In this document: one piece after another, positions 1 to 64,000 of the stretch
How the letters are laid out: each line of letters starts with the position of its first letter
Position numbering within the stretch: the first letter of the stretch is position 1
NCBI RefSeq assembly: GCF_019207025.1
Contig: NZ_JAEEGC010000035.1
Location: 16,772-80,771, forward strand
Direction: 5' to 3'
Length of the DNA: 64,000 nucleotides
Source: Clostridium thailandense
GTDB taxonomy: Bacteria > Bacillota > Clostridia > Clostridiales > Clostridiaceae
The notes under the pieces: model-generated
What the model was told of the DNA's origin: nothing
The model's input: the letters and a program-made list of their open reading frames with translations, nothing else
Databases searched by the model: none
Made by a program: the position numbers and the translations under genes

Positions 1-461
1 ATAGTTTCACCTGCAAGTACACGAAGCGTATCACCGACCTGAACTTCCTCAGCTGGTATTATGCTTTCCGACCCATTACAAATGACTCTAGCTGTACGAG
101 GGGTAAGATGTACTAATTTTTCTATGCCAGCCCGTGCTTTGGCCACAGTACGATCCTCTAATAATGCACCGAGCGTCATAATAAATGCAACCTCTCCTGC
201 TGCAAAAATTTGTCCAATTGAAACAGAAGCAATAAGGGCAAGTGCAACTAGAACGTCTGCTTTAATATCAAATTCTCGTATAAGACCTTCTGCGGCGCCC
301 TTAATTATAGGTATGCCGCAGAGAATAATTGCAAGCCAGGCTGCATCAATTTTTAAATTTCCAATATGTAAAAAGCTGATAATTAATGATATAGCTGAAC
401 TTATTAGGAAAAGTACAACACGTTTATCTTCATCTTTAAAAAGCTCTATTAATTTTTTCAT
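1..461 (-). CDS. Heavy-metal P1B-type ATPase, N-terminal part (runs off the window)
   Basis: Reading the minus strand from ATG at 461 gives about 153 residues of an uninterrupted metal-translocating P-type ATPase. Two hydrophobic hairpins come first (about residues 15-35 and 42-62). They are followed by the conserved segment ending in GALLEDRTVAKAR and the start of the actuator domain (IPAEEVQVGDTLRV). The protein begins directly with membrane helices, so it lacks an N-terminal Cys-rich metal-binding domain. The CPx metal-site helix, DKTGT phosphorylation site and ATP domain lie outside the window, so the metal (Cu, Zn, Cd or other) cannot be assigned. It starts 8 bases after the stop of a CsoR-type repressor, so the two form one metal-induced operon exporting an excess cation across the membrane. 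Confidence 0.85.
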   Translation of the reverse strand, partial: MKKLIELFKDEDKRVVLFLISSAISLIISFLHIGNLKIDAAWLAIILCGIPIIKGAAEGLIREFDIKADVLVALALIASVSIGQIFAAGEVAFIMTLGALLEDRTVAKARAGIEKLVHLTPRTARVICNGSESIIPAEEVQVGDTLRVLAGET

Positions 462-469
462 TTTACTAC

Positions 470-745
470 CTAACCCATCCTTGAAAAATGTTCTACAGCT
501 TTAGCAAATTCAGCAATTGTTTTTTCAGCATCGCCATGTTCTATACCATCACGGACACAGTGTTGCAGATGTCCTTCTAAAACTACCTGACCAACCTTGT
601 GTAGAGCACTTTTGGCAGCATTAATCTGTATCAAGATATCTTCACAAGGAACATCCTTATTTACCATTTCGGAAATAGCTCTAAGCTGGCCTTCTATTTT
701 TTTAATTCTTGCTTGAACCTTTGGAATATCCATACATTGACGCAT
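470..745 (-). CDS. csoR: CsoR/RcnR-family metal-sensing repressor
   Basis: This 91-residue all-helical DUF156 repressor carries the Cys-His-Cys ligand set of copper-type CsoR: C34, H59 and C63, with the same 25- and 4-residue spacings as the mycobacterial protein. H62 and an extra C4 are also present. Copper CsoR usually has Tyr before the first Cys, whereas here it is Pro33, so Cu(I) is likely but not certain. The protein represses its own operon with the downstream P-type ATPase. A Shine-Dalgarno AGGAGG (755-760) sits 9 bases before ATG 745, and a dyad operator lies 34 bp further upstream. Metal binding should release the tetramer from DNA and switch on export. Confidence 0.9.
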   Translation of the reverse strand: MRQCMDIPKVQARIKKIEGQLRAISEMVNKDVPCEDILIQINAAKSALHKVGQVVLEGHLQHCVRDGIEHGDAEKTIAEFAKAVEHFSRMG

Positions 746-778
746 ATTAATTATCCTCCTGTATAATAAAATAAATTT

Positions 779-796
779 TATACCTATAGGGGTATA
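779..796. promoter_or_regulatory. CsoR-type operator dyad
   Basis: TATACC-TATAGG-GGTATA is a dyad with 6-bp arms and a G-rich centre, the form of CsoR/CstR operators (ATACC...GGGTAT). It lies 34 bp upstream of the csoR start and is the only such sequence seen in the window. Confidence 0.65.
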
Positions 797-958
797 TGTA
801 TATTTTAAGTTTTACAGCTGTTATTGTCAATGATCAAATCTTAATTCGTTGAAATATGGTAATATATATAATATATATTGATATCTATAAACTAGGATAA
901 AGGTGAATTAACTAGCATATATTAAAATGTAATTAGCATTTAATTTGGAGGATTATTA

Positions 959-2272
959 ATGAAAAAAGAACTTAGAATATTAATAGTTATATTTATATGC
1001 TTGATGATTGGTTTTCTATTTAGCTTAAAAGTTACAGAGGAACAAAACGATAAGAATTTAATTCAAAACTATACATACTCATCACAAAATAGCGTGGATA
1101 AAGACAACTATATTGCAAAACCATCGGAAAAAGCTATTGAGTATCAAAATAAGAAAGTAGCAGTTTGGGTTACGAGAATAATCTTAAGTATAGCTATTCC
1201 TGCTCTTTTTTTATTCACTGGATTTTCAAGCAGGATAAGAAACTATATACAAAATAGGAGCAGAATATTTTTATTTATTATCATTGCTTACTTTATTTTA
1301 TATTATGCAATAAGCACATTAATATCACTTCCTTTAGACTATTATAGTGGTTATATACTGAAGCATTTATATGGTTTATCAAATCAAACTTTTGCTAAAT
1401 GGTTTGAAGATTATCTAAAAAGTTTTGTTATTACTTTGATCGCCGGGTCATTATTTATATGGATACCTTATGTATTGATTAAAAAATCACCATCTCATTG
1501 GTGGTTGTATTTAGGGATGCTTTTAATACCAGTTATGTTTTTTGTTACATTAATTTCTCCGGTTTATATTGATCCTATTTTTAACAAATATGAAAAAATG
1601 CAGGATTCAAATTTAGAAAATAAAATTTATGAAGAAATAAATAGAACCACAATTGAAAACTGTAAAGTTTATCAGGTAAATAAAAGTGTAGATACAAAAG
1701 AAATGAATGCATATATGACTGGGGTTTTTAATACCAAGAGAATAGTACTATGGGATACTACTATTAAAAATCTTAATCAAAGAGAGATACTTGGTATTGT
1801 AGCGCACGAAATGGGACATTATCTAATGGGGCATGTTTGGAAGGCTATAATTTTTGCAGGAGTATCTTCTATATTTATTCTTTATTTAATAAACGGAAGC
1901 GCTCTTTGGATTATTAGCAAATCTGGAGGAATTTTTGGTTTTACTAAACTTCATGATATAGCAGCGCTTCCGTTAATAGTACTACTTCTAAATATTTTTA
2001 TGTTTGCGTCTGCGCCAATATCTAATGCTTATTCCAGATATACGGAGAGAGAAGCGGATAGATTTGAACTAGAGCTTACAAAGGATAACGAAGCTACTTT
2101 ATCTTCAACTATAAAACTTCATGAAGAAAGTCTAATATTGCCTACCACAGGTATTATATATAAGCTATGGAATTATGACCATCCAACATTTCAAGAAAGG
2201 GTAGAATTTGCTAGTAAATATAAGCCATGGGAAGAGAATAAACCGCTTAAATATAAAAGATATATTAAGTAA
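959..2272 (+). CDS. M48 family (Ste24/CAAX-type) membrane zinc metallopeptidase
   Basis: This 437-residue membrane protease has the M48A layout. An N-terminal anchor (about 6-22) is followed by several membrane helices in the CAAX-protease N-terminal domain (about 68-205) and then the catalytic domain. The zinc motif HEMGH is at residues 283-287, and the third ligand is Glu365 in EREADR. Further hydrophobic segments follow the HEMGH. Family members cleave membrane-associated or misfolded proteins and prenylated peptides; bacterial copies are mostly quality-control enzymes, and no specific substrate can be inferred here. A strong GGAGG lies 8 bases before ATG. It appears to be a single-gene unit, transcribed away from csoR. 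Confidence 0.88.
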   Translation: MKKELRILIVIFICLMIGFLFSLKVTEEQNDKNLIQNYTYSSQNSVDKDNYIAKPSEKAIEYQNKKVAVWVTRIILSIAIPALFLFTGFSSRIRNYIQNRSRIFLFIIIAYFILYYAISTLISLPLDYYSGYILKHLYGLSNQTFAKWFEDYLKSFVITLIAGSLFIWIPYVLIKKSPSHWWLYLGMLLIPVMFFVTLISPVYIDPIFNKYEKMQDSNLENKIYEEINRTTIENCKVYQVNKSVDTKEMNAYMTGVFNTKRIVLWDTTIKNLNQREILGIVAHEMGHYLMGHVWKAIIFAGVSSIFILYLINGSALWIISKSGGIFGFTKLHDIAALPLIVLLLNIFMFASAPISNAYSRYTEREADRFELELTKDNEATLSSTIKLHEESLILPTTGIIYKLWNYDHPTFQERVEFASKYKPWEENKPLKYKRYIK

Positions 2273-2445
2273 AAATTCTGCATATTATACTAACATCAAA
2301 TTACTGTTTTTTTGGTAGATATCGTAATAATTTGTGGTATAATTTACAATATAAAGATAGCTGGCTAAAGTTAAGATTTAATTTTAATATCGGCTGAGGA
2401 TGTCTATGGACTTATTATATGAACTTATGGATTGGAGGATGAAGT

Positions 2446-3141
2446 GTGAAAATAGCAGTAATTTCGGACATACACGGTAATGTAGAGGCTTTAAAAACTG
2501 CATTAGAAAATATTGAAGAAAAAAAAGTGGATACAATAATATGCTTAGGAGATTTAGTTGGATATGGTCCTTATCCTAATGAAGTAGTTGAAATTATAAA
2601 ATCAAAAAAAATAATGAATATACTAGGAAATTATGATGCTGCGGTATTAGAAGAAAAATTTAACTATATAAGAGATAACGAGGTTAATAAATTTTGTATG
2701 CCTTGGGCAGCGAAGGAATTAAGTGCAGAAAATAAGTCTTATCTAAGATCACTTCCAAGGCAGGTTATTTTGAAATATGAAAATAAAAAAATATATTTTG
2801 TTCATGGAAGTGTGAGGTCAATAAACGAATATTTGAAAGAGGGATGTACAGAAGCCGAAGAAGTCATGAATACATTTGATGGCGATATTTTAGTTTGTGC
2901 CCATACTCATATACCCTATGAAAGATTTTATAATGGAAAGCTTTTACTAAATGATGGTAGTGTTGGAAAGCCTAAGATTGGCAGACCTAATGGCACATAT
3001 TTAATAATAAGTGTAGATAAGGATACTATAGAGACTGATATAGTTGAATTTACATATGATTATGAAAAAACAGCAAAGGATATGGAGGAAAAGAAAATAC
3101 ATCCTAGCTGTATAAAAAATATAAGAACAGGAATAGAATAA
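2446..3141 (+). CDS. Calcineurin-like metallophosphoesterase
   Basis: The 231-residue protein carries the ordered metal-binding motifs of metallophosphoesterases: SDIHGN at the N-terminus, GDLVGYGP, GNYD, VHGS and AHTHIP. It fits the small stand-alone YfcE/MPP family that hydrolyses phosphodiesters with a dinuclear metal centre in the cytoplasm; the natural substrate is unknown. The start is GTG at 2446 behind GGAGGATGAA. The next gene begins 16 bases after its stop, so the two are probably co-transcribed up to the hairpin at 3493-3530. Confidence 0.88.
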   Translation: MKIAVISDIHGNVEALKTALENIEEKKVDTIICLGDLVGYGPYPNEVVEIIKSKKIMNILGNYDAAVLEEKFNYIRDNEVNKFCMPWAAKELSAENKSYLRSLPRQVILKYENKKIYFVHGSVRSINEYLKEGCTEAEEVMNTFDGDILVCAHTHIPYERFYNGKLLLNDGSVGKPKIGRPNGTYLIISVDKDTIETDIVEFTYDYEKTAKDMEEKKIHPSCIKNIRTGIE

Positions 3142-3157
3142 ACTTGGAGGGAACAAT

Positions 3158-3487
3158 ATGGAGGAGAATAAAAATTTTAAAGGCCTTTATATGAATATTA
3201 CTTTGTCGGAGGACAGACTAAGAATATCTCAAAATAAGGGGTACCTTAATAAAGCAGTAGAAGATGTTTATGAAGAGGTAATGATTGAGGATATAGATTT
3301 AAATCATGTGGAGTTTTCTCCAGCAAGATCAATGATAATTCAAGGATACTTAATTATTCCGTTAAAGAAAAAGTTAGTTCTTCCTAATATATTTAAAGGA
3401 AAGGTTACTGAAATAAAAATATGGTTTAAAAGAGATGGAAATGAACCTTTCGAAGAATTGAGAGAGCTTTTAATGGCAATGAGATAG
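3158..3487 (+). CDS. Small conserved protein of unknown function (109 aa)
   Basis: I do not recognise the family. The protein has 109 residues, is predicted mostly beta-strand with alternating hydrophobic residues, and has charged ends. There is no signal peptide, membrane helix or Cys motif. It starts at ATG behind GGAGGG, 16 bases after the phosphoesterase, and is followed by a hairpin terminator, so it is the second gene of a two-gene operon. That it is a real protein is supported by a decayed paralog of its last third at 6167-6325, in the same orientation and followed by a related hairpin. The two copies bracket cooS. Function cannot be inferred. Confidence 0.75.
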   Translation: MEENKNFKGLYMNITLSEDRLRISQNKGYLNKAVEDVYEEVMIEDIDLNHVEFSPARSMIIQGYLIIPLKKKLVLPNIFKGKVTEIKIWFKRDGNEPFEELRELLMAMR

Positions 3488-3492
3488 AACGA

Positions 3493-3530
3493 AAAGGCAG
3501 AGAAATAATATATTTCTACTGCCTTTTTTA
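3493..3530 (+). terminator. Rho-independent terminator of the phosphoesterase operon
   Basis: GGCAG with AGAAAT pairs with ATTTCT and CTGCC, followed by a T-run. It lies between convergent genes, so it probably also serves cooS arriving on the other strand. Confidence 0.8.
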
Positions 3531-3546
3531 TATGAAGATACTATTT

Positions 3547-5439
3547 TTAGATGTTTATTTTCTTACGTTTTGCTTCTATTCGTTCAAGCATTTGTTCCGC
3601 TGCTTTTTGTGGATCAGTTTCTACATAGAATTTAGCACCGTAGTCTTCTTCCATCTTATTTAATAAGTAATCCATAGCAAATGGGGAACCTGTTACAGGA
3701 GGAACAATTCCCAGCCATGCATCTATACCACTACCTACAACGTAAGTTCCTATAGCTACAGCTTTTTCTGACATCCATTCTGGAGCTGCACCAACTACTG
3801 GTAAGTCACTGATATCAACATTTAAATGATTTGCAAGTTCTCCAGCAAGTTGTAAGTTACGACTGATATCAACACATGAACCTTGGTGAAGAACTGGTGG
3901 AATACCAAGTAGACTGCATACAGTTTTTAGTCCAGGACCAGCTAGTTCTTTTGCTTCTGGTAACATTAAACCAGCTTTAGCTGCTGCATGAGCGGCACAA
4001 CCAGTAACAATTATTATTACATCATGAGCAATTAGATATTTCATCATTTCTACATGACATGTATCATGTGGATTTTTTGGATTATTACAACCAACAATGG
4101 CAGCAGCACCTCTGATAGTACCAGATAGTATAACATCTGCAAGAGGTTTAACCGTTTGCATTGGGTCTATTTGTGAATTAACAACTTTGTCAAGACCATC
4201 CACTATAGCCTCTGTGCTAAATCCAACTAAAGCTTCACATTTTTCATTAGGAATTAAAACATTATCTCTATTTCTATTCTTATAATTTAGTATAGCTTCT
4301 CTTATTATTTCTTTTGCAGAGTCATATGGTCTGTCCTCTTCGAATTCAATAAATGTTGAATCTGTTATATGAGCTTTTGGTGAAGTTGTTATAAATTTAG
4401 TATGATATGATTTGGAAAGTCTTGCAAGTGCTGGCATTATACATTGAACATCAACTATTAAAGCTTCAACTGCACCTGTTACTACTGCAAGCTCTTGTTG
4501 CAGGAAGTTTCCTGCCATTTTAATACCATGTCTCATAGTTATTTCATTTCCTGTACAACACATACCACAAACATTTATTCCATCTGCTCCTTCAGCCTTT
4601 GCAAGAGCAATAAGTTCAGGATCTTCAGCAGCTGCTACAATTGATTCTGAAAGTGATGGTTCGTGACCATGCAATATAATATTAACTTGATTATCCTCTA
4701 ATACACCTAAATTAGCTTCAGTTTGTACTGGTGATGGAGTTTTAAATAAAATATCACTAATTTCGGTTGCAATATAAGAACCACCCCATCCATCTGCAAG
4801 GGATGCCCTCATTGCCATATCATAAAGATTTTTTGCATCTCCTGAACATCCAATATGAGTTGAGTGCATTACACTAACTATATCTCTATCAATTGATCTT
4901 GGGGTTACACCAAGTTTGTCCCAAAGTTCTCTTCTTTTTTTAGGTAAAGCTTTTGAGAAAATCAAGTTTCCACGAGGTTTACCAAACTCATTTAAGGCAG
5001 CATCAGCTATATCGTGAGCCACATCATAAACATCTCTTCCACAAGTCTCAATACTATATTTGTTAGCAACAGCCATAAGTTTTTTTTCATCTCTTATCTG
5101 TATTTGTCCGTCTCTTGATGCATTTTCAAGATAAAGAACTAGGGATCTACCGTGATCAGAGTGAGCTGCGGAACCGGCTGCACACATTCTTGCGAAGTTT
5201 CTTGCAACTATAACATCTGCTGTAGCTCCACAAATACCTCTTTCTACACCTTTTCCTGGAACTGGGCTTACTCTACAAGGTCCCATAGCGCAGTTTCTGC
5301 AGCATACACCTGCTGATCCGAAACCGCATGGTGTCTTCATAGCTTCCTTTCTATCCCAGGCAGTTTCTACACCATCTTTTTTTGCTTTTTCAAGAAGTTG
5401 ATCTTGAGCTGATTTTATTAGTAATCCTCTGTCTTCCAT
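3547..5439 (-). CDS. cooS: Ni-Fe-S carbon monoxide dehydrogenase, catalytic subunit
   Basis: This 630-residue homodimeric CODH interconverts CO and CO2 with ferredoxin. The N-terminal cysteines match the known pattern: C38 and C46 for the intersubunit D cluster, and C47, C50, C55 and C70 for the B cluster. The C-cluster ligands are all recognisable in order: HGHEPS (His), GMCCTG, DVQCIMPA, VGCNNP, GCAAHAA and HQGSCVD. ATG follows AAGGAGGG with 8 bases between. No cooC maturation ATPase, cooF ferredoxin or acetyl-CoA synthase genes are adjacent, so this is a monofunctional CODH expressed alone. Likely roles are CO oxidation, ferredoxin balance or CO2 reduction, with accessory proteins encoded elsewhere. 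Confidence 0.95.
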   Translation of the reverse strand: MEDRGLLIKSAQDQLLEKAKKDGVETAWDRKEAMKTPCGFGSAGVCCRNCAMGPCRVSPVPGKGVERGICGATADVIVARNFARMCAAGSAAHSDHGRSLVLYLENASRDGQIQIRDEKKLMAVANKYSIETCGRDVYDVAHDIADAALNEFGKPRGNLIFSKALPKKRRELWDKLGVTPRSIDRDIVSVMHSTHIGCSGDAKNLYDMAMRASLADGWGGSYIATEISDILFKTPSPVQTEANLGVLEDNQVNIILHGHEPSLSESIVAAAEDPELIALAKAEGADGINVCGMCCTGNEITMRHGIKMAGNFLQQELAVVTGAVEALIVDVQCIMPALARLSKSYHTKFITTSPKAHITDSTFIEFEEDRPYDSAKEIIREAILNYKNRNRDNVLIPNEKCEALVGFSTEAIVDGLDKVVNSQIDPMQTVKPLADVILSGTIRGAAAIVGCNNPKNPHDTCHVEMMKYLIAHDVIIIVTGCAAHAAAKAGLMLPEAKELAGPGLKTVCSLLGIPPVLHQGSCVDISRNLQLAGELANHLNVDISDLPVVGAAPEWMSEKAVAIGTYVVGSGIDAWLGIVPPVTGSPFAMDYLLNKMEEDYGAKFYVETDPQKAAEQMLERIEAKRKKINI

Positions 5440-5947
5440 TGATAAAACACCCTCCTTATTTTACAATGTTTAATTATTTAGAAAGTTTATTATAAGTTAT
5501 GCAATTGTAAGTCATGCAGATATTTAACTTAAATTAAAGTTATTTGTTTAATACAGTTAAAAAATTAACATGCAGGGGTAAAAATAACATTCCCTTAACC
5601 AAGGAAAGCATGCTAAAATTAGGGTTTTAGGTAATTTCAAGGTCATGGAAGGAATCCTATAGAATTCACTTTCCTATCCATCAGTTATTAGAAATTATTA
5701 CATAAGAGACTAAAGTGAACTATGCAACAATTGATAGATAATACTCAAAATTTCTACTTTACCTGTGACGATAGGAGTGCTAGAACTACCCCCAATGTGT
5801 TCACAAATAAATTATACAACAGATATTTATTTTTGATAAACAACTTGAATTTATTGGTATACAACTAAAAGTTGTTTACAATAGATAATAATTTAACAAC
5901 TTGACATAATTAAGACATAAGTGATATAGAAAGGAGAGTTTACTGAA
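5440..5947. other. 508-bp gene-free region upstream of cooS
   Basis: The region presumably contains the cooS promoter (minus strand), but no strong -35/-10 pair is evident. On the minus strand, 5710-5811 is an open stretch of about 33 codons with protein-like composition ending in TAG. It has no start or ribosome site, and I cannot identify it. It may be another gene remnant, in keeping with the decayed genes that follow. Confidence 0.4.
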
Positions 5948-6145
5948 TTGGACATCAAACAATTAAAATATTTCTTGCAAGTTTGTAAATATAAAAGTTT
6001 TTCAAAAGCTGCTAAAGAAATCTACATTTAACGAGAAAGATTTTAACTATACTACTATTAAGACACAATTTCCTTTAGCAAAGATATTTACAAATTATAT
6101 AATAAATCATTAGCTGAGGAGCTGCTTTTAATTTTAAAAGAATAA
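5948..6145 (+). pseudogene. Remnant of a LysR-type regulator gene
   Basis: After AAAGGAG and a TTG start at 5948, 27 codons read as a classic LysR helix-turn-helix N-terminus (LDIKQLKYFLQVCKYKSF, then SKAAKEIYI). They end at TAA (6029-6031), exactly where the TQPxLS recognition helix should begin. The following ~110 bp still has protein-like stretches (KDFNYTTIKTQFPLAKIF in one frame, LAEELLLILKE in another) ending at a stop near 6145. They may be the far C-terminus of the same gene after an internal deletion. Only the LysR N-terminus is firm. The gene cannot make a working regulator. Confidence 0.7.
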
Positions 6146-6166
6146 TAATGGAAATTTATTTATGAG

Positions 6167-6325
6167 GGATTTACTATTTGAAGTATGTTAAGAAATAAAT
6201 TAAGAAGTTATAGGATCTTTAATAGAAAAAAATATTGGCTTGCATGATAAATAGATGTATGGCTTAAGAAAGATGAAAATGAAACTTTTGAAGAAACAAA
6301 GGGTATTTTGATGATAATGATATAA
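6167..6325 (+). pseudogene. Decayed 3' copy of the 109-aa protein gene at 3158-3487
   Basis: Translation ends in VWLKKDENETFEE and TKGILMIMI-stop, aligning without gaps with IWFKRDGNEPFEE and LRELLMAMR-stop of the intact gene. Further upstream LRNKL and RIFNRK correspond to LKKKL and NIFKGK, but in-frame stops (TGA, TGA TAA) interrupt the reading. The first two thirds are missing. The related hairpin downstream is also kept. This is therefore a truncated, mutated paralog lying on the other side of cooS. Confidence 0.8.
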
Positions 6326-6330
6326 AATAA

Positions 6331-6365
6331 ACAGGCAGAGAAAAATGCTTCTAATGCCTGTTTTA
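6331..6365 (+). terminator. Hairpin after the decayed paralog
   Basis: ACAGGCA pairs with TGCCTGT and is followed by TTTTA. It is related in sequence to the terminator at 3493-3530. On the other strand it lies 16 bp past the chemoreceptor stop and could terminate that gene. Confidence 0.65.
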
Positions 6366-6380
6366 TGATACTAGAATATT

Positions 6381-8624
6381 TTATCGTTTAATAGTATGGT
6401 TTTTACCAAATATATCTACATAGTTGCCTTTTAGATCAAGAAAAATTTTCTGAGCAGCACTAGATAATTCTTTTGGGATGATAAGGTCAAATTTGCGGCA
6501 TATTTCTTCATGTATAAGTAAATTAAATATTTTAACATAACTCATCTTCATTTGATTAGGATTTGTACCTTTTAATATTTTTATTGCAATATTCTCTACT
6601 GAATCCCTTGCTTCTCTTGTTAAATCCATAGAATAATTAGCAATAGAATATCCATCAACGATAGTGCAATCCCAGAATGAAAATGATGGTTTGATTCTAT
6701 TATTAAATTCCCAAGCAAACATATCTGCTGTATTTTTTTCTGGATGATTTGAACTTTTAGCTTCACCAGCCATAAGACCCATTTGTATAAATGAAACTTC
6801 ATCATCATCATTATATTTTTTTATTAGTTCTTGTTGCTCTTCAATGTATTTTACAACATGGAAAGCTTTCAATTGTAAATTTGCATCTGCAAAGGCTCCT
6901 CTAATTTCATTTTCATTATCAAATACACCAGGAACAGTGATAAATACACCTTTTCCTTTAGAAAGAGAATCTCCTGTACTTTTGTTTTTAAAAGAATGAT
7001 ACATATTTAAACATTTAATTAAATGCTGACGTTGTATTTCTATTTTTTTTCCTATAATATTTTGATAAATTGGTTGGTTATTTTTATCAGCAAATTTATC
7101 AGCAAACAAACTCAATACGATAGGCGCTTTAGTTTTATTTGCTACATGTATAAGAACATTATCCATCATAAATCTTTCTGGACGTATAAAAATTAAGCAA
7201 CCATCAAAATTTTTAATTTTATTAATAAATTCTTCACTTCTTGTGGCATCACCTTGCATTGAGAGTCTTTCGATATTTGAATAACCATAAGACCTAAATA
7301 CAAATTCTGCTTCATCCATTTCATCTTTTATCCACCATGTATCAATTTCATCAATCATTAATATTTTCTTATCTGAACGATTAGTTTTATAATCCATTGT
7401 AATTCTTGCTAAATCTTTAAGTGATTCTTTAACTTTTACAATTTTTATATCCAAATCCTTAAATACTTCAACTTGTTGGTTTATTTTCTTAGACGCTTCT
7501 GACGAGTCAGAGGCAATAATTAGTGTCGTTCTTCCAACATCATTTATTGCTTCGGATATTTGGTTAATTTGATTTATCTGAACATCAGATGTGGTTAAAA
7601 TTTGCTTCATACTCTTTTCAACATTCTCCATATTTGTGAATATATTTTCTATGTTTTCTGCTAATTGGTTGATACTATAAATTTGCTCACTCATTCTTTC
7701 CTGGCTATTATTCATTTGTGCTACAACAGAACTTGTTTTATCTGAAATTTGTTTTACAATTAGTTTAGCTTGAATTGCAGATCCATTAGATATATTTGCT
7801 AGTTTTTTGATTTCTTCAGCAACTACTGCAAAACCTCGTCCTGCTTCTCCAGCTCTTGCTGCTTCAATAGAAGCATTCAGTGATAGCAAATCTGTTTGCT
7901 GTCCGATGGATTCAATAGCTGATAACATATCTCCAATATCTGTTGCTGAAGCTGCTAAATCATGAATGGAGTTAACTGCACTAACTAATAGTTCAGAAAA
8001 TTCACTCACACTAATTTTCATCTCTTCAGCAAAATATTTTCCGTTTTGTGATACTTCCATAGCTTGCCTAGAAATGGAATCTGTAAGTCCAATTTCTTTT
8101 CCGATAAATTGAAATGCGCGTACCAGTTCATCAATACTTGCCACCACTTCTTCAACAGCAGCGGATGTGCTTTCATTACCATTTGCTAAATTTTCAATGA
8201 ATAAACTAAGATTATTAATTTCGCTAAGAATAACCTCTGATGATCGCGTAATGCTTTCACCTGTTTTTATTACATCTGTTGATTGAGTTGTTAGCTGGTT
8301 AACTAAAGTATTCAATTTAATGTGAATTTTTTTGATCTGATTTCCTAAGTGACCAAGTTCATCATTCTCATCAATAGTAAATTCTGTTTGAAGGTCGCCA
8401 CTTAGAAGTTTATTTACATATTCACTTATTCTTACAATTGGTCTTGTGATTATTATATATAATACATAGGATATCGCTAGCGATATTGTAAAGAAAATTC
8501 CTATTGGAATTATAATTGTAATTTGTGATAACAACCGTGCTGCAAAAATAGCGCTTGTTGATATAATGGTTAAAACAAAAAAGAAAATTAAAAACATTTT
8601 TTTTACTTTAATTTTTTCTGACAT
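6381..8624 (-). CDS. Chemoreceptor with a C-terminal ABC_sub_bind-like domain
   Basis: The 747-residue protein starts with two membrane helices (about 9-30 and 34-58) separated by only a few residues, so there is no extracellular sensor. A HAMP domain (about 59-112) and a methyl-accepting signalling hairpin follow, with the conserved tip sequence [19 protein letters not shown]. From about residue 405 to the end is a domain resembling PF04392 ABC substrate-binding proteins. Its final part ([20 protein letters not shown]) matches the usual C-terminal helix pattern 'A..LGI.IP..LL'. The binding domain therefore sits in the cytoplasm behind the signalling tip and is presumably the sensor. ATG follows AGAAGGAG. 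It is transcribed alone, and no che genes are nearby. Confidence 0.85.
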
Positions 8625-8955
8625 GATTCATCTCCTTCTATAAAATATATTTTTTTTGGATACAGTAGATAAGATTTTGTCAAAGTTTTAAGATTAATTA
8701 TAAAAAAACTAGAAATAATTAAGAAAGATTTTAATATATTAAAGAATAAATGAATAAGAAAAGATTATAATTTGCAATTTTAAAAATTTTCAAATATCTT
8801 TCAATGTATTATTCTACATTACTATACAAAATTCCTCTTTTTTCTGTTTTGTTTAAAAATTTATAAATGAAATACTAAAAAACTCAACTTACACTACTTG
8901 GTAATGTGAGTTGAGTTTTTATATTTAGTAATATAGGTAGAACTAAAGATTTTAA
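8625..8955. other. 331-bp AT-rich intergenic region
   Basis: It contains the promoter region of the chemoreceptor (minus strand), without a convincing -35/-10 pair, and the hairpin at 8877-8921. No gene or structured RNA is visible otherwise. Confidence 0.5.
8877..8921 (-). terminator. Terminator of the aminotransferase operon
   Basis: ACTCAACTTACA and TGTGAGTTGAGT form an imperfect stem flanked by A- and T-runs, so it can work in both directions. It lies 35 bp past the stop of the downstream DegT-family gene. Confidence 0.75.
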
Positions 8956-10062
8956 TTATTTTCTATAAAACTTCTTTATAGTATCACATACAAAATCTAC
9001 TTCTTTTTCTGTTATTTCAGGATATATAGGAAGAGCGAGAATTTCCTGTGAAATCTTTTCTGCTACAGGGAAGTCACCTTTTTTATGTCCTAAATAGCTG
9101 AAACATTTTTGCATATGAAGAGGTATTGGATAGTAAATGCTGTAGCCTATTTCATTTTCTTTTAAGAAGTCTGCAAGTTCATCTCTTTTTTCTGCTAATA
9201 AGTTAAATACATAATATACTGGGCTTTGATCTCCTTTAATTTTAGGGAATCTTATATATTCACAGTCTGATAACTTATCAGTGTACCACTTAGCAACAGT
9301 TTCTCTCTTTTTGATAGCTTCATCTATGTATTTTAATTTAACTGAAAGTACAGCTGCTTGCATTGAATCAAGTCTTGAATTATAGCCTATATAATCATAG
9401 TGATATTTTTTAGATGCACCATGAACTCTGAACATTTTAGTCATCTGAGCTAAGTTATCATCATTGGTAATTATCATACCACCATCACCATAGCCACCTA
9501 AAGTCTTTGTAGGGAAGAAAGAGAATATACCCATATCACCAATAGTACCAGAGTGTTTGCCATGCCATCTCATACCAAAGGCTTCTGCAGCATCTTCTAG
9601 AACTCTTAAATTGTGTTTAGAAGCTACTTCCATTATTCTATCCATATTATTCATTTGAGAAAAAAGATGTATTGGTACTATACCTGCTGTGTTTGGAGTT
9701 ATTTTCTCTTCTATTTTGTTTGTGTTTATTTCAAAAGTTTCTTCATCAATATCTACAAAAACAGGCTTTGCGTTATGTTTTGCTATGCAGGAAGTTGATG
9801 CTAAAAATGTAAAAGGTGATGTAATAACTTCCTTGCCATCTGTAAAACCTAAAATATGTGAAGCAATTACTAGAGCATCTGTACCAGAAGCTACACCGAT
9901 AGCGTGTTTAGCTCCAGTATATGCTTTAATTTGTTCTTCAAGTTCTGTAACCTTGGGTCCTAATATAAAGCTTCCGCTTTCCACAACATCAAATATAGCC
10001 TTATTAAATTCTTCTTTTCTCTCTGAGTATTCTCTTAAAGATGTATAAAAATTAACTTTCAT
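8956..10062 (-). CDS. DegT/DnrJ/EryC1-family PLP aminotransferase (second of pair)
   Basis: This is a 368-residue PLP-dependent aminotransferase of the nucleotide-sugar type. It has the substrate/PLP segment GVASGTDAL, the DAAEAFG aspartate, and the Schiff-base lysine in FSFFPTKTLGGYGDGG. Family members transfer an amino group from glutamate to a keto-sugar nucleotide for surface glycans or antibiotics. ATG 10062 is preferred because GAGGT lies 8 bases upstream; a GTG at 10077 would overlap that ribosome site. It begins 20 bp after the other DegT gene. No sugar nucleotidyltransferase, dehydratase or glycosyltransferase is adjacent, so the sugar is unknown. Confidence 0.85.
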   Translation of the reverse strand: MKVNFYTSLREYSERKEEFNKAIFDVVESGSFILGPKVTELEEQIKAYTGAKHAIGVASGTDALVIASHILGFTDGKEVITSPFTFLASTSCIAKHNAKPVFVDIDEETFEINTNKIEEKITPNTAGIVPIHLFSQMNNMDRIMEVASKHNLRVLEDAAEAFGMRWHGKHSGTIGDMGIFSFFPTKTLGGYGDGGMIITNDDNLAQMTKMFRVHGASKKYHYDYIGYNSRLDSMQAAVLSVKLKYIDEAIKKRETVAKWYTDKLSDCEYIRFPKIKGDQSPVYYVFNLLAEKRDELADFLKENEIGYSIYYPIPLHMQKCFSYLGHKKGDFPVAEKISQEILALPIYPEITEKEVDFVCDTIKKFYRK

Positions 10063-10082
10063 ATTCAAGTACCTCACTTAAT

Positions 10083-11264
10083 TTATTTTGCCATAACTTT
10101 TTCAACTGCTTTAATAAGTTCTTTAACCACATATTCAGCATCTTCTAGAGTAAGAAGGGAATAAAGTGGTACAGAAATTTCATTTGCGTATTGAGCATAA
10201 GCATTTGGATAATCTTCTATTTTGTATCCTAAGTTTTTGTAAAGTGTAAACATTGGTAGTGGAGTAAAATGTACATTAGTAGCTATATCTATTTCTGCTA
10301 AAGTTTCTATAACTTCATTTCTTTGCTCTTCACTAAAGCCTTTAATGCGAAGCAAATATAGGTGATAAGAAGTTACTGTATCGCCTTCCTTTTCAAAAGG
10401 AATTATAGCCCAATCTTTTTCACTTAAGTATTTAGTGTAAACATCAAATATAGCTTTACGTTTTTTTAGCATATCTTCATATCTTGTTAATTGTACAAGA
10501 CCAATAGCAGAAGCCATATCCGTAAGATTGCATTTATATCCATCTGTAACTATGTCATATTTCCAAGCACCAGCTTTCATCTTTGAAAGAGCATCCTTTG
10601 ATTGGCCATGTAATGAAGCTAATTTAAATTCTTTATATAAATCTTCTCTGCCTTTAAAGTTGTTATTGCCAAAGCTTAAAGCTCCACCTTCAGCAGTAGT
10701 GAAATTCTTTACTGCATGGAAAGAGAATATGTGAAAATCTGCTTGACCTCCAACTCTTTTTCCTTTGTATTTTGCACCAAAGGCATGAGATGAGTCAGAT
10801 ACAAAAATTATATCTTCACGATTTTTAGCTTTTAACATTTCACGAACTGCATCATAATCTACAGGTACTCCAGCAATGTCTACGGTATAGATTGCTTTTG
10901 TCTTAGGTGTTATAGCATCAGCTATTTTGTTTATATCTATTAAAAAGCTGTCTTTTTCAACGTCCACAAATATTGGTTTAATCCCTCTATGAAGCGATAC
11001 ACTTGCAGTAGCAGTATAAGTATAAGGAGTAGTTATAACCTCATCTCCTTCTTTTATATCAAAAACTTTTAATACAAGCTCTAAACCTGCAGTAGCACTA
11101 TTTAAAGCTACTGCTTTGTTAGTTTCTAAATAATCGGCTAGCTTTGCTTCGAATTCAGCAGTTTTAGGTCCGGAAGTAATCCATCCTGATTTTAAAACCT
11201 CAACTACAGCATTTATTTCCTCTTCCCCTACATCTGGTGGTGAAAATGGTATTTTTTTATTCAT
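10083..11264 (-). CDS. DegT/DnrJ/EryC1-family PLP aminotransferase (first of pair)
   Basis: This 393-residue paralog of the next gene has NSATAGLELVL near the cofactor phosphate, the DSSHAFGA aspartate and the internal-aldimine lysine in FSFHAVKNFTTAEGG. It probably aminates a 4-keto (or 3-keto) sugar nucleotide, but it could act on another aldehyde or keto group, as DegT proteins in secondary metabolism do. ATG 11264 has AGGA 9 bases upstream; the TTG at 11273 is too close. The gene sits 39 bp after a MerR-methyltransferase gene with no visible terminator between, so the three genes look like one operon. Confidence 0.85.
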   Translation of the reverse strand: MNKKIPFSPPDVGEEEINAVVEVLKSGWITSGPKTAEFEAKLADYLETNKAVALNSATAGLELVLKVFDIKEGDEVITTPYTYTATASVSLHRGIKPIFVDVEKDSFLIDINKIADAITPKTKAIYTVDIAGVPVDYDAVREMLKAKNREDIIFVSDSSHAFGAKYKGKRVGGQADFHIFSFHAVKNFTTAEGGALSFGNNNFKGREDLYKEFKLASLHGQSKDALSKMKAGAWKYDIVTDGYKCNLTDMASAIGLVQLTRYEDMLKKRKAIFDVYTKYLSEKDWAIIPFEKEGDTVTSYHLYLLRIKGFSEEQRNEVIETLAEIDIATNVHFTPLPMFTLYKNLGYKIEDYPNAYAQYANEISVPLYSLLTLEDAEYVVKELIKAVEKVMAK

Positions 11265-11303
11265 TATAATCAATCCTTTCGTCTTTTAATTACAAATACT
11301 AAT

Positions 11304-12503
11304 TTACTTTCTTCCTTGAAAAAAGCCAGTATCTTTTGTTATATATATACCTCCAGTTTCCTCGATCTCCTTTTGAAGAAAATTTATAAGTTGCTGGAGT
11401 TTTTTATCAGTAAATATTTCTTTTGTATTTCCTGGCATTGAGAATATATAGTCAATAAGCGGTATTGGATCAGTTACTACTAAGCTGTCATTATATCTAT
11501 TTAGTCTTACCTCTTTAAACCATTTTGAAACCTGCTTTAGCCCATTTTCTAGTTGAAAACTCTCTGTTGAGTCCCAGCTTTTTGTTGTTATATTTTCAGA
11601 GTTAAATCTAGAGACGATTTCACGCATTTCCTTCATGTGATTTTTGCCTACAGTAGAGGCATAAAAGCATCCATTAGCTTTTAAAACTCTCTGTATTTCG
11701 GAAAATGCCTTATCTTTATCTGCTACATGGTAAAGCATATGGTTTGCTATAACTACATCGAAACTGTTATTATCAAATGGAATATTCTGTGCATCTGCAA
11801 GTTCAAACTTGAACCTTTGAGCTTTTGAACCTAAATTTTTTTTAGCATCTTTAAGCATACCATTTGAAAAATCCGTTAATGTAATATTCCAATAACTTGA
11901 TATATAATCAAAGTTTTTTTCCCATAGGCTTCCATCACCACAGCCAAGCTCAAGTATAGAAGCCTCTTTCCGTACTTGCATTTGCTGAAAAAACCAATTC
12001 ATCCATCCTTCTTTATTTGTACTGAAAAGTTCATGAATCCTTATCCTTGCTTTTAAGTTGGAGGCATTTTCATACTGCTCATTCCAATTTTTATCTATAT
12101 TAATTACATTGATTATATTAATAAATTTATCCCAATTTAAGGCAGTATCAGTATCCAACATATGAACAGTTTCATCTATAGATTTTATAACCATTTGAAT
12201 GTGATGTATTTTTTCTTCCATTATGGACTTTTGTATTTCTAAGGACTTTTTAAAGTCTTGATCATTTATATCATATTTCATTATGTTAGATATGTCATCT
12301 AAAGAAAGACCTATAAATTTTAGAGTCAAAATTTTTTGAAGTCTTCCAAAATCCTGCTTAGTATATAATCTGTGACCAAGGTCGTTATGAGAATTAGGTT
12401 TTAGCAAGCCTATTTTGTCATAATATCTCAATGTTCTTAAAGTGATGCCGGCTTTTTTGGCAAATTCACCGGTAGAAAACAAGGTAAGTTCCTTTTCAGA
12501 CAT
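11304..12503 (-). CDS. MerR-family regulator fused to a SAM-dependent methyltransferase
   Basis: Residues 8-75 form a MerR winged helix (FSTGEFAKKAGITLRTLRYY, then DKIGLLKP). A coiled-coil dimerisation helix (about 80-125) follows. From about 150 there is a class I methyltransferase with LELGCGDG (SAM motif I), a DAQNIPF acidic segment and an FDVVIANHMLYHV motif. MerR proteins usually carry a ligand-binding C-terminus; here it is a methyltransferase, so SAM or a methyl-accepting substrate may be the effector, or the fusion may be bifunctional. Its own promoter has the 19-bp spacer typical of MerR control. It leads the two-aminotransferase operon. ATG follows GAGGTG by 5 bases. Confidence 0.87.
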   Translation of the reverse strand: MSEKELTLFSTGEFAKKAGITLRTLRYYDKIGLLKPNSHNDLGHRLYTKQDFGRLQKILTLKFIGLSLDDISNIMKYDINDQDFKKSLEIQKSIMEEKIHHIQMVIKSIDETVHMLDTDTALNWDKFINIINVINIDKNWNEQYENASNLKARIRIHELFSTNKEGWMNWFFQQMQVRKEASILELGCGDGSLWEKNFDYISSYWNITLTDFSNGMLKDAKKNLGSKAQRFKFELADAQNIPFDNNSFDVVIANHMLYHVADKDKAFSEIQRVLKANGCFYASTVGKNHMKEMREIVSRFNSENITTKSWDSTESFQLENGLKQVSKWFKEVRLNRYNDSLVVTDPIPLIDYIFSMPGNTKEIFTDKKLQQLINFLQKEIEETGGIYITKDTGFFQGRK

Positions 12504-12524
12504 TTTATCACCTCTATGTAGACT

Positions 12525-12555
12525 ATTTTAACACATGACGTAAGGTAAGGCGCAA
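12525..12555 (-). promoter_or_regulatory. MerR-type promoter (19-bp spacer)
   Basis: On the minus strand TTGCGC (-35) and TAAAAT (-10) are separated by 19 bp containing CTTACCTTACGTCATGTG. Over-long spacers covering the operator are the hallmark of MerR-activated promoters. It lies 22 bp upstream of the MerR-methyltransferase start, suggesting autoregulation. Confidence 0.65.
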
Positions 12556-12646
12556 GTATTTTTTTACAAAACATATTAATTTTGAGTTAATTTTAATCAC
12601 ATTTATATTGGCACAATATAAAATGAAAATATGAGGAGGGGAGGTT

Positions 12647-12787
12647 ATGTCTTCATATAGAAAAGGTTGCAGGCATTGTATGTATAGATATTTTGATTGC
12701 TGTAACTATTGCAATATATTAGGATTAGGGCCTAATTCACAAATAATATTCTTAATATTTTTACTTAAGTGTAGGAGAAGATTATAG
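12647..12787 (+). CDS. Cys-rich microprotein with hydrophobic tail (46 aa)
   Basis: ATG 12647 lies behind a very strong GAGGAGGGGAGG. The 46 residues begin MSSYRKGCRHCMYRYFDCCN, with seven cysteines overall. A short hydrophobic stretch (QIIFLIFLL) follows, then a basic KCRRRL end. Layout and ending resemble the unlinked 43-aa protein at 55753-55884 (Cys-rich head, N-S-x-I-I start of a hydrophobic segment, Cys/Arg tail). Such small proteins in spore formers are often membrane- or coat-associated, but no function is established here. The ribosome site and the partner copy are the main support. Confidence 0.6.
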   Translation: MSSYRKGCRHCMYRYFDCCNYCNILGLGPNSQIIFLIFLLKCRRRL

Positions 12788-12804
12788 AAAGTTTTATTCT
12801 AATA

Positions 12805-12937
12805 GGGCTGTTACACTAATAGATATCTACCGCCGAAAGTTGACTTACACTCCGGGATATGTTTCCAAAGCTGAAGAAACATATTCCTGCGCGTAAGTCA
12901 ACTTTCTGGTGTATTTCTCTATAAATGGAACAGTCCC
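12805..12937. repeat. Large imperfect palindrome with GGGCTGTT-like ends
   Basis: Outer arms GGGCTGTTACACTAATAGA and the reverse of TCTATAAATGGAACAGTCCC enclose a 14-bp perfect inner stem, GAAAGTTGACTTAC with GTAAGTCAACTTTC. Inside that, ATATGTTTCC pairs with GAAACATAT. It belongs to the dispersed family with members at 38538, 42605 and 46060. It may also terminate the microprotein transcript. Confidence 0.75.
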
Positions 12938-13030
12938 ATTATATTTTTAAACAAAGTCATCTGTAATTTTTGAAATTTTATCTGATAACGTAGACGCTCT
13001 TAATCCTATCATCTAATTCAAATCTAAACT

Positions 13031-13918
13031 TTATTCTATACAGCTTTTTTCTTTTAGATATGAAATAAAGTTGTGTACAGCAGGGGGAAAATATTTGTTT
13101 TTTCGGTATGCAAAATAAATACGCCTGCAATAATCCGGATTATTGATATGTAATTTTTTAACTTTAGCATCCTTAAGAGCAGGTGCTTCGGCTATAATAG
13201 ATACTCCAAAGCCTGCAGCAACTAAAGCACAAATAGCATATTCATCAGAGGCTTCGCAAATAACCTTTGGATCTAAATTGATACTTTTTAATAAATTAAA
13301 AGTGAATTTTCCGAGTCCAGAATTTTTATCATAAGCTACTAATGGATAAGGCTTAATTTCAATTAAGTCAATGCTATCAAATTTAGCAAGGGGATGATCT
13401 AGGGGAACAATGACAAATAATTCTTGTTCAATAATTGGAACAAAAGTAACATCAGGTTCATTTTCAACATAAGAGCAAAAAATTAAATCGTATTTATCCA
13501 TTTTTAGACCTTCCAGCATTTCGGCAGTAAATCCTTGTTTAAAGGTAAATGTAACATTCTTATTCTGTTCTAAATTTAAAAAACTACGTACTGTCTCAGG
13601 AATATAATATTGTGCTAGTGGAGAAATATATGCAATATCAACATGGCCTTCCGAGGTGCTAGCGAACTTTTCCATTATTTTTTTAGTATTATCTAACTCG
13701 CTAAGTATTCTATCTACATGCTCTAAAAATATACGACCATATTTAGTCAATATAACATTTCGACCTTGTTTATCAAATAAACATAAACCAAGTTCTGCTT
13801 CTAAGTTCGTCATAGAGTTACTTAAACTTGGTTGAGATATATTTAATTCTAAAGCTGCTTGCCTAAAGTGCTGCAATCGAGCAATAGTTCTAAAATAATA
13901 TAATTGATTCAAATTCAT
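13031..13918 (-). CDS. LysR-type regulator of hydroaromatic module A
   Basis: This 295-residue LysR protein has an N-terminal helix-turn-helix (LNQLYYFRTIARLQHFRQAA, then NISQPSLSNSMTNLE), a linker helix and a periplasmic-binding-like effector domain (about 90-290). ATG 13918 is chosen; an upstream TTG would overlap the GGAGG site. It is divergent from the shikimate-dehydrogenase/enoate-reductase genes starting at 14240. This is the standard LysR arrangement in which the regulator activates the divergent operon when its substrate, probably shikimate, quinate or a dehydro form, binds. A T-N11-A dyad lies 47 bp from its start. It is a paralog of the LysR at 20921. Confidence 0.88.
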   Translation of the reverse strand: MNLNQLYYFRTIARLQHFRQAALELNISQPSLSNSMTNLEAELGLCLFDKQGRNVILTKYGRIFLEHVDRILSELDNTKKIMEKFASTSEGHVDIAYISPLAQYYIPETVRSFLNLEQNKNVTFTFKQGFTAEMLEGLKMDKYDLIFCSYVENEPDVTFVPIIEQELFVIVPLDHPLAKFDSIDLIEIKPYPLVAYDKNSGLGKFTFNLLKSINLDPKVICEASDEYAICALVAAGFGVSIIAEAPALKDAKVKKLHINNPDYCRRIYFAYRKNKYFPPAVHNFISYLKEKSCIE

Positions 13919-13964
13919 AGGACAGTTTCCCTCCAAAATAGATTATAAGTATTATATCACATTC

Positions 13965-13981
13965 GATAGACAAAAACTATC
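13965..13981. promoter_or_regulatory. LTTR-box-like dyad in the LysR/aroE intergenic region
   Basis: GATAG-ACAAAAA-CTATC is a perfect 5-bp inverted repeat containing T-N11-A, the LysR consensus. It lies in the 321-bp divergent region 13919-14239, close to the regulator start, the usual place for an autoregulatory LysR site. No other convincing motif is seen in that region, which is very AT-rich. Confidence 0.5.
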
Positions 13982-14239
13982 AATAAAGTGGAAAACATGT
14001 ATTAGAATTATCAAAATTGTTGAATTATAATATAAATTAAGATGTGTTAAAAAAATAACTATTTTAAAATAATGACAAAACATAAACAAGCAAAGGGTTT
14101 TTTGTTGAAAAATGTTTTGCGATGTTTGATGATACTCATGAAGCTTCAATAAAAATTGCCTAAGTACTTAGGGATTAATTATTATACTTTAAGATAACGA
14201 TTACTATAAAAATATTATAAATAAAAAGGAGACATTATT

Positions 14240-15112
14240 ATGGGAGAAAGAATTACAGGACATACAGAACTTATAGGATTAATTGCATATCCAATCAGAC
14301 ATTCAAGTTCACCAGCAATGCACAATGAAGCATTTGCAAAATTAGGATTAGATTATGCGTATCTTGCCTTTGAAGTTGGTAATGAAGAGCTTGAAGATAC
14401 TATAAAAGGTTTTAGAGCAATGAAAGTACGTGGATCAAATGTATCAATGCCTAATAAAACAGTAGTACACAAATATCTTGATAATTTATCAGAGGCAGCA
14501 CAGCTTTGTGGAGCAGTTAATACAATTGTAAATGATAATGGCGTTTTAACTGGACATATTACTGATGGTATTGGATACATGCAAGCATTAAAAGATGCTG
14601 GTATTGATGTAATAGGTAAAAAGATTACAATTGTAGGAGCAGGTGGAGCAGCTACAGCAATACAAGTACAAGCTGCTTTAGATGGAGTAAAAGAAATATC
14701 AATCTTCAATCGTAAGGATGATTTTTATGCTCGTGCTGAAAAAACTGTAAAGGATATTAATGAAAAAACTAACTGTAAGGCAACTTTATATGACTTAGCA
14801 GACCTTGACAAATTAAAGGAAGAAATTAAGGATAGTTATGTATTTACAAATGCAACTGGCATGGGAATGAAACCTTTAGAAGGACAAACGTATGTTCCAG
14901 ATGCAAGCTTCTTAAGACCAGATCTAATTGTAGTAGATATTGTTTATTCACCAAGAGAAACAGCATTATTAAAAATGGCAAAAGAAGCAGGATGTAAAGC
15001 AATGAATGGCTTAGGAATGATGTTATTCCAGGGAGCAGCAGCTTTTAAACTATGGACTGGACAAGATATGCCAATTGAGCATATGAAGGAAGTATTAGAT
15101 ATTAAATACTAA
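14240..15112 (+). CDS. aroE: Quinate/shikimate dehydrogenase, YdiB-like (module A)
   Basis: This 290-residue AroE-fold enzyme oxidises or reduces the C3 hydroxyl of shikimate or quinate with NAD(P). The substrate site shows HSSSP, SNVSMPNK (catalytic Lys) and TDGIGY (catalytic Asp), and the nucleotide loop is GAGGAATAIQ. The sequence NRKDDFYARAEKTVKDIN and the C-terminal GLGMMLFQGAAAFKLWTG resemble E. coli YdiB, the NAD-capable quinate/shikimate enzyme, more than biosynthetic AroE. A separate biosynthetic AroE is at 30957, which supports a catabolic role. It is the first gene of module A, with a GGAG site 9 bases before ATG, and is followed by an enoate reductase 44 bp on. Confidence 0.9.
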   Translation: MGERITGHTELIGLIAYPIRHSSSPAMHNEAFAKLGLDYAYLAFEVGNEELEDTIKGFRAMKVRGSNVSMPNKTVVHKYLDNLSEAAQLCGAVNTIVNDNGVLTGHITDGIGYMQALKDAGIDVIGKKITIVGAGGAATAIQVQAALDGVKEISIFNRKDDFYARAEKTVKDINEKTNCKATLYDLADLDKLKEEIKDSYVFTNATGMGMKPLEGQTYVPDASFLRPDLIVVDIVYSPRETALLKMAKEAGCKAMNGLGMMLFQGAAAFKLWTGQDMPIEHMKEVLDIKY

Positions 15113-15156
15113 ATTATTTTTAGTTTACTATAAGTAAAAAAGCGGAGGTAAAAAAA

Positions 15157-17163
15157 ATGAAAGGCAAATATCCTAATCTTTTGTCACCAATCACTATCAA
15201 TGGAATGACATTGAGAAATAGAACAGTTATGCCACCCATCGGCAGTAACTTTGCTACTGTTAGTGCTGAAGTATCAGAAGAGATGATTAAATATTATGAA
15301 TTGAGGGCAAAAGGCGGTACAGGCCTTATTATCGTGGAGAACGCTTGTGTAGATTTCCCAATGGGAACTAATGGAACAAAGCAGTGCAGAATTGACGATA
15401 ATCAATATGTGCCTGGGCTTTATACCTTAGTAGAGAGACTTCACGCTTATGGAGCAAAGGTTTCTATCCAATTGAACCATGCAGGAGCATCTGCTTATGC
15501 AGCAAGACTAGGTGGCATGCAACCTGTTTCTGCTTCTAACATTCCTTCAAAGACAGGTGGGGCTATTCCAAGACCTTTAACTGTAGAAGAGATGAAAGGC
15601 ATCGCTAAAAAATATGGAGAAGCTGCAGCAAGAGCTCAGTTAGCAGGATTCGATTCAGTTGAAATTCATGCTGGACACTCATACCTTATCAACCAGTTTT
15701 TATCACCTTTATTTAATAACAGGACTGATGAATTTGGCGGAAGTGCTGAAAATAGAGCAAGATTTGCTGTAATGATTATTGATAGCGTAAGAGAGGCAGT
15801 AGGACTTAGATTTCCAATCTCCATAAGAGTTAGTGCTGATGATATGCTTAAGGGAGGAAATACTCTGGAAGATTCTCTAGAATTGATGGAATTCATGCAG
15901 GAAAAGGTAGACTTCCTAAACATTTCTGTAGGGCAAAATGATAATCTATATCTTCAACACGATAAAATGAGTTTAGCAGAAGGTTGGAGAAGTTATATGG
16001 CTAAAGCCTTTAAAGAAAAATTCAATAAACCAGTAATAACTTCAGGAAATATACGTTCACCAAAAGTTGCAGAAGAAATCATCTCAAAGGGAGATGCAGA
16101 TCTTCTTGCTATGGGACGTGGGTTAATTGCAGAGCCATACTGGGCTAACAAAGTTGCTGATGGACAGGAGCACCTTCTTAGAAGATGCATTTCGTGTAAC
16201 ATAGGATGTGCTGACCATCGTCTTGCGAAGTCCCAACCAATTCGCTGTAGTATCAACCCAGATCTCTTGTTCGAAGATTCTTATAAAGAGAAAAAGGTAA
16301 AGAAAGATATTAATGTTGTAGTTATCGGAGGAGGGACAGCAGGACTGGAGGCTGCATGTACTGCTGCAGAAGTAGGATGTAATGTAACATTATTAGAACA
16401 AAAAGATAGATTAGGTGGGTTAGCTTGGATGATCGGTACAATTCCAGCAAAAGGCAGAATTCATTATTTTGTAGAGTATTTAGAAAACAGAGTAAAAGAA
16501 CTTCCTAATTTGAAGATAAGACTTAACACAAAAGCTTCTGAGGAAATATTAGATGAACTAAATCCAGACCTTATAATAAATGCAACAGGATCAAAACCAC
16601 TGCTTCCCCCAATAGCAGGATTGTTAGATCGTGTAGACAAAGAAGCATCGAAAATCAAATCAATATTTGGATTTATTAATAATATTAGTTCTTTTGACAA
16701 AGAATGCAAAGGTAAAAAGGTTGTAGTTGTAGGCGGTGGAGCAGTAGGACTTGATGTTGTAGAATTCTTTGCTGAAAGAGGTGCAGATGTTTCAGTTATA
16801 GAAATGATGCCTGTAATAGGAAGAGATTTAGATACTAATACAAAGCTTGATGTATACCATATGATGAAAGAAAATAAGGTTAAGCAGCTTGCAAATACAT
16901 CACTTCTTAACGTTAATGATAGTTCATTTACAGTAAGAAATTCTGAAGGAGCTAGCGTAGATATAAGCTTTGATTATGGATTTGTATGCTTAGGAATGAA
17001 AGTAGAAAGTGCTGAGTTACCTAAAATTGAAGCATATGCAGAAGAAAAATGTATAAAACTTCTTAATATTGGAGATAGCGCAAAGGTAAGAAGAATAATA
17101 TCCGGTGTTGAGGAAGGCAGAAATGTAGTGAAAACTTTAGAAGTAATGGGCGCATTTAAATAA
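15157..17163 (+). CDS. 2-enoate reductase-type NADH:flavin oxidoreductase (module A)
   Basis: The 668-residue protein has the architecture of clostridial enoate reductase and dienoyl-CoA reductase. An Old Yellow Enzyme FMN barrel (1-340) has the HAGHSYLINQFLSP and NNRTDEFGGS motifs. A 4Fe-4S site has C344, C347, C351 and C364. An FAD/NAD(P)H half carries VIGGGTAGLEAA and VVGGGAVGLD. These enzymes reduce C=C bonds conjugated to a carbonyl or carboxyl group. Next to shikimate-pathway catabolic genes, the likely substrate is 3-dehydroshikimate, shikimate or a derived cyclohexene carboxylate; this is inference. RBS GCGGAGGT precedes ATG. A paralog is at 23121. Confidence 0.9.
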   Translation: MKGKYPNLLSPITINGMTLRNRTVMPPIGSNFATVSAEVSEEMIKYYELRAKGGTGLIIVENACVDFPMGTNGTKQCRIDDNQYVPGLYTLVERLHAYGAKVSIQLNHAGASAYAARLGGMQPVSASNIPSKTGGAIPRPLTVEEMKGIAKKYGEAAARAQLAGFDSVEIHAGHSYLINQFLSPLFNNRTDEFGGSAENRARFAVMIIDSVREAVGLRFPISIRVSADDMLKGGNTLEDSLELMEFMQEKVDFLNISVGQNDNLYLQHDKMSLAEGWRSYMAKAFKEKFNKPVITSGNIRSPKVAEEIISKGDADLLAMGRGLIAEPYWANKVADGQEHLLRRCISCNIGCADHRLAKSQPIRCSINPDLLFEDSYKEKKVKKDINVVVIGGGTAGLEAACTAAEVGCNVTLLEQKDRLGGLAWMIGTIPAKGRIHYFVEYLENRVKELPNLKIRLNTKASEEILDELNPDLIINATGSKPLLPPIAGLLDRVDKEASKIKSIFGFINNISSFDKECKGKKVVVVGGGAVGLDVVEFFAERGADVSVIEMMPVIGRDLDTNTKLDVYHMMKENKVKQLANTSLLNVNDSSFTVRNSEGASVDISFDYGFVCLGMKVESAELPKIEAYAEEKCIKLLNIGDSAKVRRIISGVEEGRNVVKTLEVMGAFK

Positions 17164-17359
17164 TTTAATTAATAGGCTGGATTTTTACATTCAGCCTCAC
17201 TTATGGATCATAATGGTTAATAAGTTAACAATGAAAAAGATAAAGTTATAGCAATATATATGCATTGTTATACGATGCAAAGCACTTTGTTTATATGAAG
17301 AAATTATTATATTAAATACAATTACATTATTTTAAGTAAAAAATAGAAGGAGAAAAGAG

Positions 17360-18574
17360 ATGAACAATAAAAAGAATTATTTTCCAACTGCATTAGCACT
17401 ATATTTTATATATTTTATACATGGTATCGGAGTATCAATTTTAGGTCAATATAAACAAAATTTTGCAGGTGGCTGGGGAGCTAAGACATTAGCTAATGGT
17501 ACTTTTGATGTAAGTGTGGTACTTGCTGTTATTGCGGCGCTAGGTTTAGGGCGCTTAATTACACTACCTATCTCTGGACCTTTTTCAGATAAATTTGGAA
17601 GAAGAGCTTCTGGATTAATCGGTATAGCTCTCTATGTAGCTTATTTTGTAGGTATAGCAGTTGCACCGAATATGTATATTGCTTATGCATTTGCATTAGC
17701 AGGTGGCGCCGCTAACTCTTTTTTAGATGTATGTATTATTCCATCATGCTTGGAAATATTCCCTAATGCTGGTGATGCTGCTAGTATGTTCACTAAATTT
17801 TCAATATCTATAGGACAGCTTTTACTTCCATTTATGATTGGATTTGTTGCAACAAATCATATGTCATATAAAACTATTTTCTTTATAACAGCTATATTAC
17901 TTGTTGTAACAGCTATATTAATTGCAATCCTGCCGTTTCCAGCAATGAATAACAATGCTAAGGTAGAAAAGGGTGAAGGTGAAGCTAAGAAAGAGAAAAT
18001 GAAATTTACAGCAACTAGTATTGCAGTTATTCTTATAGGATTTACATGTACATCAACATTTCAGTTATGGTTAAACTGTAATCAGGAATTAGGTAAATTA
18101 TATGGATTAGCGAAACCCGCTCAAATTCAATCATACTATGCAATGGGCTCAATAGTTGCAGTACTCGTAACAGCTCCACTTGTAAAAAGTTTCATTAAAC
18201 CAGTTAGAATTCTTGTTATTTATCCAGCAATTTCTACGATTATGCTTGCAGCTTTATACTTTATACAGTCACCGACAATGGTATTGGTGGGAGGATTTGT
18301 ACTTGGATATGCAGCGGCAGGTGGAGTACTTCAGTTGGCTGTATCAACAGCAAATACTATGTTCCCAACAAATAAAGGTAAGATTACATCTATTGTCATG
18401 ATTGCATCTAGTGTAGCGAACTATGTCATCCTGAATATTGCTAGTATGCTTACAAAAGCTGGTGGTGTGCAGGGACCAAAGTATGTACTTTTATTAAATA
18501 TAGCAATTACCGTTGTCGGTATTTTACTTGCATTGTTTGTAAATAATCAGTATGCAAAGGAAGCAGTAGCATAA
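17360..18574 (+). CDS. MFS transporter, probable hydroaromatic acid carrier (module A)
   Basis: This 404-residue, 12-helix major facilitator protein has the inter-helix 2-3 motif GPFSDKFGRRASG and a central cytoplasmic loop (about 196-215, rich in Lys/Glu). It is strikingly similar over its whole length to the MFS protein at 26225 in module B, including identical stretches such as SILGQYKQNFAG and STFQLWLNCNQELGKLYGLA. The pair therefore arose by duplication, probably with the adjoining enzymes. Shikimate or quinate uptake is inferred from position between the enoate reductase and aroD. A 196-bp gap with a small hairpin (AGGCTG...CAGCCT) separates it from the previous gene. RBS AGAAGGAG. Confidence 0.85.
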   Translation: MNNKKNYFPTALALYFIYFIHGIGVSILGQYKQNFAGGWGAKTLANGTFDVSVVLAVIAALGLGRLITLPISGPFSDKFGRRASGLIGIALYVAYFVGIAVAPNMYIAYAFALAGGAANSFLDVCIIPSCLEIFPNAGDAASMFTKFSISIGQLLLPFMIGFVATNHMSYKTIFFITAILLVVTAILIAILPFPAMNNNAKVEKGEGEAKKEKMKFTATSIAVILIGFTCTSTFQLWLNCNQELGKLYGLAKPAQIQSYYAMGSIVAVLVTAPLVKSFIKPVRILVIYPAISTIMLAALYFIQSPTMVLVGGFVLGYAAAGGVLQLAVSTANTMFPTNKGKITSIVMIASSVANYVILNIASMLTKAGGVQGPKYVLLLNIAITVVGILLALFVNNQYAKEAVA

Positions 18575-18732
18575 ATAATATCTGCACGATTTTATAACTA
18601 GCTAGTGGTAAAGAGCTAAGTTCTTTAACTTAGCTGTTGAAAATATATACATTGACTATTGCAAAAAAAATATGATTTAATAAGTTTAATATAAAATTGG
18701 AGAGCAATGTGTTTGTGAAAGGATGGATACTT

Positions 18733-19497
18733 ATGAAAAAAATAATCAAAGTTAAAAATGTTGAAATTGGTGAAGGATTACCAAAGATATGCGTGCCAAT
18801 AGTAGGTGAAACAGTTTCACAGCTTGTAGAAGAGGCTAATTTTTTAAAAGATCTTGATTTTGATGTTGTAGAATGGCGTGTAGATTTCTTTGAAGATGTT
18901 ACAAATATAGATAAGGTTAAAGAAGCATTACAACAAATTAGAACTATTTTATCTGATAAGCCTATAGTCTTTACCTTCCGTAGTGCTAAAGAAGGTGGAG
19001 AAAAAGAGATTGGTATAGAAGCTTATGTTAAATTAAATAAAATAATAGCTGAAACAAAGCTTGTTGAAATTATTGATGTTGAATTATTTAACGATGAGAA
19101 AGTTGTAAAAGAATTAATTGAAGCAGCTCATAAAAGTGGGGTAGCAGTTATTGTTTCTAACCATGATTTTGATAAGACACCAGCAAAGGAAGAGATAATA
19201 TCAAGACTACGCAAGGCACAGGAATTAGGTGGAGATATACCTAAGATTGCAGTAATGCCTACTTCAACTGAAGATGTGCTTACATTGTTAGATGCTACAC
19301 GTATTATGAATGAAGAATACGCAGATTGTCCTATTATAACAATGTCAATGGCAGGAAAAGGCGTAATAAGTAGAGTATCCGGTGAGTTATTTGGCTCTGC
19401 AGTAACTTTTGGTGCTGCTAAGAAAGCTTCTGCACCAGGTCAAGTTTCTGTAATAGATTTACGTAATACTCTTAAATTACTCCACAACAACATGTAA
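18733..19497 (+). CDS. aroD: Type I 3-dehydroquinate dehydratase
   Basis: This 254-residue (beta/alpha)8 enzyme interconverts 3-dehydroquinate and 3-dehydroshikimate through a Schiff base. Key residues are visible: E47 (EWRVD), R83 (TFRS), catalytic H144 (SNHDF) and Schiff-base K171 (IPKIAVMP). Type I enzymes catalyse syn elimination and are common in catabolic operons. ATG 18733 is used because AAAGGA lies 9 bases upstream; an in-frame TTG at 18697 has no such site. The location inside a quinate/shikimate catabolic cluster and away from chorismate biosynthesis genes supports a degradative role. A hairpin terminator follows. Confidence 0.93.
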   Translation: MKKIIKVKNVEIGEGLPKICVPIVGETVSQLVEEANFLKDLDFDVVEWRVDFFEDVTNIDKVKEALQQIRTILSDKPIVFTFRSAKEGGEKEIGIEAYVKLNKIIAETKLVEIIDVELFNDEKVVKELIEAAHKSGVAVIVSNHDFDKTPAKEEIISRLRKAQELGGDIPKIAVMPTSTEDVLTLLDATRIMNEEYADCPIITMSMAGKGVISRVSGELFGSAVTFGAAKKASAPGQVSVIDLRNTLKLLHNNM

Positions 19498-19501
19498 GAG
19501 T

Positions 19502-19538
19502 TTAGGCCGCAATAAATTTAAACTATTGTGGTCTTTTC
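19502..19538 (+). terminator. Terminator after aroD
   Basis: GGCCGCAATA pairs (with two wobbles) with TATTGTGGTC and is followed by TTTT. It separates aroD from the next MFS gene, so that gene may have its own promoter or rely on read-through. Confidence 0.7.
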
Positions 19539-19606
19539 ATAATAAAACCTATAGAACAACTCTATGAGTATAATAAAATTTGTATGTTTAAAACAGGAGG
19601 GAAGTT

Positions 19607-20830
19607 ATGATTAAAAATCCTTATTTTAAATCAGCAGCAGGAATATATTTAAGCTATTCTATGCTAGGAATGATACTTCTTATACTTTCATCCAATATGC
19701 CATTTTTAACTAAGCAATTTCATACAGATCCTGCAGGGATAAGTTTTTTAATTTCAATGGAAGGAACATGTCGTTCATTAACATTATATATTGCTGGAAG
19801 ATTATCAGATAAGTTTGGTAGAAAGAGATTTTTATTTTTAGCTCCGCTTTTTGCCATAGTATTTTTAGTTGGAATACCACTTTCGCCAACTTACCAGCTA
19901 GCTATGATAGTTTCAGTCTTTGCAGGAATATCACATGCATTTATGGATGCCGCAAGTTATCCTTCTTTAATAGAGTGTTTTCCAAAAACTCCTGGTACAG
20001 CAACTGTTATAATAAAGGCATTTGTAGCAATAGGGGGAATAATTTTACCAATTATTATAACCTTTTTTGTAAAAAGAAATATGTTTTACGGATATACATT
20101 TTATGTAGTAGCAGCATTGGGGGCTTTAGTTTTTATATTAATAGCCAGCAGCAGGTTTCCTGATGAAAATAGAACTAAAATTGTAAACAATGATAATGTA
20201 TTAGAAGATAAAAAATTTAAAGCTGAGCCAATACTAAAAAAAGAAGGCTTAGCACTTATAATAATAGGATTTACTTCTAATGCAACATTTATATTATTTC
20301 AAACATGGATTCCTACTTATGCTCAACATATTTTAGGTATGAGTCAAGTAAGTTCTTTAAAATTTATAAGCTATTATAGTACAGGAGCACTTGTTTCAGT
20401 GGGAATATTAGCAATACTTTTAAAGAAAACAGTTAAACCTGTGTTTATTACATTGATCTATCCTTTAATAGGCTTTATTTTACTTACAATACTATTGCTT
20501 TTCAAAACTCCAACAATTGCAACAATAGCATTTTGCTTAATAGGGATGTCTTCAGCAGGAGTATTGCAGATGGCACAAACCACAATGGGTGAACTCTTCT
20601 GGAAAAACAAAGGGGCAACAATAGCGCTAGTTTCTACTGCCAGTGGTGTAGCAGCAGCAGTAATCCCAGCTTTAACAGGTCTTATCTTAAGACATTATGA
20701 TATTTTACACGTGTTTTATTTTATGATAATTATATATACAGTAGGTATTTCATGTTCTGTTTTAGCGAATATAAGATATAAAAGAATTTATGGAAATGGA
20801 GAAGACAGCATCAGTGAGGAAGTTATATAA
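19607..20830 (+). CDS. MFS transporter (last gene of module A)
   Basis: This 407-residue, 12-helix MFS carrier has the GRLSDKFGRKRF motif between helices 2 and 3 and a charged central loop (about 185-210). It is related to, but clearly diverged from, the pair at 17360 and 26225 (shared features include GFTSNATFILFQTW versus GFTCTSTFQLWLN). It is probably a second hydroaromatic or product carrier: import of quinate versus shikimate, or substrate/product antiport, cannot be told apart. RBS CAGGAGGGA precedes ATG. It ends before a strong bidirectional terminator facing the second LysR gene. Confidence 0.83.
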   Translation: MIKNPYFKSAAGIYLSYSMLGMILLILSSNMPFLTKQFHTDPAGISFLISMEGTCRSLTLYIAGRLSDKFGRKRFLFLAPLFAIVFLVGIPLSPTYQLAMIVSVFAGISHAFMDAASYPSLIECFPKTPGTATVIIKAFVAIGGIILPIIITFFVKRNMFYGYTFYVVAALGALVFILIASSRFPDENRTKIVNNDNVLEDKKFKAEPILKKEGLALIIIGFTSNATFILFQTWIPTYAQHILGMSQVSSLKFISYYSTGALVSVGILAILLKKTVKPVFITLIYPLIGFILLTILLLFKTPTIATIAFCLIGMSSAGVLQMAQTTMGELFWKNKGATIALVSTASGVAAAVIPALTGLILRHYDILHVFYFMIIIYTVGISCSVLANIRYKRIYGNGEDSISEEVI

Positions 20831-20859
20831 TCCTAATTCTTTTATTTATAAATACTCAA

Positions 20860-20910
20860 GGCCGAAAGTAAACTTATCCTATAGAGCATAAGTTTACTTT
20901 CGGCCCTTTT
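20860..20910. terminator. Bidirectional terminator with perfect 18-bp stem
   Basis: GGCCGAAAGTAAACTTAT and its exact complement enclose a 10-base loop and end in a T-run. It lies between convergent MFS and LysR genes. The core GAAAGTNNACTTA is shared with palindromes at 12805, 46060 and 51898. Confidence 0.85.
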
Positions 20911-20920
20911 TCTCCATATA

Positions 20921-21817
20921 TTAAAATAAATAATTACGGTTAGCATGTTCTATAGCAAAGTTTTTAAATTGATAAACGACTGGTGCTAGAAATTTATCTT
21001 TCATTACTGCTAAATAAAAAATTCTTTCAAAACTTGGACTTGTAATTTGAAGGACCTTTAAATTCATAAAATTTAATATAGGCATATTAGGGCAAACTGC
21101 AATTCCGAAGCTTTTGGAAACTAATCCAGCAATAACTTGGTCTTCTTCAATCTCATATATAATTTTTGGTTGTTCACCAATCTGCTCAAATAAATTATCA
21201 ATTATAGGTCTAAGCCCACTTGTGTGTGTAAAAAAGATTTGAGGATATGGAATAGTATCCACTAAATCAACTGTATCCTTATTTGCAAGGGGATGATCAG
21301 GTGGAACAATTAGTACCAGTTCCTGTTTTAAAATTGGTATAAACTCAACATGTTGTTCTTTGTCTAATTTAGAACAAAAGGCAATATCATATTTTCTTTC
21401 TTTAAGTCCTTGAATAATATCAGCAGAAGTTGCTCTGGTATGAAAGTGAAATTCGATTGACTTTTCTTGATTAGCTTGCAGAAAGCTTCGAGTAATTTCT
21501 GGAACAAAATCAGTTCCAAGTGTTCTAAGGAAAGCTAGGTCGATTCTGCCTTCTCCGGAGCTAATCATTTTTAAAGTTTTTGTACTTGAATCAAGGATTT
21601 CTAGAGACTTTACAATATCATCCAAAAATATTTTTCCGCATTTTGTAAGAACTACATTTCTTCCCTCTTTTTCAAATAGAGAAACTCCAAGCTCTTTTTC
21701 TAATAAGGATATAGCATGACTTAAACTAGGTTGAGTTATTAGTAACTCTTCTGCAGCCTTCGTATAGTGTTCCAAACGTGCAAGAGTTACAAAATAGCGC
21801 AAATGATATAAATTCAA
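20921..21817 (-). CDS. LysR-type regulator of hydroaromatic module B
   Basis: This 298-residue LysR protein has an N-terminal helix-turn-helix (LYHLRYFVTLARLEHYTKAA, then LLITQPSLSHAISLLE) and a LysR_substrate domain (about 88-290). It starts at TTG with AGGGT upstream. It is divergent from the module B operon beginning at 22093 and paralogous to the regulator of module A, which suggests that each module senses its own hydroaromatic ligand. The recognition helices differ in part (SHAISLLE versus SNSMTNLE), so the operators are probably not identical. Candidate dyads lie at 21956-21975 and 22006-22015. Confidence 0.88.
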   Translation of the reverse strand: MNLYHLRYFVTLARLEHYTKAAEELLITQPSLSHAISLLEKELGVSLFEKEGRNVVLTKCGKIFLDDIVKSLEILDSSTKTLKMISSGEGRIDLAFLRTLGTDFVPEITRSFLQANQEKSIEFHFHTRATSADIIQGLKERKYDIAFCSKLDKEQHVEFIPILKQELVLIVPPDHPLANKDTVDLVDTIPYPQIFFTHTSGLRPIIDNLFEQIGEQPKIIYEIEEDQVIAGLVSKSFGIAVCPNMPILNFMNLKVLQITSPSFERIFYLAVMKDKFLAPVVYQFKNFAIEHANRNYLF

Positions 21818-21955
21818 TTTGGTACCCTACTTTCATAATACAATCTATATTGTTGAGGATAATTATAGCATGAACTATATATAAAATCTATGAATTATTA
21901 GGATATTATCAATTAGTTTTTATAAGATTCCTGTTATATAATTAACTTATAAATT

Positions 21956-22015
21956 TTAGTAAAATCGATTACTAAATAGAAATTAACTTGTTTACAATAA
22001 TATATCTACCGGTAG
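21956..22015. promoter_or_regulatory. Two dyads in the LysR/module B divergent region
   Basis: TTAGTA-AAATCGAT-TACTAA (21956-21975) is an inverted repeat of LysR-box type. CTACCGGTAG (22006-22015) is a perfect 10-bp palindrome, 78 bp before the first gene. Either could be the operator of the divergent LysR protein; no experimental or comparative support is available here. Confidence 0.4.
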
Positions 22016-22092
22016 AATAAATAAGTTCAGCAAATAAAATGGAAAATGTTACAAAATAATTGCAGTTTTTTTAGGGGAAGGGAGCATATATT

Positions 22093-22983
22093 ATGAATAA
22101 AGAAGCTATGAAAAACACTTGTGAGGAGAAAAAAAATCAATGTCCACCAATTACAGTTAGTTCATGGACATTAGGAGATCAATGTAAATTTGAGGATAGA
22201 GTTAAAGCAGCAAAAGAAGCAGGTTATGATGGAATTGGTTTGCGTGCTGAAACCTATGTAGATGCGTTAAACGAAGGTTTGTTTGACGCTGATATCCTTG
22301 ACATTCTTAAGAGATATGATATGAAGGTTACTGAAGTTGAATATATTACACTTTGGGCTGAAGATAACCGTTCTTATGAACAAAAATACAAAGAACAATT
22401 ATGTTTCCATATGTGTGAATTATTTGGTGTTAACCATATCAATATTGGATTAATGGAAAACTACAGTGTAGAACATACTGCACAAAAGCTAAAAGAATTA
22501 TGTCAAAGAGCAGGAAAATATGTCATTGGTGTAGAGCCTATGCCATACAGTGGTATTCCAGATGTTAAAAAGGGTTGGGCAGTGGTTAAAGAATCTGGCT
22601 GTGACAATGCTAAGCTTATTTTAGATTCATGGCACTGGGTAAGAGCAGACCAGGAAACTGATATTAAATTATTAGAAGGTATTCCAGCTGACAGGATTGT
22701 ATCTATTCAAATTAATGATGTTTATGAAAGACCTTATGCAAAATCTATCTTAAGAGATGAATCAATGCATGATAGACTTGCTCCAGGTACTGGAATCAAC
22801 GCAACAGAAGGTTTTGTTAAAATGATTAAAGAAAAAGGTATAGAACCTGCATGTATTGGAGTTGAAGTAATAAGCGATGCTATTTTAGCAAAAGGTGTTG
22901 CTGAGGCAGCTAAATTTACATATGAAAATACTGAAAAGGTATTGAGAAAGGCTTGGCCAGAAGTATCTTTAGTGGAAAAATAA
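22093..22983 (+). CDS. Xylose-isomerase-like TIM-barrel protein, candidate 3-dehydroshikimate dehydratase
   Basis: The 296-residue protein belongs to the sugar-phosphate isomerase/AP-endonuclease 2 TIM-barrel superfamily. Likely divalent-metal ligands are spread through the barrel: Glu in IGVEPMPYSG, Asp and His in LILDSWHWVRA, Gln in VSIQINDV, and Glu in IGVEVIS. Bacterial QuiC/AroZ-type dehydroshikimate dehydratases, which make protocatechuate, have this fold and ligand set. The operon partners (shikimate dehydrogenase, enoate reductase, MFS) fit that reaction, but an isomerase or epimerase acting on a ring-derived intermediate is possible. The Cys-rich N-terminal extension (residues 1-18) is unusual. 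It is the first gene of module B, with RBS GGGAAGGGAG. Confidence 0.75.
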   Translation: MNKEAMKNTCEEKKNQCPPITVSSWTLGDQCKFEDRVKAAKEAGYDGIGLRAETYVDALNEGLFDADILDILKRYDMKVTEVEYITLWAEDNRSYEQKYKEQLCFHMCELFGVNHINIGLMENYSVEHTAQKLKELCQRAGKYVIGVEPMPYSGIPDVKKGWAVVKESGCDNAKLILDSWHWVRADQETDIKLLEGIPADRIVSIQINDVYERPYAKSILRDESMHDRLAPGTGINATEGFVKMIKEKGIEPACIGVEVISDAILAKGVAEAAKFTYENTEKVLRKAWPEVSLVEK

Positions 22984-23120
22984 CAAAATCGATTTTAATA
23001 AATTTATATAGAAAATAGAGCCGTTAACTTGCCATTTGTGAAAGATGGACTATTACGGTTAATAGTTTTAAATAAAATCAGGTATTATGTAAACTAAACT
23101 TGAAAGGATGATTTATTTTT

Positions 23121-25043
23121 ATGAAATTTGAATCTATGTTTACACCTATAAAAATAGGACCAATGACAGTTAAAAACCGTTTTGTAGTTCCACCTATGGG
23201 AAATAACTTTGCAAATACAGATGGAAGCATGAGTGATAATTCTGTAGCCTATTATCGTGAACGTGCAATTGGTGACTTTGGATTAATAACCTTTGAAGCC
23301 ACTGTTGTTGATAAAAAAGCTAAGGGAGGTCCACGTAAACCATGTTTATTTGAGGATAGTACTGTAGAAAGCTTTAAGCGTGTTATAGATGCTTGCCATG
23401 AGGCTGGTGCAAAAATATCTATTCAGCTTCAGCATGCAGGACCAGAAGGAAATGCAGCAGTTGCAGGATATCCATTAAAAGCTGCCTCTGCTATACCTTC
23501 AGTATTTGGAAGAAATACACCTATTGCTATATCTAAAGAAGAGATTTATGAGCTCATTGAGTCATATGGTGATGCAGCGGTACGTGCGAAGAAAGCTGGA
23601 GCAGATGCAGTAGAAGTTCATTGTGCCCATGGATATTTAGTCAATAGTTTTCTTTCACCAAGAACTAATAAACGTGTAGATGAATTTGGTGGATGTTTTG
23701 AGAATAGAATGCGTTTACCTCGTTTAATAATTGAAAATATCCGCAAGAAGGTTGGAGACTCTATGGCGATTATTTGTCGTATTAATAGCTCTGACGAAAT
23801 TGACGGAGGACTGGATGTTCATGATAGCGCAACAATCGCTGCTTATCTGGAAGAATGTGGAGTTGATGGCCTTCACGTTTCACGTGCAGTACATATCCGT
23901 GACGAATATATGTGGGCACCTACAGTATTGCATGCAGGATTTAGTGCGGAGCTGGTTACAGAAATTAAACGTGCAGTTAGCATACCTGTTATTGCAGTTG
24001 GACGTTTTACGGAACCACATTTTGCAGAATTATTAGTCCGTGAAGGTCGTTGCGATTTGGTTGCATTTGGACGTCAAAGTTTAGCTGATCCACATACACC
24101 AAGAAAAGCTAAAGAAGATCGCTTGGATGAATTAACTCCTTGTATCGCTTGCCTGCAGGGATGCGTTTGCAATATGTATCAGGGAAAACCAGTTAGCTGT
24201 CTTGTTAACCCATTTTTAGGACATGAGAATGAAGTGAAGGCAGCAGATACTAATAAGAAAGTAATAGTTGTTGGCGGTGGTGTTGGTGGTATGCTTGCAG
24301 GATGGGTATCCGCTATGAGAGGCCATGATGTAACTTTATTTGAAGCAACAGATACTCTTGGTGGACAGATGCGTTTAGCTGCTTACCCTCCAGGAAAAGG
24401 TGATTTAACGAACATGGTGCGTAGTTATATTACTAAATGTGAGCAACATGGAGTAAAGGTCTGTATGGACACAAAGGTAACTCCAGAAATTATTGCAGCA
24501 GAAGCACCTGATACAGTAATTATTGCTACTGGTGCAACACCATTAGTTCTTCCTATTCCAGGAATTAATGAAGCAGGGGTAATACATGCAGTAGATCTTC
24601 TTGATGGAAAAGAATCCTGCGGTAAAAAAGTCCTTGTTGTTGGAGGAGGAATGGTAGGGTGTGAAACTGCTGATTTCCTAGGAGAACAAGAGCATGAGGT
24701 TACAGTTATTGAACTTAGAGATGAAGTGGGAGCGGATGTAATTTCTGAACATCGAAAATTCTTAATGAAAAATTTTGAAAAATATAAAATTAAAACTGTT
24801 ACAAATGCCAAGGTTGCAGAGTTCTTTAAAGATGGTGTAGCTTATACAATGCCAGATGGATCAGAACATCGTCTTGAAGGCTTTGATTCAATAGTGCTTG
24901 CTATGGGATCACGTGCATATGATCCACTTAGTGAAGATGTTAAAAAAGTTGTAAAGGAAACTTATGTCATTGGTGATGCTGTTAAAGCACGTAGAGCATT
25001 GGATGCAACAAAGGAAGCTTTAGAAGTTGCAATGAAAATATAG
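23121..25043 (+). CDS. 2-enoate reductase-type NADH:flavin oxidoreductase (module B)
   Basis: This 640-residue paralog of the module A reductase has an FMN barrel (1-335) with VEVHCAHGYLVNSFLSP and NKRVDEFGG. The iron-sulfur site has C341, C344, C348 and C360 (an extra C350 is present). FAD and NAD(P) folds follow, with VVGGGVGGMLAG and VVGGGMVGCETA. The reaction would be NADH-dependent reduction of an activated C=C bond. Divergence between the two reductases in the cluster suggests different substrates or products rather than a simple copy. A 137-bp gap with a weak hairpin separates it from the TIM-barrel gene. RBS GAAAGGATG precedes ATG. Confidence 0.9.
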   Translation: MKFESMFTPIKIGPMTVKNRFVVPPMGNNFANTDGSMSDNSVAYYRERAIGDFGLITFEATVVDKKAKGGPRKPCLFEDSTVESFKRVIDACHEAGAKISIQLQHAGPEGNAAVAGYPLKAASAIPSVFGRNTPIAISKEEIYELIESYGDAAVRAKKAGADAVEVHCAHGYLVNSFLSPRTNKRVDEFGGCFENRMRLPRLIIENIRKKVGDSMAIICRINSSDEIDGGLDVHDSATIAAYLEECGVDGLHVSRAVHIRDEYMWAPTVLHAGFSAELVTEIKRAVSIPVIAVGRFTEPHFAELLVREGRCDLVAFGRQSLADPHTPRKAKEDRLDELTPCIACLQGCVCNMYQGKPVSCLVNPFLGHENEVKAADTNKKVIVVGGGVGGMLAGWVSAMRGHDVTLFEATDTLGGQMRLAAYPPGKGDLTNMVRSYITKCEQHGVKVCMDTKVTPEIIAAEAPDTVIIATGATPLVLPIPGINEAGVIHAVDLLDGKESCGKKVLVVGGGMVGCETADFLGEQEHEVTVIELRDEVGADVISEHRKFLMKNFEKYKIKTVTNAKVAEFFKDGVAYTMPDGSEHRLEGFDSIVLAMGSRAYDPLSEDVKKVVKETYVIGDAVKARRALDATKEALEVAMKI

Positions 25044-25097
25044 TATTAAAACTTTTAAAATAAAGAAAGAAAAATTAGCTTTATGGGGGAGATAATT

Positions 25098-25967
25098 ATG
25101 GAAAAACGTATTTCAGGAACTACAGGTTTATTAGGATTAATAGGTACACCAGTAGGTCATTCAAAATCACCAGTTATGTATAACTACAGCTTTCAAAAGC
25201 TAGGATTGGATTATGCATATTTAGCATTTGATATACCAGTTGAAAAAGTGCCAGATGCAATTGAAGCTATAAAAACTTTTAATATGAGAGGTTCAAATGT
25301 AACAATGCCATGTAAAGGTGAAGTTACTAAATATATGGATGAACTATCTCCAGCTGCACGTATTATTGGAGCAGTTAACACAATAGTTAATGACAATGGA
25401 AAATTAACTGGGCATATAACAGATGGCATCGGATTTGTACGTAATTTAAAAGAAAATGGAGTAGAAATAAAAGGTAAAAAAGTTACTATCATGGGCGCTG
25501 GGGGAGCTGCAACAGCTATACAAGTTCAATGTGCCTTGGATGGAGCAAAGGAAATTTCTATCTTTAATGTAAAAGATGATTTCTATGTAAAGGCTGAAAA
25601 AACTGTTGAAAACATAAAAAAGGAAGTACCAGAATGCATTGTTAATTTATATGATTTAGAAGATGATCAAAGGCTTAAAGTAGAAGTTGCATCAAGTGAT
25701 ATTTTAATTAATGGTACACTTGTAGGAATGCACCCACATGAAGATAAAACAAATATAAAAGATACAACCATCTTCAGAAAAGACTTAGTTGTAGCAGATG
25801 TAGTATACAATCCAAAGAAAACAAAATTTTTAACAGATGCAGAAACTGCAGGATGTGAAACAATTGGTGGACTGGGAATGCTGTTATGGCAGGGTGCTGA
25901 AGCTTTTAAGCTGTATACTGGATTAGAAATGCCTGTAGAAGAAGTTAAAGAATTGTATTTTAAATAG
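25098..25967 (+). CDS. aroE: Quinate/shikimate dehydrogenase, YdiB-like (module B)
   Basis: This 289-residue AroE-fold dehydrogenase is paralogous to 14240-15112. It shows GHSKSP, SNVTMPCK (catalytic Lys, with Cys in place of Asn before it), TDGIGF (Asp) and the nucleotide loop GAGGAATAIQ. The C-terminus, GLGMLLWQGAEAFKLYTG, matches YdiB closely. The position after the second adenosine-binding strand reads FNVKDDF where module A has FNRKDDF. Losing that Arg would favour NAD over NADP, which is an inference. ATG 25098 lies 6 bases after GGGGGAG; an ATG at 25083 overlaps that site. It follows the enoate reductase by 54 bp. Confidence 0.9.
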   Translation: MEKRISGTTGLLGLIGTPVGHSKSPVMYNYSFQKLGLDYAYLAFDIPVEKVPDAIEAIKTFNMRGSNVTMPCKGEVTKYMDELSPAARIIGAVNTIVNDNGKLTGHITDGIGFVRNLKENGVEIKGKKVTIMGAGGAATAIQVQCALDGAKEISIFNVKDDFYVKAEKTVENIKKEVPECIVNLYDLEDDQRLKVEVASSDILINGTLVGMHPHEDKTNIKDTTIFRKDLVVADVVYNPKKTKFLTDAETAGCETIGGLGMLLWQGAEAFKLYTGLEMPVEEVKELYFK

Positions 25968-26033
25968 TTTAGATAAGTTTGTCATATACCAGAATAAGTT
26001 TTTTATTGATGATAATATATCAAAAACTACCAA

Positions 26034-26058
26034 TGGGTTGGAGTATAATTCCAACCCA
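26034..26058 (+). other. Hairpin in the aroE-MFS gap of module B
   Basis: TGGGTTGGA pairs perfectly with TCCAACCCA over a 7-base loop and has no T-run after it. It lies in the 257-bp gap before the MFS gene. It may stabilise the upstream mRNA or attenuate expression of the carriers. Confidence 0.5.
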
Positions 26059-26224
26059 ATTATTGGATTATATTATTATGCCCATTCCTGCACCATTAAG
26101 AGTTAAGAATTTAACAAGAGAGCTTATTTATAATGAAAAATATAATATGATTATTGTACAGTAAAAAGTCATTAGTTTAGACATAATGAGACATATAGAT
26201 GAATAAAGAGAGGAGAAAAAATAA

Positions 26225-27427
26225 ATGAATAATAAAAAATATTATCCAACGGCTTTGGCATTATATTTTACTTACTTTGTACATGGTATAGGGGTATCAA
26301 TTTTAGGACAGTACAAACAAAATTTTGCAGGTGTTTGGGGAGCAAAAACTCTAGCAAATGGTACTTTTGATGTAAGTATAGTACTTGCTGTTATTGCTGC
26401 ATTAGGTTTAGGGCGTCTAATTACACTTCCTTTTTCAGGTCCTATTTCGGACAAATTTGGAAGAAGGATTTCTGGATTAATTGGTATTGCTTTATATGCA
26501 GCTTACTTTATTGGAATTGTATTATCACCAAGTATGTATGTGGCGTATATGTTTGCGCTATTAGGAGGTGCAGCTAACTCGTTTTTAGATACATGTGTTA
26601 CTCCATCGTGTTTGGAGATATTTGTAAACTCTGGTGATGTCGCTAACATGTTCACTAAATTTTCCATATCAATGTCGCAATTTTTACTTCCATTCATTAT
26701 TGGTTTTGTCGCAGGAAATGGAATGTCATATAAAGCTATTTTCTTTGTAACAGCTGCGTTACTTATTATAGATGGTATTTTGATTGCATTTATGCCCTTC
26801 CCACCAATGAACACTAGTGTGTCAAAAGGAGAAGCTAAAACAGTAAAAGAAAAAATGAAATTTACACCAACAAGTATTGCAATCATTCTTATAGGGTTTA
26901 CATGTACATCAACATTTCAGCTGTGGTTAAATTGTAATCAGGAATTAGGTAAATTATATGGACTAGCTAAGCCAAGTCAAATTCAGTCATATTATGCAAT
27001 GGGATCAATCATAGCTGTACTAGTAACAGCAGCTTTAGTAAAAAGCTTTATTAAACCAGTTAGAATACTAGTTATATATCCTACACTTGCTACAATTATG
27101 CTAATGATTATATATTTTATACAGACACCAACTATATGCTTAATAGGCGGATTTGTAATTGGATTCACCGCAGCAGGTGGTGTACTTCAGCTGGCAGTAT
27201 CAACAGCAAATTCTATGTTTCCTACAAATAAAGGGAAAATTACATCTATAGTTATGATTTCATCTAGTGTAGCAAATTATGTTATCTTAAATATTGCTAG
27301 TATAATTACAAAGTCTGGTGGAGTACAGGGACCCAAATATGTGCTTTTATTCAACGCAGTAATTACTATTGTAGGTATTCTTCTTGCATTGTTTGTAAAT
27401 AGACAATATGCAAAGGCGGCAATGTAA
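26225..27427 (+). CDS. MFS transporter, probable hydroaromatic acid carrier (module B)
   Basis: This 400-residue, 12-helix MFS protein is near-identical in long stretches to the carrier at 17360. It starts MNNKKYYPTALALYF and keeps the GPISDKFGRRISG motif and the STFQLWLNCNQELGKLYGLA segment. The central loop is a few residues shorter. The strong conservation suggests a recent duplication or selection for the same substrate, probably shikimate or quinate. RBS AGAGAGGAG precedes ATG. It is followed after 39 bp by a second MFS gene of a different subfamily. Confidence 0.85.
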   Translation: MNNKKYYPTALALYFTYFVHGIGVSILGQYKQNFAGVWGAKTLANGTFDVSIVLAVIAALGLGRLITLPFSGPISDKFGRRISGLIGIALYAAYFIGIVLSPSMYVAYMFALLGGAANSFLDTCVTPSCLEIFVNSGDVANMFTKFSISMSQFLLPFIIGFVAGNGMSYKAIFFVTAALLIIDGILIAFMPFPPMNTSVSKGEAKTVKEKMKFTPTSIAIILIGFTCTSTFQLWLNCNQELGKLYGLAKPSQIQSYYAMGSIIAVLVTAALVKSFIKPVRILVIYPTLATIMLMIIYFIQTPTICLIGGFVIGFTAAGGVLQLAVSTANSMFPTNKGKITSIVMISSSVANYVILNIASIITKSGGVQGPKYVLLFNAVITIVGILLALFVNRQYAKAAM

Positions 27428-27466
27428 GATATATACTAAGTTTAATTAAAATTTGGAGGGAGAATA

Positions 27467-28771
27467 ATGGAACAAAACAATTTAGGTGGTTTAGGGACTA
27501 AACCAACCCAAAAACGATGGTTTGTACTTTTTCTAGTATGCTTAATAACTTTTGTAAATTATTTAGACCGTGCAAATCTTGCAGTGGCTGCTCCTTTCTT
27601 ATCAAAGGATCTTAGATTAAATGCTGCGATGATGGGGGTTATATTTTCTGCTATGGGATGGTCATATACTATTATGCAGATTCCTTGTGGATGGCTCCTT
27701 GATCGATTCGGACCTAGGCTAATATACGGAGTTGCGCTTGTGGGATGGTCACTTATTACTACAGCTATTTCTATTTCATCTGGTTTCCGGAGCATGATTG
27801 CTTTTAGACTTGGTCTTGGATTTTTTGAAGCTCCAGCATTTCCAGCAAATAATCGTATTGTTACTGCATGGTTTCCTTCTAAGGAGCGTGGTTTAGCTAT
27901 TGGTGCGTATACTGGAGCTGAATATATAGGACTTGCCCTATGTACACCTATACTTACCTGGCTTCTAATAAAATTTGGGTGGAGGTCTATTTTTATTACC
28001 ACTGGTTTAATAGGAGTTGCATGTGCTTTTATTTGGTTTGCAGCTTATCATGATCCAGCAAAGTTTAAAGGAGTTAATAAAGCAGAACTTGATTTAATTA
28101 AAAAAGGTGGAGGACTCTCAGATACTGTTGTTGAACAGAAGAAAGTTACTTGGAAAGAGATGAAATATCTATTCAATAGTCGTCAGTTATGGGGAATGTA
28201 TATAGGTGGTTTTGCTAATGCTGCTATCCTTTTTTTCTTTATGACATGGTTTCCATCTTACCTTGTAAGTGAAAAGCACATGGCTATTATAAAGGTTGGA
28301 ATTTATGGAGCGTTACCTTATTTATCGGCAATTGCAGGGGTTCTTATAGCTGGAAAGTGGTCAGATTGGATGATTTCTAAGAAATATAGTTTGGGAATGG
28401 CTCGTAAACTTCCTGTTATTGTTGGGTTGTTACTTGCCTCTGTAATTATAGGAGCCAACTATAGTAATAATGTTAACGTTGTTATTACTTTTATGTGTAT
28501 AGCATTTTTTGGACAAGGAATGGCATCAGCTATTACCTGGGCTTTGTTGTCTGAGATAGTTCCAAAGGAGCTAGTTGGGTCATGTGGTGGAACTTATAAT
28601 TTTATAACTAATTTAGGAGGAACCTTGTCTCCAGCTATAGTTGGATATCTTATTGCAACAACTGGATCTTATGCAGCGGCCTTAGTATTTGTTTCTTCTA
28701 TGGGACTTCTAGGAGCATTTTCTTACATATTTATTATAGGAAAACCTTCACGTATTTTAATTCCTGATTGA
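27467..28771 (+). CDS. MFS transporter of the anion:cation symporter (ACS) type
   Basis: This 434-residue, 12-helix carrier has the ACS-family signature in helix 1 (FVNYLDRANLAVAAPFL) and the helix 2-3 motif GWLLDRFGPRLIYG. This subfamily imports organic anions such as galactonate, glucarate, phthalate or vanillate with protons. Next to module B it is a good candidate for uptake of an aromatic or hydroaromatic carboxylate or export of protocatechuate. It is unrelated in detail to the other three MFS proteins in the cluster, so module B has two carrier types. RBS TTGGAGGGAG precedes ATG. Confidence 0.86.
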   Translation: MEQNNLGGLGTKPTQKRWFVLFLVCLITFVNYLDRANLAVAAPFLSKDLRLNAAMMGVIFSAMGWSYTIMQIPCGWLLDRFGPRLIYGVALVGWSLITTAISISSGFRSMIAFRLGLGFFEAPAFPANNRIVTAWFPSKERGLAIGAYTGAEYIGLALCTPILTWLLIKFGWRSIFITTGLIGVACAFIWFAAYHDPAKFKGVNKAELDLIKKGGGLSDTVVEQKKVTWKEMKYLFNSRQLWGMYIGGFANAAILFFFMTWFPSYLVSEKHMAIIKVGIYGALPYLSAIAGVLIAGKWSDWMISKKYSLGMARKLPVIVGLLLASVIIGANYSNNVNVVITFMCIAFFGQGMASAITWALLSEIVPKELVGSCGGTYNFITNLGGTLSPAIVGYLIATTGSYAAALVFVSSMGLLGAFSYIFIIGKPSRILIPD

Positions 28772-28836
28772 TTATATACAGATACTCAAAATTAAGTAAT
28801 ATATAAAAACTTGTTTTAAGAGAGGAGAATTTAAAA

Positions 28837-29124
28837 ATGATAAAAGTTGTGGCAAAAAGTTATGTTATGGAAGGTAAATTTGAAGAGTACATGAATTTAT
28901 GCAAAAAGTTAGTTGAAAAAACGAGGGAAGAAGAAGGATGCATAAAATATGAGGTATATCAAGATGAAAAATGCTCTACAGTATTGACGATTATTGAAGA
29001 ATGGGAAAGCAGGGAAGCCCTAGATAAGCATATGGTATCAGAGCATTTTAAAAGAATAGTTCCTATACTTGGTAAGTTTAGAGCAAAACAATCCGATGTA
29101 AATGTATACAATAAGGTGATTTAA
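28837..29124 (+). CDS. Antibiotic biosynthesis monooxygenase (ABM/YgiN-like) domain protein
   Basis: This 95-residue ferredoxin-like ABM-fold protein has the typical pattern KTREEEGCIKYEVYQD, then EEWES, then DKHMVSEHF. Members include quinol monooxygenases (YgiN), heme-degrading enzymes and small isomerase-like proteins; many use no cofactor. In a strict anaerobe an O2-dependent reaction is unlikely, so a role in handling quinones, protocatechuate-derived catechols or a non-oxidative reaction is more plausible. RBS AGAGAGGAG precedes ATG. It follows the ACS carrier by 65 bp and probably ends module B. Confidence 0.8.
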   Translation: MIKVVAKSYVMEGKFEEYMNLCKKLVEKTREEEGCIKYEVYQDEKCSTVLTIIEEWESREALDKHMVSEHFKRIVPILGKFRAKQSDVNVYNKVI

Positions 29125-29143
29125 AATTTTATCCAATCTTATA

Positions 29144-29171
29144 TTGACATAAAAAGGTTAGATGATATAAT
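29144..29171 (+). promoter_or_regulatory. Consensus sigma-A promoter of small-ORF cassette 1
   Basis: TTGACA (29144-29149) and TATAAT (29166-29171) match consensus exactly with a 16-bp spacer. The same arrangement (TTGACATAAAA..., 16 bp, TATAAT) precedes the related cassette on the other strand at 32229-32256. Confidence 0.8.
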
Positions 29172-29223
29172 TATAATAATATAGAATTTATCTATATTAA
29201 AGATATATTTGGGGGATAATATT

Positions 29224-29391
29224 ATGAAAAATATCATTGGAAAGGGAATAAGCGGAAAATATTATTTTTATTTTAGCTGGGGCTACTTTTATTTTAGCGC
29301 TGGTTACTTGTTCTGCAAAATATTAGTTCCAATTTTCAATGAGTTTAATAAATCGAAATTTAATATGTGTAGAAATATTCTATACGTATAA
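29224..29391 (+). CDS. Aromatic-rich small ORF, cassette 1 (55 aa)
   Basis: ATG 29224 follows GGGGGAT and a perfect sigma-A promoter. The 55-residue product is very rich in Tyr/Phe (GKYYFYFSWGYFYFSAGY) with a Lys/Asn-rich end. A clear homolog of 59 codons, open in the same frame and differing by in-frame 3-base indels, lies at 31970-32149 (minus). The alternative is that the DNA is a decayed membrane-segment gene or a small RNA: the +1 frame reads hydrophobic residues but contains stops. No family is recognised. The transcript would run about 265 nt to the terminator at 29411-29441. Confidence 0.45.
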   Translation: MKNIIGKGISGKYYFYFSWGYFYFSAGYLFCKILVPIFNEFNKSKFNMCRNILYV

Positions 29392-29410
29392 GGTTATAAA
29401 TTTCATTTAC

Positions 29411-29441
29411 AAAATAAGACTCATTAGAGTCTTATTTTTTT
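29411..29441 (+). terminator. Terminator of small-ORF cassette 1
   Basis: AATAAGACTC and GAGTCTTATT form a perfect 10-bp stem with loop ATTA, followed by TTTTT. The loop and inner stem (CTCATTA) resemble the terminator of cassette 2. Confidence 0.9.
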
Positions 29442-29613
29442 ATACAATATTATCCATTCTGATTTGTAGCTGCAGTAAGAACTCTATAGCGCGCAAAAGA
29501 GTTTTTAACTATATAAATCATATGTATTTCGTATACGATATTATAAATAATTAGGTATTATATAAAACTAAAAAATAATTTTAATTTATTAAAAAATTAA
29601 GGAGATGAAAAGC

Positions 29614-30081
29614 ATGAATAAAAATATAATTTTAATAGGTAGTCCTGATTCTCACAAGGCTATTATAGGTAAAACTTTATCTAAAAGATTAGGATTAAAG
29701 TTTATTGATATGGATCAACATGTAATAAATAAAGATAGCAAATTTTCACCTGTTGAAATTTCAACGGCAGAATCAATTGAAAAATTAGTTAAGGGTAAAT
29801 CATTAGTAATTTCTGCTGAAACAGATTTTATAAAAAATAATTTAAGTATAAAAGAATTAAGAGAAAATGGAGTTATAATTTTTATAGATAAATCTGTAGA
29901 AAATATTGTAGAAGATGAGAAACTGACCAACGATAGTAGACTTTCAAAAGATGAAGGCGGTAAACTTCGCGAACATTTTTCTGAGGAATATAAATTTTGT
30001 AGAAAATGTTGTGATTTACATTTAACTAATAATAATAATGTCGATGAAATTGTATACTATATTTCATCTATTTGTTCTTAA
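29614..30081 (+). CDS. Shikimate-kinase-like protein with degenerate P-loop
   Basis: The 155 residues align along their length with the AroK encoded at 30394-30939, but the catalytic elements are lost. The Walker A GMPGSGKT reads GSPDSHKA (Asp12, His14 and Ala16 replace Gly, Gly and Thr; Lys15 remains). The shikimate-binding GGG loop reads SAETDF, and the lid NRPLL reads DSRLSKD. FIDMD is retained. It therefore cannot be a normal kinase. It may be a regulatory or binding protein, or a gene in decay, although the frame is fully open with a good GGAG site. ATG 29614 is preferred over 29605, which overlaps the site. A strong terminator follows. Confidence 0.8.
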   Translation: MNKNIILIGSPDSHKAIIGKTLSKRLGLKFIDMDQHVINKDSKFSPVEISTAESIEKLVKGKSLVISAETDFIKNNLSIKELRENGVIIFIDKSVENIVEDEKLTNDSRLSKDEGGKLREHFSEEYKFCRKCCDLHLTNNNNVDEIVYYISSICS

Positions 30082-30197
30082 TTTTTAGTATATTTAATAA
30101 TTGATGTTATTTTGCAACTTTATCATTATATATTGATAAGAGAAATAGATGGATGATAATTTAAAAAATGGATATATTAGTACTCCAATAAAAAATA

Positions 30198-30235
30198 GCT
30201 TGAGTTAAAAGCTTTAAAACTCAAGCCATTTTTTT
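30198..30235 (+). terminator. Terminator after the degenerate kinase gene
   Basis: GCTTGAGTT pairs with AACTCAAGC and is followed by seven T residues. Confidence 0.8.
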
Positions 30236-30295
30236 ATTATTTTTTATAAAATAAGTGGTTATGAATATAACTGATTGTTAATATATAACGTAGAT

Positions 30296-30332
30296 AAAAC
30301 CATTAGATATGATTTAATTATCTAATGGTTTT
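30296..30332 (-). terminator. Terminator of the aroE-aroK operon
   Basis: AAAACCATTAGATA and its exact complement form a 14-bp stem with A/T flanks, 62 bp after the aroK stop on the minus strand. Confidence 0.8.
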
Positions 30333-30393
30333 GCTTAATTTTTTGACACAAAATATCCGCTGCATCATTGACTTGTTATTTTCATTTAGATGA

Positions 30394-30939
30394 CTAACTT
30401 AGAGATATGGAAGTTGAAAAAGCACAATTTGATATATCTATATTTGATACTTTTATTATTTCATCGATAGCGTCATCAATATTACGGTTGTTTATTATTT
30501 GAAAATCACAATAATTTTTGTATAATTCATATCTTTCATCAAGAAGCTCGTATATTTTATGAACACCTTGTTTCAATAAAGGTCTATTTGAAGTTTTAAG
30601 GTCTGTTATAATATTTTCTACAGGTCTATCTAAGAATATTATATTTCCGGTTTTTCTTAAAGCCTTTATGTTATCAGGATTTTTAATTACTCCGCCACCT
30701 GTAGATATTACCAGTCCATTTTTTTTACTTAAACTAGTAACTGCTTCACTTTCAAGTTTTCTGAAATATGGTTCGCCCTTCTCAAATATTTCAGGAACAG
30801 TTTTTCCAGCACATTCTTCTATATAACAATCTACATCTATAAAGCCAATATTTAAAGTTTTAGCTAACAATTGACCAATAGTTGTTTTGCCAGAACCTGG
30901 CATTCCAATTAAAACTATATTTCTATCCAAATTACACAT
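30394..30939 (-). CDS. aroK: Shikimate kinase
   Basis: This 181-residue P-loop kinase phosphorylates shikimate at the 3-hydroxyl for chorismate synthesis. Intact motifs are Walker A GMPGSGKTT (12-20), FIDVD for Mg/shikimate binding, the ISTGGGVIK glycine loop, the lid arginine in SNRPLL and a C-terminal ERYELY segment. A C-terminal tail of about 15 residues (NIDISNCAFSTSISLS) goes beyond the usual family end. It lies 17 bp after aroE on the minus strand, so the two are co-transcribed. A degenerate paralog sits on the other strand at 29614. Confidence 0.93.
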   Translation of the reverse strand: MCNLDRNIVLIGMPGSGKTTIGQLLAKTLNIGFIDVDCYIEECAGKTVPEIFEKGEPYFRKLESEAVTSLSKKNGLVISTGGGVIKNPDNIKALRKTGNIIFLDRPVENIITDLKTSNRPLLKQGVHKIYELLDERYELYKNYCDFQIINNRNIDDAIDEIIKVSNIDISNCAFSTSISLS

Positions 30940-30956
30940 TATAATACCACCTAACT

Positions 30957-31763
30957 TTAATTTATTTTAATTTCATCATATATTTCATCAGCTAATTCAT
31001 TTGGAATTTTTATTCCTCGCCAAATTTCCTGCGAAGCAACTGCTTGAGCAACTAGCATATATAAACCATTTACAGCTCTAAGGCCCATTTGCTTAGCTTG
31101 TTGTAAAAAAACTGTTTCAGAAGGATTATATATTAGATCTATTGCTGTGCTGAATTTGCTTAGAATATGAGTATCTACAGGACAATTATACATGTCAGGA
31201 TACATACCACAAGGAGTACAATTTATAATTAAATCCTGGTTTTTTAATTTTTCTATTTCACTGTAGGATATTATTTTTAAATTACTAATATTACAATGGG
31301 TTTTAGGAGTTCGACTTACAAATATAATATCGTTGATATTATTATCCATAAGATACTGAACTACAGCTTTAGATGCCCCGCCAGTACCTAATATTACAGC
31401 ATTTTTATTTTCGATATTTACATTTGCCTTTTTTAAACTTGCACCAAATCCATTGTAATCTGTATTATATCCTGTTAAAATTCCATTATTAAAACTTATT
31501 GTGTTAACTGCACCGATTTTTTCAGCTTCATGAGAAAGCTTATCAAGATATTGAATCACATCGACTTTATAGGGAATTGTTACGTTGACACCCATACACC
31601 CTAAGGCTTTCAAGCCGTCAATTGATGTTTTTAAGTCTGATTGCTTTAACTCAAATAAATTATACACTGCATTAGAATTAGTATTTTTTAATATTAGGCT
31701 GTGCAACTTGGGTGAAAAGCTATGTCCTAGTTTCAGCCCTATAAGTCCATAGAAATTACTCAT
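30957..31763 (-). CDS. aroE: Shikimate dehydrogenase, biosynthetic type
   Basis: This 268-residue AroE reduces 3-dehydroshikimate to shikimate with NADPH. It has GHSFSP, NVTIPYK (catalytic Lys), NTDYNGFG (catalytic Asp) and the nucleotide loop GTGGASKAV. The second adenosine strand ends VSRTPK, with Arg and Thr typical of NADPH use, unlike the NxKDDF of the two YdiB-like paralogs. Coupled to aroK downstream, it probably serves aromatic amino acid synthesis, although its place beside the catabolic modules would also let it draw on imported shikimate. RBS AAGGAGGT precedes ATG. Confidence 0.93.
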   Translation of the reverse strand: MSNFYGLIGLKLGHSFSPKLHSLILKNTNSNAVYNLFELKQSDLKTSIDGLKALGCMGVNVTIPYKVDVIQYLDKLSHEAEKIGAVNTISFNNGILTGYNTDYNGFGASLKKANVNIENKNAVILGTGGASKAVVQYLMDNNINDIIFVSRTPKTHCNISNLKIISYSEIEKLKNQDLIINCTPCGMYPDMYNCPVDTHILSKFSTAIDLIYNPSETVFLQQAKQMGLRAVNGLYMLVAQAVASQEIWRGIKIPNELADEIYDEIKIN

Positions 31764-31921
31764 ATTTATATATTAACCTCCTTATATCAAGTTAATGTTT
31801 TAAGGTCATAGAAACTTAGTACTAAGTGTGTTCAAAGAGTATATATACTGAAATAATTGCACTATATAAGCACTATTATTTGATTTTAAACAGAATGCTA
31901 AATTATTTTAGTAAAAAGATA

Positions 31922-31950
31922 TAAAAAAATAAGGCCCTTAATGAGCCTTG
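31922..31950 (-). terminator. Terminator of small-ORF cassette 2
   Basis: On the minus strand AAGGCTC-ATTAA-GGGCCTT forms a 7-bp stem followed by ATTTTTTT, immediately after the small ORF. Confidence 0.8.
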
Positions 31951-31969
31951 TTAACTAAATTAAATATAT

Positions 31970-32149
31970 CTATGCTAATTGCACACTAAGGTTACCTTTA
32001 GAAATATATTTATATTTATTAAACTCATTAGAAAAAGCAGTAAGTATTTTTTTGCAATAAAAGTAGCTAGCGCTAAAATAAAAATAGCCCCAGTTAAAAA
32101 AGTAAAAATAAAAATTTTCGCTTATTCCTTTTCTAATGATATTATTCAT
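31970..32149 (-). CDS. Aromatic-rich small ORF, cassette 2 (59 aa)
   Basis: ATG 32149 has AGGAGG 8 bases upstream and lies behind a perfect sigma-A promoter. The 59-residue product starts MNNIIRKGISENFYFYFFNW, then GYFYFSASYFYCKK. It aligns with the 55-aa product at 29224: same start, same aromatic core, same NEFNK motif, and two gaps that are both whole codons. Two copies in opposite orientation flanking the aroE-aroK region suggest a duplicated cassette. A small RNA or decayed membrane protein is the alternative. Unknown function. Confidence 0.5.
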   Translation of the reverse strand: MNNIIRKGISENFYFYFFNWGYFYFSASYFYCKKILTAFSNEFNKYKYISKGNLSVQLA

Positions 32150-32228
32150 CGATTTTTCCTCCTAATATGATATTTAAAAAAGTTTTGGATAATTTTCTGT
32201 TTGGTATAATGGATTTGTATTTAAAACC

Positions 32229-32256
32229 ATTATACCAACTTTATATTTTATGTCAA
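32229..32256 (-). promoter_or_regulatory. Consensus sigma-A promoter of small-ORF cassette 2
   Basis: On the minus strand TTGACA (32256-32251) and TATAAT (32234-32229) are 16 bp apart, as in cassette 1. A perfect 12-bp inverted repeat, TTGGTATAATGG / CCATTATACCAA (32201-32238), covers the -10 box and the likely start point, so a repressor could bind there. Confidence 0.8.
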
Positions 32257-32614
32257 TAAAGAAAAGATATATATAATTTTTATAAGTTTCTTATAATATC
32301 AATGTTTTAATAGAGTTTATAAAATAGTGAATAAAAAATATTTTGCAATTTATATAATGCAATAAATTAGTTAATTTATTATACTGTAAAGCTTGCATTA
32401 AATAGATATGTATTTCTTTATATATACTAAAGTAAGTTATTTGATGCAAAGTAGTAGTAACTAATTAGTAACTTAAGTACTAAAAAGTGCTTTCTTGAAT
32501 AGAATTTTCATGTAAATCTATAATATTCATATGAAGAAATTTTAATAAATATTTTATATTCAATCTTAGAAGTGTTTATATGTTTGAGGTACGAGTTTTA
32601 GGAGGTGTAAAGTA
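32257..32614. other. 358-bp gene-free region before the nitroreductase
   Basis: AT-rich DNA without an open frame of note, strong hairpin or recognisable RNA motif. It must hold the nitroreductase promoter, but I see no convincing -35/-10 pair. Confidence 0.4.
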
Positions 32615-33187
32615 ATGATAAAAGATTTAATATTAAAAAACAGAAGCTATAGAAGATTTTATCAGGATACTAATATAAGTTTAGAAGAGTTAAAGGAACT
32701 TATAGATCTTGCTAGGTTATCCTCTTCAGGAACTAATAAGCAGTCGCTTAAGTATATTCTGTCTAATGATTATGAAAAAAATGAAAAAGTATTTAAACAG
32801 CTTGGATGGGCTGGATATTTAAAAGACTGGAAAGGACCTGAAGAAGGAGAGAGGCCGAGTGCTTATATAATTATGCTCAATGATTTAAGTATTAGTCGAA
32901 ATTACTTTTGGGATCATGGAATAGCAGCTCAAAGCATCCTTTTGGGGGCTACAGAAAAAGGACTAGGAGGATGCATGTTTGGTAATGTTAATAAAGAAAA
33001 ATTAGCAGAAGAATTGCATATTGGCGATAATTATGAAATTATTATGGTAATTGCTTTGGGAAAAACAAAGGAAAATGTAGTATTGGAAGAACTACCACCC
33101 TCTGGTGATATTAAATATTGGAGAGATGAAAATTCTGTTCATCATGTTCCTAAAAGAGCACTAGAAGATATTATTTTAGATATTTAG
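32615..33187 (+). CDS. Nitroreductase-family flavoprotein
   Basis: This 190-residue FMN-dependent oxidoreductase of the nitroreductase fold has an N-terminal RSYRRF motif (FMN phosphate-binding Arg residues), the SSSGTNKQS loop and the GGCMFGNVNKEKLAEELHI segment. These enzymes transfer hydride from NAD(P)H to nitro compounds, quinones or enones; the natural substrate is unknown. It starts at ATG behind AGGAGGTG. It may be transcribed with the glyoxalase and MBL genes that follow (gaps of 67 and 24 bp), giving a small detoxification-type operon. Confidence 0.87.
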   Translation: MIKDLILKNRSYRRFYQDTNISLEELKELIDLARLSSSGTNKQSLKYILSNDYEKNEKVFKQLGWAGYLKDWKGPEEGERPSAYIIMLNDLSISRNYFWDHGIAAQSILLGATEKGLGGCMFGNVNKEKLAEELHIGDNYEIIMVIALGKTKENVVLEELPPSGDIKYWRDENSVHHVPKRALEDIILDI

Positions 33188-33254
33188 TGTAAAATAATAA
33201 ATTTCAATAAATAAACAAGGTATATAATTAATATGTGAAAAGGAGTGTTAAACA

Positions 33255-33632
33255 ATGAAATTCAAATTTGATCACAATAACATTAATGTATTAGATCTTG
33301 AGAAGAGTGTAAACTTTTATAAGGAGGCATTAGGTTTTGAAGAAACTAGAAGATATCATGCACCAGATGGAAGTTTTACATTAGTTTTCTTAAAAGATGA
33401 AGGCAGTCAACATACTTTAGAGCTTACTTATCTTACAGATAGAAAAGAACCTTATAACTTAGGTGATAACGAGATACACATGGCTGTCACTACAGACGAA
33501 TTTGATAAGGCCTATGAGCACCATAAAAATATGGGATGTATTTGTTATGAAAATAAAGGAATGGGACTTTATTTTATAGCAGACCCAGATGGATATTGGA
33601 CAGAAATTCTGCCAAGAAAAAATGTAGTATAA
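33255..33632 (+). CDS. gloA: Glyoxalase I / VOC-family metalloprotein
   Basis: The 125 residues carry two VOC half-modules: FDHNNINVLDLEKSVNFYKEAL at the start and a second module from about residue 72 (NEIHMAVTTDEFDKAY), ending in ADPDGYWTEILPR. Likely metal ligands are His in FDHNN, Glu in HTLELTY, His in EIHMAV and Glu in WTEIL, the pattern of lactoylglutathione lyase. In glutathione-free clostridia the physiological thiol would differ, or the protein may be a related VOC enzyme. RBS AAAAGGAGTG precedes ATG. Confidence 0.85.
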   Translation: MKFKFDHNNINVLDLEKSVNFYKEALGFEETRRYHAPDGSFTLVFLKDEGSQHTLELTYLTDRKEPYNLGDNEIHMAVTTDEFDKAYEHHKNMGCICYENKGMGLYFIADPDGYWTEILPRKNVV

Positions 33633-33656
33633 ATAAGGCTTGAGGTGGATTGAATT

Positions 33657-34385
33657 TTGAATAGAGTTAAAATAAATTATTTGTATCATTCAGGATTTAC
33701 AGTAGAAACAAAATCAAGTCTACTAGTTTTTGATTATTTTAAGGATAGCAGTGACAACAAAAAAAGAAGCTTAGAAAATGGAGTCATCACTGAGGATGTG
33801 TTAAAAACGGAAAAGAATATTTTGGTTTTTTCCACACATTCACACTATGATCATTTTAACCCTTCAATATTATCATGGAGTAAAGTAAATCCCAAAATTA
33901 AATATATTTTAAGTAGCGATATACAAAAAACTGTGGATTTAGAATATTGTGTGCATATATCTGAGAATGAAAGTATAAGGATCCATAATGTAGATATAAA
34001 GGCTTATGGATCTACAGATGTTGGAATATCCATGCTTGTAAATGTAGATGGAATTTCAATATTTCATGCAGGTGATTTAAATTGGTGGCATTGGAAAGAT
34101 GAAAGCGATGAGGATAACTTAGCAATGGAAAAAGCCTTTAAGGAAAAGGTGGAGAAATTATCTAATGAAAAGATAGACATAGCATTTTTCCCTGTGGATA
34201 GCAGACTGGAAGAATACTATGATCTTGGAGGAGAGTATTTTATAAAAAAAGTAAAACCAAAACTTTTCGTTCCAATGCACTTTGCCGATAATCCTGAGAT
34301 AACTAAGAAATTTAAGGAAAAGATAAAAAGTAGCTCTACAGACATTGTAGAAATATACAGCAGAGGACAGGAAATCTTATTTTAA
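33657..34385 (+). CDS. Metallo-beta-lactamase-fold hydrolase (UlaG-like)
   Basis: The 242-residue protein has the MBL signature STHSHYDHF (HxHxDH), a later metal aspartate in FHAGDLNWWHW, and the final His in VPMHFADN. The short form with AGDLN resembles UlaG-like or YycJ-like 'metal-dependent hydrolase' proteins that act on lactones or phosphodiesters. It starts at TTG 33657 after GAGGTGG; no better start exists because of an upstream in-frame stop. Its last 9 bases overlap the convergent GNAT gene tail to tail. Confidence 0.83.
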   Translation: MNRVKINYLYHSGFTVETKSSLLVFDYFKDSSDNKKRSLENGVITEDVLKTEKNILVFSTHSHYDHFNPSILSWSKVNPKIKYILSSDIQKTVDLEYCVHISENESIRIHNVDIKAYGSTDVGISMLVNVDGISIFHAGDLNWWHWKDESDEDNLAMEKAFKEKVEKLSNEKIDIAFFPVDSRLEEYYDLGGEYFIKKVKPKLFVPMHFADNPEITKKFKEKIKSSSTDIVEIYSRGQEILF

Positions 34386-34931
34386 ATAAGATTTCCATTC
34401 ACTGCGAAGAATCCCATAAAGGTACATATCGTGCCTTTTGCCATCTCTGTGAACAAATTCTCTATATATCCCTTCTCTCTTAAAGCCAAGGCTTTCATAA
34501 AGCTTTATAGCTGGTGTATTATAGGAAAGTACATTAAGCTGAATTCTATGCAAATTTAATTCTTCAAATCCAAAATCCATGGTAAGCGATAAAGACTCTT
34601 TTCCGAGTCCTTTCCCTTTAAAAGAGTCATCTCCAATACCTATGTAGATAGTAGCAACACCATTATTCCATAATATATTTTCAAATCCTGTGACACCTAT
34701 AAATTTATTTTCGGCTATAGTTCTAACTGCGAATATATATCTATCATTTGAAGTTCTTATAGCGGTAAGCATTGATAAAAGTTCTGATTGAGATTTAGGA
34801 AATGCTGCTACCATGTCATAATTTCTTAGAAAGTTTATATCATTATACCAATCTTCAAAGATATTTAAATCATTTTCCTTTAGTGATGTTAACCTTAGGT
34901 TATTTCCTTTAAGTAAATTACTTTTTAACAT
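34377..34931 (-). CDS. GNAT acetyltransferase, RimJ/RimL-like
   Basis: This 184-residue GNAT protein has the acetyl-CoA binding motif A (DSFKGKGLGKESLSLTMDF, Q/RxxGxG/A type) and the RimL-like ending NTPAIKLYESLGFKREG. Members acetylate ribosomal protein N-termini, polyamines or antibiotics. Specificity cannot be read from the sequence. ATG follows GGTGGAAAAATGTT on the minus strand. It shares 9 bp with the convergent MBL gene. Confidence 0.87.
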   Translation of the reverse strand: MLKSNLLKGNNLRLTSLKENDLNIFEDWYNDINFLRNYDMVAAFPKSQSELLSMLTAIRTSNDRYIFAVRTIAENKFIGVTGFENILWNNGVATIYIGIGDDSFKGKGLGKESLSLTMDFGFEELNLHRIQLNVLSYNTPAIKLYESLGFKREGIYREFVHRDGKRHDMYLYGILRSEWKSYLK

Positions 34932-35309
34932 TTTTCCACCTCAACATTAAGTTTAAAACTTATATATACCCACTGACGACACTTAACTTATACTCCGGTA
35001 TATGTTAAATGTCTAGTGTGGTTATCTATATTTTTGATTTTTATACAAAGACTACTTTATTATAAACTATAATCTTCTAACAGTTCAATGTTGATAGTAT
35101 ATTAATATAGTAGTATAAAGCGGATACTTGTTGCTAGTCTGTATCAAAGTTATAATAAAAGAAAGGTTATTATATGAAATATACTTTTTATTTTTAGAAT
35201 TTAAATATAGTATAATTAATACAATATATTGCATAGAAAATATTTGTTTAGGAAAGGAGTTTCTATTGATATCATGAATAAAAGTATATGAATCAATAGA
35301 GAACTAATT
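34932..35309. other. 378-bp intergenic region before ahbC
   Basis: It holds the palindrome at 34969-35021 and the ahbC leader with its hairpin at 35254-35312. The rest is AT-rich without further genes. Confidence 0.5.
34969..35021. repeat. Small palindrome with CACTTAACTTATACTCCGG core
   Basis: The left arm CCCACTGACGACACTTAACT pairs imperfectly with the right arm GTTAAATGTCTAGTGTGG. The left arm is closely related to the outer arm at 50283 (GACAACACTTAATTTATACT) and to the inner arm at 12835 (GACTTACACTCCGG). Confidence 0.65.
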
Positions 35310-35312
35310 ATG
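35254..35312 (+). promoter_or_regulatory. Hairpin separating the ahbC ribosome site from its start codon
   Basis: AAGGAG (35254-35259) is about 50 bases from ATG 35310, too far for normal initiation. Between them CTATTGAT (35263-35270) and ATCAATAG form a perfect 8-bp stem. If folded, the effective spacing is about 11 bases. The loop contains a 5-codon mini-ORF (35274-35291, ATG...TGA). Confidence 0.5.
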
Positions 35313-36473
35313 ATAAGTGTTACAAAATTATTATGTAATTCTCAAAATTTTGGAGACAAACTACGTTATGTTAAAGGAGCAGCGGAAGAAAAACATGGTG
35401 TTAGTCCAGGTAGAGGTCCAGTGGTTGTATGGAATTGTACAAAAACTTGTAATTTAAAATGTGTACATTGTTATGCAAATTCAGATTGTAATAAATACGA
35501 AGGAGAATTAAGTTTAACAGAAGCTAAAAGCTTTATTAATGATTTAGGTGAATTTAGAGTTCCAGTTATACTTTTTTCCGGAGGTGAACCACTTCTTAGA
35601 AATGATATATTTGAACTTATCGAACATTCAAGTAAAAATAGCATAAGAAGTACTATTTCTACGAATGGCACTCTAATAGATAAAGAGGTAAGCGAAAGTT
35701 TAAAAAAGTTAAATGTAGGATATGTTGGAGTAAGCTTAGATGGAATTGGATCAAGGCATGATGAATTCAGAAAAACAAAAGGAAGCTTTGATAAGGCATT
35801 AAGAGGAATCAGAAATTGCTTAGAAATAAACCAGAAGGTTGGACTAAGGTTTACGATAAATCAATATAATTATGATCAACTAGAAGATATATTTAGGCTT
35901 ATTAAGGAAGAAAGAATACCAAGGGTGTGCTTTTATCATCTTGTTTACTCGGGAAGAGGAAGTGAAATGATGAAAGCAGACATATCAAAAGATGAGGCAA
36001 GGTCTGCAATGGATTTAATAATCGAAAAGACAATGGAACTTGGGAAAGACTACGAGATTTTAACTGTGGACAACCATGCAGATTCGGTATATATATATTT
36101 GCAAATGCAAAAAAGGAATCCAAAGCTTGCTGAAAAAGTATGGGATTTAATCAGCAAAAATGGAGGAAATAGATCTGGAATGGCTTTTGGCAATGTAGAT
36201 TACTATGGCGAGGTTCATCCTGACCAATTTACATGGCAGTATACCTTCGGAAATGTTAAATATGAAAAATTTAGTAATATATGGAAGGATAGCGGTGATT
36301 CTATACTTGAAGGGCTAAGGAATAGGAAAACATTGTTAAAAGGAAGATGCAGCAGATGCAAATGGATTTCTGTGTGTAATGGGAATTTTAGGACACGAGC
36401 AGAAGCAGTTAGTGGAGATTTTTGGGATTCAGACCCAGCTTGTTATTTAACAGATACAGAAATAGGGATATAA
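35310..36473 (+). CDS. ahbC: Radical SAM Fe-coproporphyrin synthase (NirJ1/AhbC)
   Basis: This 387-residue radical SAM protein has CxxxCxxC at C47, C51 and C54 (NCTKTCNLKCVHCY), SGGEP for SAM binding, and a Cys-rich C-terminus (CSRCKWISVCNGNF and a later Cys) for an auxiliary cluster. The N-terminus MISVTKLLCN and GRGPVVVWN match the NirJ1 type. AhbC removes the two acetate side chains of 12,18-didecarboxysiroheme, giving Fe-coproporphyrin III. With ahbD, ahbA and ahbB downstream it completes the alternative heme route from siroheme. It has no close Shine-Dalgarno; the upstream hairpin may bring one near. Confidence 0.9.
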   Translation: MISVTKLLCNSQNFGDKLRYVKGAAEEKHGVSPGRGPVVVWNCTKTCNLKCVHCYANSDCNKYEGELSLTEAKSFINDLGEFRVPVILFSGGEPLLRNDIFELIEHSSKNSIRSTISTNGTLIDKEVSESLKKLNVGYVGVSLDGIGSRHDEFRKTKGSFDKALRGIRNCLEINQKVGLRFTINQYNYDQLEDIFRLIKEERIPRVCFYHLVYSGRGSEMMKADISKDEARSAMDLIIEKTMELGKDYEILTVDNHADSVYIYLQMQKRNPKLAEKVWDLISKNGGNRSGMAFGNVDYYGEVHPDQFTWQYTFGNVKYEKFSNIWKDSGDSILEGLRNRKTLLKGRCSRCKWISVCNGNFRTRAEAVSGDFWDSDPACYLTDTEIGI

Positions 36474-36506
36474 TATGAGATTAAGCAAAATTAAGGAGGA
36501 CAGCAA

Positions 36507-37496
36507 ATGATAGTATCATGGAATATTACCAATAAATGCAATATGTATTGCGACCATTGTTATAGAGATGCGGGGGAAAAAAATAGTGGAGAGCTTACTA
36601 CAGAGGAAGGAAAAGCTCTTATAAGGGAAATTGCTAAGGCAGGGTTTAAAATAATGATCTTTTCAGGCGGAGAGCCGTTGGTAAGGGAAGACATATTTGA
36701 ATTAATAAATTATGCAAGTGAACTAAAATTAAGGCCGGTTATAGGAACAAACGGTACACTAATCAGTCATGAAGTGGCAGTTAAATTAAAGGAAAGTGGT
36801 CTAAAAGCTGTAGGAATAAGCTTAGATAGTTTGGATAGAAACAAGCATGACAAATTTAGAAAGTATAAAAATGCTTGGAAGGATGCTTTGTATGGAATGA
36901 AAAATTGTAGAGATGTGGGTCTGCCATTTCAAATTCATACTACAGTTATGAGTTGGAATAAGGATGAGATTATTGATATAATAGACTTTACTGTTGCAAT
37001 GGGTGGAGCAGCTCATTATCCGTTTTTTTTAGTACCTACAGGTAGGGGCGCTGATATTGCTGAGAAATCATTAGATAGAGATAAGTATGAAGAGATACTC
37101 AAGCTTATTATGGCAAAGCAGAAAGAAGTAAATATAGAGATAAAACCAACTTGTGCACCACAGTTTGTTAGAATTGCAAATGAATTAGATATAGAAACTA
37201 GATTTGCTAAAGGATGTATTGCTGGAAGAAGCTATTGCATTATAAGTCCTAAAGGAGATGTTCAACCTTGTGCTTACCTAAATAAAGTTGCAGGAAATGT
37301 AAGAGAAGCTTCTTTCAGTGAAATTTGGAAATACAGTGAGATTTTTAATGAGCTTAGAACATATAATTATGGAGAAAGTTGTGGAAGCTGTAAATACAAA
37401 AATTCTTGTGGGGGATGTAGAGCAAGGGCAGCTTATTATAATGGTGGCGACTATATGGCTGGAGACTCTATGTGTATATATGCTAAAAGTAAATAG
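36507..37496 (+). CDS. ahbD: Radical SAM heme synthase (NirJ2/AhbD)
   Basis: The 329-residue radical SAM protein begins MIVSWNITNKCNMYCDHCYR, with cluster cysteines C11, C15 and C18 and a SGGEP loop. Its SPASM-like C-terminus (CGSCKYKNSCGGCRARA plus an earlier CIAGRSYC) would bind one or two auxiliary 4Fe-4S clusters. AhbD oxidatively decarboxylates two propionates of Fe-coproporphyrin III to vinyl groups, giving heme b; a NirJ-like role in a modified heme is the alternative. It lies 33 bp after ahbC with a strong AAGGAGGA. Confidence 0.88.
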   Translation: MIVSWNITNKCNMYCDHCYRDAGEKNSGELTTEEGKALIREIAKAGFKIMIFSGGEPLVREDIFELINYASELKLRPVIGTNGTLISHEVAVKLKESGLKAVGISLDSLDRNKHDKFRKYKNAWKDALYGMKNCRDVGLPFQIHTTVMSWNKDEIIDIIDFTVAMGGAAHYPFFLVPTGRGADIAEKSLDRDKYEEILKLIMAKQKEVNIEIKPTCAPQFVRIANELDIETRFAKGCIAGRSYCIISPKGDVQPCAYLNKVAGNVREASFSEIWKYSEIFNELRTYNYGESCGSCKYKNSCGGCRARAAYYNGGDYMAGDSMCIYAKSK

Positions 37497-37591
37497 GGTT
37501 GTAAGGGTGAAAGACAGTTTTTGTTCTTGAAGCCTATAAATTACCCATGGTTTATGATATGAATTTTAAGCAGTTTAATTAGAGGTGTTGA

Positions 37592-38047
37592 ATGGATATT
37601 ATAGATAGAAAGCTAATCAATTTAGTTCAAAATGGATTACCAATAGAATCACGGCCATTCTTAGCGTTGGCTGAAGAACTTAGTATAACTGAAAGAGAGG
37701 TTATTGAAAGGTTAGAAGCCTTAAAAAAGCATGGATATATAAGAAGAATAGGTGGAATTTTTGATTCAAAAAAGTTAGGATATGTTAGTACTTTATGTGC
37801 AATTAGCGTTCCAAAGGGAAAAGTAGAAGAAGTATCAAAAATAATTAACAGTTATGAGGAAGTAACCCATAATTATATTAGAGAGCATCATTATAATATG
37901 TGGTTTACACTAATAGCATCTTCAAAAGAAAGAATAGATACTATTATAGAGGATATAAAATTAAAGACCTCAATAAATGAATTACTGAACTTGCCTTCTA
38001 TTAAATTATTTAAAATTAAAGCCACTTTTGATGTCACTGGGAGGTAA
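37592..38047 (+). CDS. ahbA: Siroheme decarboxylase subunit AhbA (Lrp/AsnC-like)
   Basis: The 151 residues look like an Lrp/AsnC regulator (N-terminal helix-turn-helix, ITEREVIERLEALKKHGYIRR, and RAM-like domain). The position after NirJ-type proteins and the motif VTHNYIREHHYNMWFTL mark it as AhbA. It forms a heterodimer with AhbB that decarboxylates the C12 and C18 acetates of siroheme. The conserved His/Arg residues of this motif are thought to bind the tetrapyrrole. Start ATG is behind GAGGTG, and the stop is 3 bp before ahbB, so the two are translationally coupled. Confidence 0.88.
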   Translation: MDIIDRKLINLVQNGLPIESRPFLALAEELSITEREVIERLEALKKHGYIRRIGGIFDSKKLGYVSTLCAISVPKGKVEEVSKIINSYEEVTHNYIREHHYNMWFTLIASSKERIDTIIEDIKLKTSINELLNLPSIKLFKIKATFDVTGR

Positions 38048-38050
38048 TAA

Positions 38051-38515
38051 ATGTTTGATATAATAGATAAAGCAATCATCAATAAACTTTCGGGGGATAT
38101 TTCTTTAGTAGAAGAACCTTATAAGAAAATAGCAGAAGAGTTAGGAATAACAGAAAGGGAAGTATTGAATAGAATAAAAGAATTTCAAGATAAAGAAATA
38201 ATTAGAAGAATAGGCGCAATTTTATATCACAGAGAAGTAGGGTATAAGTGGAATGCCATGGTAGTATGGGCAGTACCACAGGATTCTATAGAGAAGACTG
38301 CTAGTTTAATGTGTTCTTTTAAAGAAGTTACTCATTGCTATGAACGTCCTACTTGTAGTAGTTGGCCTTATAATATCTTTACAATGATACACGGAGAAAG
38401 TAAGAAACAGTGTGAAAGTATTGTAAAACAAATATATGAAAGAGTAAATTCCTATGATTATAAAATCTTATATAGTTTAAGGGAACTTAAAAAGAGCAGT
38501 AAAAAGTACTTTTGA
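38051..38515 (+). CDS. ahbB: Siroheme decarboxylase subunit AhbB (Lrp/AsnC-like)
   Basis: This 154-residue partner of AhbA has a helix-turn-helix-like N-terminus (ITEREVLNRIKEFQDKEIIRR) and the diagnostic AhbB motif VTHCYERPTCSSWPYNIFTM. Together the two decarboxylate siroheme to 12,18-didecarboxysiroheme. RBS GGGAGG overlaps the ahbA end. The siroheme-forming genes are not in the window. A palindromic repeat 22 bp downstream may end the transcript. Confidence 0.9.
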   Translation: MFDIIDKAIINKLSGDISLVEEPYKKIAEELGITEREVLNRIKEFQDKEIIRRIGAILYHREVGYKWNAMVVWAVPQDSIEKTASLMCSFKEVTHCYERPTCSSWPYNIFTMIHGESKKQCESIVKQIYERVNSYDYKILYSLRELKKSSKKYF

Positions 38516-38537
38516 GTAGTAAGATAATTTAAATTAG

Positions 38538-38597
38538 GAGGCTGTTGCGCTTATAGATAACTTTCTGTTTTGAAGTTCTTTATAATACAACAGCTCG
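38538..38597. repeat. Short member of the GAGGCTGTT palindrome family
   Basis: GAGGCTGTTGCGCTTATA at the left end pairs imperfectly with TATAATACAACAGCTCG at the right end. It lies between the convergent ahbB and EamA genes. Confidence 0.65.
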
Positions 38598-38602
38598 TTT
38601 AT

Positions 38603-39544
38603 TTATAACAATTCAATTTCTTTAGGTATTATTTTTTTATTAGAATTTCCAAATTTACTAGTTCCCCAAACTCCAACAAGTATCATTATTGAACCTACAA
38701 TATGATAGTATTTAAAACCTTCATTCAATACAATCACACCTGCGGCAATAGATACTATTGTAGAAAGATTCGAAAATACCGTAGATTTAGAAGCCTCAAT
38801 CTTGGACAGAGTAAAGTTTAATAGAAGAAAAGCAATAACTGAAGATATAATGCCTAAGTAAAAAATTGATATAATAAAATCTTTACTCTTAAGTGGTAAA
38901 AAATAGTTTTCAAGCGTGCCAAGAATTAAATGCTCTGAAATTGAGACTATATTAAAAAACAAAGCGCCTAAACCCATCATGAAATATGTTATTTCAATAG
39001 GTGTAAAACTTGAGGAAAGTTTTCTAGAGAGTATATTAAATATGGCAGCGGACATAACAGTAATTATAAGAAGTATAACTCCAAGAGAACTTGTATTTCC
39101 GGAACCTTTAGTATCCATAAAAGCGATAAAAGATACTCCAATTACTGAAAGAATTATAAAAGCTAACTGAGTAATAGAAAACTTTTCCTTAAGGAAATAG
39201 GATGCTAGAACTGTAACTATTATAGGAACAAGTGCAATCATAATTCCAGCAAATGACGAAGAAGAATTTTTAATCCCATAAGTTTCAAAAATAAAATATA
39301 TTACTGGTTGCATTAAAGCAAGGAAAAATAAGTTTTTTATAGATTTATTCTTATAATTTACAGTAATAACTTTAAAAATTATAAGCAAAGACATTATCGT
39401 AAAAGCAGTTAAAAATCTAAAAGAAAGCAATGAAAAAGGAGAAGCTATGTCTAAAGCTTTTTTAGAGAATAAAAAACTCAATCCAAATATGATAGATGTT
39501 GTAGTCGCAGATGCATAAGGAAGTATATTTTTATTGTAATTCAT
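38603..39544 (-). CDS. EamA/DMT-family permease
   Basis: This 313-residue protein has ten hydrophobic helices arranged as two EamA repeats (about 5-140 and 150-290), with the typical LSFRFLTAF and PIIVTVLASYFLKEKFS segments. Such drug/metabolite transporters export amino acids, purines or other small metabolites; the substrate is unknown. ATG 39544 is selected because GGAGG lies 6 bases upstream; an earlier in-frame ATG at 39604 has no ribosome site. It is a single gene, with a palindromic repeat just past its stop. Confidence 0.87.
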   Translation of the reverse strand: MNYNKNILPYASATTTSIIFGLSFLFSKKALDIASPFSLLSFRFLTAFTIMSLLIIFKVITVNYKNKSIKNLFFLALMQPVIYFIFETYGIKNSSSSFAGIMIALVPIIVTVLASYFLKEKFSITQLAFIILSVIGVSFIAFMDTKGSGNTSSLGVILLIITVMSAAIFNILSRKLSSSFTPIEITYFMMGLGALFFNIVSISEHLILGTLENYFLPLKSKDFIISIFYLGIISSVIAFLLLNFTLSKIEASKSTVFSNLSTIVSIAAGVIVLNEGFKYYHIVGSIMILVGVWGTSKFGNSNKKIIPKEIELL

Positions 39545-39819
39545 AAGAATCCTCCATTTTGATTGATGTAATACTTTCATAAAAAGAAGTCTAAGAATTT
39601 TCACTTACTAATTAATATAATACAATTATAATTATATATCATATAATTGCAATAAGAATTTCATTTATTCATAAATAAGTTTTTTCTATATTGATTTATA
39701 AGACAATTTATGATAAATTGTCCTTAGAAATTGATAGTAACTAAATATAAATTTACATTATAAGAGAAACAACTATCATTTGTTTCTCTATTTTATTTAA
39801 AGGGGATAGAGGGAATTTT

Positions 39820-40443
39820 ATGTTTGAACTTAAGAAAGATAAAAAGATATATGTAGTAACAAATAGAAAACTTATAAAAGAAGATAACATTTACAATGTA
39901 ATAGAAGCATGTGCTAAAAAAGGTACTGATGCTGTAATTTTGAGAGAAAAAGATTTAGAGTATGATGATCTTAGAAAATTAGCTGAAGGCATTAAAATTA
40001 TAACTGAAAAATATAATATTTTGTTAATTATAAATGGAAATATAAATGTGGCTGTAGACATAGAAGCAGATGGCTTCCATACTGGTTTTAATAGTTTTAA
40101 AGATATGGTAAAAAATAATATATTAAATTTTAAGATTGAGGCTAGTAAAGTACAAAAGAAGTTTCTTTATGGAGTTTCAGTTCATAGTATAAATGAAGGT
40201 ATTGAAGCAGAAAAGCTTCAAGCAGATTACTTAATAGCCGGCAATGTATTTGAAACAGATTGTAAGCCTGGGTTAAAGGGCAGAGGGTTAGAATTTATAG
40301 AAGATTTAAGTAGAAATGTGAACATACCTGTTATAGCTATAGGAGGCATAAATCATAGCAATATAGAAGAAATTTTAAATTCTGGAGCTGAAGGCGCTGC
40401 AGTGATGTCTTATGCAATGAAAATTACCACAGAAAATAAGTAG
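39820..40443 (+). CDS. TenI/ThiE-family protein
   Basis: This 207-residue TIM-barrel protein of the thiamine-phosphate synthase superfamily shows LREKDL, YGVSVHS and FETDCKPGLKGRG, which matches the thiazole tautomerase TenI better than ThiE (GPxxPTxTK is absent). In B. subtilis TenI the segment reads GHVFETDCKK with a catalytic His. Here it is GNVFETDCKP, so Asn142 takes that place and activity may be altered. No other thiamine genes are adjacent. It starts at ATG, with GGGGATAGAGGG upstream as a diffuse ribosome site. Confidence 0.8.
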   Translation: MFELKKDKKIYVVTNRKLIKEDNIYNVIEACAKKGTDAVILREKDLEYDDLRKLAEGIKIITEKYNILLIINGNINVAVDIEADGFHTGFNSFKDMVKNNILNFKIEASKVQKKFLYGVSVHSINEGIEAEKLQADYLIAGNVFETDCKPGLKGRGLEFIEDLSRNVNIPVIAIGGINHSNIEEILNSGAEGAAVMSYAMKITTENK

Positions 40444-40685
40444 TTTATATAAAAAATATTAAAGAAAATGAATGCTGTGAAAAGAAATTATTTCAAGACC
40501 TAGAAGATAGAGAAAAGGAAATACATAAGATAATGGGGCTATGAGGAATAATAGAATAAATAATATTAAAAAATTAATTTTATAATGTAACCTTTAAACT
40601 GTTGATATAATATCATATATTAGTTTGAATAGATAACTTATTACAAATGGATTAGTAAACTAATTAAAAAATTATTAAAAAGGTG

Positions 40686-40714
40686 TTGACTTATATCTAT
40701 ACACTAGTTATAAT
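40686..40714 (+). promoter_or_regulatory. Promoter of the aspS-gatCAB operon
   Basis: TTGACT and TATAAT are separated by 17 bp, immediately upstream of the T-box leader. Confidence 0.75.
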
Positions 40715-40739
40715 AAAGAACATAAAGTTGAATCTTCAG

Positions 40740-41017
40740 AAAAGCGATGACAGGGAGAGTAAATATAATCAAGATTTAAAGCGAGTTCGGAATGGTGAGA
40801 GCCGAATATGAAGTTTATATTGAAGAACACCCTAGAGTGCTAACCGAAATATTAAAAAGTAGGCTTAGACGTAGTGTCCAACGTTACAAGGACTAGGTAT
40901 CGATAAAAATGGTAAATGTTTTGTTATCTGTACCGATAAGAGATAGCTAAAAGCTAATTTAGGGTGGCACCACGGAATATATCCGTCCCTATACCGAGAG
41001 GTATAGGGACGTTTTTT
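40740..41017 (+). ncRNA. T-box riboswitch, tRNA-Asn type, with terminator
   Basis: The leader has a stem I starting at AGCGATGACAGGGAGAGTA, the GGTGAGAGCC distal element, the invariant T-box AGGGTGGCACCACGG (40961-40975), and a terminator whose 12-bp stem CGTCCCTATACC/GGTATAGGGACG (40984-41010) is followed by TTTTTT. In the specifier loop, between TTATATT and CCCT, the sequence GAAGAACA places codon AAC (Asn, 40826-40828) before the conserved A. A GAA codon overlaps it by one base. Uncharged tRNA-Asn would stabilise the antiterminator and switch on the downstream transamidation genes. Confidence 0.92.
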
Positions 41018-41106
41018 ATTTGTGTAAACTGCAATATACAAAGCCATTTTGAAAAACACTCTTATCTACAAAATAACATATTTAACTAAACTTTACTGTC
41101 ATACCT

Positions 41107-41195
41107 ACTGAGAGAGCTTAAGGCTAATTTGGGTGGCACCACGGATATGTATTCGTCCCTATATCTATAAAGGATATGGAGGCGAATTTTTTATT
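41107..41195 (+). ncRNA. Second, truncated T-box antiterminator/terminator module
   Basis: GGGTGGCACCACGG (41132-41145) recurs after a stem III-like GAGAGAGCTTAAGGCTAATT. It is followed by an imperfect terminator hairpin, TTCGTCCCTATATC with GGATATGGAGGCGAA and a T-run. The 90 bp between the first terminator and this module is too short for a stem I with specifier. It looks like a partial duplication of the first leader, adding a second gate before aspS. Confidence 0.85.
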
Positions 41196-41291
41196 TCTAA
41201 AAATGGCAATATAAACATAATTACAAAGAATTTTAGTTGAAAAATTCTATCTTATATTAATTTATATCTAACAAATTTAGGAGGTAAAGTT

Positions 41292-42587
41292 ATGGAAAAG
41301 GTACAAGAAAGATTATATGTAGAACAAGTTAAGGAAATGGATGTAGAAGAGGTCTTAGTAAAGGGATGGGTTCATAAAATAATTGATTTTGGAAAGTTTG
41401 GATTTATACACTTAAGAGATAAAACTGGTATACTTCAGTTAGTAGTAGATAAAGAAGTGTTAAAAGGCTTAAGACTTGAAATGAGTATAGAAGTTATTGG
41501 AACTAAAGTTGTTAACGAAAAGGCTCCAGGTGGAGTGGAAATACAGGTTAAAGGATTAGAGGTAATAGGAAATACCTATTATGAAATGTTACCAATACCA
41601 GTTAACGAATATAAAAAGAAAGCACATTTAGAAACTCAATTAGATTATAGATATATAAGCTTAAGAAACCCAAAGACAAGAGCAGCTTTTAAGGTTCAGC
41701 AGGAAATAGTTACAGCTTTTAGAGAGTATTTATTAGCTAATAACTTTTCGGAAATTCATACACCAAAGATTCTAGGTGCAAGTACTGAGGGGGGTTCTGA
41801 AGTATTTACTATAAACTATTTTGAAAAGAGAGCATTTTTGGCTCAAAGTCCACAGTTCTTTAAGCAAATGATGGTAGGAGCAGGATTTGAAAAGGTATTT
41901 GAAATAGCTCCAGCATATAGAGCAGAACTTCACAACACTTACAGACATTTAAATGAATATATAAGTCTTGATTTAGAAATGGGATTCATAAAAGATGAAA
42001 ATGACATTATGGATTTAGAGGAAGGTTTTATAAGACACTTATTCCAGCATTTAAGAAAGACTTGTCAAAAAGAATTGGCAATGTACGATGTAAGCCTTCC
42101 AGAAAAAGTTGAAATTCCAAGAATACCATTAGCAGAAGCGCACAGAATACTTTTAGAGGAATATGGTAAAAGATCTCCAGTAGGAAATATTGATGCTGAA
42201 GGAGAAGAACTTTTCTCAAAATATATAAAAGAAAAATATGATAGTGATTTTGTATTTTTAACAGCTTATCCAATTAAAAAGAGACCTATGTATGCTATGC
42301 CGGATGAAGATGGAATGACAAAGAGCTTTGACCTTATATATAAAGGACTTGAAATAACTACTGGAGGTCAAAGAATACACGATTATGAAATGTTAAAAGA
42401 AAATATAAAGAAATTTGGATTTAACCCAGAGGATTATGGTTTCTATTTAGAAAGCTTTAGATATGGAATGCCACCACACGGTGGATTGGCTATAGGACTT
42501 GAAAGAATTACAATGAAAATTCTTAACCTAAGCAATATAAGAGAAGCTACATTACTTCCAAGAGATATGAAGAGATTAGAACCTTAG
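41292..42587 (+). CDS. aspS: Non-discriminating aspartyl-tRNA(Asp/Asn) synthetase, archaeal type
   Basis: At 431 residues it lacks the large bacterial insertion and is of archaeal type. The N-terminal OB-fold (about 18-105) binds the anticodon. The class II core has AQSPQFFKQMM, FEIAPAYRAE and the motif 3 GLAIGLERITMKIL. In the anticodon domain the sequence GWVHK has His28, where discriminating enzymes have Trp, and EKAPGGVE has Pro79, where they have Lys. Both match non-discriminating AspRS. It would load Asp onto tRNA-Asn for amidation by GatCAB downstream. Control is through the tandem T-box. RBS TTAGGAGGT. Confidence 0.93.
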   Translation: MEKVQERLYVEQVKEMDVEEVLVKGWVHKIIDFGKFGFIHLRDKTGILQLVVDKEVLKGLRLEMSIEVIGTKVVNEKAPGGVEIQVKGLEVIGNTYYEMLPIPVNEYKKKAHLETQLDYRYISLRNPKTRAAFKVQQEIVTAFREYLLANNFSEIHTPKILGASTEGGSEVFTINYFEKRAFLAQSPQFFKQMMVGAGFEKVFEIAPAYRAELHNTYRHLNEYISLDLEMGFIKDENDIMDLEEGFIRHLFQHLRKTCQKELAMYDVSLPEKVEIPRIPLAEAHRILLEEYGKRSPVGNIDAEGEELFSKYIKEKYDSDFVFLTAYPIKKRPMYAMPDEDGMTKSFDLIYKGLEITTGGQRIHDYEMLKENIKKFGFNPEDYGFYLESFRYGMPPHGGLAIGLERITMKILNLSNIREATLLPRDMKRLEP

Positions 42588-42604
42588 GATATTTTTAAAA
42601 AGTT

Positions 42605-42701
42605 GAGGCTGTTGCACTAAGAAATTTATATACATCATATTGCTTTGTAAGTTTGAAATTAGAACAATGTATTGTAGTAATTATTCTTAATGCGACACCT
42701 C
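42605..42701. repeat. GAGGCTGTT palindrome between aspS and gatC
   Basis: The left end GAGGCTGTTGCACTAAGAA pairs with the right end TTCTTAATGCGACACCTC; the 60-bp interior is weakly structured. It interrupts an operon, so it should not be a full terminator. Confidence 0.7.
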
Positions 42702-42747
42702 CAAGGTATTAGAAAGTATATTGATTTAGAAATAGGAGGAGTTAAAG

Positions 42748-43032
42748 ATGATAAGCATTGATGAGGTTAAATATATTGCAAAGCTTGCAAAACTTAAGGT
42801 TACTGACGACGAAGCAGAAAAAATGGCTAAAGATTTCGAAGGAATATTAGGACATTTTGCATCTATAGATAAATTTGATTTAAGCGGTGTAGATTTGAAT
42901 AAATATGATGAGGGATTAAAATCCTTTGTTAGAGAAGATGAAGTAAAAGTTTATGAAGAGAAGAAAAAATTATTCCAGAATGTTAAAAGCATGAGAGACG
43001 TTTACGTTGAAGTTCCAAAGATAATAGAATAA
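42748..43032 (+). CDS. gatC: Asp/Glu-tRNA amidotransferase subunit C
   Basis: This 94-residue GatC has the usual start ISIDEVKYIAKLAKLKVTDD and a C-terminal segment predicted to wrap around GatA. GatC stabilises the GatA-GatB contact in the complex that amidates Asp-tRNA-Asn (and Glu-tRNA-Gln) in the cytoplasm. It lies 160 bp after aspS with a palindromic repeat between. AGGAGG is 8 bases before ATG. gatA follows after 78 bp. Confidence 0.93.
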   Translation: MISIDEVKYIAKLAKLKVTDDEAEKMAKDFEGILGHFASIDKFDLSGVDLNKYDEGLKSFVREDEVKVYEEKKKLFQNVKSMRDVYVEVPKIIE

Positions 43033-43110
43033 TTAAAGTGGAATTAAGGTTCTTTAAACTGTTAAAATGCCTTAATTCTCACTCTAATTTAAAATCAGGA
43101 GGTTGTAAAT

Positions 43111-44571
43111 ATGGAAATACAAGCTATGACAGCTTTTGAAATAAAAAAAGGTATAGAAGAAAGAAAATTTACTTCAGAAGAAATAGTAAAAAAGCTTTTC
43201 GAAAGAATAAAAGAAGTAGATCCAAAGGTAGAAGCATATATTACTCTTTGTGAAGAAGAAGCTATAAAATCTGCTAAAGCAGTAGATGAAAAAGTTAGAA
43301 AAGGAGAAAAGCTTGGAAGATTTGCAGGAGTACCTATTGCAATTAAAGATAACATATGTACAGATGGAATAAAAACTACTTGTGCATCAAAAATGCTGGA
43401 AGACTTTATTCCTCCATATGATGCTACTGTAATTGAAAAGTTAAAGACAGAAGATGCAGTTATTATAGGAAAAACTAATATGGATGAGTTTGCCATGGGA
43501 TCTTCTACAGAAAACTCAGCTTTTATGAAAACTAAAAATCCATGGGATTTAAAAAGAGTTCCTGGTGGATCTTCAGGTGGATCTGCTGCAGTAGTAGCAG
43601 CTGGAATTGCTCCAGTATCACTAGGTTCTGATACAGGTGGTTCAATTCGTCAACCAGCAGCATTTTGTGGAGTAGTTGGATTAAAGCCAACTTACGGATT
43701 AATATCCAGATTTGGACTTGTAGCTTTTGCATCATCTCTTGATCAAATAGGACCTTTCGGAAAAACAGTTGAAGATTGTGCAATGACACTAGAAGTTATA
43801 GCAGGTTATGATAAAATGGATAGCACTAGTTCAAGAGAAGAAGTTGAAACAGATTATTTAAATGCATTAGATGGAAGTGTTAAAGGATTAAAGGTAGGAG
43901 TACCTAAGGAGTTCTTTGGAAAAGGCTTAAATGGAGAAATAAAAGCTTCTCTGGAAAAGGTTATGGAAAAGCTTAAAGAAATGGGTGCAATCGTTGAAGA
44001 AACTACTATGCCTATAACAGAAGAGGGACTTTCTTCTTATTATATAATATCTTCAGCAGAAGCTAGCTCAAACTTAGACAGATATGATGGAATAAGATAT
44101 GGATACAGAGCAAAGGATTATGAATCTGTTGATGATTTAATGGCACAAACAAGAACGGAAGGTTTTGGAAAAGAAGTTAAGAGAAGAATTATGCTTGGAA
44201 CATATGCATTATCTTCTGGTTACTATGATGCTTATTATAATAGAGCTCAAAAGCTTAGAAAAGAAATAAGAAGACAGTTTAAAGAAACTCTTGAAAAATA
44301 TGATTTGATATTAAGTCCGACTTCACCTGTGCTTCCATTCTTAAGTGGAGAAAAGAGTGAAAATCCTATGGAAATGTATCTTGCAGATATATACACTGTA
44401 AATATCAATTTGGCTGGAGTTCCAGCGTTATCTCTTCCTTGTGGATTTAGCAAAGAAGGGCTTCCAATAGGAATTCAAATTATAGGACCTCATTTTGGAG
44501 AAAAGAAAATATTAAAAGCTGCTTATGCACTTGAAAAAGAACTAAAAGTAGAGACTTTAGCTATAAAGTAA
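43111..44571 (+). CDS. gatA: Asp/Glu-tRNA amidotransferase subunit A
   Basis: This 486-residue amidase-signature protein hydrolyses glutamine and passes ammonia to GatB. The Ser-cisSer-Lys triad is visible as Lys in AIKDNICTDG, and Ser residues in PGGSSGGSAA and GSDTGGSIRQPAAF. Length and ending (IGIQIIGPHFGEKKILKAAY) are typical. RBS CAGGAGGT is 9 bases before ATG. gatB starts 19 bp after its stop. Confidence 0.96.
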   Translation: MEIQAMTAFEIKKGIEERKFTSEEIVKKLFERIKEVDPKVEAYITLCEEEAIKSAKAVDEKVRKGEKLGRFAGVPIAIKDNICTDGIKTTCASKMLEDFIPPYDATVIEKLKTEDAVIIGKTNMDEFAMGSSTENSAFMKTKNPWDLKRVPGGSSGGSAAVVAAGIAPVSLGSDTGGSIRQPAAFCGVVGLKPTYGLISRFGLVAFASSLDQIGPFGKTVEDCAMTLEVIAGYDKMDSTSSREEVETDYLNALDGSVKGLKVGVPKEFFGKGLNGEIKASLEKVMEKLKEMGAIVEETTMPITEEGLSSYYIISSAEASSNLDRYDGIRYGYRAKDYESVDDLMAQTRTEGFGKEVKRRIMLGTYALSSGYYDAYYNRAQKLRKEIRRQFKETLEKYDLILSPTSPVLPFLSGEKSENPMEMYLADIYTVNINLAGVPALSLPCGFSKEGLPIGIQIIGPHFGEKKILKAAYALEKELKVETLAIK

Positions 44572-44590
44572 GCAGAAGGGAGTAAATATT

Positions 44591-46030
44591 ATGAGTTATG
44601 AAACAACAATTGGTTTGGAAATACACGCTGAGTTAAATACAAAGACAAAAATATTTTGCAACTGTTCTACTAAGTTTGGCTCTGAACCAAACAGTAATAC
44701 ATGTCCAGTATGTTTAGGATTACCAGGAACATTACCTGTTTTAAATGAAGAGGTAGTTAACTTAGCTATAAAGGCAGGTAAGGTTTTAAACTGTAAAATA
44801 AATAAATTAAATAAAATGGATAGAAAAAATTATTTTTATCCAGACCTTACAAAAGCTTACCAAATTTCTCAGTTCGATTTACCAATCTGCAGCGGAGGAT
44901 ATGTTGAGTTTGAGCTTGATGGAGTTAAAAAGAAAGTAAGATTAAATAGAATACACATAGAAGAAGATCCAGCAAAACTTGTTCATTTGGAAGATGAACC
45001 ATTCTCTTTAATAGATTATAACCGTGCAGGAGTACCACTAGCAGAAATAGTTACGGAGCCAGATATCCACTCACCAGCGGAAGCAGTAGCTTTTCTTAAG
45101 ACTTTAAAATCCTTACTAGAATATGCAGAAGTTTCAGACTGTAGAATGGATCAAGGATCTATGAGATGTGATGCTAACATTTCTATGAAACCAGTAGGAC
45201 AGGAAGCATTAAATACTAAAGTAGAAATTAAGAATATAAACTCCTTTAAAGAAGTTCAAAAAGCATTAGAGAAGGAACAGAAAAGACAACAAGAGCTTTA
45301 TAATTTTGGAGAAGGGGATAAAATAAAGCAGGAGACTAGAAGATGGGATAGTGGAAAGGGAAGAACTATTCCTATGAGATCTAAGGAAGATGCTGATGAT
45401 TACAGATACTTCCCAGATCCAGATTTGGTTCCTATAGTTTTAGAAGATAGTCAAATAGATAGAATAGAAGATACTATTCCAGAATTACCACCGGAGAAGA
45501 AAAAGAGATTTGCAGAACAGTTTAAGCTTACAGAAAAAGAAGTGGATATTTTGGTTTCAGATAAAGCTTTAAGTCATTTTTATGAAGATGTTGTAAATTT
45601 AGGAGGAGATCCTAAATTTACTGCAAACTGGATTTTAGGAGATGTGCTTAGAGTATTAAAGGAAAAAGAAATAGAAGCTAGTGATATGACATTAAAACCG
45701 GAAATGCTTTGCAAGCTTATAAAGCTCATAGGAGAAGGAAAAATAAGTACAACAGCAGGAAAAGAAGTATTTATTGAAATGTTTGAAAGTGGAAAAGATC
45801 CAGAAGAAGTAGTAAAGGAAAAAGGACTTGCGCAAATAAGTTCATCTGATGTATTAGAAAAAATAGTAGGTGAAGTCTTAGCTGCAAATCCTAAATCTAT
45901 AGAAGACTATAAAAATGGAAAACTTCAGGCTGCTGGATTCTTAATGGGGCAGGTAATGAAGGCTAGTAAAGGTCAGGCAAACCCAGCAGTAGCTAAGGAA
46001 CTTATAGCAGCAAAATTAAAAGAGTTCTAA
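44591..46030 (+). CDS. gatB: Asp/Glu-tRNA amidotransferase subunit B
   Basis: This 479-residue GatB phosphorylates the Asp or Glu on the mischarged tRNA and amidates it. The catalytic cradle begins YETTIGLEIHAELNTKTKIF, and the zinc site CNCSTKF plus CPVCLGLPG is intact. LNRIHIEEDPAKL and the C-terminal YqeY-like tRNA-binding domain (about 330-479) are present. It is the last gene of the T-box operon. A large palindromic repeat 29 bp past the stop ends in TTTTAT and could terminate the transcript. Confidence 0.96.
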   Translation: MSYETTIGLEIHAELNTKTKIFCNCSTKFGSEPNSNTCPVCLGLPGTLPVLNEEVVNLAIKAGKVLNCKINKLNKMDRKNYFYPDLTKAYQISQFDLPICSGGYVEFELDGVKKKVRLNRIHIEEDPAKLVHLEDEPFSLIDYNRAGVPLAEIVTEPDIHSPAEAVAFLKTLKSLLEYAEVSDCRMDQGSMRCDANISMKPVGQEALNTKVEIKNINSFKEVQKALEKEQKRQQELYNFGEGDKIKQETRRWDSGKGRTIPMRSKEDADDYRYFPDPDLVPIVLEDSQIDRIEDTIPELPPEKKKRFAEQFKLTEKEVDILVSDKALSHFYEDVVNLGGDPKFTANWILGDVLRVLKEKEIEASDMTLKPEMLCKLIKLIGEGKISTTAGKEVFIEMFESGKDPEEVVKEKGLAQISSSDVLEKIVGEVLAANPKSIEDYKNGKLQAAGFLMGQVMKASKGQANPAVAKELIAAKLKEF

Positions 46031-46059
46031 TATATATAATAAATTAAAATTTATAATAA

Positions 46060-46231
46060 GAGGCTGTTATACCATATAGATAACCACACCAGGAAGTAGA
46101 CTTATACGCAGAAATGTGTTTCCAAAGCTGTAAGCACATATAAAAACTTTTTATAGTGCAGAAGCTTGGAAACACATTCCGAAGTGTAAGTCTACTTTCG
46201 GCTGTAGATATCTATAAGTGTGACAGGCCTC
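46060..46231. repeat. Largest GAGGCTGTT palindrome (172 bp)
   Basis: The ends GAGGCTGTTATACCATATAG and CTATAAGTGTGACAGGCCTC, the inner stem AAGTAGACTTA/TAAGTCTACTT, and the inner arms GTGTTTCCAAAGCT/AGCTTGGAAACAC make a long nested hairpin. It is followed by TTTTAT between convergent gatB and the membrane ferredoxin gene. Confidence 0.8.
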
Positions 46232-46255
46232 TTTTATGTTTTCTAATCTTATTAA

Positions 46256-47476
46256 CTATAATTTAGCTTGACTTAATGCATCTTGAACTGCTTCAATAAT
46301 TCCTCTACTACTAAAGGTAGCTCCTGATACTGTGTCTACTGAAGTGGATTGAGCTGAAATTATTTCATCTGGTATTATATTTTCAACTCGTTGGTAAAAT
46401 CTTGGTGTATCTTCATTTGATACTGTTTCAATGCCAGTAATTTTGCCATTTTTAATTGTAACTGCAATTTTAGTTGTACCACCTCTAAAACCGGTACCTG
46501 TTCCTGTGTAAGTTCCATCCTTATAATTATGTGAAGTAGCTGAGGTATTATTTGTAGTATTAGTATTTGAATTTTCGCTTGATACAGTACTGCTTACAGC
46601 TATATTAGTAGATGAGGCTAAACCACTTTTTAGCAATACTGTTCCTGCCAAGTTGTTAGCAGCATAAATTCCTGTAAATGCAGCTATTGCAACTGAACTT
46701 GCTAGTGATGGATTAATATTTTCACCAAGTACATTTGCTTGGGTATTTTTTCTAGGGCATGTTTCAACACACTTCATACAATTGATACAATCTCCACCAC
46801 ATACACTGTTAACCTTATAAAGTGGCAATCCCATTGAACAGTTGTTTGTACATAATTTACATTTACCGCATTTGTCATTAGGCTTTTTAATTTTAAATAT
46901 GCTTATTTTTGAAAATAACGTAAATACAGCACCTAAGGGACACAAATATCTACAGAAAAATCTTTCAACAAAGAAAGCTCCTATTGATATTAAAACTAAA
47001 AGTATGAGCCCAATAGTATAGTTTGATATTACTTGAGATAAGTCAGTTATCTGTGCAAAAGCATCCCAAGGACTGGCACTTTGAAAAATTTGGTTTCCCA
47101 TTGTCCAGGCAAGGACTACAATTAGTAATAGAATTATATATTTTACATATTTAAGTACAGCATCTATTTCTTTATTTACTTTAAAATTAATTTTAAAAAC
47201 ATTTTTAGAAACTAAGTGGAGTAAATCATTAAATGCTCCAAAAGCGCAAATCCAGCCGCAGAAAAATCTACCAAATACAATAGTTATAAGAATAACTGTT
47301 GTGAACTCAACTAAAGTAGGAAAGGCTTGAATAAAGTGAAAGTTACCTTTAATAATCATTTCATATATCTTTTTTAATTCATCTAAGGCTAATATAAATA
47401 GTCCTGGTGATATAAATAATGAAATTATTTGTATAATGTGTCTAAATATTTGTATTTTCTTTATCTTCTTTTCCAT
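46256..47476 (-). CDS. Membrane 4Fe-4S protein with C-terminal FMN-binding domain (NosR/RnfG-like)
   Basis: This 406-residue protein has about five membrane helices (residues 10-185) with NosR-like CGWICAFGAF and CRYLCPLGAVF. Two ferredoxin motifs (CGKCKLCTNNC and CINCMKCVETCP) follow, then another hydrophobic segment (about 243-265), a Ser/Thr/Asn-rich linker and an FMN_bind domain (about 315-400). The site DTVSGAT, with Thr387, fits the ApbE flavinylation motif DxxSGAT. It probably carries electrons from cytoplasmic ferredoxins through the membrane to a covalent FMN outside, possibly for extracellular electron transfer. It is second in an operon with apbE, 26 bp behind it. Confidence 0.87.
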   Translation of the reverse strand: MEKKIKKIQIFRHIIQIISLFISPGLFILALDELKKIYEMIIKGNFHFIQAFPTLVEFTTVILITIVFGRFFCGWICAFGAFNDLLHLVSKNVFKINFKVNKEIDAVLKYVKYIILLLIVVLAWTMGNQIFQSASPWDAFAQITDLSQVISNYTIGLILLVLISIGAFFVERFFCRYLCPLGAVFTLFSKISIFKIKKPNDKCGKCKLCTNNCSMGLPLYKVNSVCGGDCINCMKCVETCPRKNTQANVLGENINPSLASSVAIAAFTGIYAANNLAGTVLLKSGLASSTNIAVSSTVSSENSNTNTTNNTSATSHNYKDGTYTGTGTGFRGGTTKIAVTIKNGKITGIETVSNEDTPRFYQRVENIIPDEIISAQSTSVDTVSGATFSSRGIIEAVQDALSQAKL

Positions 47477-47502
47477 TTTTATAGCTCCTTTTATGCAAAA
47501 TA

Positions 47503-48543
47503 TTAGTTATAAACATACTCGTTATTAGTAAGTATAAAATTATTTCTCATACCTGATGTAACATGAATTTCTTTATTATTGTTTATAAATATTGCATCTA
47601 CTCCTTTTATTGATTCTATTAAATCAATGGCTTTAGGAAGTCCCATAATGTAGATGCCGGTAGATAGCCCATCTCCATCAATAGAGTAATCAGATATTAT
47701 TGTGGCACTTAAGATGTCACTCTCAGAAGGATAGCCAGTACTTGGATTTATTATATGATGAAATATTTTATCATCCTGGATAAAATATCTCTCATAACCT
47801 CCAGAAGTAACAACAGACTTATTAATAATATTTATAATTCCAACAAATTGTCCACGAGATTTTAAAGGATCTTGAATTCCAATACGCCAAGGTAATCCAT
47901 TTACATTCTTACCAAGAGCAAAGATATTTCCACCAAGATCAATGATGGCATTTTTAATGTTATGCTTTACTAAAATATTCTTAGCTTCATCAGCGGCAAA
48001 TCCTTTAGCAATACCTCCAAGATCAATTTGCTGTTCTTTATTCCTTAAAAATACAGACTTGGTATCTTCGTGTAAAACTATATCTTTATAATTTACGAGT
48101 TTAATCTTTTTGGTAAGTTCATTGCTTTCAGGGATTTGTGAATTGTCTTTACCAATACCCCATAATTCAACTAGAGGCCTTATCGTTATGTCAAAGGCTC
48201 CTCCAGAAATGGAGCAATATTCCACTGCTTTTTTGATTAAAAAATAAGTATCCTTGCTAACTACTTGAGATTCTTCTCCAGCTGATGTATTTATCTTTGA
48301 GACTTCACTATAACCTTTAAACACCGACATTTTATTATCTATTTCATTAAGTTTATCAATTACTTCTTCAATAGCTTTTTCAGCTTTTGAACCATATGCC
48401 TTTAATTGAACTATAGTACCAAGAGAATAAGAGTCTCTAACAATAGAATAGTTCTTATTATCGCTAGTAATAAATATTGAGATTAAAATAATAGACAGTA
48501 GTGCTATCATTGCAAATAATACAGCTTTAATTGTAAATAACAT
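47503..48543 (-). CDS. apbE: FAD:protein FMN transferase
   Basis: This 346-residue ApbE attaches FMN to Thr of target flavoproteins by a phosphodiester bond. An N-terminal hydrophobic segment (about 4-24) with no Cys lipobox suggests a membrane-anchored extracellular enzyme. Motifs include LGTIVQLKAYG, SGGAFDITIRPLVELWG, the DLGGIAKGFAAD metal/FAD segment, DLGGNIFALG and HHIINPSTGYP. It lies directly upstream of the FMN-binding ferredoxin protein, which is its likely substrate. GGAGGTG is about 10 bases before ATG. Confidence 0.94.
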   Translation of the reverse strand: MLFTIKAVLFAMIALLSIILISIFITSDNKNYSIVRDSYSLGTIVQLKAYGSKAEKAIEEVIDKLNEIDNKMSVFKGYSEVSKINTSAGEESQVVSKDTYFLIKKAVEYCSISGGAFDITIRPLVELWGIGKDNSQIPESNELTKKIKLVNYKDIVLHEDTKSVFLRNKEQQIDLGGIAKGFAADEAKNILVKHNIKNAIIDLGGNIFALGKNVNGLPWRIGIQDPLKSRGQFVGIINIINKSVVTSGGYERYFIQDDKIFHHIINPSTGYPSESDILSATIISDYSIDGDGLSTGIYIMGLPKAIDLIESIKGVDAIFINNNKEIHVTSGMRNNFILTNNEYVYN

Positions 48544-48837
48544 AATGAATGCTCACCTCCACAGAAAATATGATTTAACAATTAGTTACTGTAACAATTT
48601 ATATTTTATATGACTAACCTTAATATTACTTTAGAATTAGCTGAGAGTTTACTGAGAAAAATGTAAATAAATTATAACCATACTCTATTTTAATTTATAA
48701 AATGTGTGATAATATGAGTATATATAAATGGCGAGGAAAACCAAGGAATAGGAATATAGATGTGTATTGATAGGACATAATAATCATATCAAAGGTTAAA
48801 GCTGACGTTTGTTAAGGAAGGGAGTCTTTAATTAAAA

Positions 48838-50289
48838 ATGTTAACAAATAATATAAATGAAAATAGTCAAGAGGAAATTATATATAATAGAAGATGGATA
48901 ATTTTGGTTGTAGTCTTACTTGGAACTCTGATGGCAACATTGGATAGCAGTATAGTAAATGTAGCACTCCCTTATATGGCATCGGAACTCTCTGTTGGAC
49001 TAGATACTATACAGTGGGTCGTAACTAGCTACTTAATCGTTATATCTGCTTTTGTACTGATTTTTGGAAGAATTGCAGATATTATAGGAAAAAGTTTAGT
49101 ATATCAATACGGGTTTTTATTATTTACCTTTGGATCATTATTATGTGGAATATCAAAGACTGTAGGATTTTTAGTTATTTCTAGAATTATTCAAGCTGTT
49201 GGTGCAGCTATGACTATGTCATCAAATCAAGGAATAATTGCAGCTACATTTCCTCAAAATGAAAGAGGAAGAGCCTTAGGACTTTCGGCTACTACAGTTG
49301 CTGTAGGTACAATGCTTGGGCCTCCTATAGGTGGAATTATGGTAGAACTGTTTAGTTGGCAATCTATATTTCTAATTAATATTCCAATTGGTATATTAGG
49401 GTATTTAGCAGGGAGAAAAGTATTACCAAGAGAAGAAAAAAGGTTGGGAGATACTAGTTTCGATATGAAAGGAGCAGTAGTATTTATAATTTTTATAGTG
49501 TCTCTGTTCTGGGCAATGTTAAGTGGTGAAAAATTAGGCTGGAGCAATCATTTAATTTTCTCTAGTGCAGCAATAAGTTTAATTTCTATGGTTTTGTTCT
49601 ATTTTATAGAAAAGAATACAACTCGACCTATGTTAGAATTTAGTATGTTTGAGAATAAACTCTTTGACTTAAGCATATTTTGCGCATTTGTTTCTTTCGT
49701 AGCAATATTTTGTAATAATATAATCCAACCTTTTTATCTTGAGTATATTATGAACATCAACCCAGCAAAAGCGGGAATGCTTATGATGATTTTTCCAATA
49801 AGTGCAGGTTCTATAGCTCCTGTGAGTGGATATCTTTCAGATAAAATAGGAAGTGAAATTCTTACTATTTTGGGTCTGTTTTTTACAACTACAGGTCTTA
49901 TATTAGTAGGATTTTTAAATACAAACTCCACATATTTTGATATAGTAATTAGAGTTGCGATATTAGGCTTAGGTAATGGATTATTTCAGTCACCTAACAA
50001 TGCAATTGTAATGTCGCTTGTACCACGTGATAAACTAGGAATAGCAGGTAGCATTAATGCGTTAGTAAGAAATATGGGAATGGTCTTTGGAATAGCTTTT
50101 TCCGTAGCTTTGCTTTACAACAGAATGAGTGCTAAGATAGGATATAGAGTGACCAGCTTCGTAACTGGAAGACATGATGTATTCATATATGCTATGCGTG
50201 TAGTGTATATGGCTGCAGCCTCAATTTGTGCTGTCGGCATGATTCTAACTGTTGTTAGAATGATTAAGAGATCTAGAGTTAATGACTAA
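48838..50289 (+). CDS. DHA2-family MFS drug exporter (EmrB/QacA type)
   Basis: This 483-residue, 14-helix exporter has the DHA2 signature LMATLDSSIVNVALPYMAS in helix 1, motif A GRIADIIGKSLVYQYG, and motif C with Gly/Pro in GTMLGPPIGGIMVE. The family extrudes hydrophobic drugs or bile-acid-like compounds using the proton gradient. No dedicated regulator is adjacent. RBS AAGGAAGGGAG lies 13 bases before ATG 48838, a little long. The stop overlaps the start of the large palindromic element downstream. Confidence 0.88.
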   Translation: MLTNNINENSQEEIIYNRRWIILVVVLLGTLMATLDSSIVNVALPYMASELSVGLDTIQWVVTSYLIVISAFVLIFGRIADIIGKSLVYQYGFLLFTFGSLLCGISKTVGFLVISRIIQAVGAAMTMSSNQGIIAATFPQNERGRALGLSATTVAVGTMLGPPIGGIMVELFSWQSIFLINIPIGILGYLAGRKVLPREEKRLGDTSFDMKGAVVFIIFIVSLFWAMLSGEKLGWSNHLIFSSAAISLISMVLFYFIEKNTTRPMLEFSMFENKLFDLSIFCAFVSFVAIFCNNIIQPFYLEYIMNINPAKAGMLMMIFPISAGSIAPVSGYLSDKIGSEILTILGLFFTTTGLILVGFLNTNSTYFDIVIRVAILGLGNGLFQSPNNAIVMSLVPRDKLGIAGSINALVRNMGMVFGIAFSVALLYNRMSAKIGYRVTSFVTGRHDVFIYAMRVVYMAAASICAVGMILTVVRMIKRSRVND

Positions 50290-50620
50290 CCATGGACAAC
50301 ACTTAATTTATACTATGAGAATTGTCGGTAATAATCGGAAGATGAAAACATATTTCTAGAGGACAAAGGACAGTGAAGGTAAGTTTTCTTCCTTACGTCA
50401 GAAATCTAATTTATTTTTTTAGGCTTGTTTTGTGAGTGTAAAACATCGCTTATTCAAATATTCAGAAAGTAGAAGTTTCTTTTAAATTAAAGATTTTTCG
50501 TAGTGCAGCGGAGAAAAATCCTCCTTCACTGTCCTATGTCCTCTAAAAAATATTTAATTTGTGTTAACTGTTACCAATAAATATTTTTTATAAGTTAAAT
50601 ATCTGGTTTGGGTATTTATA
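50283..50620. repeat. Nested palindromic element (about 340 bp)
   Basis: It fills the 403-bp gap between the MFS gene and ybaK. A nearly perfect 22-bp inverted repeat, AGAGGACAAAGGACAGTGAA at the left (50358-50379) and its complement at 50523-50544 with one mismatch, encloses about 143 bp. Inside are smaller hairpins such as GATTTTTC...GAGAAAAATC. Outside, AT-rich arms (GGACAACACTTAATTTATAC and TATAAGTTAAATATCTGG) resemble the halves of the short palindrome at 34969. No coding frame is evident. Confidence 0.6.
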
Positions 50621-50693
50621 ACAACTAACTTCAGAAACAAATTTATACAATTTACATATAAACAGCAGACATGAAAATAGCGAATTTATATAC

Positions 50694-51173
50694 TTATTTA
50701 ATAGAAATAACTTCTCCATTTGTTATTTCCACCAAGACCTTTGGTGTAAGTTTGAAAACAGCATTTGGGGTTCCAGCAGCTGCCCAGATTTCTTCATATT
50801 GCATTAAGTCATTATCAATTAATGTAGCAATAGGATTTTTATGTCCAATTGGTGGAATACCGCCTATTGCGAATCCTGTATGTTCCAATACAAAGTCTGC
50901 ATTTGCTTTTTCTAATTTTTCACCTATATGTTCCTTAATCGATTTTTCATTAACTCTGTTGGTGCCACTTGCTATAATCAATATGGGCCTTTTAGAAGTT
51001 TTGCCTTTAAAAATTAATGACTTAGCTATTTGGCTAACTGTACAGCCTATAGTATTAGCTGCTTCTTGTGCAGTACGAGTAGAATCAGATAACTCCATTA
51101 CGTCAAGCTCAAGTCCAAACTTATTGAGTGCAATTTGAACCTTTTCTGCGCTCTTTTTTAAATTAGATGACAT
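50694..51173 (-). CDS. ybaK: YbaK/EbsC-family aminoacyl-tRNA deacylase
   Basis: This 159-residue protein of the YbaK/ProX editing family hydrolyses mischarged Cys- or Ala-tRNA-Pro or a related aminoacyl-tRNA. It has the conserved core CTVSQIAKSLIFKG (catalytic Lys), the GTNRVNEKS helix and GIPPIGHK. Specificity within the family cannot be read by eye. ATG is preceded by AGGAGG on the minus strand. It is divergent from the XRE-cupin regulator 123 bp away, which may control it. Confidence 0.87.
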   Translation of the reverse strand: MSSNLKKSAEKVQIALNKFGLELDVMELSDSTRTAQEAANTIGCTVSQIAKSLIFKGKTSKRPILIIASGTNRVNEKSIKEHIGEKLEKANADFVLEHTGFAIGGIPPIGHKNPIATLIDNDLMQYEEIWAAAGTPNAVFKLTPKVLVEITNGEVISIK

Positions 51174-51296
51174 AAAAATACCTCCTTAGCTTTAGCTACT
51201 ATTTTTTATTAGAATATTGTAGTAAATATATAAATATTGCTGTATAATATATTATACACTTAGTCATTATAACATACAATAGGTGGAGGAAATTAT

Positions 51297-51851
51297 ATGA
51301 AAGATTTTAGTTTAATAATAGGAAAAAATTTGAATAATATAAGAAAACAAAAGAATTTAAGTCTGGATAAGGTTAGTGAACTTACTGGAGTGAGCAAAGG
51401 TATGTTAGCGCAAATAGAAAAAGGGGTTTCAAATCCAACTGTAACTACCTTATGGAAAATTGCTACAGGTTTAAATGTTTCCTTTTCTTATTTTATGGAA
51501 GAAGAGGATAAAGAAATTATGTACATTTGTCATGAGGATGTTAAACCAATAATAGAGAATGATAAAAAAATGAAAGTATATCCACTTTTCTCTTATGACA
51601 GTACAAGAAGGTTTGAAGTGTTCTCTATTGAACTAGAGCCGGGGTGTAACCATCAATCATCCCCACATAATGAAGGTACTGAAGAGTACATCATTGTTAC
51701 AAAGGGGCAAATGGATGTAGCGATAGGAGAAACAACATACAACTTATCTTGTGGAGATGCAATAAGATATTTTGCAAATAAATCTCATTGTTATAGAAAT
51801 GTGACAGATGATATAGTGAATTTTCAACATATAATTTATTATTTTAAATAG
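51297..51851 (+). CDS. XRE-family regulator with cupin domain
   Basis: The 184-residue protein joins an XRE helix-turn-helix (about 6-62; LDKVSELTGVSKGMLAQIEK, then GVSNPTVTTLWKIA) to a cupin sensor domain (about 100-180) with the ligand region PHNEGTEEYIIVTKGQ and a metal His (HCYRN). This class (PuuR/SutR-like) represses or activates genes for amino-acid, polyamine or metabolite use and often regulates a divergent neighbour, here ybaK. ATG follows GGTGGAGG. A bidirectional terminator separates it from modA. Confidence 0.9.
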   Translation: MKDFSLIIGKNLNNIRKQKNLSLDKVSELTGVSKGMLAQIEKGVSNPTVTTLWKIATGLNVSFSYFMEEEDKEIMYICHEDVKPIIENDKKMKVYPLFSYDSTRRFEVFSIELEPGCNHQSSPHNEGTEEYIIVTKGQMDVAIGETTYNLSCGDAIRYFANKSHCYRNVTDDIVNFQHIIYYFK

Positions 51852-51897
51852 ATTACTTTAATTCAGAATTGATTAAGACAGATGAGGGAATAAAATA

Positions 51898-51935
51898 AAA
51901 GTAGACTTATCCTTTGGATGAGTCTACTTTATTAC
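51898..51935. terminator. Bidirectional terminator between the XRE-cupin gene and modA
   Basis: AAAGTAGACTTATCC and GGATGAGTCTACTTT form a 15-base stem with a 3-base loop and A/T flanks. The core AAGTNNACTTA recurs in other palindromes of this window. Confidence 0.8.
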
Positions 51936-51948
51936 TTATAAGCAAATA

Positions 51949-52731
51949 TTAATGATTAGGTTCAAAGCTGTATTTTTTAAATATATCTTTAGCTTCATCT
52001 GAATTTAGGTATTCTAAAAACTTTTTAGCTTCTTCTTTATTTTTGCTAGAGGATAAAACAGCTTCTGGATATACTATAGGGCTATGTAAGCTTTCATCAA
52101 AGGTTTGAGCTATAAAACAATTTTTTAAGTTTACAGTATCAGACTTGTAAACTATACCTGCGGCAGCCTCACCTTTTTCTACATAAGTAGCAACTTGAGT
52201 TACATCTTTTCCGTATACTATTTTTGGATTAATTTTATCCCAAATGTTTAATTTAGTAAGAGAATCCTTAGCATATTGTCCTGCAGGAACAGAAGCAGGT
52301 TCTCCCACAGCTATTTTCACATTATTATTTAATACATCATTAATTGTTTTAATTTTGTCTTTAGAATCATTGGAAACTATTAAAACAAGTTGATTCTTTA
52401 ATAAATCATTTTTAGTATCTTTATCTATTAAATTTTTACTAACTAAGTCATTCATTTGTTTTGCACCTGCTGAAATGAAAACATCAACAGAGGCACCTTG
52501 TTCAATTTGTTTTTGTAGTGTTCCAGAAGAAGCAAAATTATAGGTTAACTTTGTACCATTTTTTTGTTCATACTTAGATTTAATTTCGGTTAAAGCATCT
52601 TTTAAGCTAGCAGCTGCGGAAATAGTAATGTTTTTTTCAGTAGTTTTTGTGTTTTCGGCTGGTTTTTGTCCACAACTTGTAAAAGAAAATAATGTAAAAA
52701 CTGCTAAAGCTGAAATTAGAATTTTTTTCAA
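51949..52731 (-). CDS. modA: Molybdate ABC transporter, substrate-binding lipoprotein
   Basis: The 260-residue protein has a lipoprotein signal peptide (TLFSFTSCG; lipid Cys20) and the ModA fold. The oxyanion-binding segments are recognisable: SAAASLKDAL, FASSGTLQKQIEQGA (Ser contacts), AVGEPASVPAGQYAK and GIVYKSD. It captures molybdate (or tungstate) outside the cell for the ModBC importer. Unusually, it is the last gene of the cluster, separated by about 200 bp from modC, so it may have an extra promoter. RBS AAGGGGGA. Confidence 0.93.
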   Translation of the reverse strand: MKKILISALAVFTLFSFTSCGQKPAENTKTTEKNITISAAASLKDALTEIKSKYEQKNGTKLTYNFASSGTLQKQIEQGASVDVFISAGAKQMNDLVSKNLIDKDTKNDLLKNQLVLIVSNDSKDKIKTINDVLNNNVKIAVGEPASVPAGQYAKDSLTKLNIWDKINPKIVYGKDVTQVATYVEKGEAAAGIVYKSDTVNLKNCFIAQTFDESLHSPIVYPEAVLSSSKNKEEAKKFLEYLNSDEAKDIFKKYSFEPNH

Positions 52732-52929
52732 TGTAAATTCCCCCTTAAATTAATAATTTTTAAGATTTAAAAATTTAACTTGATTATAGAATTTTATAAG
52801 TATTCAATAGAAAACTATCTCATGTGTATGAGTGTATTTCTAAAAGTGGTTGAAGATATTATTCGGCATACTAAGAGTTAATGGTATCTTCAGAAGAACA
52901 AATTAAGCCCTAGAAACAGAATTTTTTAT

Positions 52930-53595
52930 TTACATAATAAAATTATTCAATGGAGTGTCTGAATTTAAAATACTACCAGACTGTATATTTATTATTCTAT
53001 CTCCTAATAGTCGAGCTTCTTCTGGATTATGAGTAACTAATATAATATCGATTTTCCATAGCTTTTTTAGCTGAAGAAACTCTTTATATACTATATTTTT
53101 TGTATTTACATCTAACGCTGAAAAAGGTTCGTCTAAAAGCAAAATATCAGGTTTTATTGCCAAAGCTCTTGCTAGGGCTACACGCTGTTTTTCACCGCCA
53201 GATATTTGGTTAGGGTATCTATCGCCAAGATGACAAATTTTAAATACATTCATAAGATAGTCGACATAGTCTGAATCTTTTAATTTTTTACATTTAATTC
53301 CAAAGAAGATATTTTCTTTTATATTCATATTAGGAAATAAAGCATAGTTTTGAAACACATACCCTACATTTCTGTCTTTAATTTTTATATCTATATTATT
53401 TTCAGATGAAAATATAGATTTATTATTTATCATTATATCACCTTTATCTGGTGACTTTATTCCAGATATGCAATCTAAAATTGTTGTCTTACCCGAACCA
53501 GAGGGACCCTGAATAACAAGGGTTTCCTTATCAATCGAAAAATCAATACTTAAATTAAAATAATGCATTTTTTTAAATATTTTAATATCAACCAT
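52930..53595 (-). CDS. modC: Molybdate ABC transporter, ATP-binding protein (short form)
   Basis: This 221-residue ABC ATPase has Walker A GPSGSGKTT, Q-loop VFQNYALFPNMN, signature SGGEKQRVALARAL and Walker B ILLLDEPFSALD. Typical ModC is about 350 residues with a C-terminal MOP domain that senses molybdate; that domain is absent here, so transport would lack its usual trans-inhibition. It lies 14 bp after modB. The ~198-bp stretch before modA contains no gene. Confidence 0.88.
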   Translation of the reverse strand: MVDIKIFKKMHYFNLSIDFSIDKETLVIQGPSGSGKTTILDCISGIKSPDKGDIMINNKSIFSSENNIDIKIKDRNVGYVFQNYALFPNMNIKENIFFGIKCKKLKDSDYVDYLMNVFKICHLGDRYPNQISGGEKQRVALARALAIKPDILLLDEPFSALDVNTKNIVYKEFLQLKKLWKIDIILVTHNPEEARLLGDRIINIQSGSILNSDTPLNNFIM

Positions 53596-53609
53596 TTTTT
53601 TCCCCCTAG

Positions 53610-54272
53610 CTAATTATCATTTTGTTTCTTCATCCACATATTTAAACTATAGATCAGAGTAAAACTAAATACTAATACAATAGCAAAAAGTATATTTGCG
53701 GTTTTATTATCTCCACCTTCTACTGCAAAATATATGGCTAATGGAATAGTTTGAGTTTTACCAGGAATATTACCAGCTATCATAAGAGTGGCCCCAAATT
53801 CTCCTAAAGCTCTTGCAAAAGAAAGAACTATTCCACTTAATACTCCAGGCCAAGAAAGTGGGAGAGTAATTCTAAAAAAAATTCTTATTTCACTAGCACC
53901 TAGTGTCCTTGCTGTGTTTTCATAAGTTTTATCAATATTAAGAAATGCAGCTTTGCAACTTTGATACATTAAAGGTAGTGAAACTATGAATGAAGCAATA
54001 CAGGCAGCTCCGAGAGTAAATATCAAACTAATGTCAAAAAATTTATATAGGAAACCACCTAAAAAGCTACGTTTACCCAATAAAATTAACAGGCCATATC
54101 CTGTTACAGAAGGTGGAAGCACCATTGGCAAAATTATCATGGCTTCTAATATATTTTTGCCTTTAAAATTATATTTTGTAATGAATCTTGCTAAGGCAAT
54201 TCCAATTATTAATGTAAAAATTGTAGAAATAAATGAAACTTTTAAAGATATAATTATAGGGCTTAATATCAT
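53610..54272 (-). CDS. modB: Molybdate ABC transporter, permease
   Basis: This 220-residue, five- to six-helix permease has the EAA loop ARTLGASEIRIFFRITLPLS, the ATPase contact, and the ModB-typical PPSVTGYGLLILLG. It forms the membrane channel of the molybdate importer with ModC and ModA. It starts the operon, with a likely promoter at 54363-54391. Molybdenum demand fits formate dehydrogenase or similar enzymes, though none is encoded in this window. Confidence 0.93.
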   Translation of the reverse strand: MILSPIIISLKVSFISTIFTLIIGIALARFITKYNFKGKNILEAMIILPMVLPPSVTGYGLLILLGKRSFLGGFLYKFFDISLIFTLGAACIASFIVSLPLMYQSCKAAFLNIDKTYENTARTLGASEIRIFFRITLPLSWPGVLSGIVLSFARALGEFGATLMIAGNIPGKTQTIPLAIYFAVEGGDNKTANILFAIVLVFSFTLIYSLNMWMKKQNDN

Positions 54273-54606
54273 GTAAATTACCTACTTCTGTATAAATTTG
54301 TTTTTAACACAATATAAGACAAGCTTATACGTTTAGTTTAACTTAATATATATCTTGTGTAAATAATACCTTAATTATAAAAAACGTTCAAAAAATGCTC
54401 GGTGTTCAAAAATGAAACAATAACTTGAATAAGTTCAGTCTTATGATTGAGTTAATTATTAGAATTAAAAAAATAGAAACATACTGCGTATAGTATGGGT
54501 AGAATAATCAGAAAAGGTTCTAGTAAATAGAACTTTGTTATCAGAAGGTAAATCCAGAGTAAGTTAAAGAAAATACAAGGAGAGAGTAAGATATTTAAGA
54601 TATAAA
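54273..54606. other. Intergenic region upstream of modB
   Basis: AT-rich and without genes. A minus-strand promoter (TTGAAC, 17 bp, TATTAT; 54391-54363) sits about 90 bp before modB. No molybdenum-cofactor riboswitch fold or ModE-type site is apparent. Confidence 0.45.
54363..54391 (-). promoter_or_regulatory. Probable modB promoter
   Basis: TTGAAC and TATTAT with a 17-bp spacer on the minus strand. Confidence 0.5.
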
Positions 54607-54657
54607 TTTTCTATAGAGAATAAAACAAGAAAGACAAGTTTTATTCTCTATAGAAAA
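54607..54657 (-). terminator. Terminator of the soluble chemoreceptor gene
   Basis: TTTTCTATAGAGAATAAAAC and its exact complement form a perfect 20-bp stem with an 11-base loop, starting 10 bp past the stop codon. Confidence 0.85.
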
Positions 54658-54666
54658 CTAATATCT

Positions 54667-55497
54667 TTATTCTGCCATATCCTTCAATTTTATTGCCAGT
54701 GAAGTTAAGTTGTGTAATGCAGCGTCCATTTGTTGAATTTTTGATAACTGATCTTTGAAGGTATCTGTGGTTGAATTAATGCTTTCATCAATACTATTCA
54801 CCGAAGTTTCGATTTTAGTAAGAGTATTATTTATTTCGTTGATAGATTTACTACTAGAATTAGAAAGCTTTCGTATTTCATTTGCTACCACAGAGAAACC
54901 TCGACCATGTTCACCTGCCCTAGACGCTTCGATTGCAGCATTTAATCCCAAAAGGTTTGTTTGAGATGCTACATTTCTTACAAAGCTTAATACCTCATCT
55001 GTATTTTTAGCATTGTTTGCAGCCTCGCGAACTTCAGATAATATTTTATCATTTGAGTCCACAGCTTTTTCAATTCCAGAAGAAATTAATGAAGATATTT
55101 TAGCTATTTCCTCTAAGGAGTCAGACAAAGTTTTAGATAAACTTAATATTTCGTGATATCTCTTCAGATTCTTTACCAGAACAATACTACCTATAATTTT
55201 TTCCTTTTCATCTTTAACAGGAATGCCTACAGCTTTAATTTCCACTCCAAAAACTTCTTTTGGAACATTTAGAGTAACTGGTTTTCTAGCTTTAATACAT
55301 TCATAAGCAGCACCACCAGGTCTTAGTATATCACCAGATTTTGCATTCATATTTATATTTTTGCTGTTTACTACCTTAATAAAACGGTCAGTTGTTGACA
55401 TAGTAAAAGCTATTTCATCTTCAAAAAAGTATTGCATATAAGGCATTAATTCATTAAAGGCCTGTTGTAGCTTGTTTTCAATTAAAAGATTGTCCAT
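54667..55497 (-). CDS. Soluble chemoreceptor-like signalling protein (YfmS-like)
   Basis: The 276 residues have no membrane helix. The N-terminal half (about 10-110) is a small sensor-like domain with [15 protein letters not shown] and [15 protein letters not shown]. The C-terminal half is a methyl-accepting signalling hairpin with the tip [20 protein letters not shown]. Size and layout match cytoplasmic receptors such as B. subtilis YfmS. The ligand is unknown. The methylation helices are short, so adaptation may be limited. ATG follows AGGAGGAT; it is a single-gene unit with a very strong terminator. Confidence 0.88.
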
Positions 55498-55752
55498 CTT
55501 TATCCTCCTAATATGTTAAAAATTATAATTAAAATAATAAATTTTATAGAACTAAACATATGTATTGTATAATTATATAATATCATAATATTGATGATAT
55601 TTTAAAAAATAATTTAAAAATATGGTAACAATTATTACTAATCATAAATATACTATAACTATAAAAAGCTTATGAAGAAATTATATTAAGTATAATACTT
55701 AAGAGAAAGTTATATTAAATTTTATACTAAAAGAAGATAAGGAGGGTTCTTT

Positions 55753-55884
55753 ATGGGACACAGACATGGAGGATGTTGCGATATATTCAGAGGATGTGGA
55801 TGCGGCGGATTCGGAGGAAATAGTATAATTTGGATAATAATATTATTATGCTTCTGTGGAGGCGGAAGAGGAAGAGGCTGCTAA
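55753..55884 (+). CDS. Gly/Cys-rich microprotein with hydrophobic segment (43 aa)
   Basis: ATG 55753 lies behind AAGGAGGG. The product begins MGHRHGGCCDIFRGCGCGG, continues with a hydrophobic stretch IIWIIILLCF and ends in a Gly/Arg/Cys tail. A strong terminator follows 22 bp on, so it is a complete transcription unit in the 449-bp gap 55498-55946. It shares layout with the 46-aa microprotein at 12647. Similar His/Gly/Cys-rich small proteins occur in clostridia, sometimes linked to spores, but no function is known to me. Confidence 0.7.
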   Translation: MGHRHGGCCDIFRGCGCGGFGGNSIIWIIILLCFCGGGRGRGC

Positions 55885-55906
55885 AATATATTAAATATAA
55901 ATATTT

Positions 55907-55932
55907 GGGAAACGAAAAATTCGTTTCCCTTT
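55907..55932. terminator. Terminator between the microprotein gene and hutG
   Basis: GGGAAACGAA and TTCGTTTCCC form a perfect 10-bp stem with a short A-loop and T-run. It can serve both convergent genes. Confidence 0.85.
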
Positions 55933-55946
55933 CTGAGTTTGTAAAA

Positions 55947-56966
55947 TTAATATTCATCACATAAATTATGGACTTGAGCTATTGTGTTAACTACGGAAAA
56001 AATTATAATTGAGGCAAGATTGGCTGTAGTATTATCTTGATCAAATCTTGGGGAAACTTCAGCTATATCGAAGCTTATTACTTTGTTAGATCTCATAATG
56101 TATTTCAAAAATTTCAACACACTTTCGGGATCTAAACCTAAAGGTTGTGCAGCACTTACACCAGGTGCAAAGGAGGATGAAAATACATCAGAACATATGG
56201 TTATATAAATACGATCTTGAAGTTTTATGAATCTTTCTAATTTTTCTAAGGTGTCCCAGCTGTCATGGTCTACTATGTCTTTTGCTAAAACATAATCAAC
56301 ACCAAGTTTATTTGCAGTTTTAAATAAATCAACTGTGTTACAGTGCTTTTGAACTCCAAGGCATAAATAAGAATATTTTAAATCGCGATTCTTACATATA
56401 TCAGATATTTGTCTAAACATTGTTCCTGAACTTCCTCCATTTGGATAAGGCCTGAGATCAAAATGTGCATCAAAATTTATTATACCAATATTAGGTCTAG
56501 AGGTATTTTGAGACAAATGATTTAGGACACCATTATAATTTCCCAAAGTAGTTTCATGGCCTCCTCCTAAAATTATTGGGAAAAGCTTTAGATTCAATAT
56601 CTTTTTAACTGCCTTTGAGAGCAAAGCTTGAGCTTCTTCTAGAGTTATATTTTCACAATATATGTTTCCAGCATCAAAAAGCTCAACTTCTTTTGTGAAA
56701 ACACATGGCAAATTAGATAACTCTTTTCTGATGCCTTGCGGACCATTAGCAGCTCCAATTCTGCCTCTATTACGTTTTACACCTTCATCACAGCAGAATC
56801 CAATAAAAGCAAAACCGAGTTTTACATTAGCAAGATGGGGATTATTTTCTCTTAAATCGAGAGGTTTTACCCATTGATGCCATCTGAAAGCGTCAAAATT
56901 ACTTTCACTATCAGTTCTTCCCTGCCAAAGAGATTTATCCATAGGCTTATAGTTTGTGTTAAACAT
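55947..56966 (-). CDS. hutG: Formimidoylglutamase (arginase/agmatinase family)
   Basis: This 339-residue ureohydrolase-fold enzyme has Mn ligands in GGGHE, in NFDAHFD and in CSDVFSSSFAPGVSA. The N-terminal WQGRTD and GFCCDEGVKRNRGR segments fit formimidoylglutamase. It splits N-formimidoyl-glutamate to glutamate and formamide, the last step of histidine breakdown. Agmatinase-like activity cannot be excluded. No hutH, hutU or hutI is adjacent. RBS AGGAGGAC precedes ATG. Confidence 0.85.
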   Translation of the reverse strand: MFNTNYKPMDKSLWQGRTDSESNFDAFRWHQWVKPLDLRENNPHLANVKLGFAFIGFCCDEGVKRNRGRIGAANGPQGIRKELSNLPCVFTKEVELFDAGNIYCENITLEEAQALLSKAVKKILNLKLFPIILGGGHETTLGNYNGVLNHLSQNTSRPNIGIINFDAHFDLRPYPNGGSSGTMFRQISDICKNRDLKYSYLCLGVQKHCNTVDLFKTANKLGVDYVLAKDIVDHDSWDTLEKLERFIKLQDRIYITICSDVFSSSFAPGVSAAQPLGLDPESVLKFLKYIMRSNKVISFDIAEVSPRFDQDNTTANLASIIIFSVVNTIAQVHNLCDEY

Positions 56967-57052
56967 TTTGTCCTCCTAAATTAACTTTGAGACTTAAAAC
57001 TTAATACATAGTTTGTCCCTTCGTACTTTATTGTAATTATATCAAAAATAGT

Positions 57053-57541
57053 TTAGCTTTTGAATATATCTTTTTTCCATGAGTTATAGAATGGAAGCAG
57101 TCTATTAAACAAGAAATCCAGTACGTCAAGAGAATTGTGATCTTGTGCGGAAGCTTGTGTTTCTTTAAGCACATCTAATTCTAATTGTAAAGTACCCATT
57201 AAATATTTGAATTCTAAAAAATTTATATTTATTATAATTGGATCATTATAAGAGCTATTTGTTAAAAAGTAAATTATATCCTGTAATTTGTCATTAAAAT
57301 CTTTTAAGTAAGTAAGCTTCTCAAAATCATCCTCAGTAGCAGTTATAAGCTTTTCATTAATTAGTATTTGTTTATAAACACAATTAAGAATCATGTCAAT
57401 TTCATCCAAATTAATTTCTAGTTCTTTTCTAATATACATTAAATCATTTTCAGGAAAAATATCTATAGAAAAACTTTGAGTATGTAAATTTTCTGTATTA
57501 ATTTTTTTGCTGAATTTTTTAAATTCAATTATCTTGCCCAT
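57053..57541 (-). CDS. Hypothetical protein (162 aa)
   Basis: I do not recognise this family. The protein is acidic, rich in Leu, Ile, Asn and Asp, predicted mostly helical, with no signal peptide, membrane helix or Cys pair. ATG is preceded by AAGGAGTA on the minus strand, and codon use matches the neighbours, so it is probably real. It lies 86 bp before hutG on the same strand and may be co-transcribed with it; no function can be inferred. Confidence 0.65.
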   Translation of the reverse strand: MGKIIEFKKFSKKINTENLHTQSFSIDIFPENDLMYIRKELEINLDEIDMILNCVYKQILINEKLITATEDDFEKLTYLKDFNDKLQDIIYFLTNSSYNDPIIININFLEFKYLMGTLQLELDVLKETQASAQDHNSLDVLDFLFNRLLPFYNSWKKDIFKS

Positions 57542-57855
57542 AAGTTTACTCCTTATTATTTAATATTATATATCAATATAGACTTTATATTTTATATAGT
57601 AGTATGTGTTTCTTACATTAAATTATAACATATATTCAAGTTTAATATTTAAACATAGTTTGTTATTTGTGTTTAAATATTAAACGAAAGAGTAAATTTA
57701 TTTATCTGATAGGTCTTCGCTTAAAAATAACTTATTCTATTAAATAAGGAATTCTATAGTGAATTTTTGCTTATTAATAAATATGAACTTGATATTGGCA
57801 TAGATATTGCTATATGTAAAAGTGGAATAATTTTAATTATACAGGGTGATTAGAG
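57542..57855. other. Divergent region upstream of the symporter-kor operon
   Basis: 314 bp between a minus-strand hypothetical gene and the symporter. It contains the inverted repeat at 57640-57685 and presumably both promoters. Nothing else stands out. Confidence 0.45.
57640..57685. promoter_or_regulatory. Inverted repeat, candidate operator
   Basis: GTTTAATATTTAAAC (57640-57654) and GTTTAAATATTAAAC (57671-57685) are exact reverse complements separated by 16 bp, and each is itself nearly palindromic. The spacing suggests a dimer-of-dimers operator controlling the symporter-kor operon. Confidence 0.5.
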
Positions 57856-59256
57856 ATGATTACACCAATACATTGTTTTAGTACACTTATAACGCTTCTT
57901 ATAGTATCTTATTTAGGGTTTGTTTCTAGTAAAAATGTAAAATCATCAAAAGATTTTGCAGTGGGAAATAGACAGTTAAGTAAAGAAAAAGTGGCAGGAA
58001 GTCTTATAGCTACTATTGTAGGAGGGGCTTCTACTATAGGAACCTCAGAACTGGCATTTCAACAGGGAGTTAATGCTATGTGGTTTACCTTAGGCTCCAG
58101 TATTGCTTGCATATTTCTTGGAGCCTTATTAGCAGGACCTTTAAGACGAGCGGAAGTTGACACTATTCCGCAATTTTTAAGTAGAAGCTACGGAGTTTAT
58201 GCAGGTTTTGCCGCTAGTATATTTACATCTATCGCAATATTTATTCACATTACAGGACAGGTACTTTCCTCCACAGCCATACTTACATCTATGTTTCATG
58301 TAACAGTGAATATAGCAGTTGTTATAACAATGGTACTTATTATATCCTATATATTCTTTGGAGGTTTTTTAGGAACAAGCATAATAGGTATTGCAAAAAC
58401 TCTTTTATTATATTTGACCTTAGCGATTTCAGGAGTGATTACTTATAAATGCTTTCACGGGATACAAGGCTTTACTGCTGCATTTCCGCGGGAACCTTGG
58501 TTTGATTTGTTTAGTGGGGGAATAAGTGAAGGTTTGGCTATGGGCTTTTCCTTAGTGGTAGGTGTTGCATCAACACAAACTTATTTGCAGGCACTATTTG
58601 CTGGAAAGGATGAAAGGGAGTCAAGAAATGGCGCGTTTTTATCTGCACTATTGATTCCACCTATAGGTCTAATAAGCACTTTTATTGGAATGTATATGAA
58701 AACCTCAAATCCTAGTTTAACACCTAGTCAAGCATTGCCAACTTTTATATTAACTTATCTTAATCCGTGGATTGGAGGTATTGCTATAGCAGCACTTATT
58801 GTATCCGTTATTGGAACAGGAGCAGGGTTAACTCTTGGTATAAGTACTATGATTAATCGAGATATATATCTTAGATTTATAAATCCAAAGGCTGATGATA
58901 AAAAACAATTAATGGTTTTAAGGTTATCTGTATTTGCTCTTTGTGCTGTAGCTATGCTTATGGTATTTACAAATCTTAATACCTTAATATTAAAATGGAG
59001 TTTTTTATCTATGGCTCTTAGAGGAACTACAATATTCTTTCCACTAATAGCAGCTATTTATTATAAAGACAAGATTAATAAAATGGCAGGTTTAGTGTCG
59101 ATTATCGCTGCACCTGTAGCTGCAATTATATGGGAATTATTTGGCGTAAAAACCATAGATCCTTTGTATATAGGATTAGCTACCAGCATAATTTTCCTTT
59201 TACTACTTTCTATAATTCCACAAGAGGCTGCTGTAAAAAAGGGGGAGGTAAGATGA
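57856..59256 (+). CDS. Sodium:solute symporter (SSS family)
   Basis: This 466-residue protein has about 13 membrane helices and the SSS hallmarks: an N-terminal SSKNVKSSKDFAVGNRQLS loop, GSLIATIVGGASTIGTSELA (Na+ site region) and a GIAKTLLLYLTL helix. It imports an organic solute with Na+. Because its stop (TGA) overlaps the start of korD and a 2-oxoacid oxidoreductase with ptb-buk follows, the solute is likely an organic or amino acid degraded by that pathway. RBS GGGTG before ATG is modest. Confidence 0.88.
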   Translation: MITPIHCFSTLITLLIVSYLGFVSSKNVKSSKDFAVGNRQLSKEKVAGSLIATIVGGASTIGTSELAFQQGVNAMWFTLGSSIACIFLGALLAGPLRRAEVDTIPQFLSRSYGVYAGFAASIFTSIAIFIHITGQVLSSTAILTSMFHVTVNIAVVITMVLIISYIFFGGFLGTSIIGIAKTLLLYLTLAISGVITYKCFHGIQGFTAAFPREPWFDLFSGGISEGLAMGFSLVVGVASTQTYLQALFAGKDERESRNGAFLSALLIPPIGLISTFIGMYMKTSNPSLTPSQALPTFILTYLNPWIGGIAIAALIVSVIGTGAGLTLGISTMINRDIYLRFINPKADDKKQLMVLRLSVFALCAVAMLMVFTNLNTLILKWSFLSMALRGTTIFFPLIAAIYYKDKINKMAGLVSIIAAPVAAIIWELFGVKTIDPLYIGLATSIIFLLLLSIIPQEAAVKKGEVR

Positions 59257-59459
59257 TGAAGAAAATATTTATTAATCGGAATTTATGTAAAAAATGCGGT
59301 ATATGTATAGAGTTTTGCCCATCAAAGATATTTACTGAAAAAGTTGATAAAACTCCAATGCCTGAGTATGAAGAAAAGTGTATAGGTTGTAAGCTTTGTG
59401 AGCTAAGGTGTCCAGATTTTGCAATTAAGGTGGAGGTGAAAGAAAATGAGCTTAAATAA
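59256..59459 (+). CDS. korD: 2-oxoacid:ferredoxin oxidoreductase, delta (ferredoxin) subunit
   Basis: This 67-residue two-cluster ferredoxin has CKKCGICIEFCP and CIGCKLCELRCP, each closing a 4Fe-4S site. It passes electrons from the TPP subunits to free ferredoxin. GGAGG sits 7 bases before ATG 59256; another ATG at 59253 overlaps the symporter stop (ATGATGA), giving translational coupling. Its end overlaps korA by 14 bp. Confidence 0.9.
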   Translation: MKKIFINRNLCKKCGICIEFCPSKIFTEKVDKTPMPEYEEKCIGCKLCELRCPDFAIKVEVKENELK

Positions 59460-60594
59460 TGTAACAAAATTTGTTCAAGGAAATGAAGCCATTGTAGAAG
59501 GTGCCATAGCAGCAGGTGCTAGATTTTATGCTGGTTATCCTATAACTCCATCTACAGAGATAGCAGAATGTGCATCTATACGACTACCTCAGGAAGAGGG
59601 CATATATATACAGATGGAGGATGAGCTTGGAAGTATTGCAGCTGTAATTGGTGCCTCATTATCTGGAAAAAAGTCCTTTACTGCGACGAGTGGTCCAGGA
59701 CTTTCACTTATGGCTGAAAATTTAGGTGTAGCAATTATGGGAGAAGTACCTTGCGTTCTAGTAGATGTTCAACGATCAGGTCCTAGTACTGGTTTGGCTA
59801 CAAAACCTGCTCAAGGTGATGTAATGCAAAGTAGATGGGGAACACATGGAGATCATGGGATAATAGTTTTGTCACCTTCCTCTGTGCAGGATTGTTTTGA
59901 TATTACTATTGAGGCCTTTAACTTAGCGGAAAGATATAGAACTCCAGTTATTATTTTAGCAGATGCAATAATAGGACATTTAAAGGAAAAAGCTGTTTTT
60001 AGAGAATTGGAAGCTTGTGAAATAGTAAACCGTAAAAAACCAGAAGGGAGTATTAAAGACTATAAACCTTTTGATTTTGGAGAAGATGACGTTGCACCTT
60101 TAGCTAATTATGGTAGTGAATATATACTTAGAATTTCAGGATCCACCCATGATGAAAAAGGTTTTCCAAACAGTAGTCCTGCTAATGCTGACAAGTTTAT
60201 AAGACATTATACTGATAAAATAGAAAAAAATAAAAAGAATATCATAATTACCAGAAAATATAATTTAGAAGATGCAGAATATATAATAATAGCCTTTGGT
60301 GCTTCTGCAAGATCTGCACTTGAAGCTGTGGAAATAGCAAGGAATAAAGGAATGAAGGTAGGGTTGTTGCAGCTTATTACAATATGGCCTTTTGCAAAGG
60401 AGGAAGTCTTAGAGATATGCTGCAGGGCAAAAGCAGTCATTGTTCCTGAGATGAACTTAGGACAAATTATAGGAGAAGTTAAAAAGGAAAATAGGTTTGG
60501 AATTCCAATTGTAGGTGTAAATAAAGTTAACAGTGAAATGATTACTCCTTATGAGATACTAGAGAAAATAGAGGAGGTAGCAAAATGTCTATAA
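59446..60594 (+). CDS. korA: 2-oxoacid:ferredoxin oxidoreductase, alpha subunit
   Basis: This 382-residue subunit carries the TPP-pyrimidine (Pyr) fold, with GNEAIVEGAIAAGARFYAGY at the start, YPITPSTEIAE and the QMEDELGSIAAVIGAS glutamate that activates TPP. The sequence fits the 2-oxoglutarate (Kor) or branched-chain (Vor) subfamily; the exact substrate cannot be decided. With KorB, KorC and KorD it converts a 2-oxoacid and CoA to acyl-CoA, CO2 and reduced ferredoxin. It overlaps korD and korB, as expected for tight coupling. Confidence 0.9.
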   Translation: MSLNNVTKFVQGNEAIVEGAIAAGARFYAGYPITPSTEIAECASIRLPQEEGIYIQMEDELGSIAAVIGASLSGKKSFTATSGPGLSLMAENLGVAIMGEVPCVLVDVQRSGPSTGLATKPAQGDVMQSRWGTHGDHGIIVLSPSSVQDCFDITIEAFNLAERYRTPVIILADAIIGHLKEKAVFRELEACEIVNRKKPEGSIKDYKPFDFGEDDVAPLANYGSEYILRISGSTHDEKGFPNSSPANADKFIRHYTDKIEKNKKNIIITRKYNLEDAEYIIIAFGASARSALEAVEIARNKGMKVGLLQLITIWPFAKEEVLEICCRAKAVIVPEMNLGQIIGEVKKENRFGIPIVGVNKVNSEMITPYEILEKIEEVAKCL

Positions 60595-61403
60595 TGAACT
60601 ATGATGACTATTTGGTTAAAGAAAAATTTCCACTATTTTGGTGTGCTGGTTGCGGCAATGGAAATGTACTAGGCGCATTAGTTCGATCCTTTGCCAAGCT
60701 GCAGCTTGATAAAAACAAAACTGTAGTTGTAACTGGTATAGGCTGTTGGGGCAAGGCAGATGATTATATATCAACGAATACATTTCATGGAACTCATGGT
60801 AGGGCTCTTGGATTTGCTACAGGTATTAAGCTAGCTAACCCTGATTTGAAGGTAGTAGTGCTTATGGGAGATGGTGATGGTGCAACTATAGGAGGTAATC
60901 ATCTTATACATGCGGCTAGGAGAAATGTGGATTTGACAGTTGTATTAGTTAACAATTTAAACTATGGAATGACTGGTGGGCAATATTCAGGAACTACACC
61001 AGAGGAGAGCTATACGGCAACCTCAATATATGGTCATGTAGAAGATGGCTTCGACTTATGTAGGCTTGTTGAAAGTGCTGGAGCACCTTATGTTGCGAGA
61101 AGTACAGTCTATAACATTGTAGAACTTCAGAATCTAATTACTGAGGCTTTGCAGAAAAAGGGATTTTCCTTTGTAGAGGCCATTTCTCCCTGCACAACCC
61201 ATTACGGAAAATTAAACGGTAAAAAGACAGCTCCTGCTATGCTGAAGTGGATAAAAGAAAGTTCTTTAACTATAAAGCAAGCTGAAAAATTGAATTATGA
61301 AGAAAAAAAAGACAAGTTTATTTTAGGAAAGTTTGTTGATATAGATAAAGCTGATTACAGTACTAAATATAAAAAAGTAATAGAAGTAGCTAAAAGTAGG
61401 TAA
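60585..61403 (+). CDS. korB: 2-oxoacid:ferredoxin oxidoreductase, beta (TPP-binding) subunit
   Basis: This 272-residue subunit has WCAGCGNGNVLGALVRSF (cluster/TPP region), GIGCWGKADDY, the TPP-Mg motif GDGDGATIGGNHLIHAARRN and VVLVNNLNYGMTGGQYSGTT. It binds the diphosphate half of TPP against KorA. It has no ferredoxin-like insertion, consistent with a separate KorD. GGAGG is 7 bases before ATG, inside the korA end (10-bp overlap). Confidence 0.93.
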   Translation: MSIMNYDDYLVKEKFPLFWCAGCGNGNVLGALVRSFAKLQLDKNKTVVVTGIGCWGKADDYISTNTFHGTHGRALGFATGIKLANPDLKVVVLMGDGDGATIGGNHLIHAARRNVDLTVVLVNNLNYGMTGGQYSGTTPEESYTATSIYGHVEDGFDLCRLVESAGAPYVARSTVYNIVELQNLITEALQKKGFSFVEAISPCTTHYGKLNGKKTAPAMLKWIKESSLTIKQAEKLNYEEKKDKFILGKFVDIDKADYSTKYKKVIEVAKSR

Positions 61404-61418
61404 AGGAGGCAGGGTTTT

Positions 61419-61955
61419 ATGGGACATAGATATGAAATAATATTAAGCGGTGTGGGAGGTCAAGGATTGATTACTTCTGGTTCTATACTGGGTCAGGCGG
61501 CAGTAATACATGAAAATATGAATGCTAGCTTGACTTCTTCCTATGGAGTGGAGACTAGAGGAACTTTTACAAAATCTGATGTAATAATAAGTGAAGATCA
61601 GATTTATTATCCAGAAGTTTTAAAGGCTGATATAATATTGACTCTTGCTCCTGTTGCATATAATAAGTACGTTTCCACTTTAAATAAAGATACTATACTA
61701 ATATATGATAGCAGTTTAGTGTCAGAGATCAAGAAGCCTCAGGGAAAGCAATATGGTTATCCTATTACTGAGCTTGCACTAGAGCTGGGTAGTGAAAAGG
61801 TTACTAATATCATTGCTATTGGGATAATTGTAAGGAAAACTGGAGTGTTAAAAAGGAAATCTGTTATTGAAGTGCTTAAAGATAAATTTTCTAAAAAAGA
61901 AAAAATTCAAAAACTCAATATATTAGCTTTTGAAAAAGGTTTTGAAATGGAATAG
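61419..61955 (+). CDS. korC: 2-oxoacid:ferredoxin oxidoreductase, gamma subunit
   Basis: The 178 residues match the POR/KOR gamma domain: the start GHRYEIILSGVGGQGLITSG, the SSYGVETRGTFTKSDVIIS segment, and a catalytic-domain end near VLKDKFSKKEKIQ. It binds CoA and completes the four-subunit enzyme. RBS AAAGGAGG precedes ATG. ptb starts 14 bp after the stop. Confidence 0.92.
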   Translation: MGHRYEIILSGVGGQGLITSGSILGQAAVIHENMNASLTSSYGVETRGTFTKSDVIISEDQIYYPEVLKADIILTLAPVAYNKYVSTLNKDTILIYDSSLVSEIKKPQGKQYGYPITELALELGSEKVTNIIAIGIIVRKTGVLKRKSVIEVLKDKFSKKEKIQKLNILAFEKGFEME

Positions 61956-61969
61956 AAAGAGGTGGTAAA

Positions 61970-62869
61970 ATGATTGAATCTTTTGAGGAATTAGTAAAGG
62001 CTGCTAAAAGGTACGGTCCTAAAACTATTGCAGTAGCGGTATCAGAAGATGAATATATTTTAAAAGCAGTTTATTATGCTTATAAATATGGATTAATTAA
62101 GGCAGTACTTGTTGGCAATAAAGCCGCAACATTGAGTATTGCAAAAGATATAAATATAAATATAAATAAGTTTGAAATAGTGGAGGCTGGTGATAAGGTA
62201 GAAGCCTGTAGGAAAGCAGTAGAGCTCGTTAGAAACAAAGATGCGTCTATGCTTATGAAAGGACTAGTGGATACTTCTATATTAATGAAGGCTGTATTAA
62301 ATAAAGAATCAGGACTTATGTCTGGGAATTTGTTAAGTCATGTAGGAGTTTTAAAAGTAAAGGGATATAATAAATTATTCATATTAAGCGATACAGCTGT
62401 GAATATAATGCCTACTTTAAAAGACAAGATTAAAATAATAAATAATGCAGTTAAAATAGCCCATTCACTTGGAAATGTAATGCCTAAAGTAGCTGTAGTA
62501 TGTGCCGTTGAAAAACCAACGGATAAAATGCCAGCAACACTAGATGCAGTTGAACTTACTAAAATGAATGATGAAGGAGAGATAAAGGGATGCATGGTAG
62601 GGGGGCCTTTTGCTTTAGATAATGCCATATCTCTTGAAGCAGCTCAGCATAAAGGCATACAGCATCCCGTAGCAGGTAATGCAGATATATTGATTTTACC
62701 TAATATTGAGACTGGTAATGTACTTATTAAGTCCATGGAACATTTTGCAAAGGCTGAAAAAGCAGGGATAGTAGTAGGTGCTGCAGCCCCTATTGTATTA
62801 ACTTCTAGGGCTAGCTCTGATGAATCCAAGTTTAACTCTATAGCACTTGCAGTATTAACCTCTGATTAA
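61970..62869 (+). CDS. ptb: Phosphate butyryltransferase
   Basis: This 299-residue enzyme of the phosphate acetyl/butyryltransferase family converts butyryl-CoA (or a branched acyl-CoA) and phosphate to acyl phosphate and CoA. It has LMKGLVDTSILMKAVLNKE, the VMPKVAVVCAVEKPTDKMP strand and a final GNVLIKSMEHFAKAEKAGIV segment. Its length is normal. Behind kor genes rather than butyrate-synthesis genes, its substrate may be isobutyryl- or another acyl-CoA made from a 2-oxoacid. RBS AAAGAGGTGG. buk follows. Confidence 0.92.
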   Translation: MIESFEELVKAAKRYGPKTIAVAVSEDEYILKAVYYAYKYGLIKAVLVGNKAATLSIAKDINININKFEIVEAGDKVEACRKAVELVRNKDASMLMKGLVDTSILMKAVLNKESGLMSGNLLSHVGVLKVKGYNKLFILSDTAVNIMPTLKDKIKIINNAVKIAHSLGNVMPKVAVVCAVEKPTDKMPATLDAVELTKMNDEGEIKGCMVGGPFALDNAISLEAAQHKGIQHPVAGNADILILPNIETGNVLIKSMEHFAKAEKAGIVVGAAAPIVLTSRASSDESKFNSIALAVLTSD

Positions 62870-62888
62870 TTGATAGGAGATGATAAAT

Positions 62889-63965
62889 TTGGATAAGACA
62901 TATAAAATACTTGTTATAAATCCTGGATCAACCTCTACCAAAATTGCTATTTACAATAATGAAAAAGAAATATTTTTAGACACAGTCAGGCATTCCATAG
63001 AGGATTTAGAAGAGTATGAAACCGTATATGGACAGTATGAGTTCAGAAAAAAAGTTATACTAGAAAAATTAAATGAGAGAACTTCTGACTTAAAAGATAT
63101 AGCTGCTGTTGTTGGACGTGGAGGAAATATGAAGCCCGTTGTAGGTGGAACTTATAGAGTAAATGATCAAATGATAGAGGACTTAAAAGATGGGGTTATG
63201 GGACAACACGCGTCAAATTTAGGGGGAATACTTGCAGCAGAAATAGCTACTATGCTTCAGGTACCTGCCTTTGTGGTTGACCCTGTTGTAGTTGACGAAT
63301 TTCATGATTTATCACGGATTTCTGGAATTCCTGATATTCAAAGAAAATCAAAAGATCATCCATTGAATCAAAAAGCAGCTGGAAGAAAAGCTGCAGAGGA
63401 ATTAGGAGGAGAATATAATAAATTTAATTTCTTAATAGTTCATCTTGGCGGTGGAATATCTGTAGGAATCCATAAAAAGGGGAGAATTATTGACGTAAAT
63501 AACAGCCTTGATGGCGATGGACCTTTTTCACCGGAGAGAGGAGGAGGACTTCCTGTTGGATCACTTATTGATCTTTGCTATTCTGGAAAATATACTAAAG
63601 AAGAACTGAGAAAGATGATAGTAGGCAGAGGAGGTCTCGTTGGATATTTGGGTACTAATGACACTAGAAAAGTTAGTAGAAGGGCAAAATTGGGAGACAA
63701 AAAGGCTGAATTAGTTTATAAAGCTATGGCTTATCAGGTAGCAAAAGAAATAGGAGCTGGGGCAGCTGTATTAAAGGGTGAAGTAGATGCAATAATTTTA
63801 ACAGGAGGTATTGCCTTTGACGAATTATTCGTTAACTGGATAAGAGAATACGTAGATTTTATAGGTAAGGTAATAGTATATCCTGGTGAGTTTGAAATGC
63901 TTGCGTTAGCACAAGGTGTACTTAGAGTATTTAATAAAAAAGAGGACATACAAATATATAAATAG
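62889..63965 (+). CDS. buk: Butyrate kinase
   Basis: This 358-residue ASKHA-fold kinase makes ATP from butyryl phosphate (or a branched acyl phosphate). It has the phosphate loop ILVINPGSTSTKIAIYN, GRGGNMKPV, the catalytic VDPVVVDEF region, HLGGGISVG and the C-terminal LTGGIAFDEL. TTG 62889 is chosen because AGGAG lies 9 bases upstream; the in-frame ATG at 62880 directly abuts that site, but would add only three residues. It ends the operon as far as the window shows, 35 bp before the window edge. Confidence 0.93.
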   Translation: MDKTYKILVINPGSTSTKIAIYNNEKEIFLDTVRHSIEDLEEYETVYGQYEFRKKVILEKLNERTSDLKDIAAVVGRGGNMKPVVGGTYRVNDQMIEDLKDGVMGQHASNLGGILAAEIATMLQVPAFVVDPVVVDEFHDLSRISGIPDIQRKSKDHPLNQKAAGRKAAEELGGEYNKFNFLIVHLGGGISVGIHKKGRIIDVNNSLDGDGPFSPERGGGLPVGSLIDLCYSGKYTKEELRKMIVGRGGLVGYLGTNDTRKVSRRAKLGDKKAELVYKAMAYQVAKEIGAGAAVLKGEVDAIILTGGIAFDELFVNWIREYVDFIGKVIVYPGEFEMLALAQGVLRVFNKKEDIQIYK

Positions 63966-64000
63966 AGGATTTATTAATCGTGCATAGAATAAGGGTTATT

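Follow-up and report, generated by a model that had tools for sequence, protein, structure and literature searches.

The Listeria monocytogenes operons qui1 and qui2, whose products include QuiR and QuiC2, are induced by shikimate and have a published role in protocatechuate formation. A reductive fate of the same compounds was reportedly described in classical work on Lactobacillus plantarum, in which quinate and shikimate are reduced to dihydroxycyclohexanecarboxylate; to our knowledge, no genes have been linked to this route. Reduction of a ring after loss of a hydroxyl is also the business of the bile-acid (bai) operon, which encodes, among other things, a CoA ligase and a 7-alpha-dehydratase. 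For its reductases, PMC11574389 describes two flavoenzymes, BaiCD and BaiH, around a step in which a hydroxyl is eliminated. The gut receives quinate from coffee and other plants; according to a 2024 study (PMC11602726), knowledge of the enzymes that degrade it there, by a proposed oxidation to protocatechuate or a proposed reduction to hexahydrobenzoate, is largely missing.

The DNA analyzed here (the window, 64,000 nucleotides of Clostridium thailandense) contains a 16-kb island of two gene runs, SDH1-OYE1-MFS-AroD-MFS and QuiC2-like dehydratase (DSD)-OYE2-SDH2-MFS-MFS, each with a divergent QuiR-like LysR gene beside it (Table 1). We read it as a predicted quinate/shikimate island in which the two reductases would remove ring enones made by the dehydratases, so that the ring likely serves as an electron sink, and give this reading a probability of roughly 45%. 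It is the functional reading that is new, the qui operons themselves being known. Every island gene named in the first-pass annotation is an intact open frame, and its description of two LysR-led blocks, each with a YdiB-like dehydrogenase, an FMN/4Fe-4S reductase, and MFS carriers, agrees with the Pfam, NCBIfam, and PDB matches, as does its placing of aroD in one block (TIGR01093, 263.9) and of a TIM-barrel candidate dehydroshikimate dehydratase in the other (2g0w, E 8e-93). Both runs are probably operons, judging from orientation and spacing. A promoter and terminator scan gave no excess over shuffled sequences (66 vs 80.3; 7 vs 7.2), and we therefore claim no operon ends; an Rfam search of positions 12500 to 32500 gave no match at the gathering score.

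Table 1. Island genes and the matches on which their names are based (positions in the window)
Feature	Position	Strand	Basis
LysR1, QuiR-type regulator, divergent to module 1	13031..13936	-	best PDB match 5ted Lmo0488, E 1.3e-46
SDH1, YdiB-type shikimate/quinate dehydrogenase	14240..15112	+	NF001313 547 vs cut-off 431; 3tnl E 2e-138
OYE1, FMN/4Fe-4S/FAD-type ene-reductase, 668 aa	15157..17163	+	Oxidored_FMN 1e-73
MFS1 carrier	17360..18574	+	MFS_1
AroD, type I 3-dehydroquinate dehydratase	18733..19497	+	TIGR01093 263.9 vs cut-off 139.3; start is a chosen ATG, longest frame begins 18697
MFS2 carrier	19607..20830	+	MFS_1
LysR2, QuiR-type regulator, divergent to module 2	20921..21817	-	best PDB match 5ted Lmo0488, E 2.4e-55
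DSD, QuiC2-like dehydroshikimate dehydratase candidate	22093..22983	+	2g0w Lmo2234, 55% over 277 columns; then QuiC 5hmq
OYE2, FMN/4Fe-4S/FAD-type ene-reductase, 640 aa	23121..25043	+	Oxidored_FMN 5.5e-79
SDH2, YdiB-type shikimate/quinate dehydrogenase	25098..25967	+	NF009200 551 vs cut-off 432; start is a chosen ATG, longest frame begins 25083
MFS3 carrier, MFS1 paralogue	26225..27427	+	MFS_1; clusters with MFS1
MFS4 carrier	27467..28771	+	MFS_1; top NCBIfam model TIGR00893, scoring 372, under its cut-off of 395
ABM-domain small protein, possible accessory	28837..29124	+	PF03992 1.5e-21

The resemblance to the Listeria qui operons was borne out by a comparison of loci that found both sets in Listeria-type genomes ("Listeria-type" being a label by likeness for nine loci, with locus L129 matched by eye to the 2g0w sequence). 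Three such loci (L218, L219, and L221) carry LysR-OYE1-SDH1-AroD, and 11 carry LysR-QuiC2-OYE2-SDH2-MFS-MFS, the two gene sets of the window; OYE2 is 73 to 76% identical in the 11 loci and 76% identical in the named L. monocytogenes copy. The window shares with them an AroD and SDH set, a QuiC2-type dehydratase and SDH set, and a QuiR-type LysR divergent to each run, for which Lmo0488 (5ted) is the best match. It differs in that both sets are joined in one island, MFS4 and the ABM protein are extra, and DSD is only 52 to 55% identical to the Listeria-type copies. A relative of the ABM protein lies directly 3' of DSD in two further loci (L009 and L014). SDH1 and SDH2, 57% identical to each other, both have shikimate dehydrogenase 3tnl as best PDB match, followed by YdiB-type entries.

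DSD is a single AP_endonuc_2 TIM barrel that matches Lmo2234 (2g0w, E 8e-93), probably QuiC2 itself, and its structural neighbors include QuiC (5hmq) and AsbF (3dx5). Residues E148, D178, and E258 are invariant in 33 sequences and were compared by spacing with E142, D172, and E253 of AsbF. By its closeness to the enzyme of Listeria and by its metal-binding Glu/Asp/Glu set, DSD falls in the QuiC2 class, with a predicted dehydroshikimate dehydratase activity. Membership in the two-domain QuiC family was rejected, the single-domain DSD scoring 23.3 bits (NF042435) against a cut-off of 1200. Aerobic quinate and shikimate catabolism via protocatechuate (qui, qsu, and qa) likewise combines a dehydrogenase, an AroD-type dehydratase, and a candidate dehydroshikimate dehydratase; the island differs in its two ene-reductases and in having a single-domain Lmo2234-like dehydratase, not two-domain QuiC. 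No protocatechuate dioxygenase was found among the island proteins by Pfam.

OYE1 and OYE2 (33% identical) each combine Oxidored_FMN and Pyr_redox domains. His171, His174, and Tyr176 of OYE1 are kept in 96 to 100% of its clade and its Fe-S cysteines are invariant in the alignment, while H167, H170, and Y172 and the Fe-S cysteines C341, C344, C348, and C360 of OYE2 are conserved. The domain fusion, four cysteines, and His/His/Tyr site mark both as Fe-S Old Yellow Enzymes with predicted cofactors. In a tree of frames longer than 600 aa with only this genome's 11 other OYEs as outgroups, OYE1 (n = 26) and OYE2 each fall in a clade of their own, distinct from those 11. The OYE2-labeled frame of locus L020 (33% identity) falls outside the OYE2 clade, and loop residues R255, H258, D261, and E262 are kept in OYE2 and absent from OYE1. 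Among NCBIfam models, BaiCD scores best with both enzymes, but equivalog membership was rejected, their scores (OYE1, 468.1; OYE2, 550.3) lying under the 825-bit cut-off.

The proposed pathway would follow an oxidize-dehydrate-reduce logic, as in the bile-acid operon. An SDH would oxidize C3 of quinate or shikimate; AroD would convert 3-dehydroquinate to 3-dehydroshikimate, an enone whose C1=C2 bond OYE1 would reduce; the QuiC2-like enzyme, assuming that it acts on the C1=C2-reduced ring, would then remove the 5-hydroxyl by elimination, forming another enone (a diosphenol, which is the tautomer of a 1,2-diketone); OYE2 would reduce this enone, and finally an SDH would reduce the ketone at C3, yielding 3,4-dihydroxycyclohexanecarboxylate. 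If NADH is used throughout, one would be gained and three spent, a net removal of two per ring. The predicted product is the same as that of L. plantarum. The bai operon also oxidizes, eliminates a hydroxyl, and then reduces two double bonds, for which it uses a pair of Fe-S flavoenzymes built like OYE1 and OYE2; the likeness is one of logic only, as the island dehydratases and dehydrogenases are of the shikimate-pathway type, unlike those of Bai, and no CoA ligase or 7-alpha-dehydratase family was found among the island proteins by Pfam. In its specific form, a bai-like reductive dehydroxylation of quinate or shikimate to 3,4-dihydroxycyclohexanecarboxylate, in which AroD and the QuiC2-type enzyme each make an enone that its own Fe-S flavin reductase then removes, and NADH is consumed, the proposal is a tentative one, at somewhat less than even odds.

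Several observations argue for ring reduction, among them the linkage of DSD and OYE2. In co-occurrence searches, in which the best 6 and best 3 candidates were scored per genome, the genomes with DSD and those with OYE2 are identical sets: 12 of 194 in the family, where the two genes are always adjacent, and 4 of 398 in the phylum (2 adjacent, 2 one gene apart). Below these genomes, OYE2 identity drops sharply, from 79% to 44% in the family and from 61% to 48% in the phylum. The dedicated clades of both reductases and their presence in Listeria-type qui sets point the same way, as do the His/His/Tyr site of both OYEs and the bai precedent. The first-pass annotation had held that simple dehydration leaves little place for an enoate reductase; because OYE2 is co-inherited with the dehydratase in the sampled genomes, the reductases are true island parts, and dehydration alone does not explain their presence. 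Reduction of the ring itself by the island enzymes is a prediction. That the flavoenzymes are instead general NADH oxidases or protective reductases with no ring substrate is very improbable: some close relatives are annotated "NADH oxidase" or "FAD-dependent oxidoreductase," but co-inheritance with the dehydratase, the dedicated clades, and 11 other OYEs for general needs speak against it.

The linkage has exceptions. Among 100 DSD frames, which include duplicates (e.g., L031 and L143) and cut loci, OYE2 lies at most 2.5 kb downstream in 60 and a short-chain dehydrogenase (SDR) does so in 24, which speaks for ring reduction; the locus has neither in 8, which speaks against it. Seven of these eight belong to a divergent group (51 to 55%) whose gene context differs, and the remaining one, L013, comes from a short contig. 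Locus L052 was scored as having OYE2 elsewhere because its DSD and OYE2 frames overlap beyond the set limit. Also against ring reduction, neither SDH nor AroD is matched in L052 and L055, which have both reductases, or in L043, which has OYE2. Linkage of OYE1 is less strict than that of OYE2: OYE1 has no match at E 1e-120 in the Clostridioides difficile genome or in genomes G537 and G585, all three of which have OYE2. Members of the set are found together in dozens of loci, more than expected by chance. In the order-level search, DSD was present in 38 of 395 genomes, of which 26 were extended; for G873 and G797, which have two copies, the extension covered the divergent copy only.

Aromatization to protocatechuate, the role assigned to QuiC2 and the Listeria operons, would leave OYE2 no substrate and counts against ring reduction. 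QuiC2 is reportedly a dehydroshikimate dehydratase, going by the title of Xue 2020, and the neighbors of DSD (QuiC 5hmq and AsbF 3dx5) fit that name; the genome also encodes a VdcC-type decarboxylase, a hydroxyarylic acid decarboxylase C subunit above cut-off (772.9 vs 650), that would suit a step from protocatechuate to catechol. The two enzymes could thus serve parallel branches, the QuiC2-like enzyme yielding protocatechuate (then catechol) and NADH while OYE2 retakes the NADH by reducing some of the 3-dehydroshikimate, with dihydroshikimate-type compounds as products. A shared branch point would also give strict DSD-OYE2 pairing. Such a dismutation does not by itself explain the second ene-reductase in the AroD module, nor why lactic acid bacteria, to which other NADH sinks are open, also keep a redox enzyme beside the dehydratase; we consider it unlikely, if a serious contender.

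Loci of these bacteria bear further on ring reduction. In streptococci and lactobacilli, the OYE2 slot is mostly filled by an SDR, a generic protein (under cut-off in all 25 models listed) that counts against ring reduction, and AroD-bearing loci carry other ene-reductase types, which count for it; an SDR and other flavin reductases stand in place of OYE2 and OYE1. Among 27 SDR loci, an L040-like OYE/FMN_bind/FAD_binding_2 protein or OYE1 occurs in 16 of 16 with AroD and 1 of 11 without, with Fisher values that ignore shared descent, L040-like matches taken from tblastn (those of L044, L046, L047, L056, and L062 truncated at the end of the locus or close to it), and the architecture checked by Pfam in L040, L050, L136, and L224 only. 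In Lactiplantibacillus herbarum (L062), a relative of L. plantarum, the run is dehydratase-SDR-SDH-SDH-MFS, and SDH1, AroD, and a gene of reductase type lie close by.

The OYE/FMN_bind/FAD_binding_2 architecture is known from NADH-linked cinnamate reductases, and OYE1 and the L040-like enzymes might instead reduce caffeate from chlorogenate while the island degrades the quinate half. The single Clostridium ljungdahlii run, AroD-SDH1-OYE1-QuiC2-OYE2-SDH2-transporters-esterases, ends with two alpha/beta hydrolases, one carrying the BD-FAE domain (4e-63) of a feruloyl esterase family, and an alpha/beta hydrolase lies between SDH1 and AroD in L046, L047, and L056. However, no esterase gene was found in the window's island by Pfam, the L218 set has no further gene of at least 150 aa between its members, and OYE2 is linked to the dehydratase, an enzyme that works on the ring. 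We judge hydroxycinnamate handling quite unlikely. For ring reduction, the C. ljungdahlii order resembles the proposed reaction order, and Clostridium ragsdalei shares its contiguous AroD-SDH1-OYE1-QuiC2-OYE2.

The island had also been put forward as a possible undescribed clostridial respiration or fermentation; neither "undescribed clostridial" nor "respiration" is supported. The two-run gene set is not specific to clostridia, since Listeria-type qui sets carry both reductases and streptococci and lactobacilli carry analogues. A respiratory complex was dropped because the 11 non-LysR island proteins have no Etf, Rnf, or quinone-linked Pfam match; a soluble fermentative electron sink fits better. 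DSD and OYE2, adjacent or separated by one gene, are found in the gut genera Blautia, Anaerobutyricum, Dorea, and Megasphaera, as well as in Listeria. If ring reduction is correct, these genes would be candidates for the reductive route by which gut and food bacteria use quinate, the Listeria qui operons, whose main product has so far been read only as protocatechuate, would be reinterpreted as members, and the hosts would gain a dietary electron acceptor.

No virus-borne copy was found among close relatives in the viral_contigs search; plasmid copies came to 29 records, 28 from Ligilactobacillus and 1 from Listeria. As a candidate LysR box, the palindrome TATAAAATCTATA recurs 5' of the dehydratase gene in L003 and L139 to L142, and a near-copy is visible by eye in the window; the scan did not list it for L002, L004, L005, and L066 or for any of the four Listeria-type loci that it covered.

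Every gene that the first-pass annotation had listed for the island proved to be an intact reading frame, and the genes form two runs, here called modules 1 and 2 (see table). The host genome (G000) comprises 6.48 Mb in 261 contigs, and the window corresponds to positions 16772-80771 of contig C191. A genome-wide domain search found three genes with a Shikimate_dh_N domain, all inside the window: the YdiB-type shikimate/quinate dehydrogenases SDH1 and SDH2 and a third gene of AroE type. The genome also encodes 13 Oxidored_FMN proteins at E 1e-20 and a CdhC-family protein (acetyl-CoA synthase type), and because of the latter the host is likely an acetogen.

Features of the island and its surroundings
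Feature	Position in window	Strand	Description
Module 1			Gene order LysR1, SDH1, OYE1, MFS1, AroD, MFS2
OYE1	15157-17163		FMN/4Fe-4S/FAD-type ene-reductase
Module 2			Gene order LysR2, DSD, OYE2, SDH2, MFS3, MFS4, ABM protein
DSD	22093-22983		QuiC2-like candidate dehydroshikimate dehydratase
OYE2	23121-25043		FMN/4Fe-4S/FAD-type ene-reductase
Shikimate-kinase-like gene	29605-30081		Second, weakly similar protein
Third AroE-type gene	30957-31763		Shikimate_dh_N; adjoins shikimate kinase gene
Radical SAM genes	35310-37496		Adjacent pair, past the aro genes
Fer4_5 + FMN_bind gene	46256-47476	minus	Membrane electron-transfer type

SDH1 and SDH2 passed shikimate dehydrogenase models, with structure matches to shikimate dehydrogenase 3tnl and YdiB-type entries, and AroD, the type I 3-dehydroquinate dehydratase, passed TIGR01093. 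The best match for both regulators, LysR1 and LysR2, was Lmo0488 (5ted), presumably the shikimate sensor QuiR. DSD matched Lmo2234 (2g0w) over almost its full length. A profile of 33 DSD relatives found IolI (1.5e-15) and then QuiC 5hmq (6.3e-6), the last ranking below several repeat-protein matches without bearing. The nearest structure to the AlphaFold model of DSD (pLDDT 92) was again 2g0w, followed by 5hmq and 1i60, with AsbF 3dx5 at rank 23. We infer that Lmo2234 is QuiC2, which, going by the title of a published study, is reportedly a dehydroshikimate dehydratase. Glu148, Asp178 and Glu258 of DSD are invariant across the 33 relatives and, judged by residue spacing, may correspond to the AsbF metal ligands, given as Glu142, Asp172 and Glu253 in an excerpt of PMC9324987. 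Both OYE1 and OYE2 are OYE-FAD fusions with four Fe-S cysteines and a His/His/Tyr site; their best NCBIfam model was BaiCD, at scores far below its cut-off. Their closest solved relative was 6qkg 'NCR', which we take to be 2-naphthoyl-CoA reductase.

A scan of genome contigs for DSD gave 66 named loci, and we added 34 regions from further genomes, 33 of them DSD loci. OYE2 lay no more than 2.5 kb downstream of DSD in 60 of 100 DSD frames, and a short-chain dehydrogenase (SDR) occupied this position in 24; the remaining frames had OYE2 elsewhere in the locus (4/100), SDR elsewhere (4/100) or neither (8/100). The strictest test scored DSD and OYE2 both ways in 194 family and 398 phylum genomes. 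DSD was present in 12 family genomes, and OYE2 at 79% identity or more was found in exactly those 12, adjoining DSD in each; the next match dropped to 44%. Four phylum genomes contained DSD, and the same four contained OYE2 at 61% or more (next match, 48%), adjacent to DSD in two and one gene apart in two. Within these samples, therefore, OYE2 and DSD go together in both directions. DSD is 94% identical to its counterpart in Clostridium carboxidivorans and 91% to those in C. magnum and C. drakei, which makes the host a likely member of this Clostridium group. Of the 64 loci with both genes, only 15 had an OYE2 (73-80%) better conserved than DSD (52-58%); these come from Listeria-type genomes, C. 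difficile and related clostridia. In a tree, OYE2 (n = 62, support 0.996) and OYE1 (n = 26, support 1.0) formed separate clades, and the 11 other OYEs of the host genome fell outside both.

Streptococci, Gemella, Aerococcus and lactobacilli (REPLACEMENTS) mostly carry an SDR of ~280 aa right after DSD. Its best models are generic and include meso-2,3-butanediol dehydrogenase and trans-4-hydroxycyclohexanecarboxylate dehydrogenase; it scored below the cut-off of every one of the 25 models listed. Considering the 27 loci with SDR at 50% or more, AroD (at least 42%) was present in 16, all of which also had a C=C-reductase-type gene, as did 1 of the 11 loci lacking AroD. This reductase is OYE1 in locus L126 and elsewhere a relative of the OYE + FMN_bind + FAD_binding_2 protein of L040, some relatives (checked in L136; also L224) consisting of FMN_bind + FAD_binding_2 only. 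Eleven of these 16 loci have the gene directly beside AroD or SDH1 (L044, L046, L047, L050, L051, L053, L056, L058, L126, L136 and L138). On pMP118 of Ligilactobacillus salivarius UCC118, a single block (LSL_RS09885 to LSL_RS09910) reads LysR / DSD-SDR-FAD reductase-SDH-AroD. With SDR and L040-like genes in the OYE slots, a redox partner next to the dehydratases is thus often retained though the enzyme families differ.

The Listeria qui operons, to which the island had initially been likened, were an apt comparison, since Listeria-type loci contain both gene sets with both reductases. The order LysR-DSD-OYE2-SDH2-MFS-MFS is found in L129, whose DSD matches the sequence of 2g0w by eye, and in ten loci like it; for the other set, L218, L219 and L221 were read, and all three have LysR-OYE1-SDH1-AroD. 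OYE1 orthologues (59-62%) were present in 7/7 Listeria-type genomes tested. At E 1e-120, OYE1 was matched in 24 of 40 genomes; a C. difficile genome (G596), G537 and G585 had OYE2 and no OYE1 match in this test.

The island is real, conserved and coherent. It represents a known qui gene set, and what appears to be new is a functional reading with the reductases at its core, acting on predicted substrates. 3-Dehydroshikimate is an enone and plausibly the type of substrate an OYE would accept. OYE1 would reduce its C1=C2 bond, leaving the ring unable to aromatise; DSD would then eliminate the 5-hydroxyl to give 4-hydroxy-3-oxocyclohex-4-ene-1-carboxylate, a 1,2-diketone in its enol form. Either OYE2, as an ene-reductase, or a diketone-reducing SDR could convert this to 4-hydroxy-3-oxocyclohexanecarboxylate or its isomer, and the OYE2/SDR exchange between lineages would be explained because both reach an equivalent product. 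SDH1 or SDH2 would act last, yielding 3,4-dihydroxycyclohexanecarboxylate, the product classically described for Lactobacillus plantarum. AroD-SDH1-OYE1-QuiC2-OYE2 form one run in both C. ljungdahlii and C. ragsdalei; in C. ljungdahlii SDH2 comes next, and then transporters and a pair of alpha/beta hydrolases, one of them with a BD-FAE domain. The bai operon is a precedent for this oxidise-eliminate-reduce order: according to an excerpt of PMC11574389, oxidation and hydroxyl elimination come first, and BaiH and BaiCD then reduce two double bonds.

The pairing is explained about as well by parallel branches, with some of the 3-dehydroshikimate going to OYE2 for reduction while DSD makes protocatechuate. 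Other points count against ring reduction after DSD: DSD acting on 3-dehydroshikimate would yield protocatechuate, which an OYE is not expected to reduce; Listeria makes protocatechuate; and the host VdcC-type decarboxylase exceeds its cut-off and suits conversion of protocatechuate to catechol. Caffeate is a possible OYE1 substrate, given esterase-type genes in several runs. Judged by their listings, the open-access papers returned by our literature searches include none that links quinate or shikimate to a reductase of the OYE type. The Discussion of PMC11602726 describes knowledge of the enzymes of gut quinate breakdown as mostly lacking.

Several DSD loci showed further genes. A chorismate-mutase/shikimate-kinase-type gene in L009, L013, L015-L019, L041 and L066 (Pfam checked in L017 only) perhaps feeds imported shikimate to biosynthesis. 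TRAP-transporter-like genes (clusters 10, 12 and 15; by eye, from the start of the sequence) are shared by 9 to 11 loci, and a membrane-protein-like gene of ~450 aa (cluster 8; L044:14140-15486 and 14 other loci) occurs in 15 of 66 clustered loci, with no Pfam match for the L044 copy. In L043, from an Eggerthellaceae MAG, a 266-aa gene (10917-11717) between DSD and OYE2 looks TIM-barrel-like by eye and had no NCBIfam match at 1e-10. A divergent DSD group (51-55%; L120, L121, L124, L125, L127, L133 and L134) lies away from qui context; by eye, a permease-like gene precedes DSD in the two loci read (L125 and L134), and the opposite strand of L134 encodes a flavoprotein that looks lipoprotein-like.

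In the window, the second shikimate-kinase-like protein scored 38.8 bits against SKI, versus 142.4 for the adjoining shikimate kinase, and its phosphate-binding loop appears altered by eye; it is perhaps a degenerate or repurposed copy. Distant from the island, host contig C201 (L171 and L172) carries four OYE-type genes in ~30 kb, two of them adjacent.
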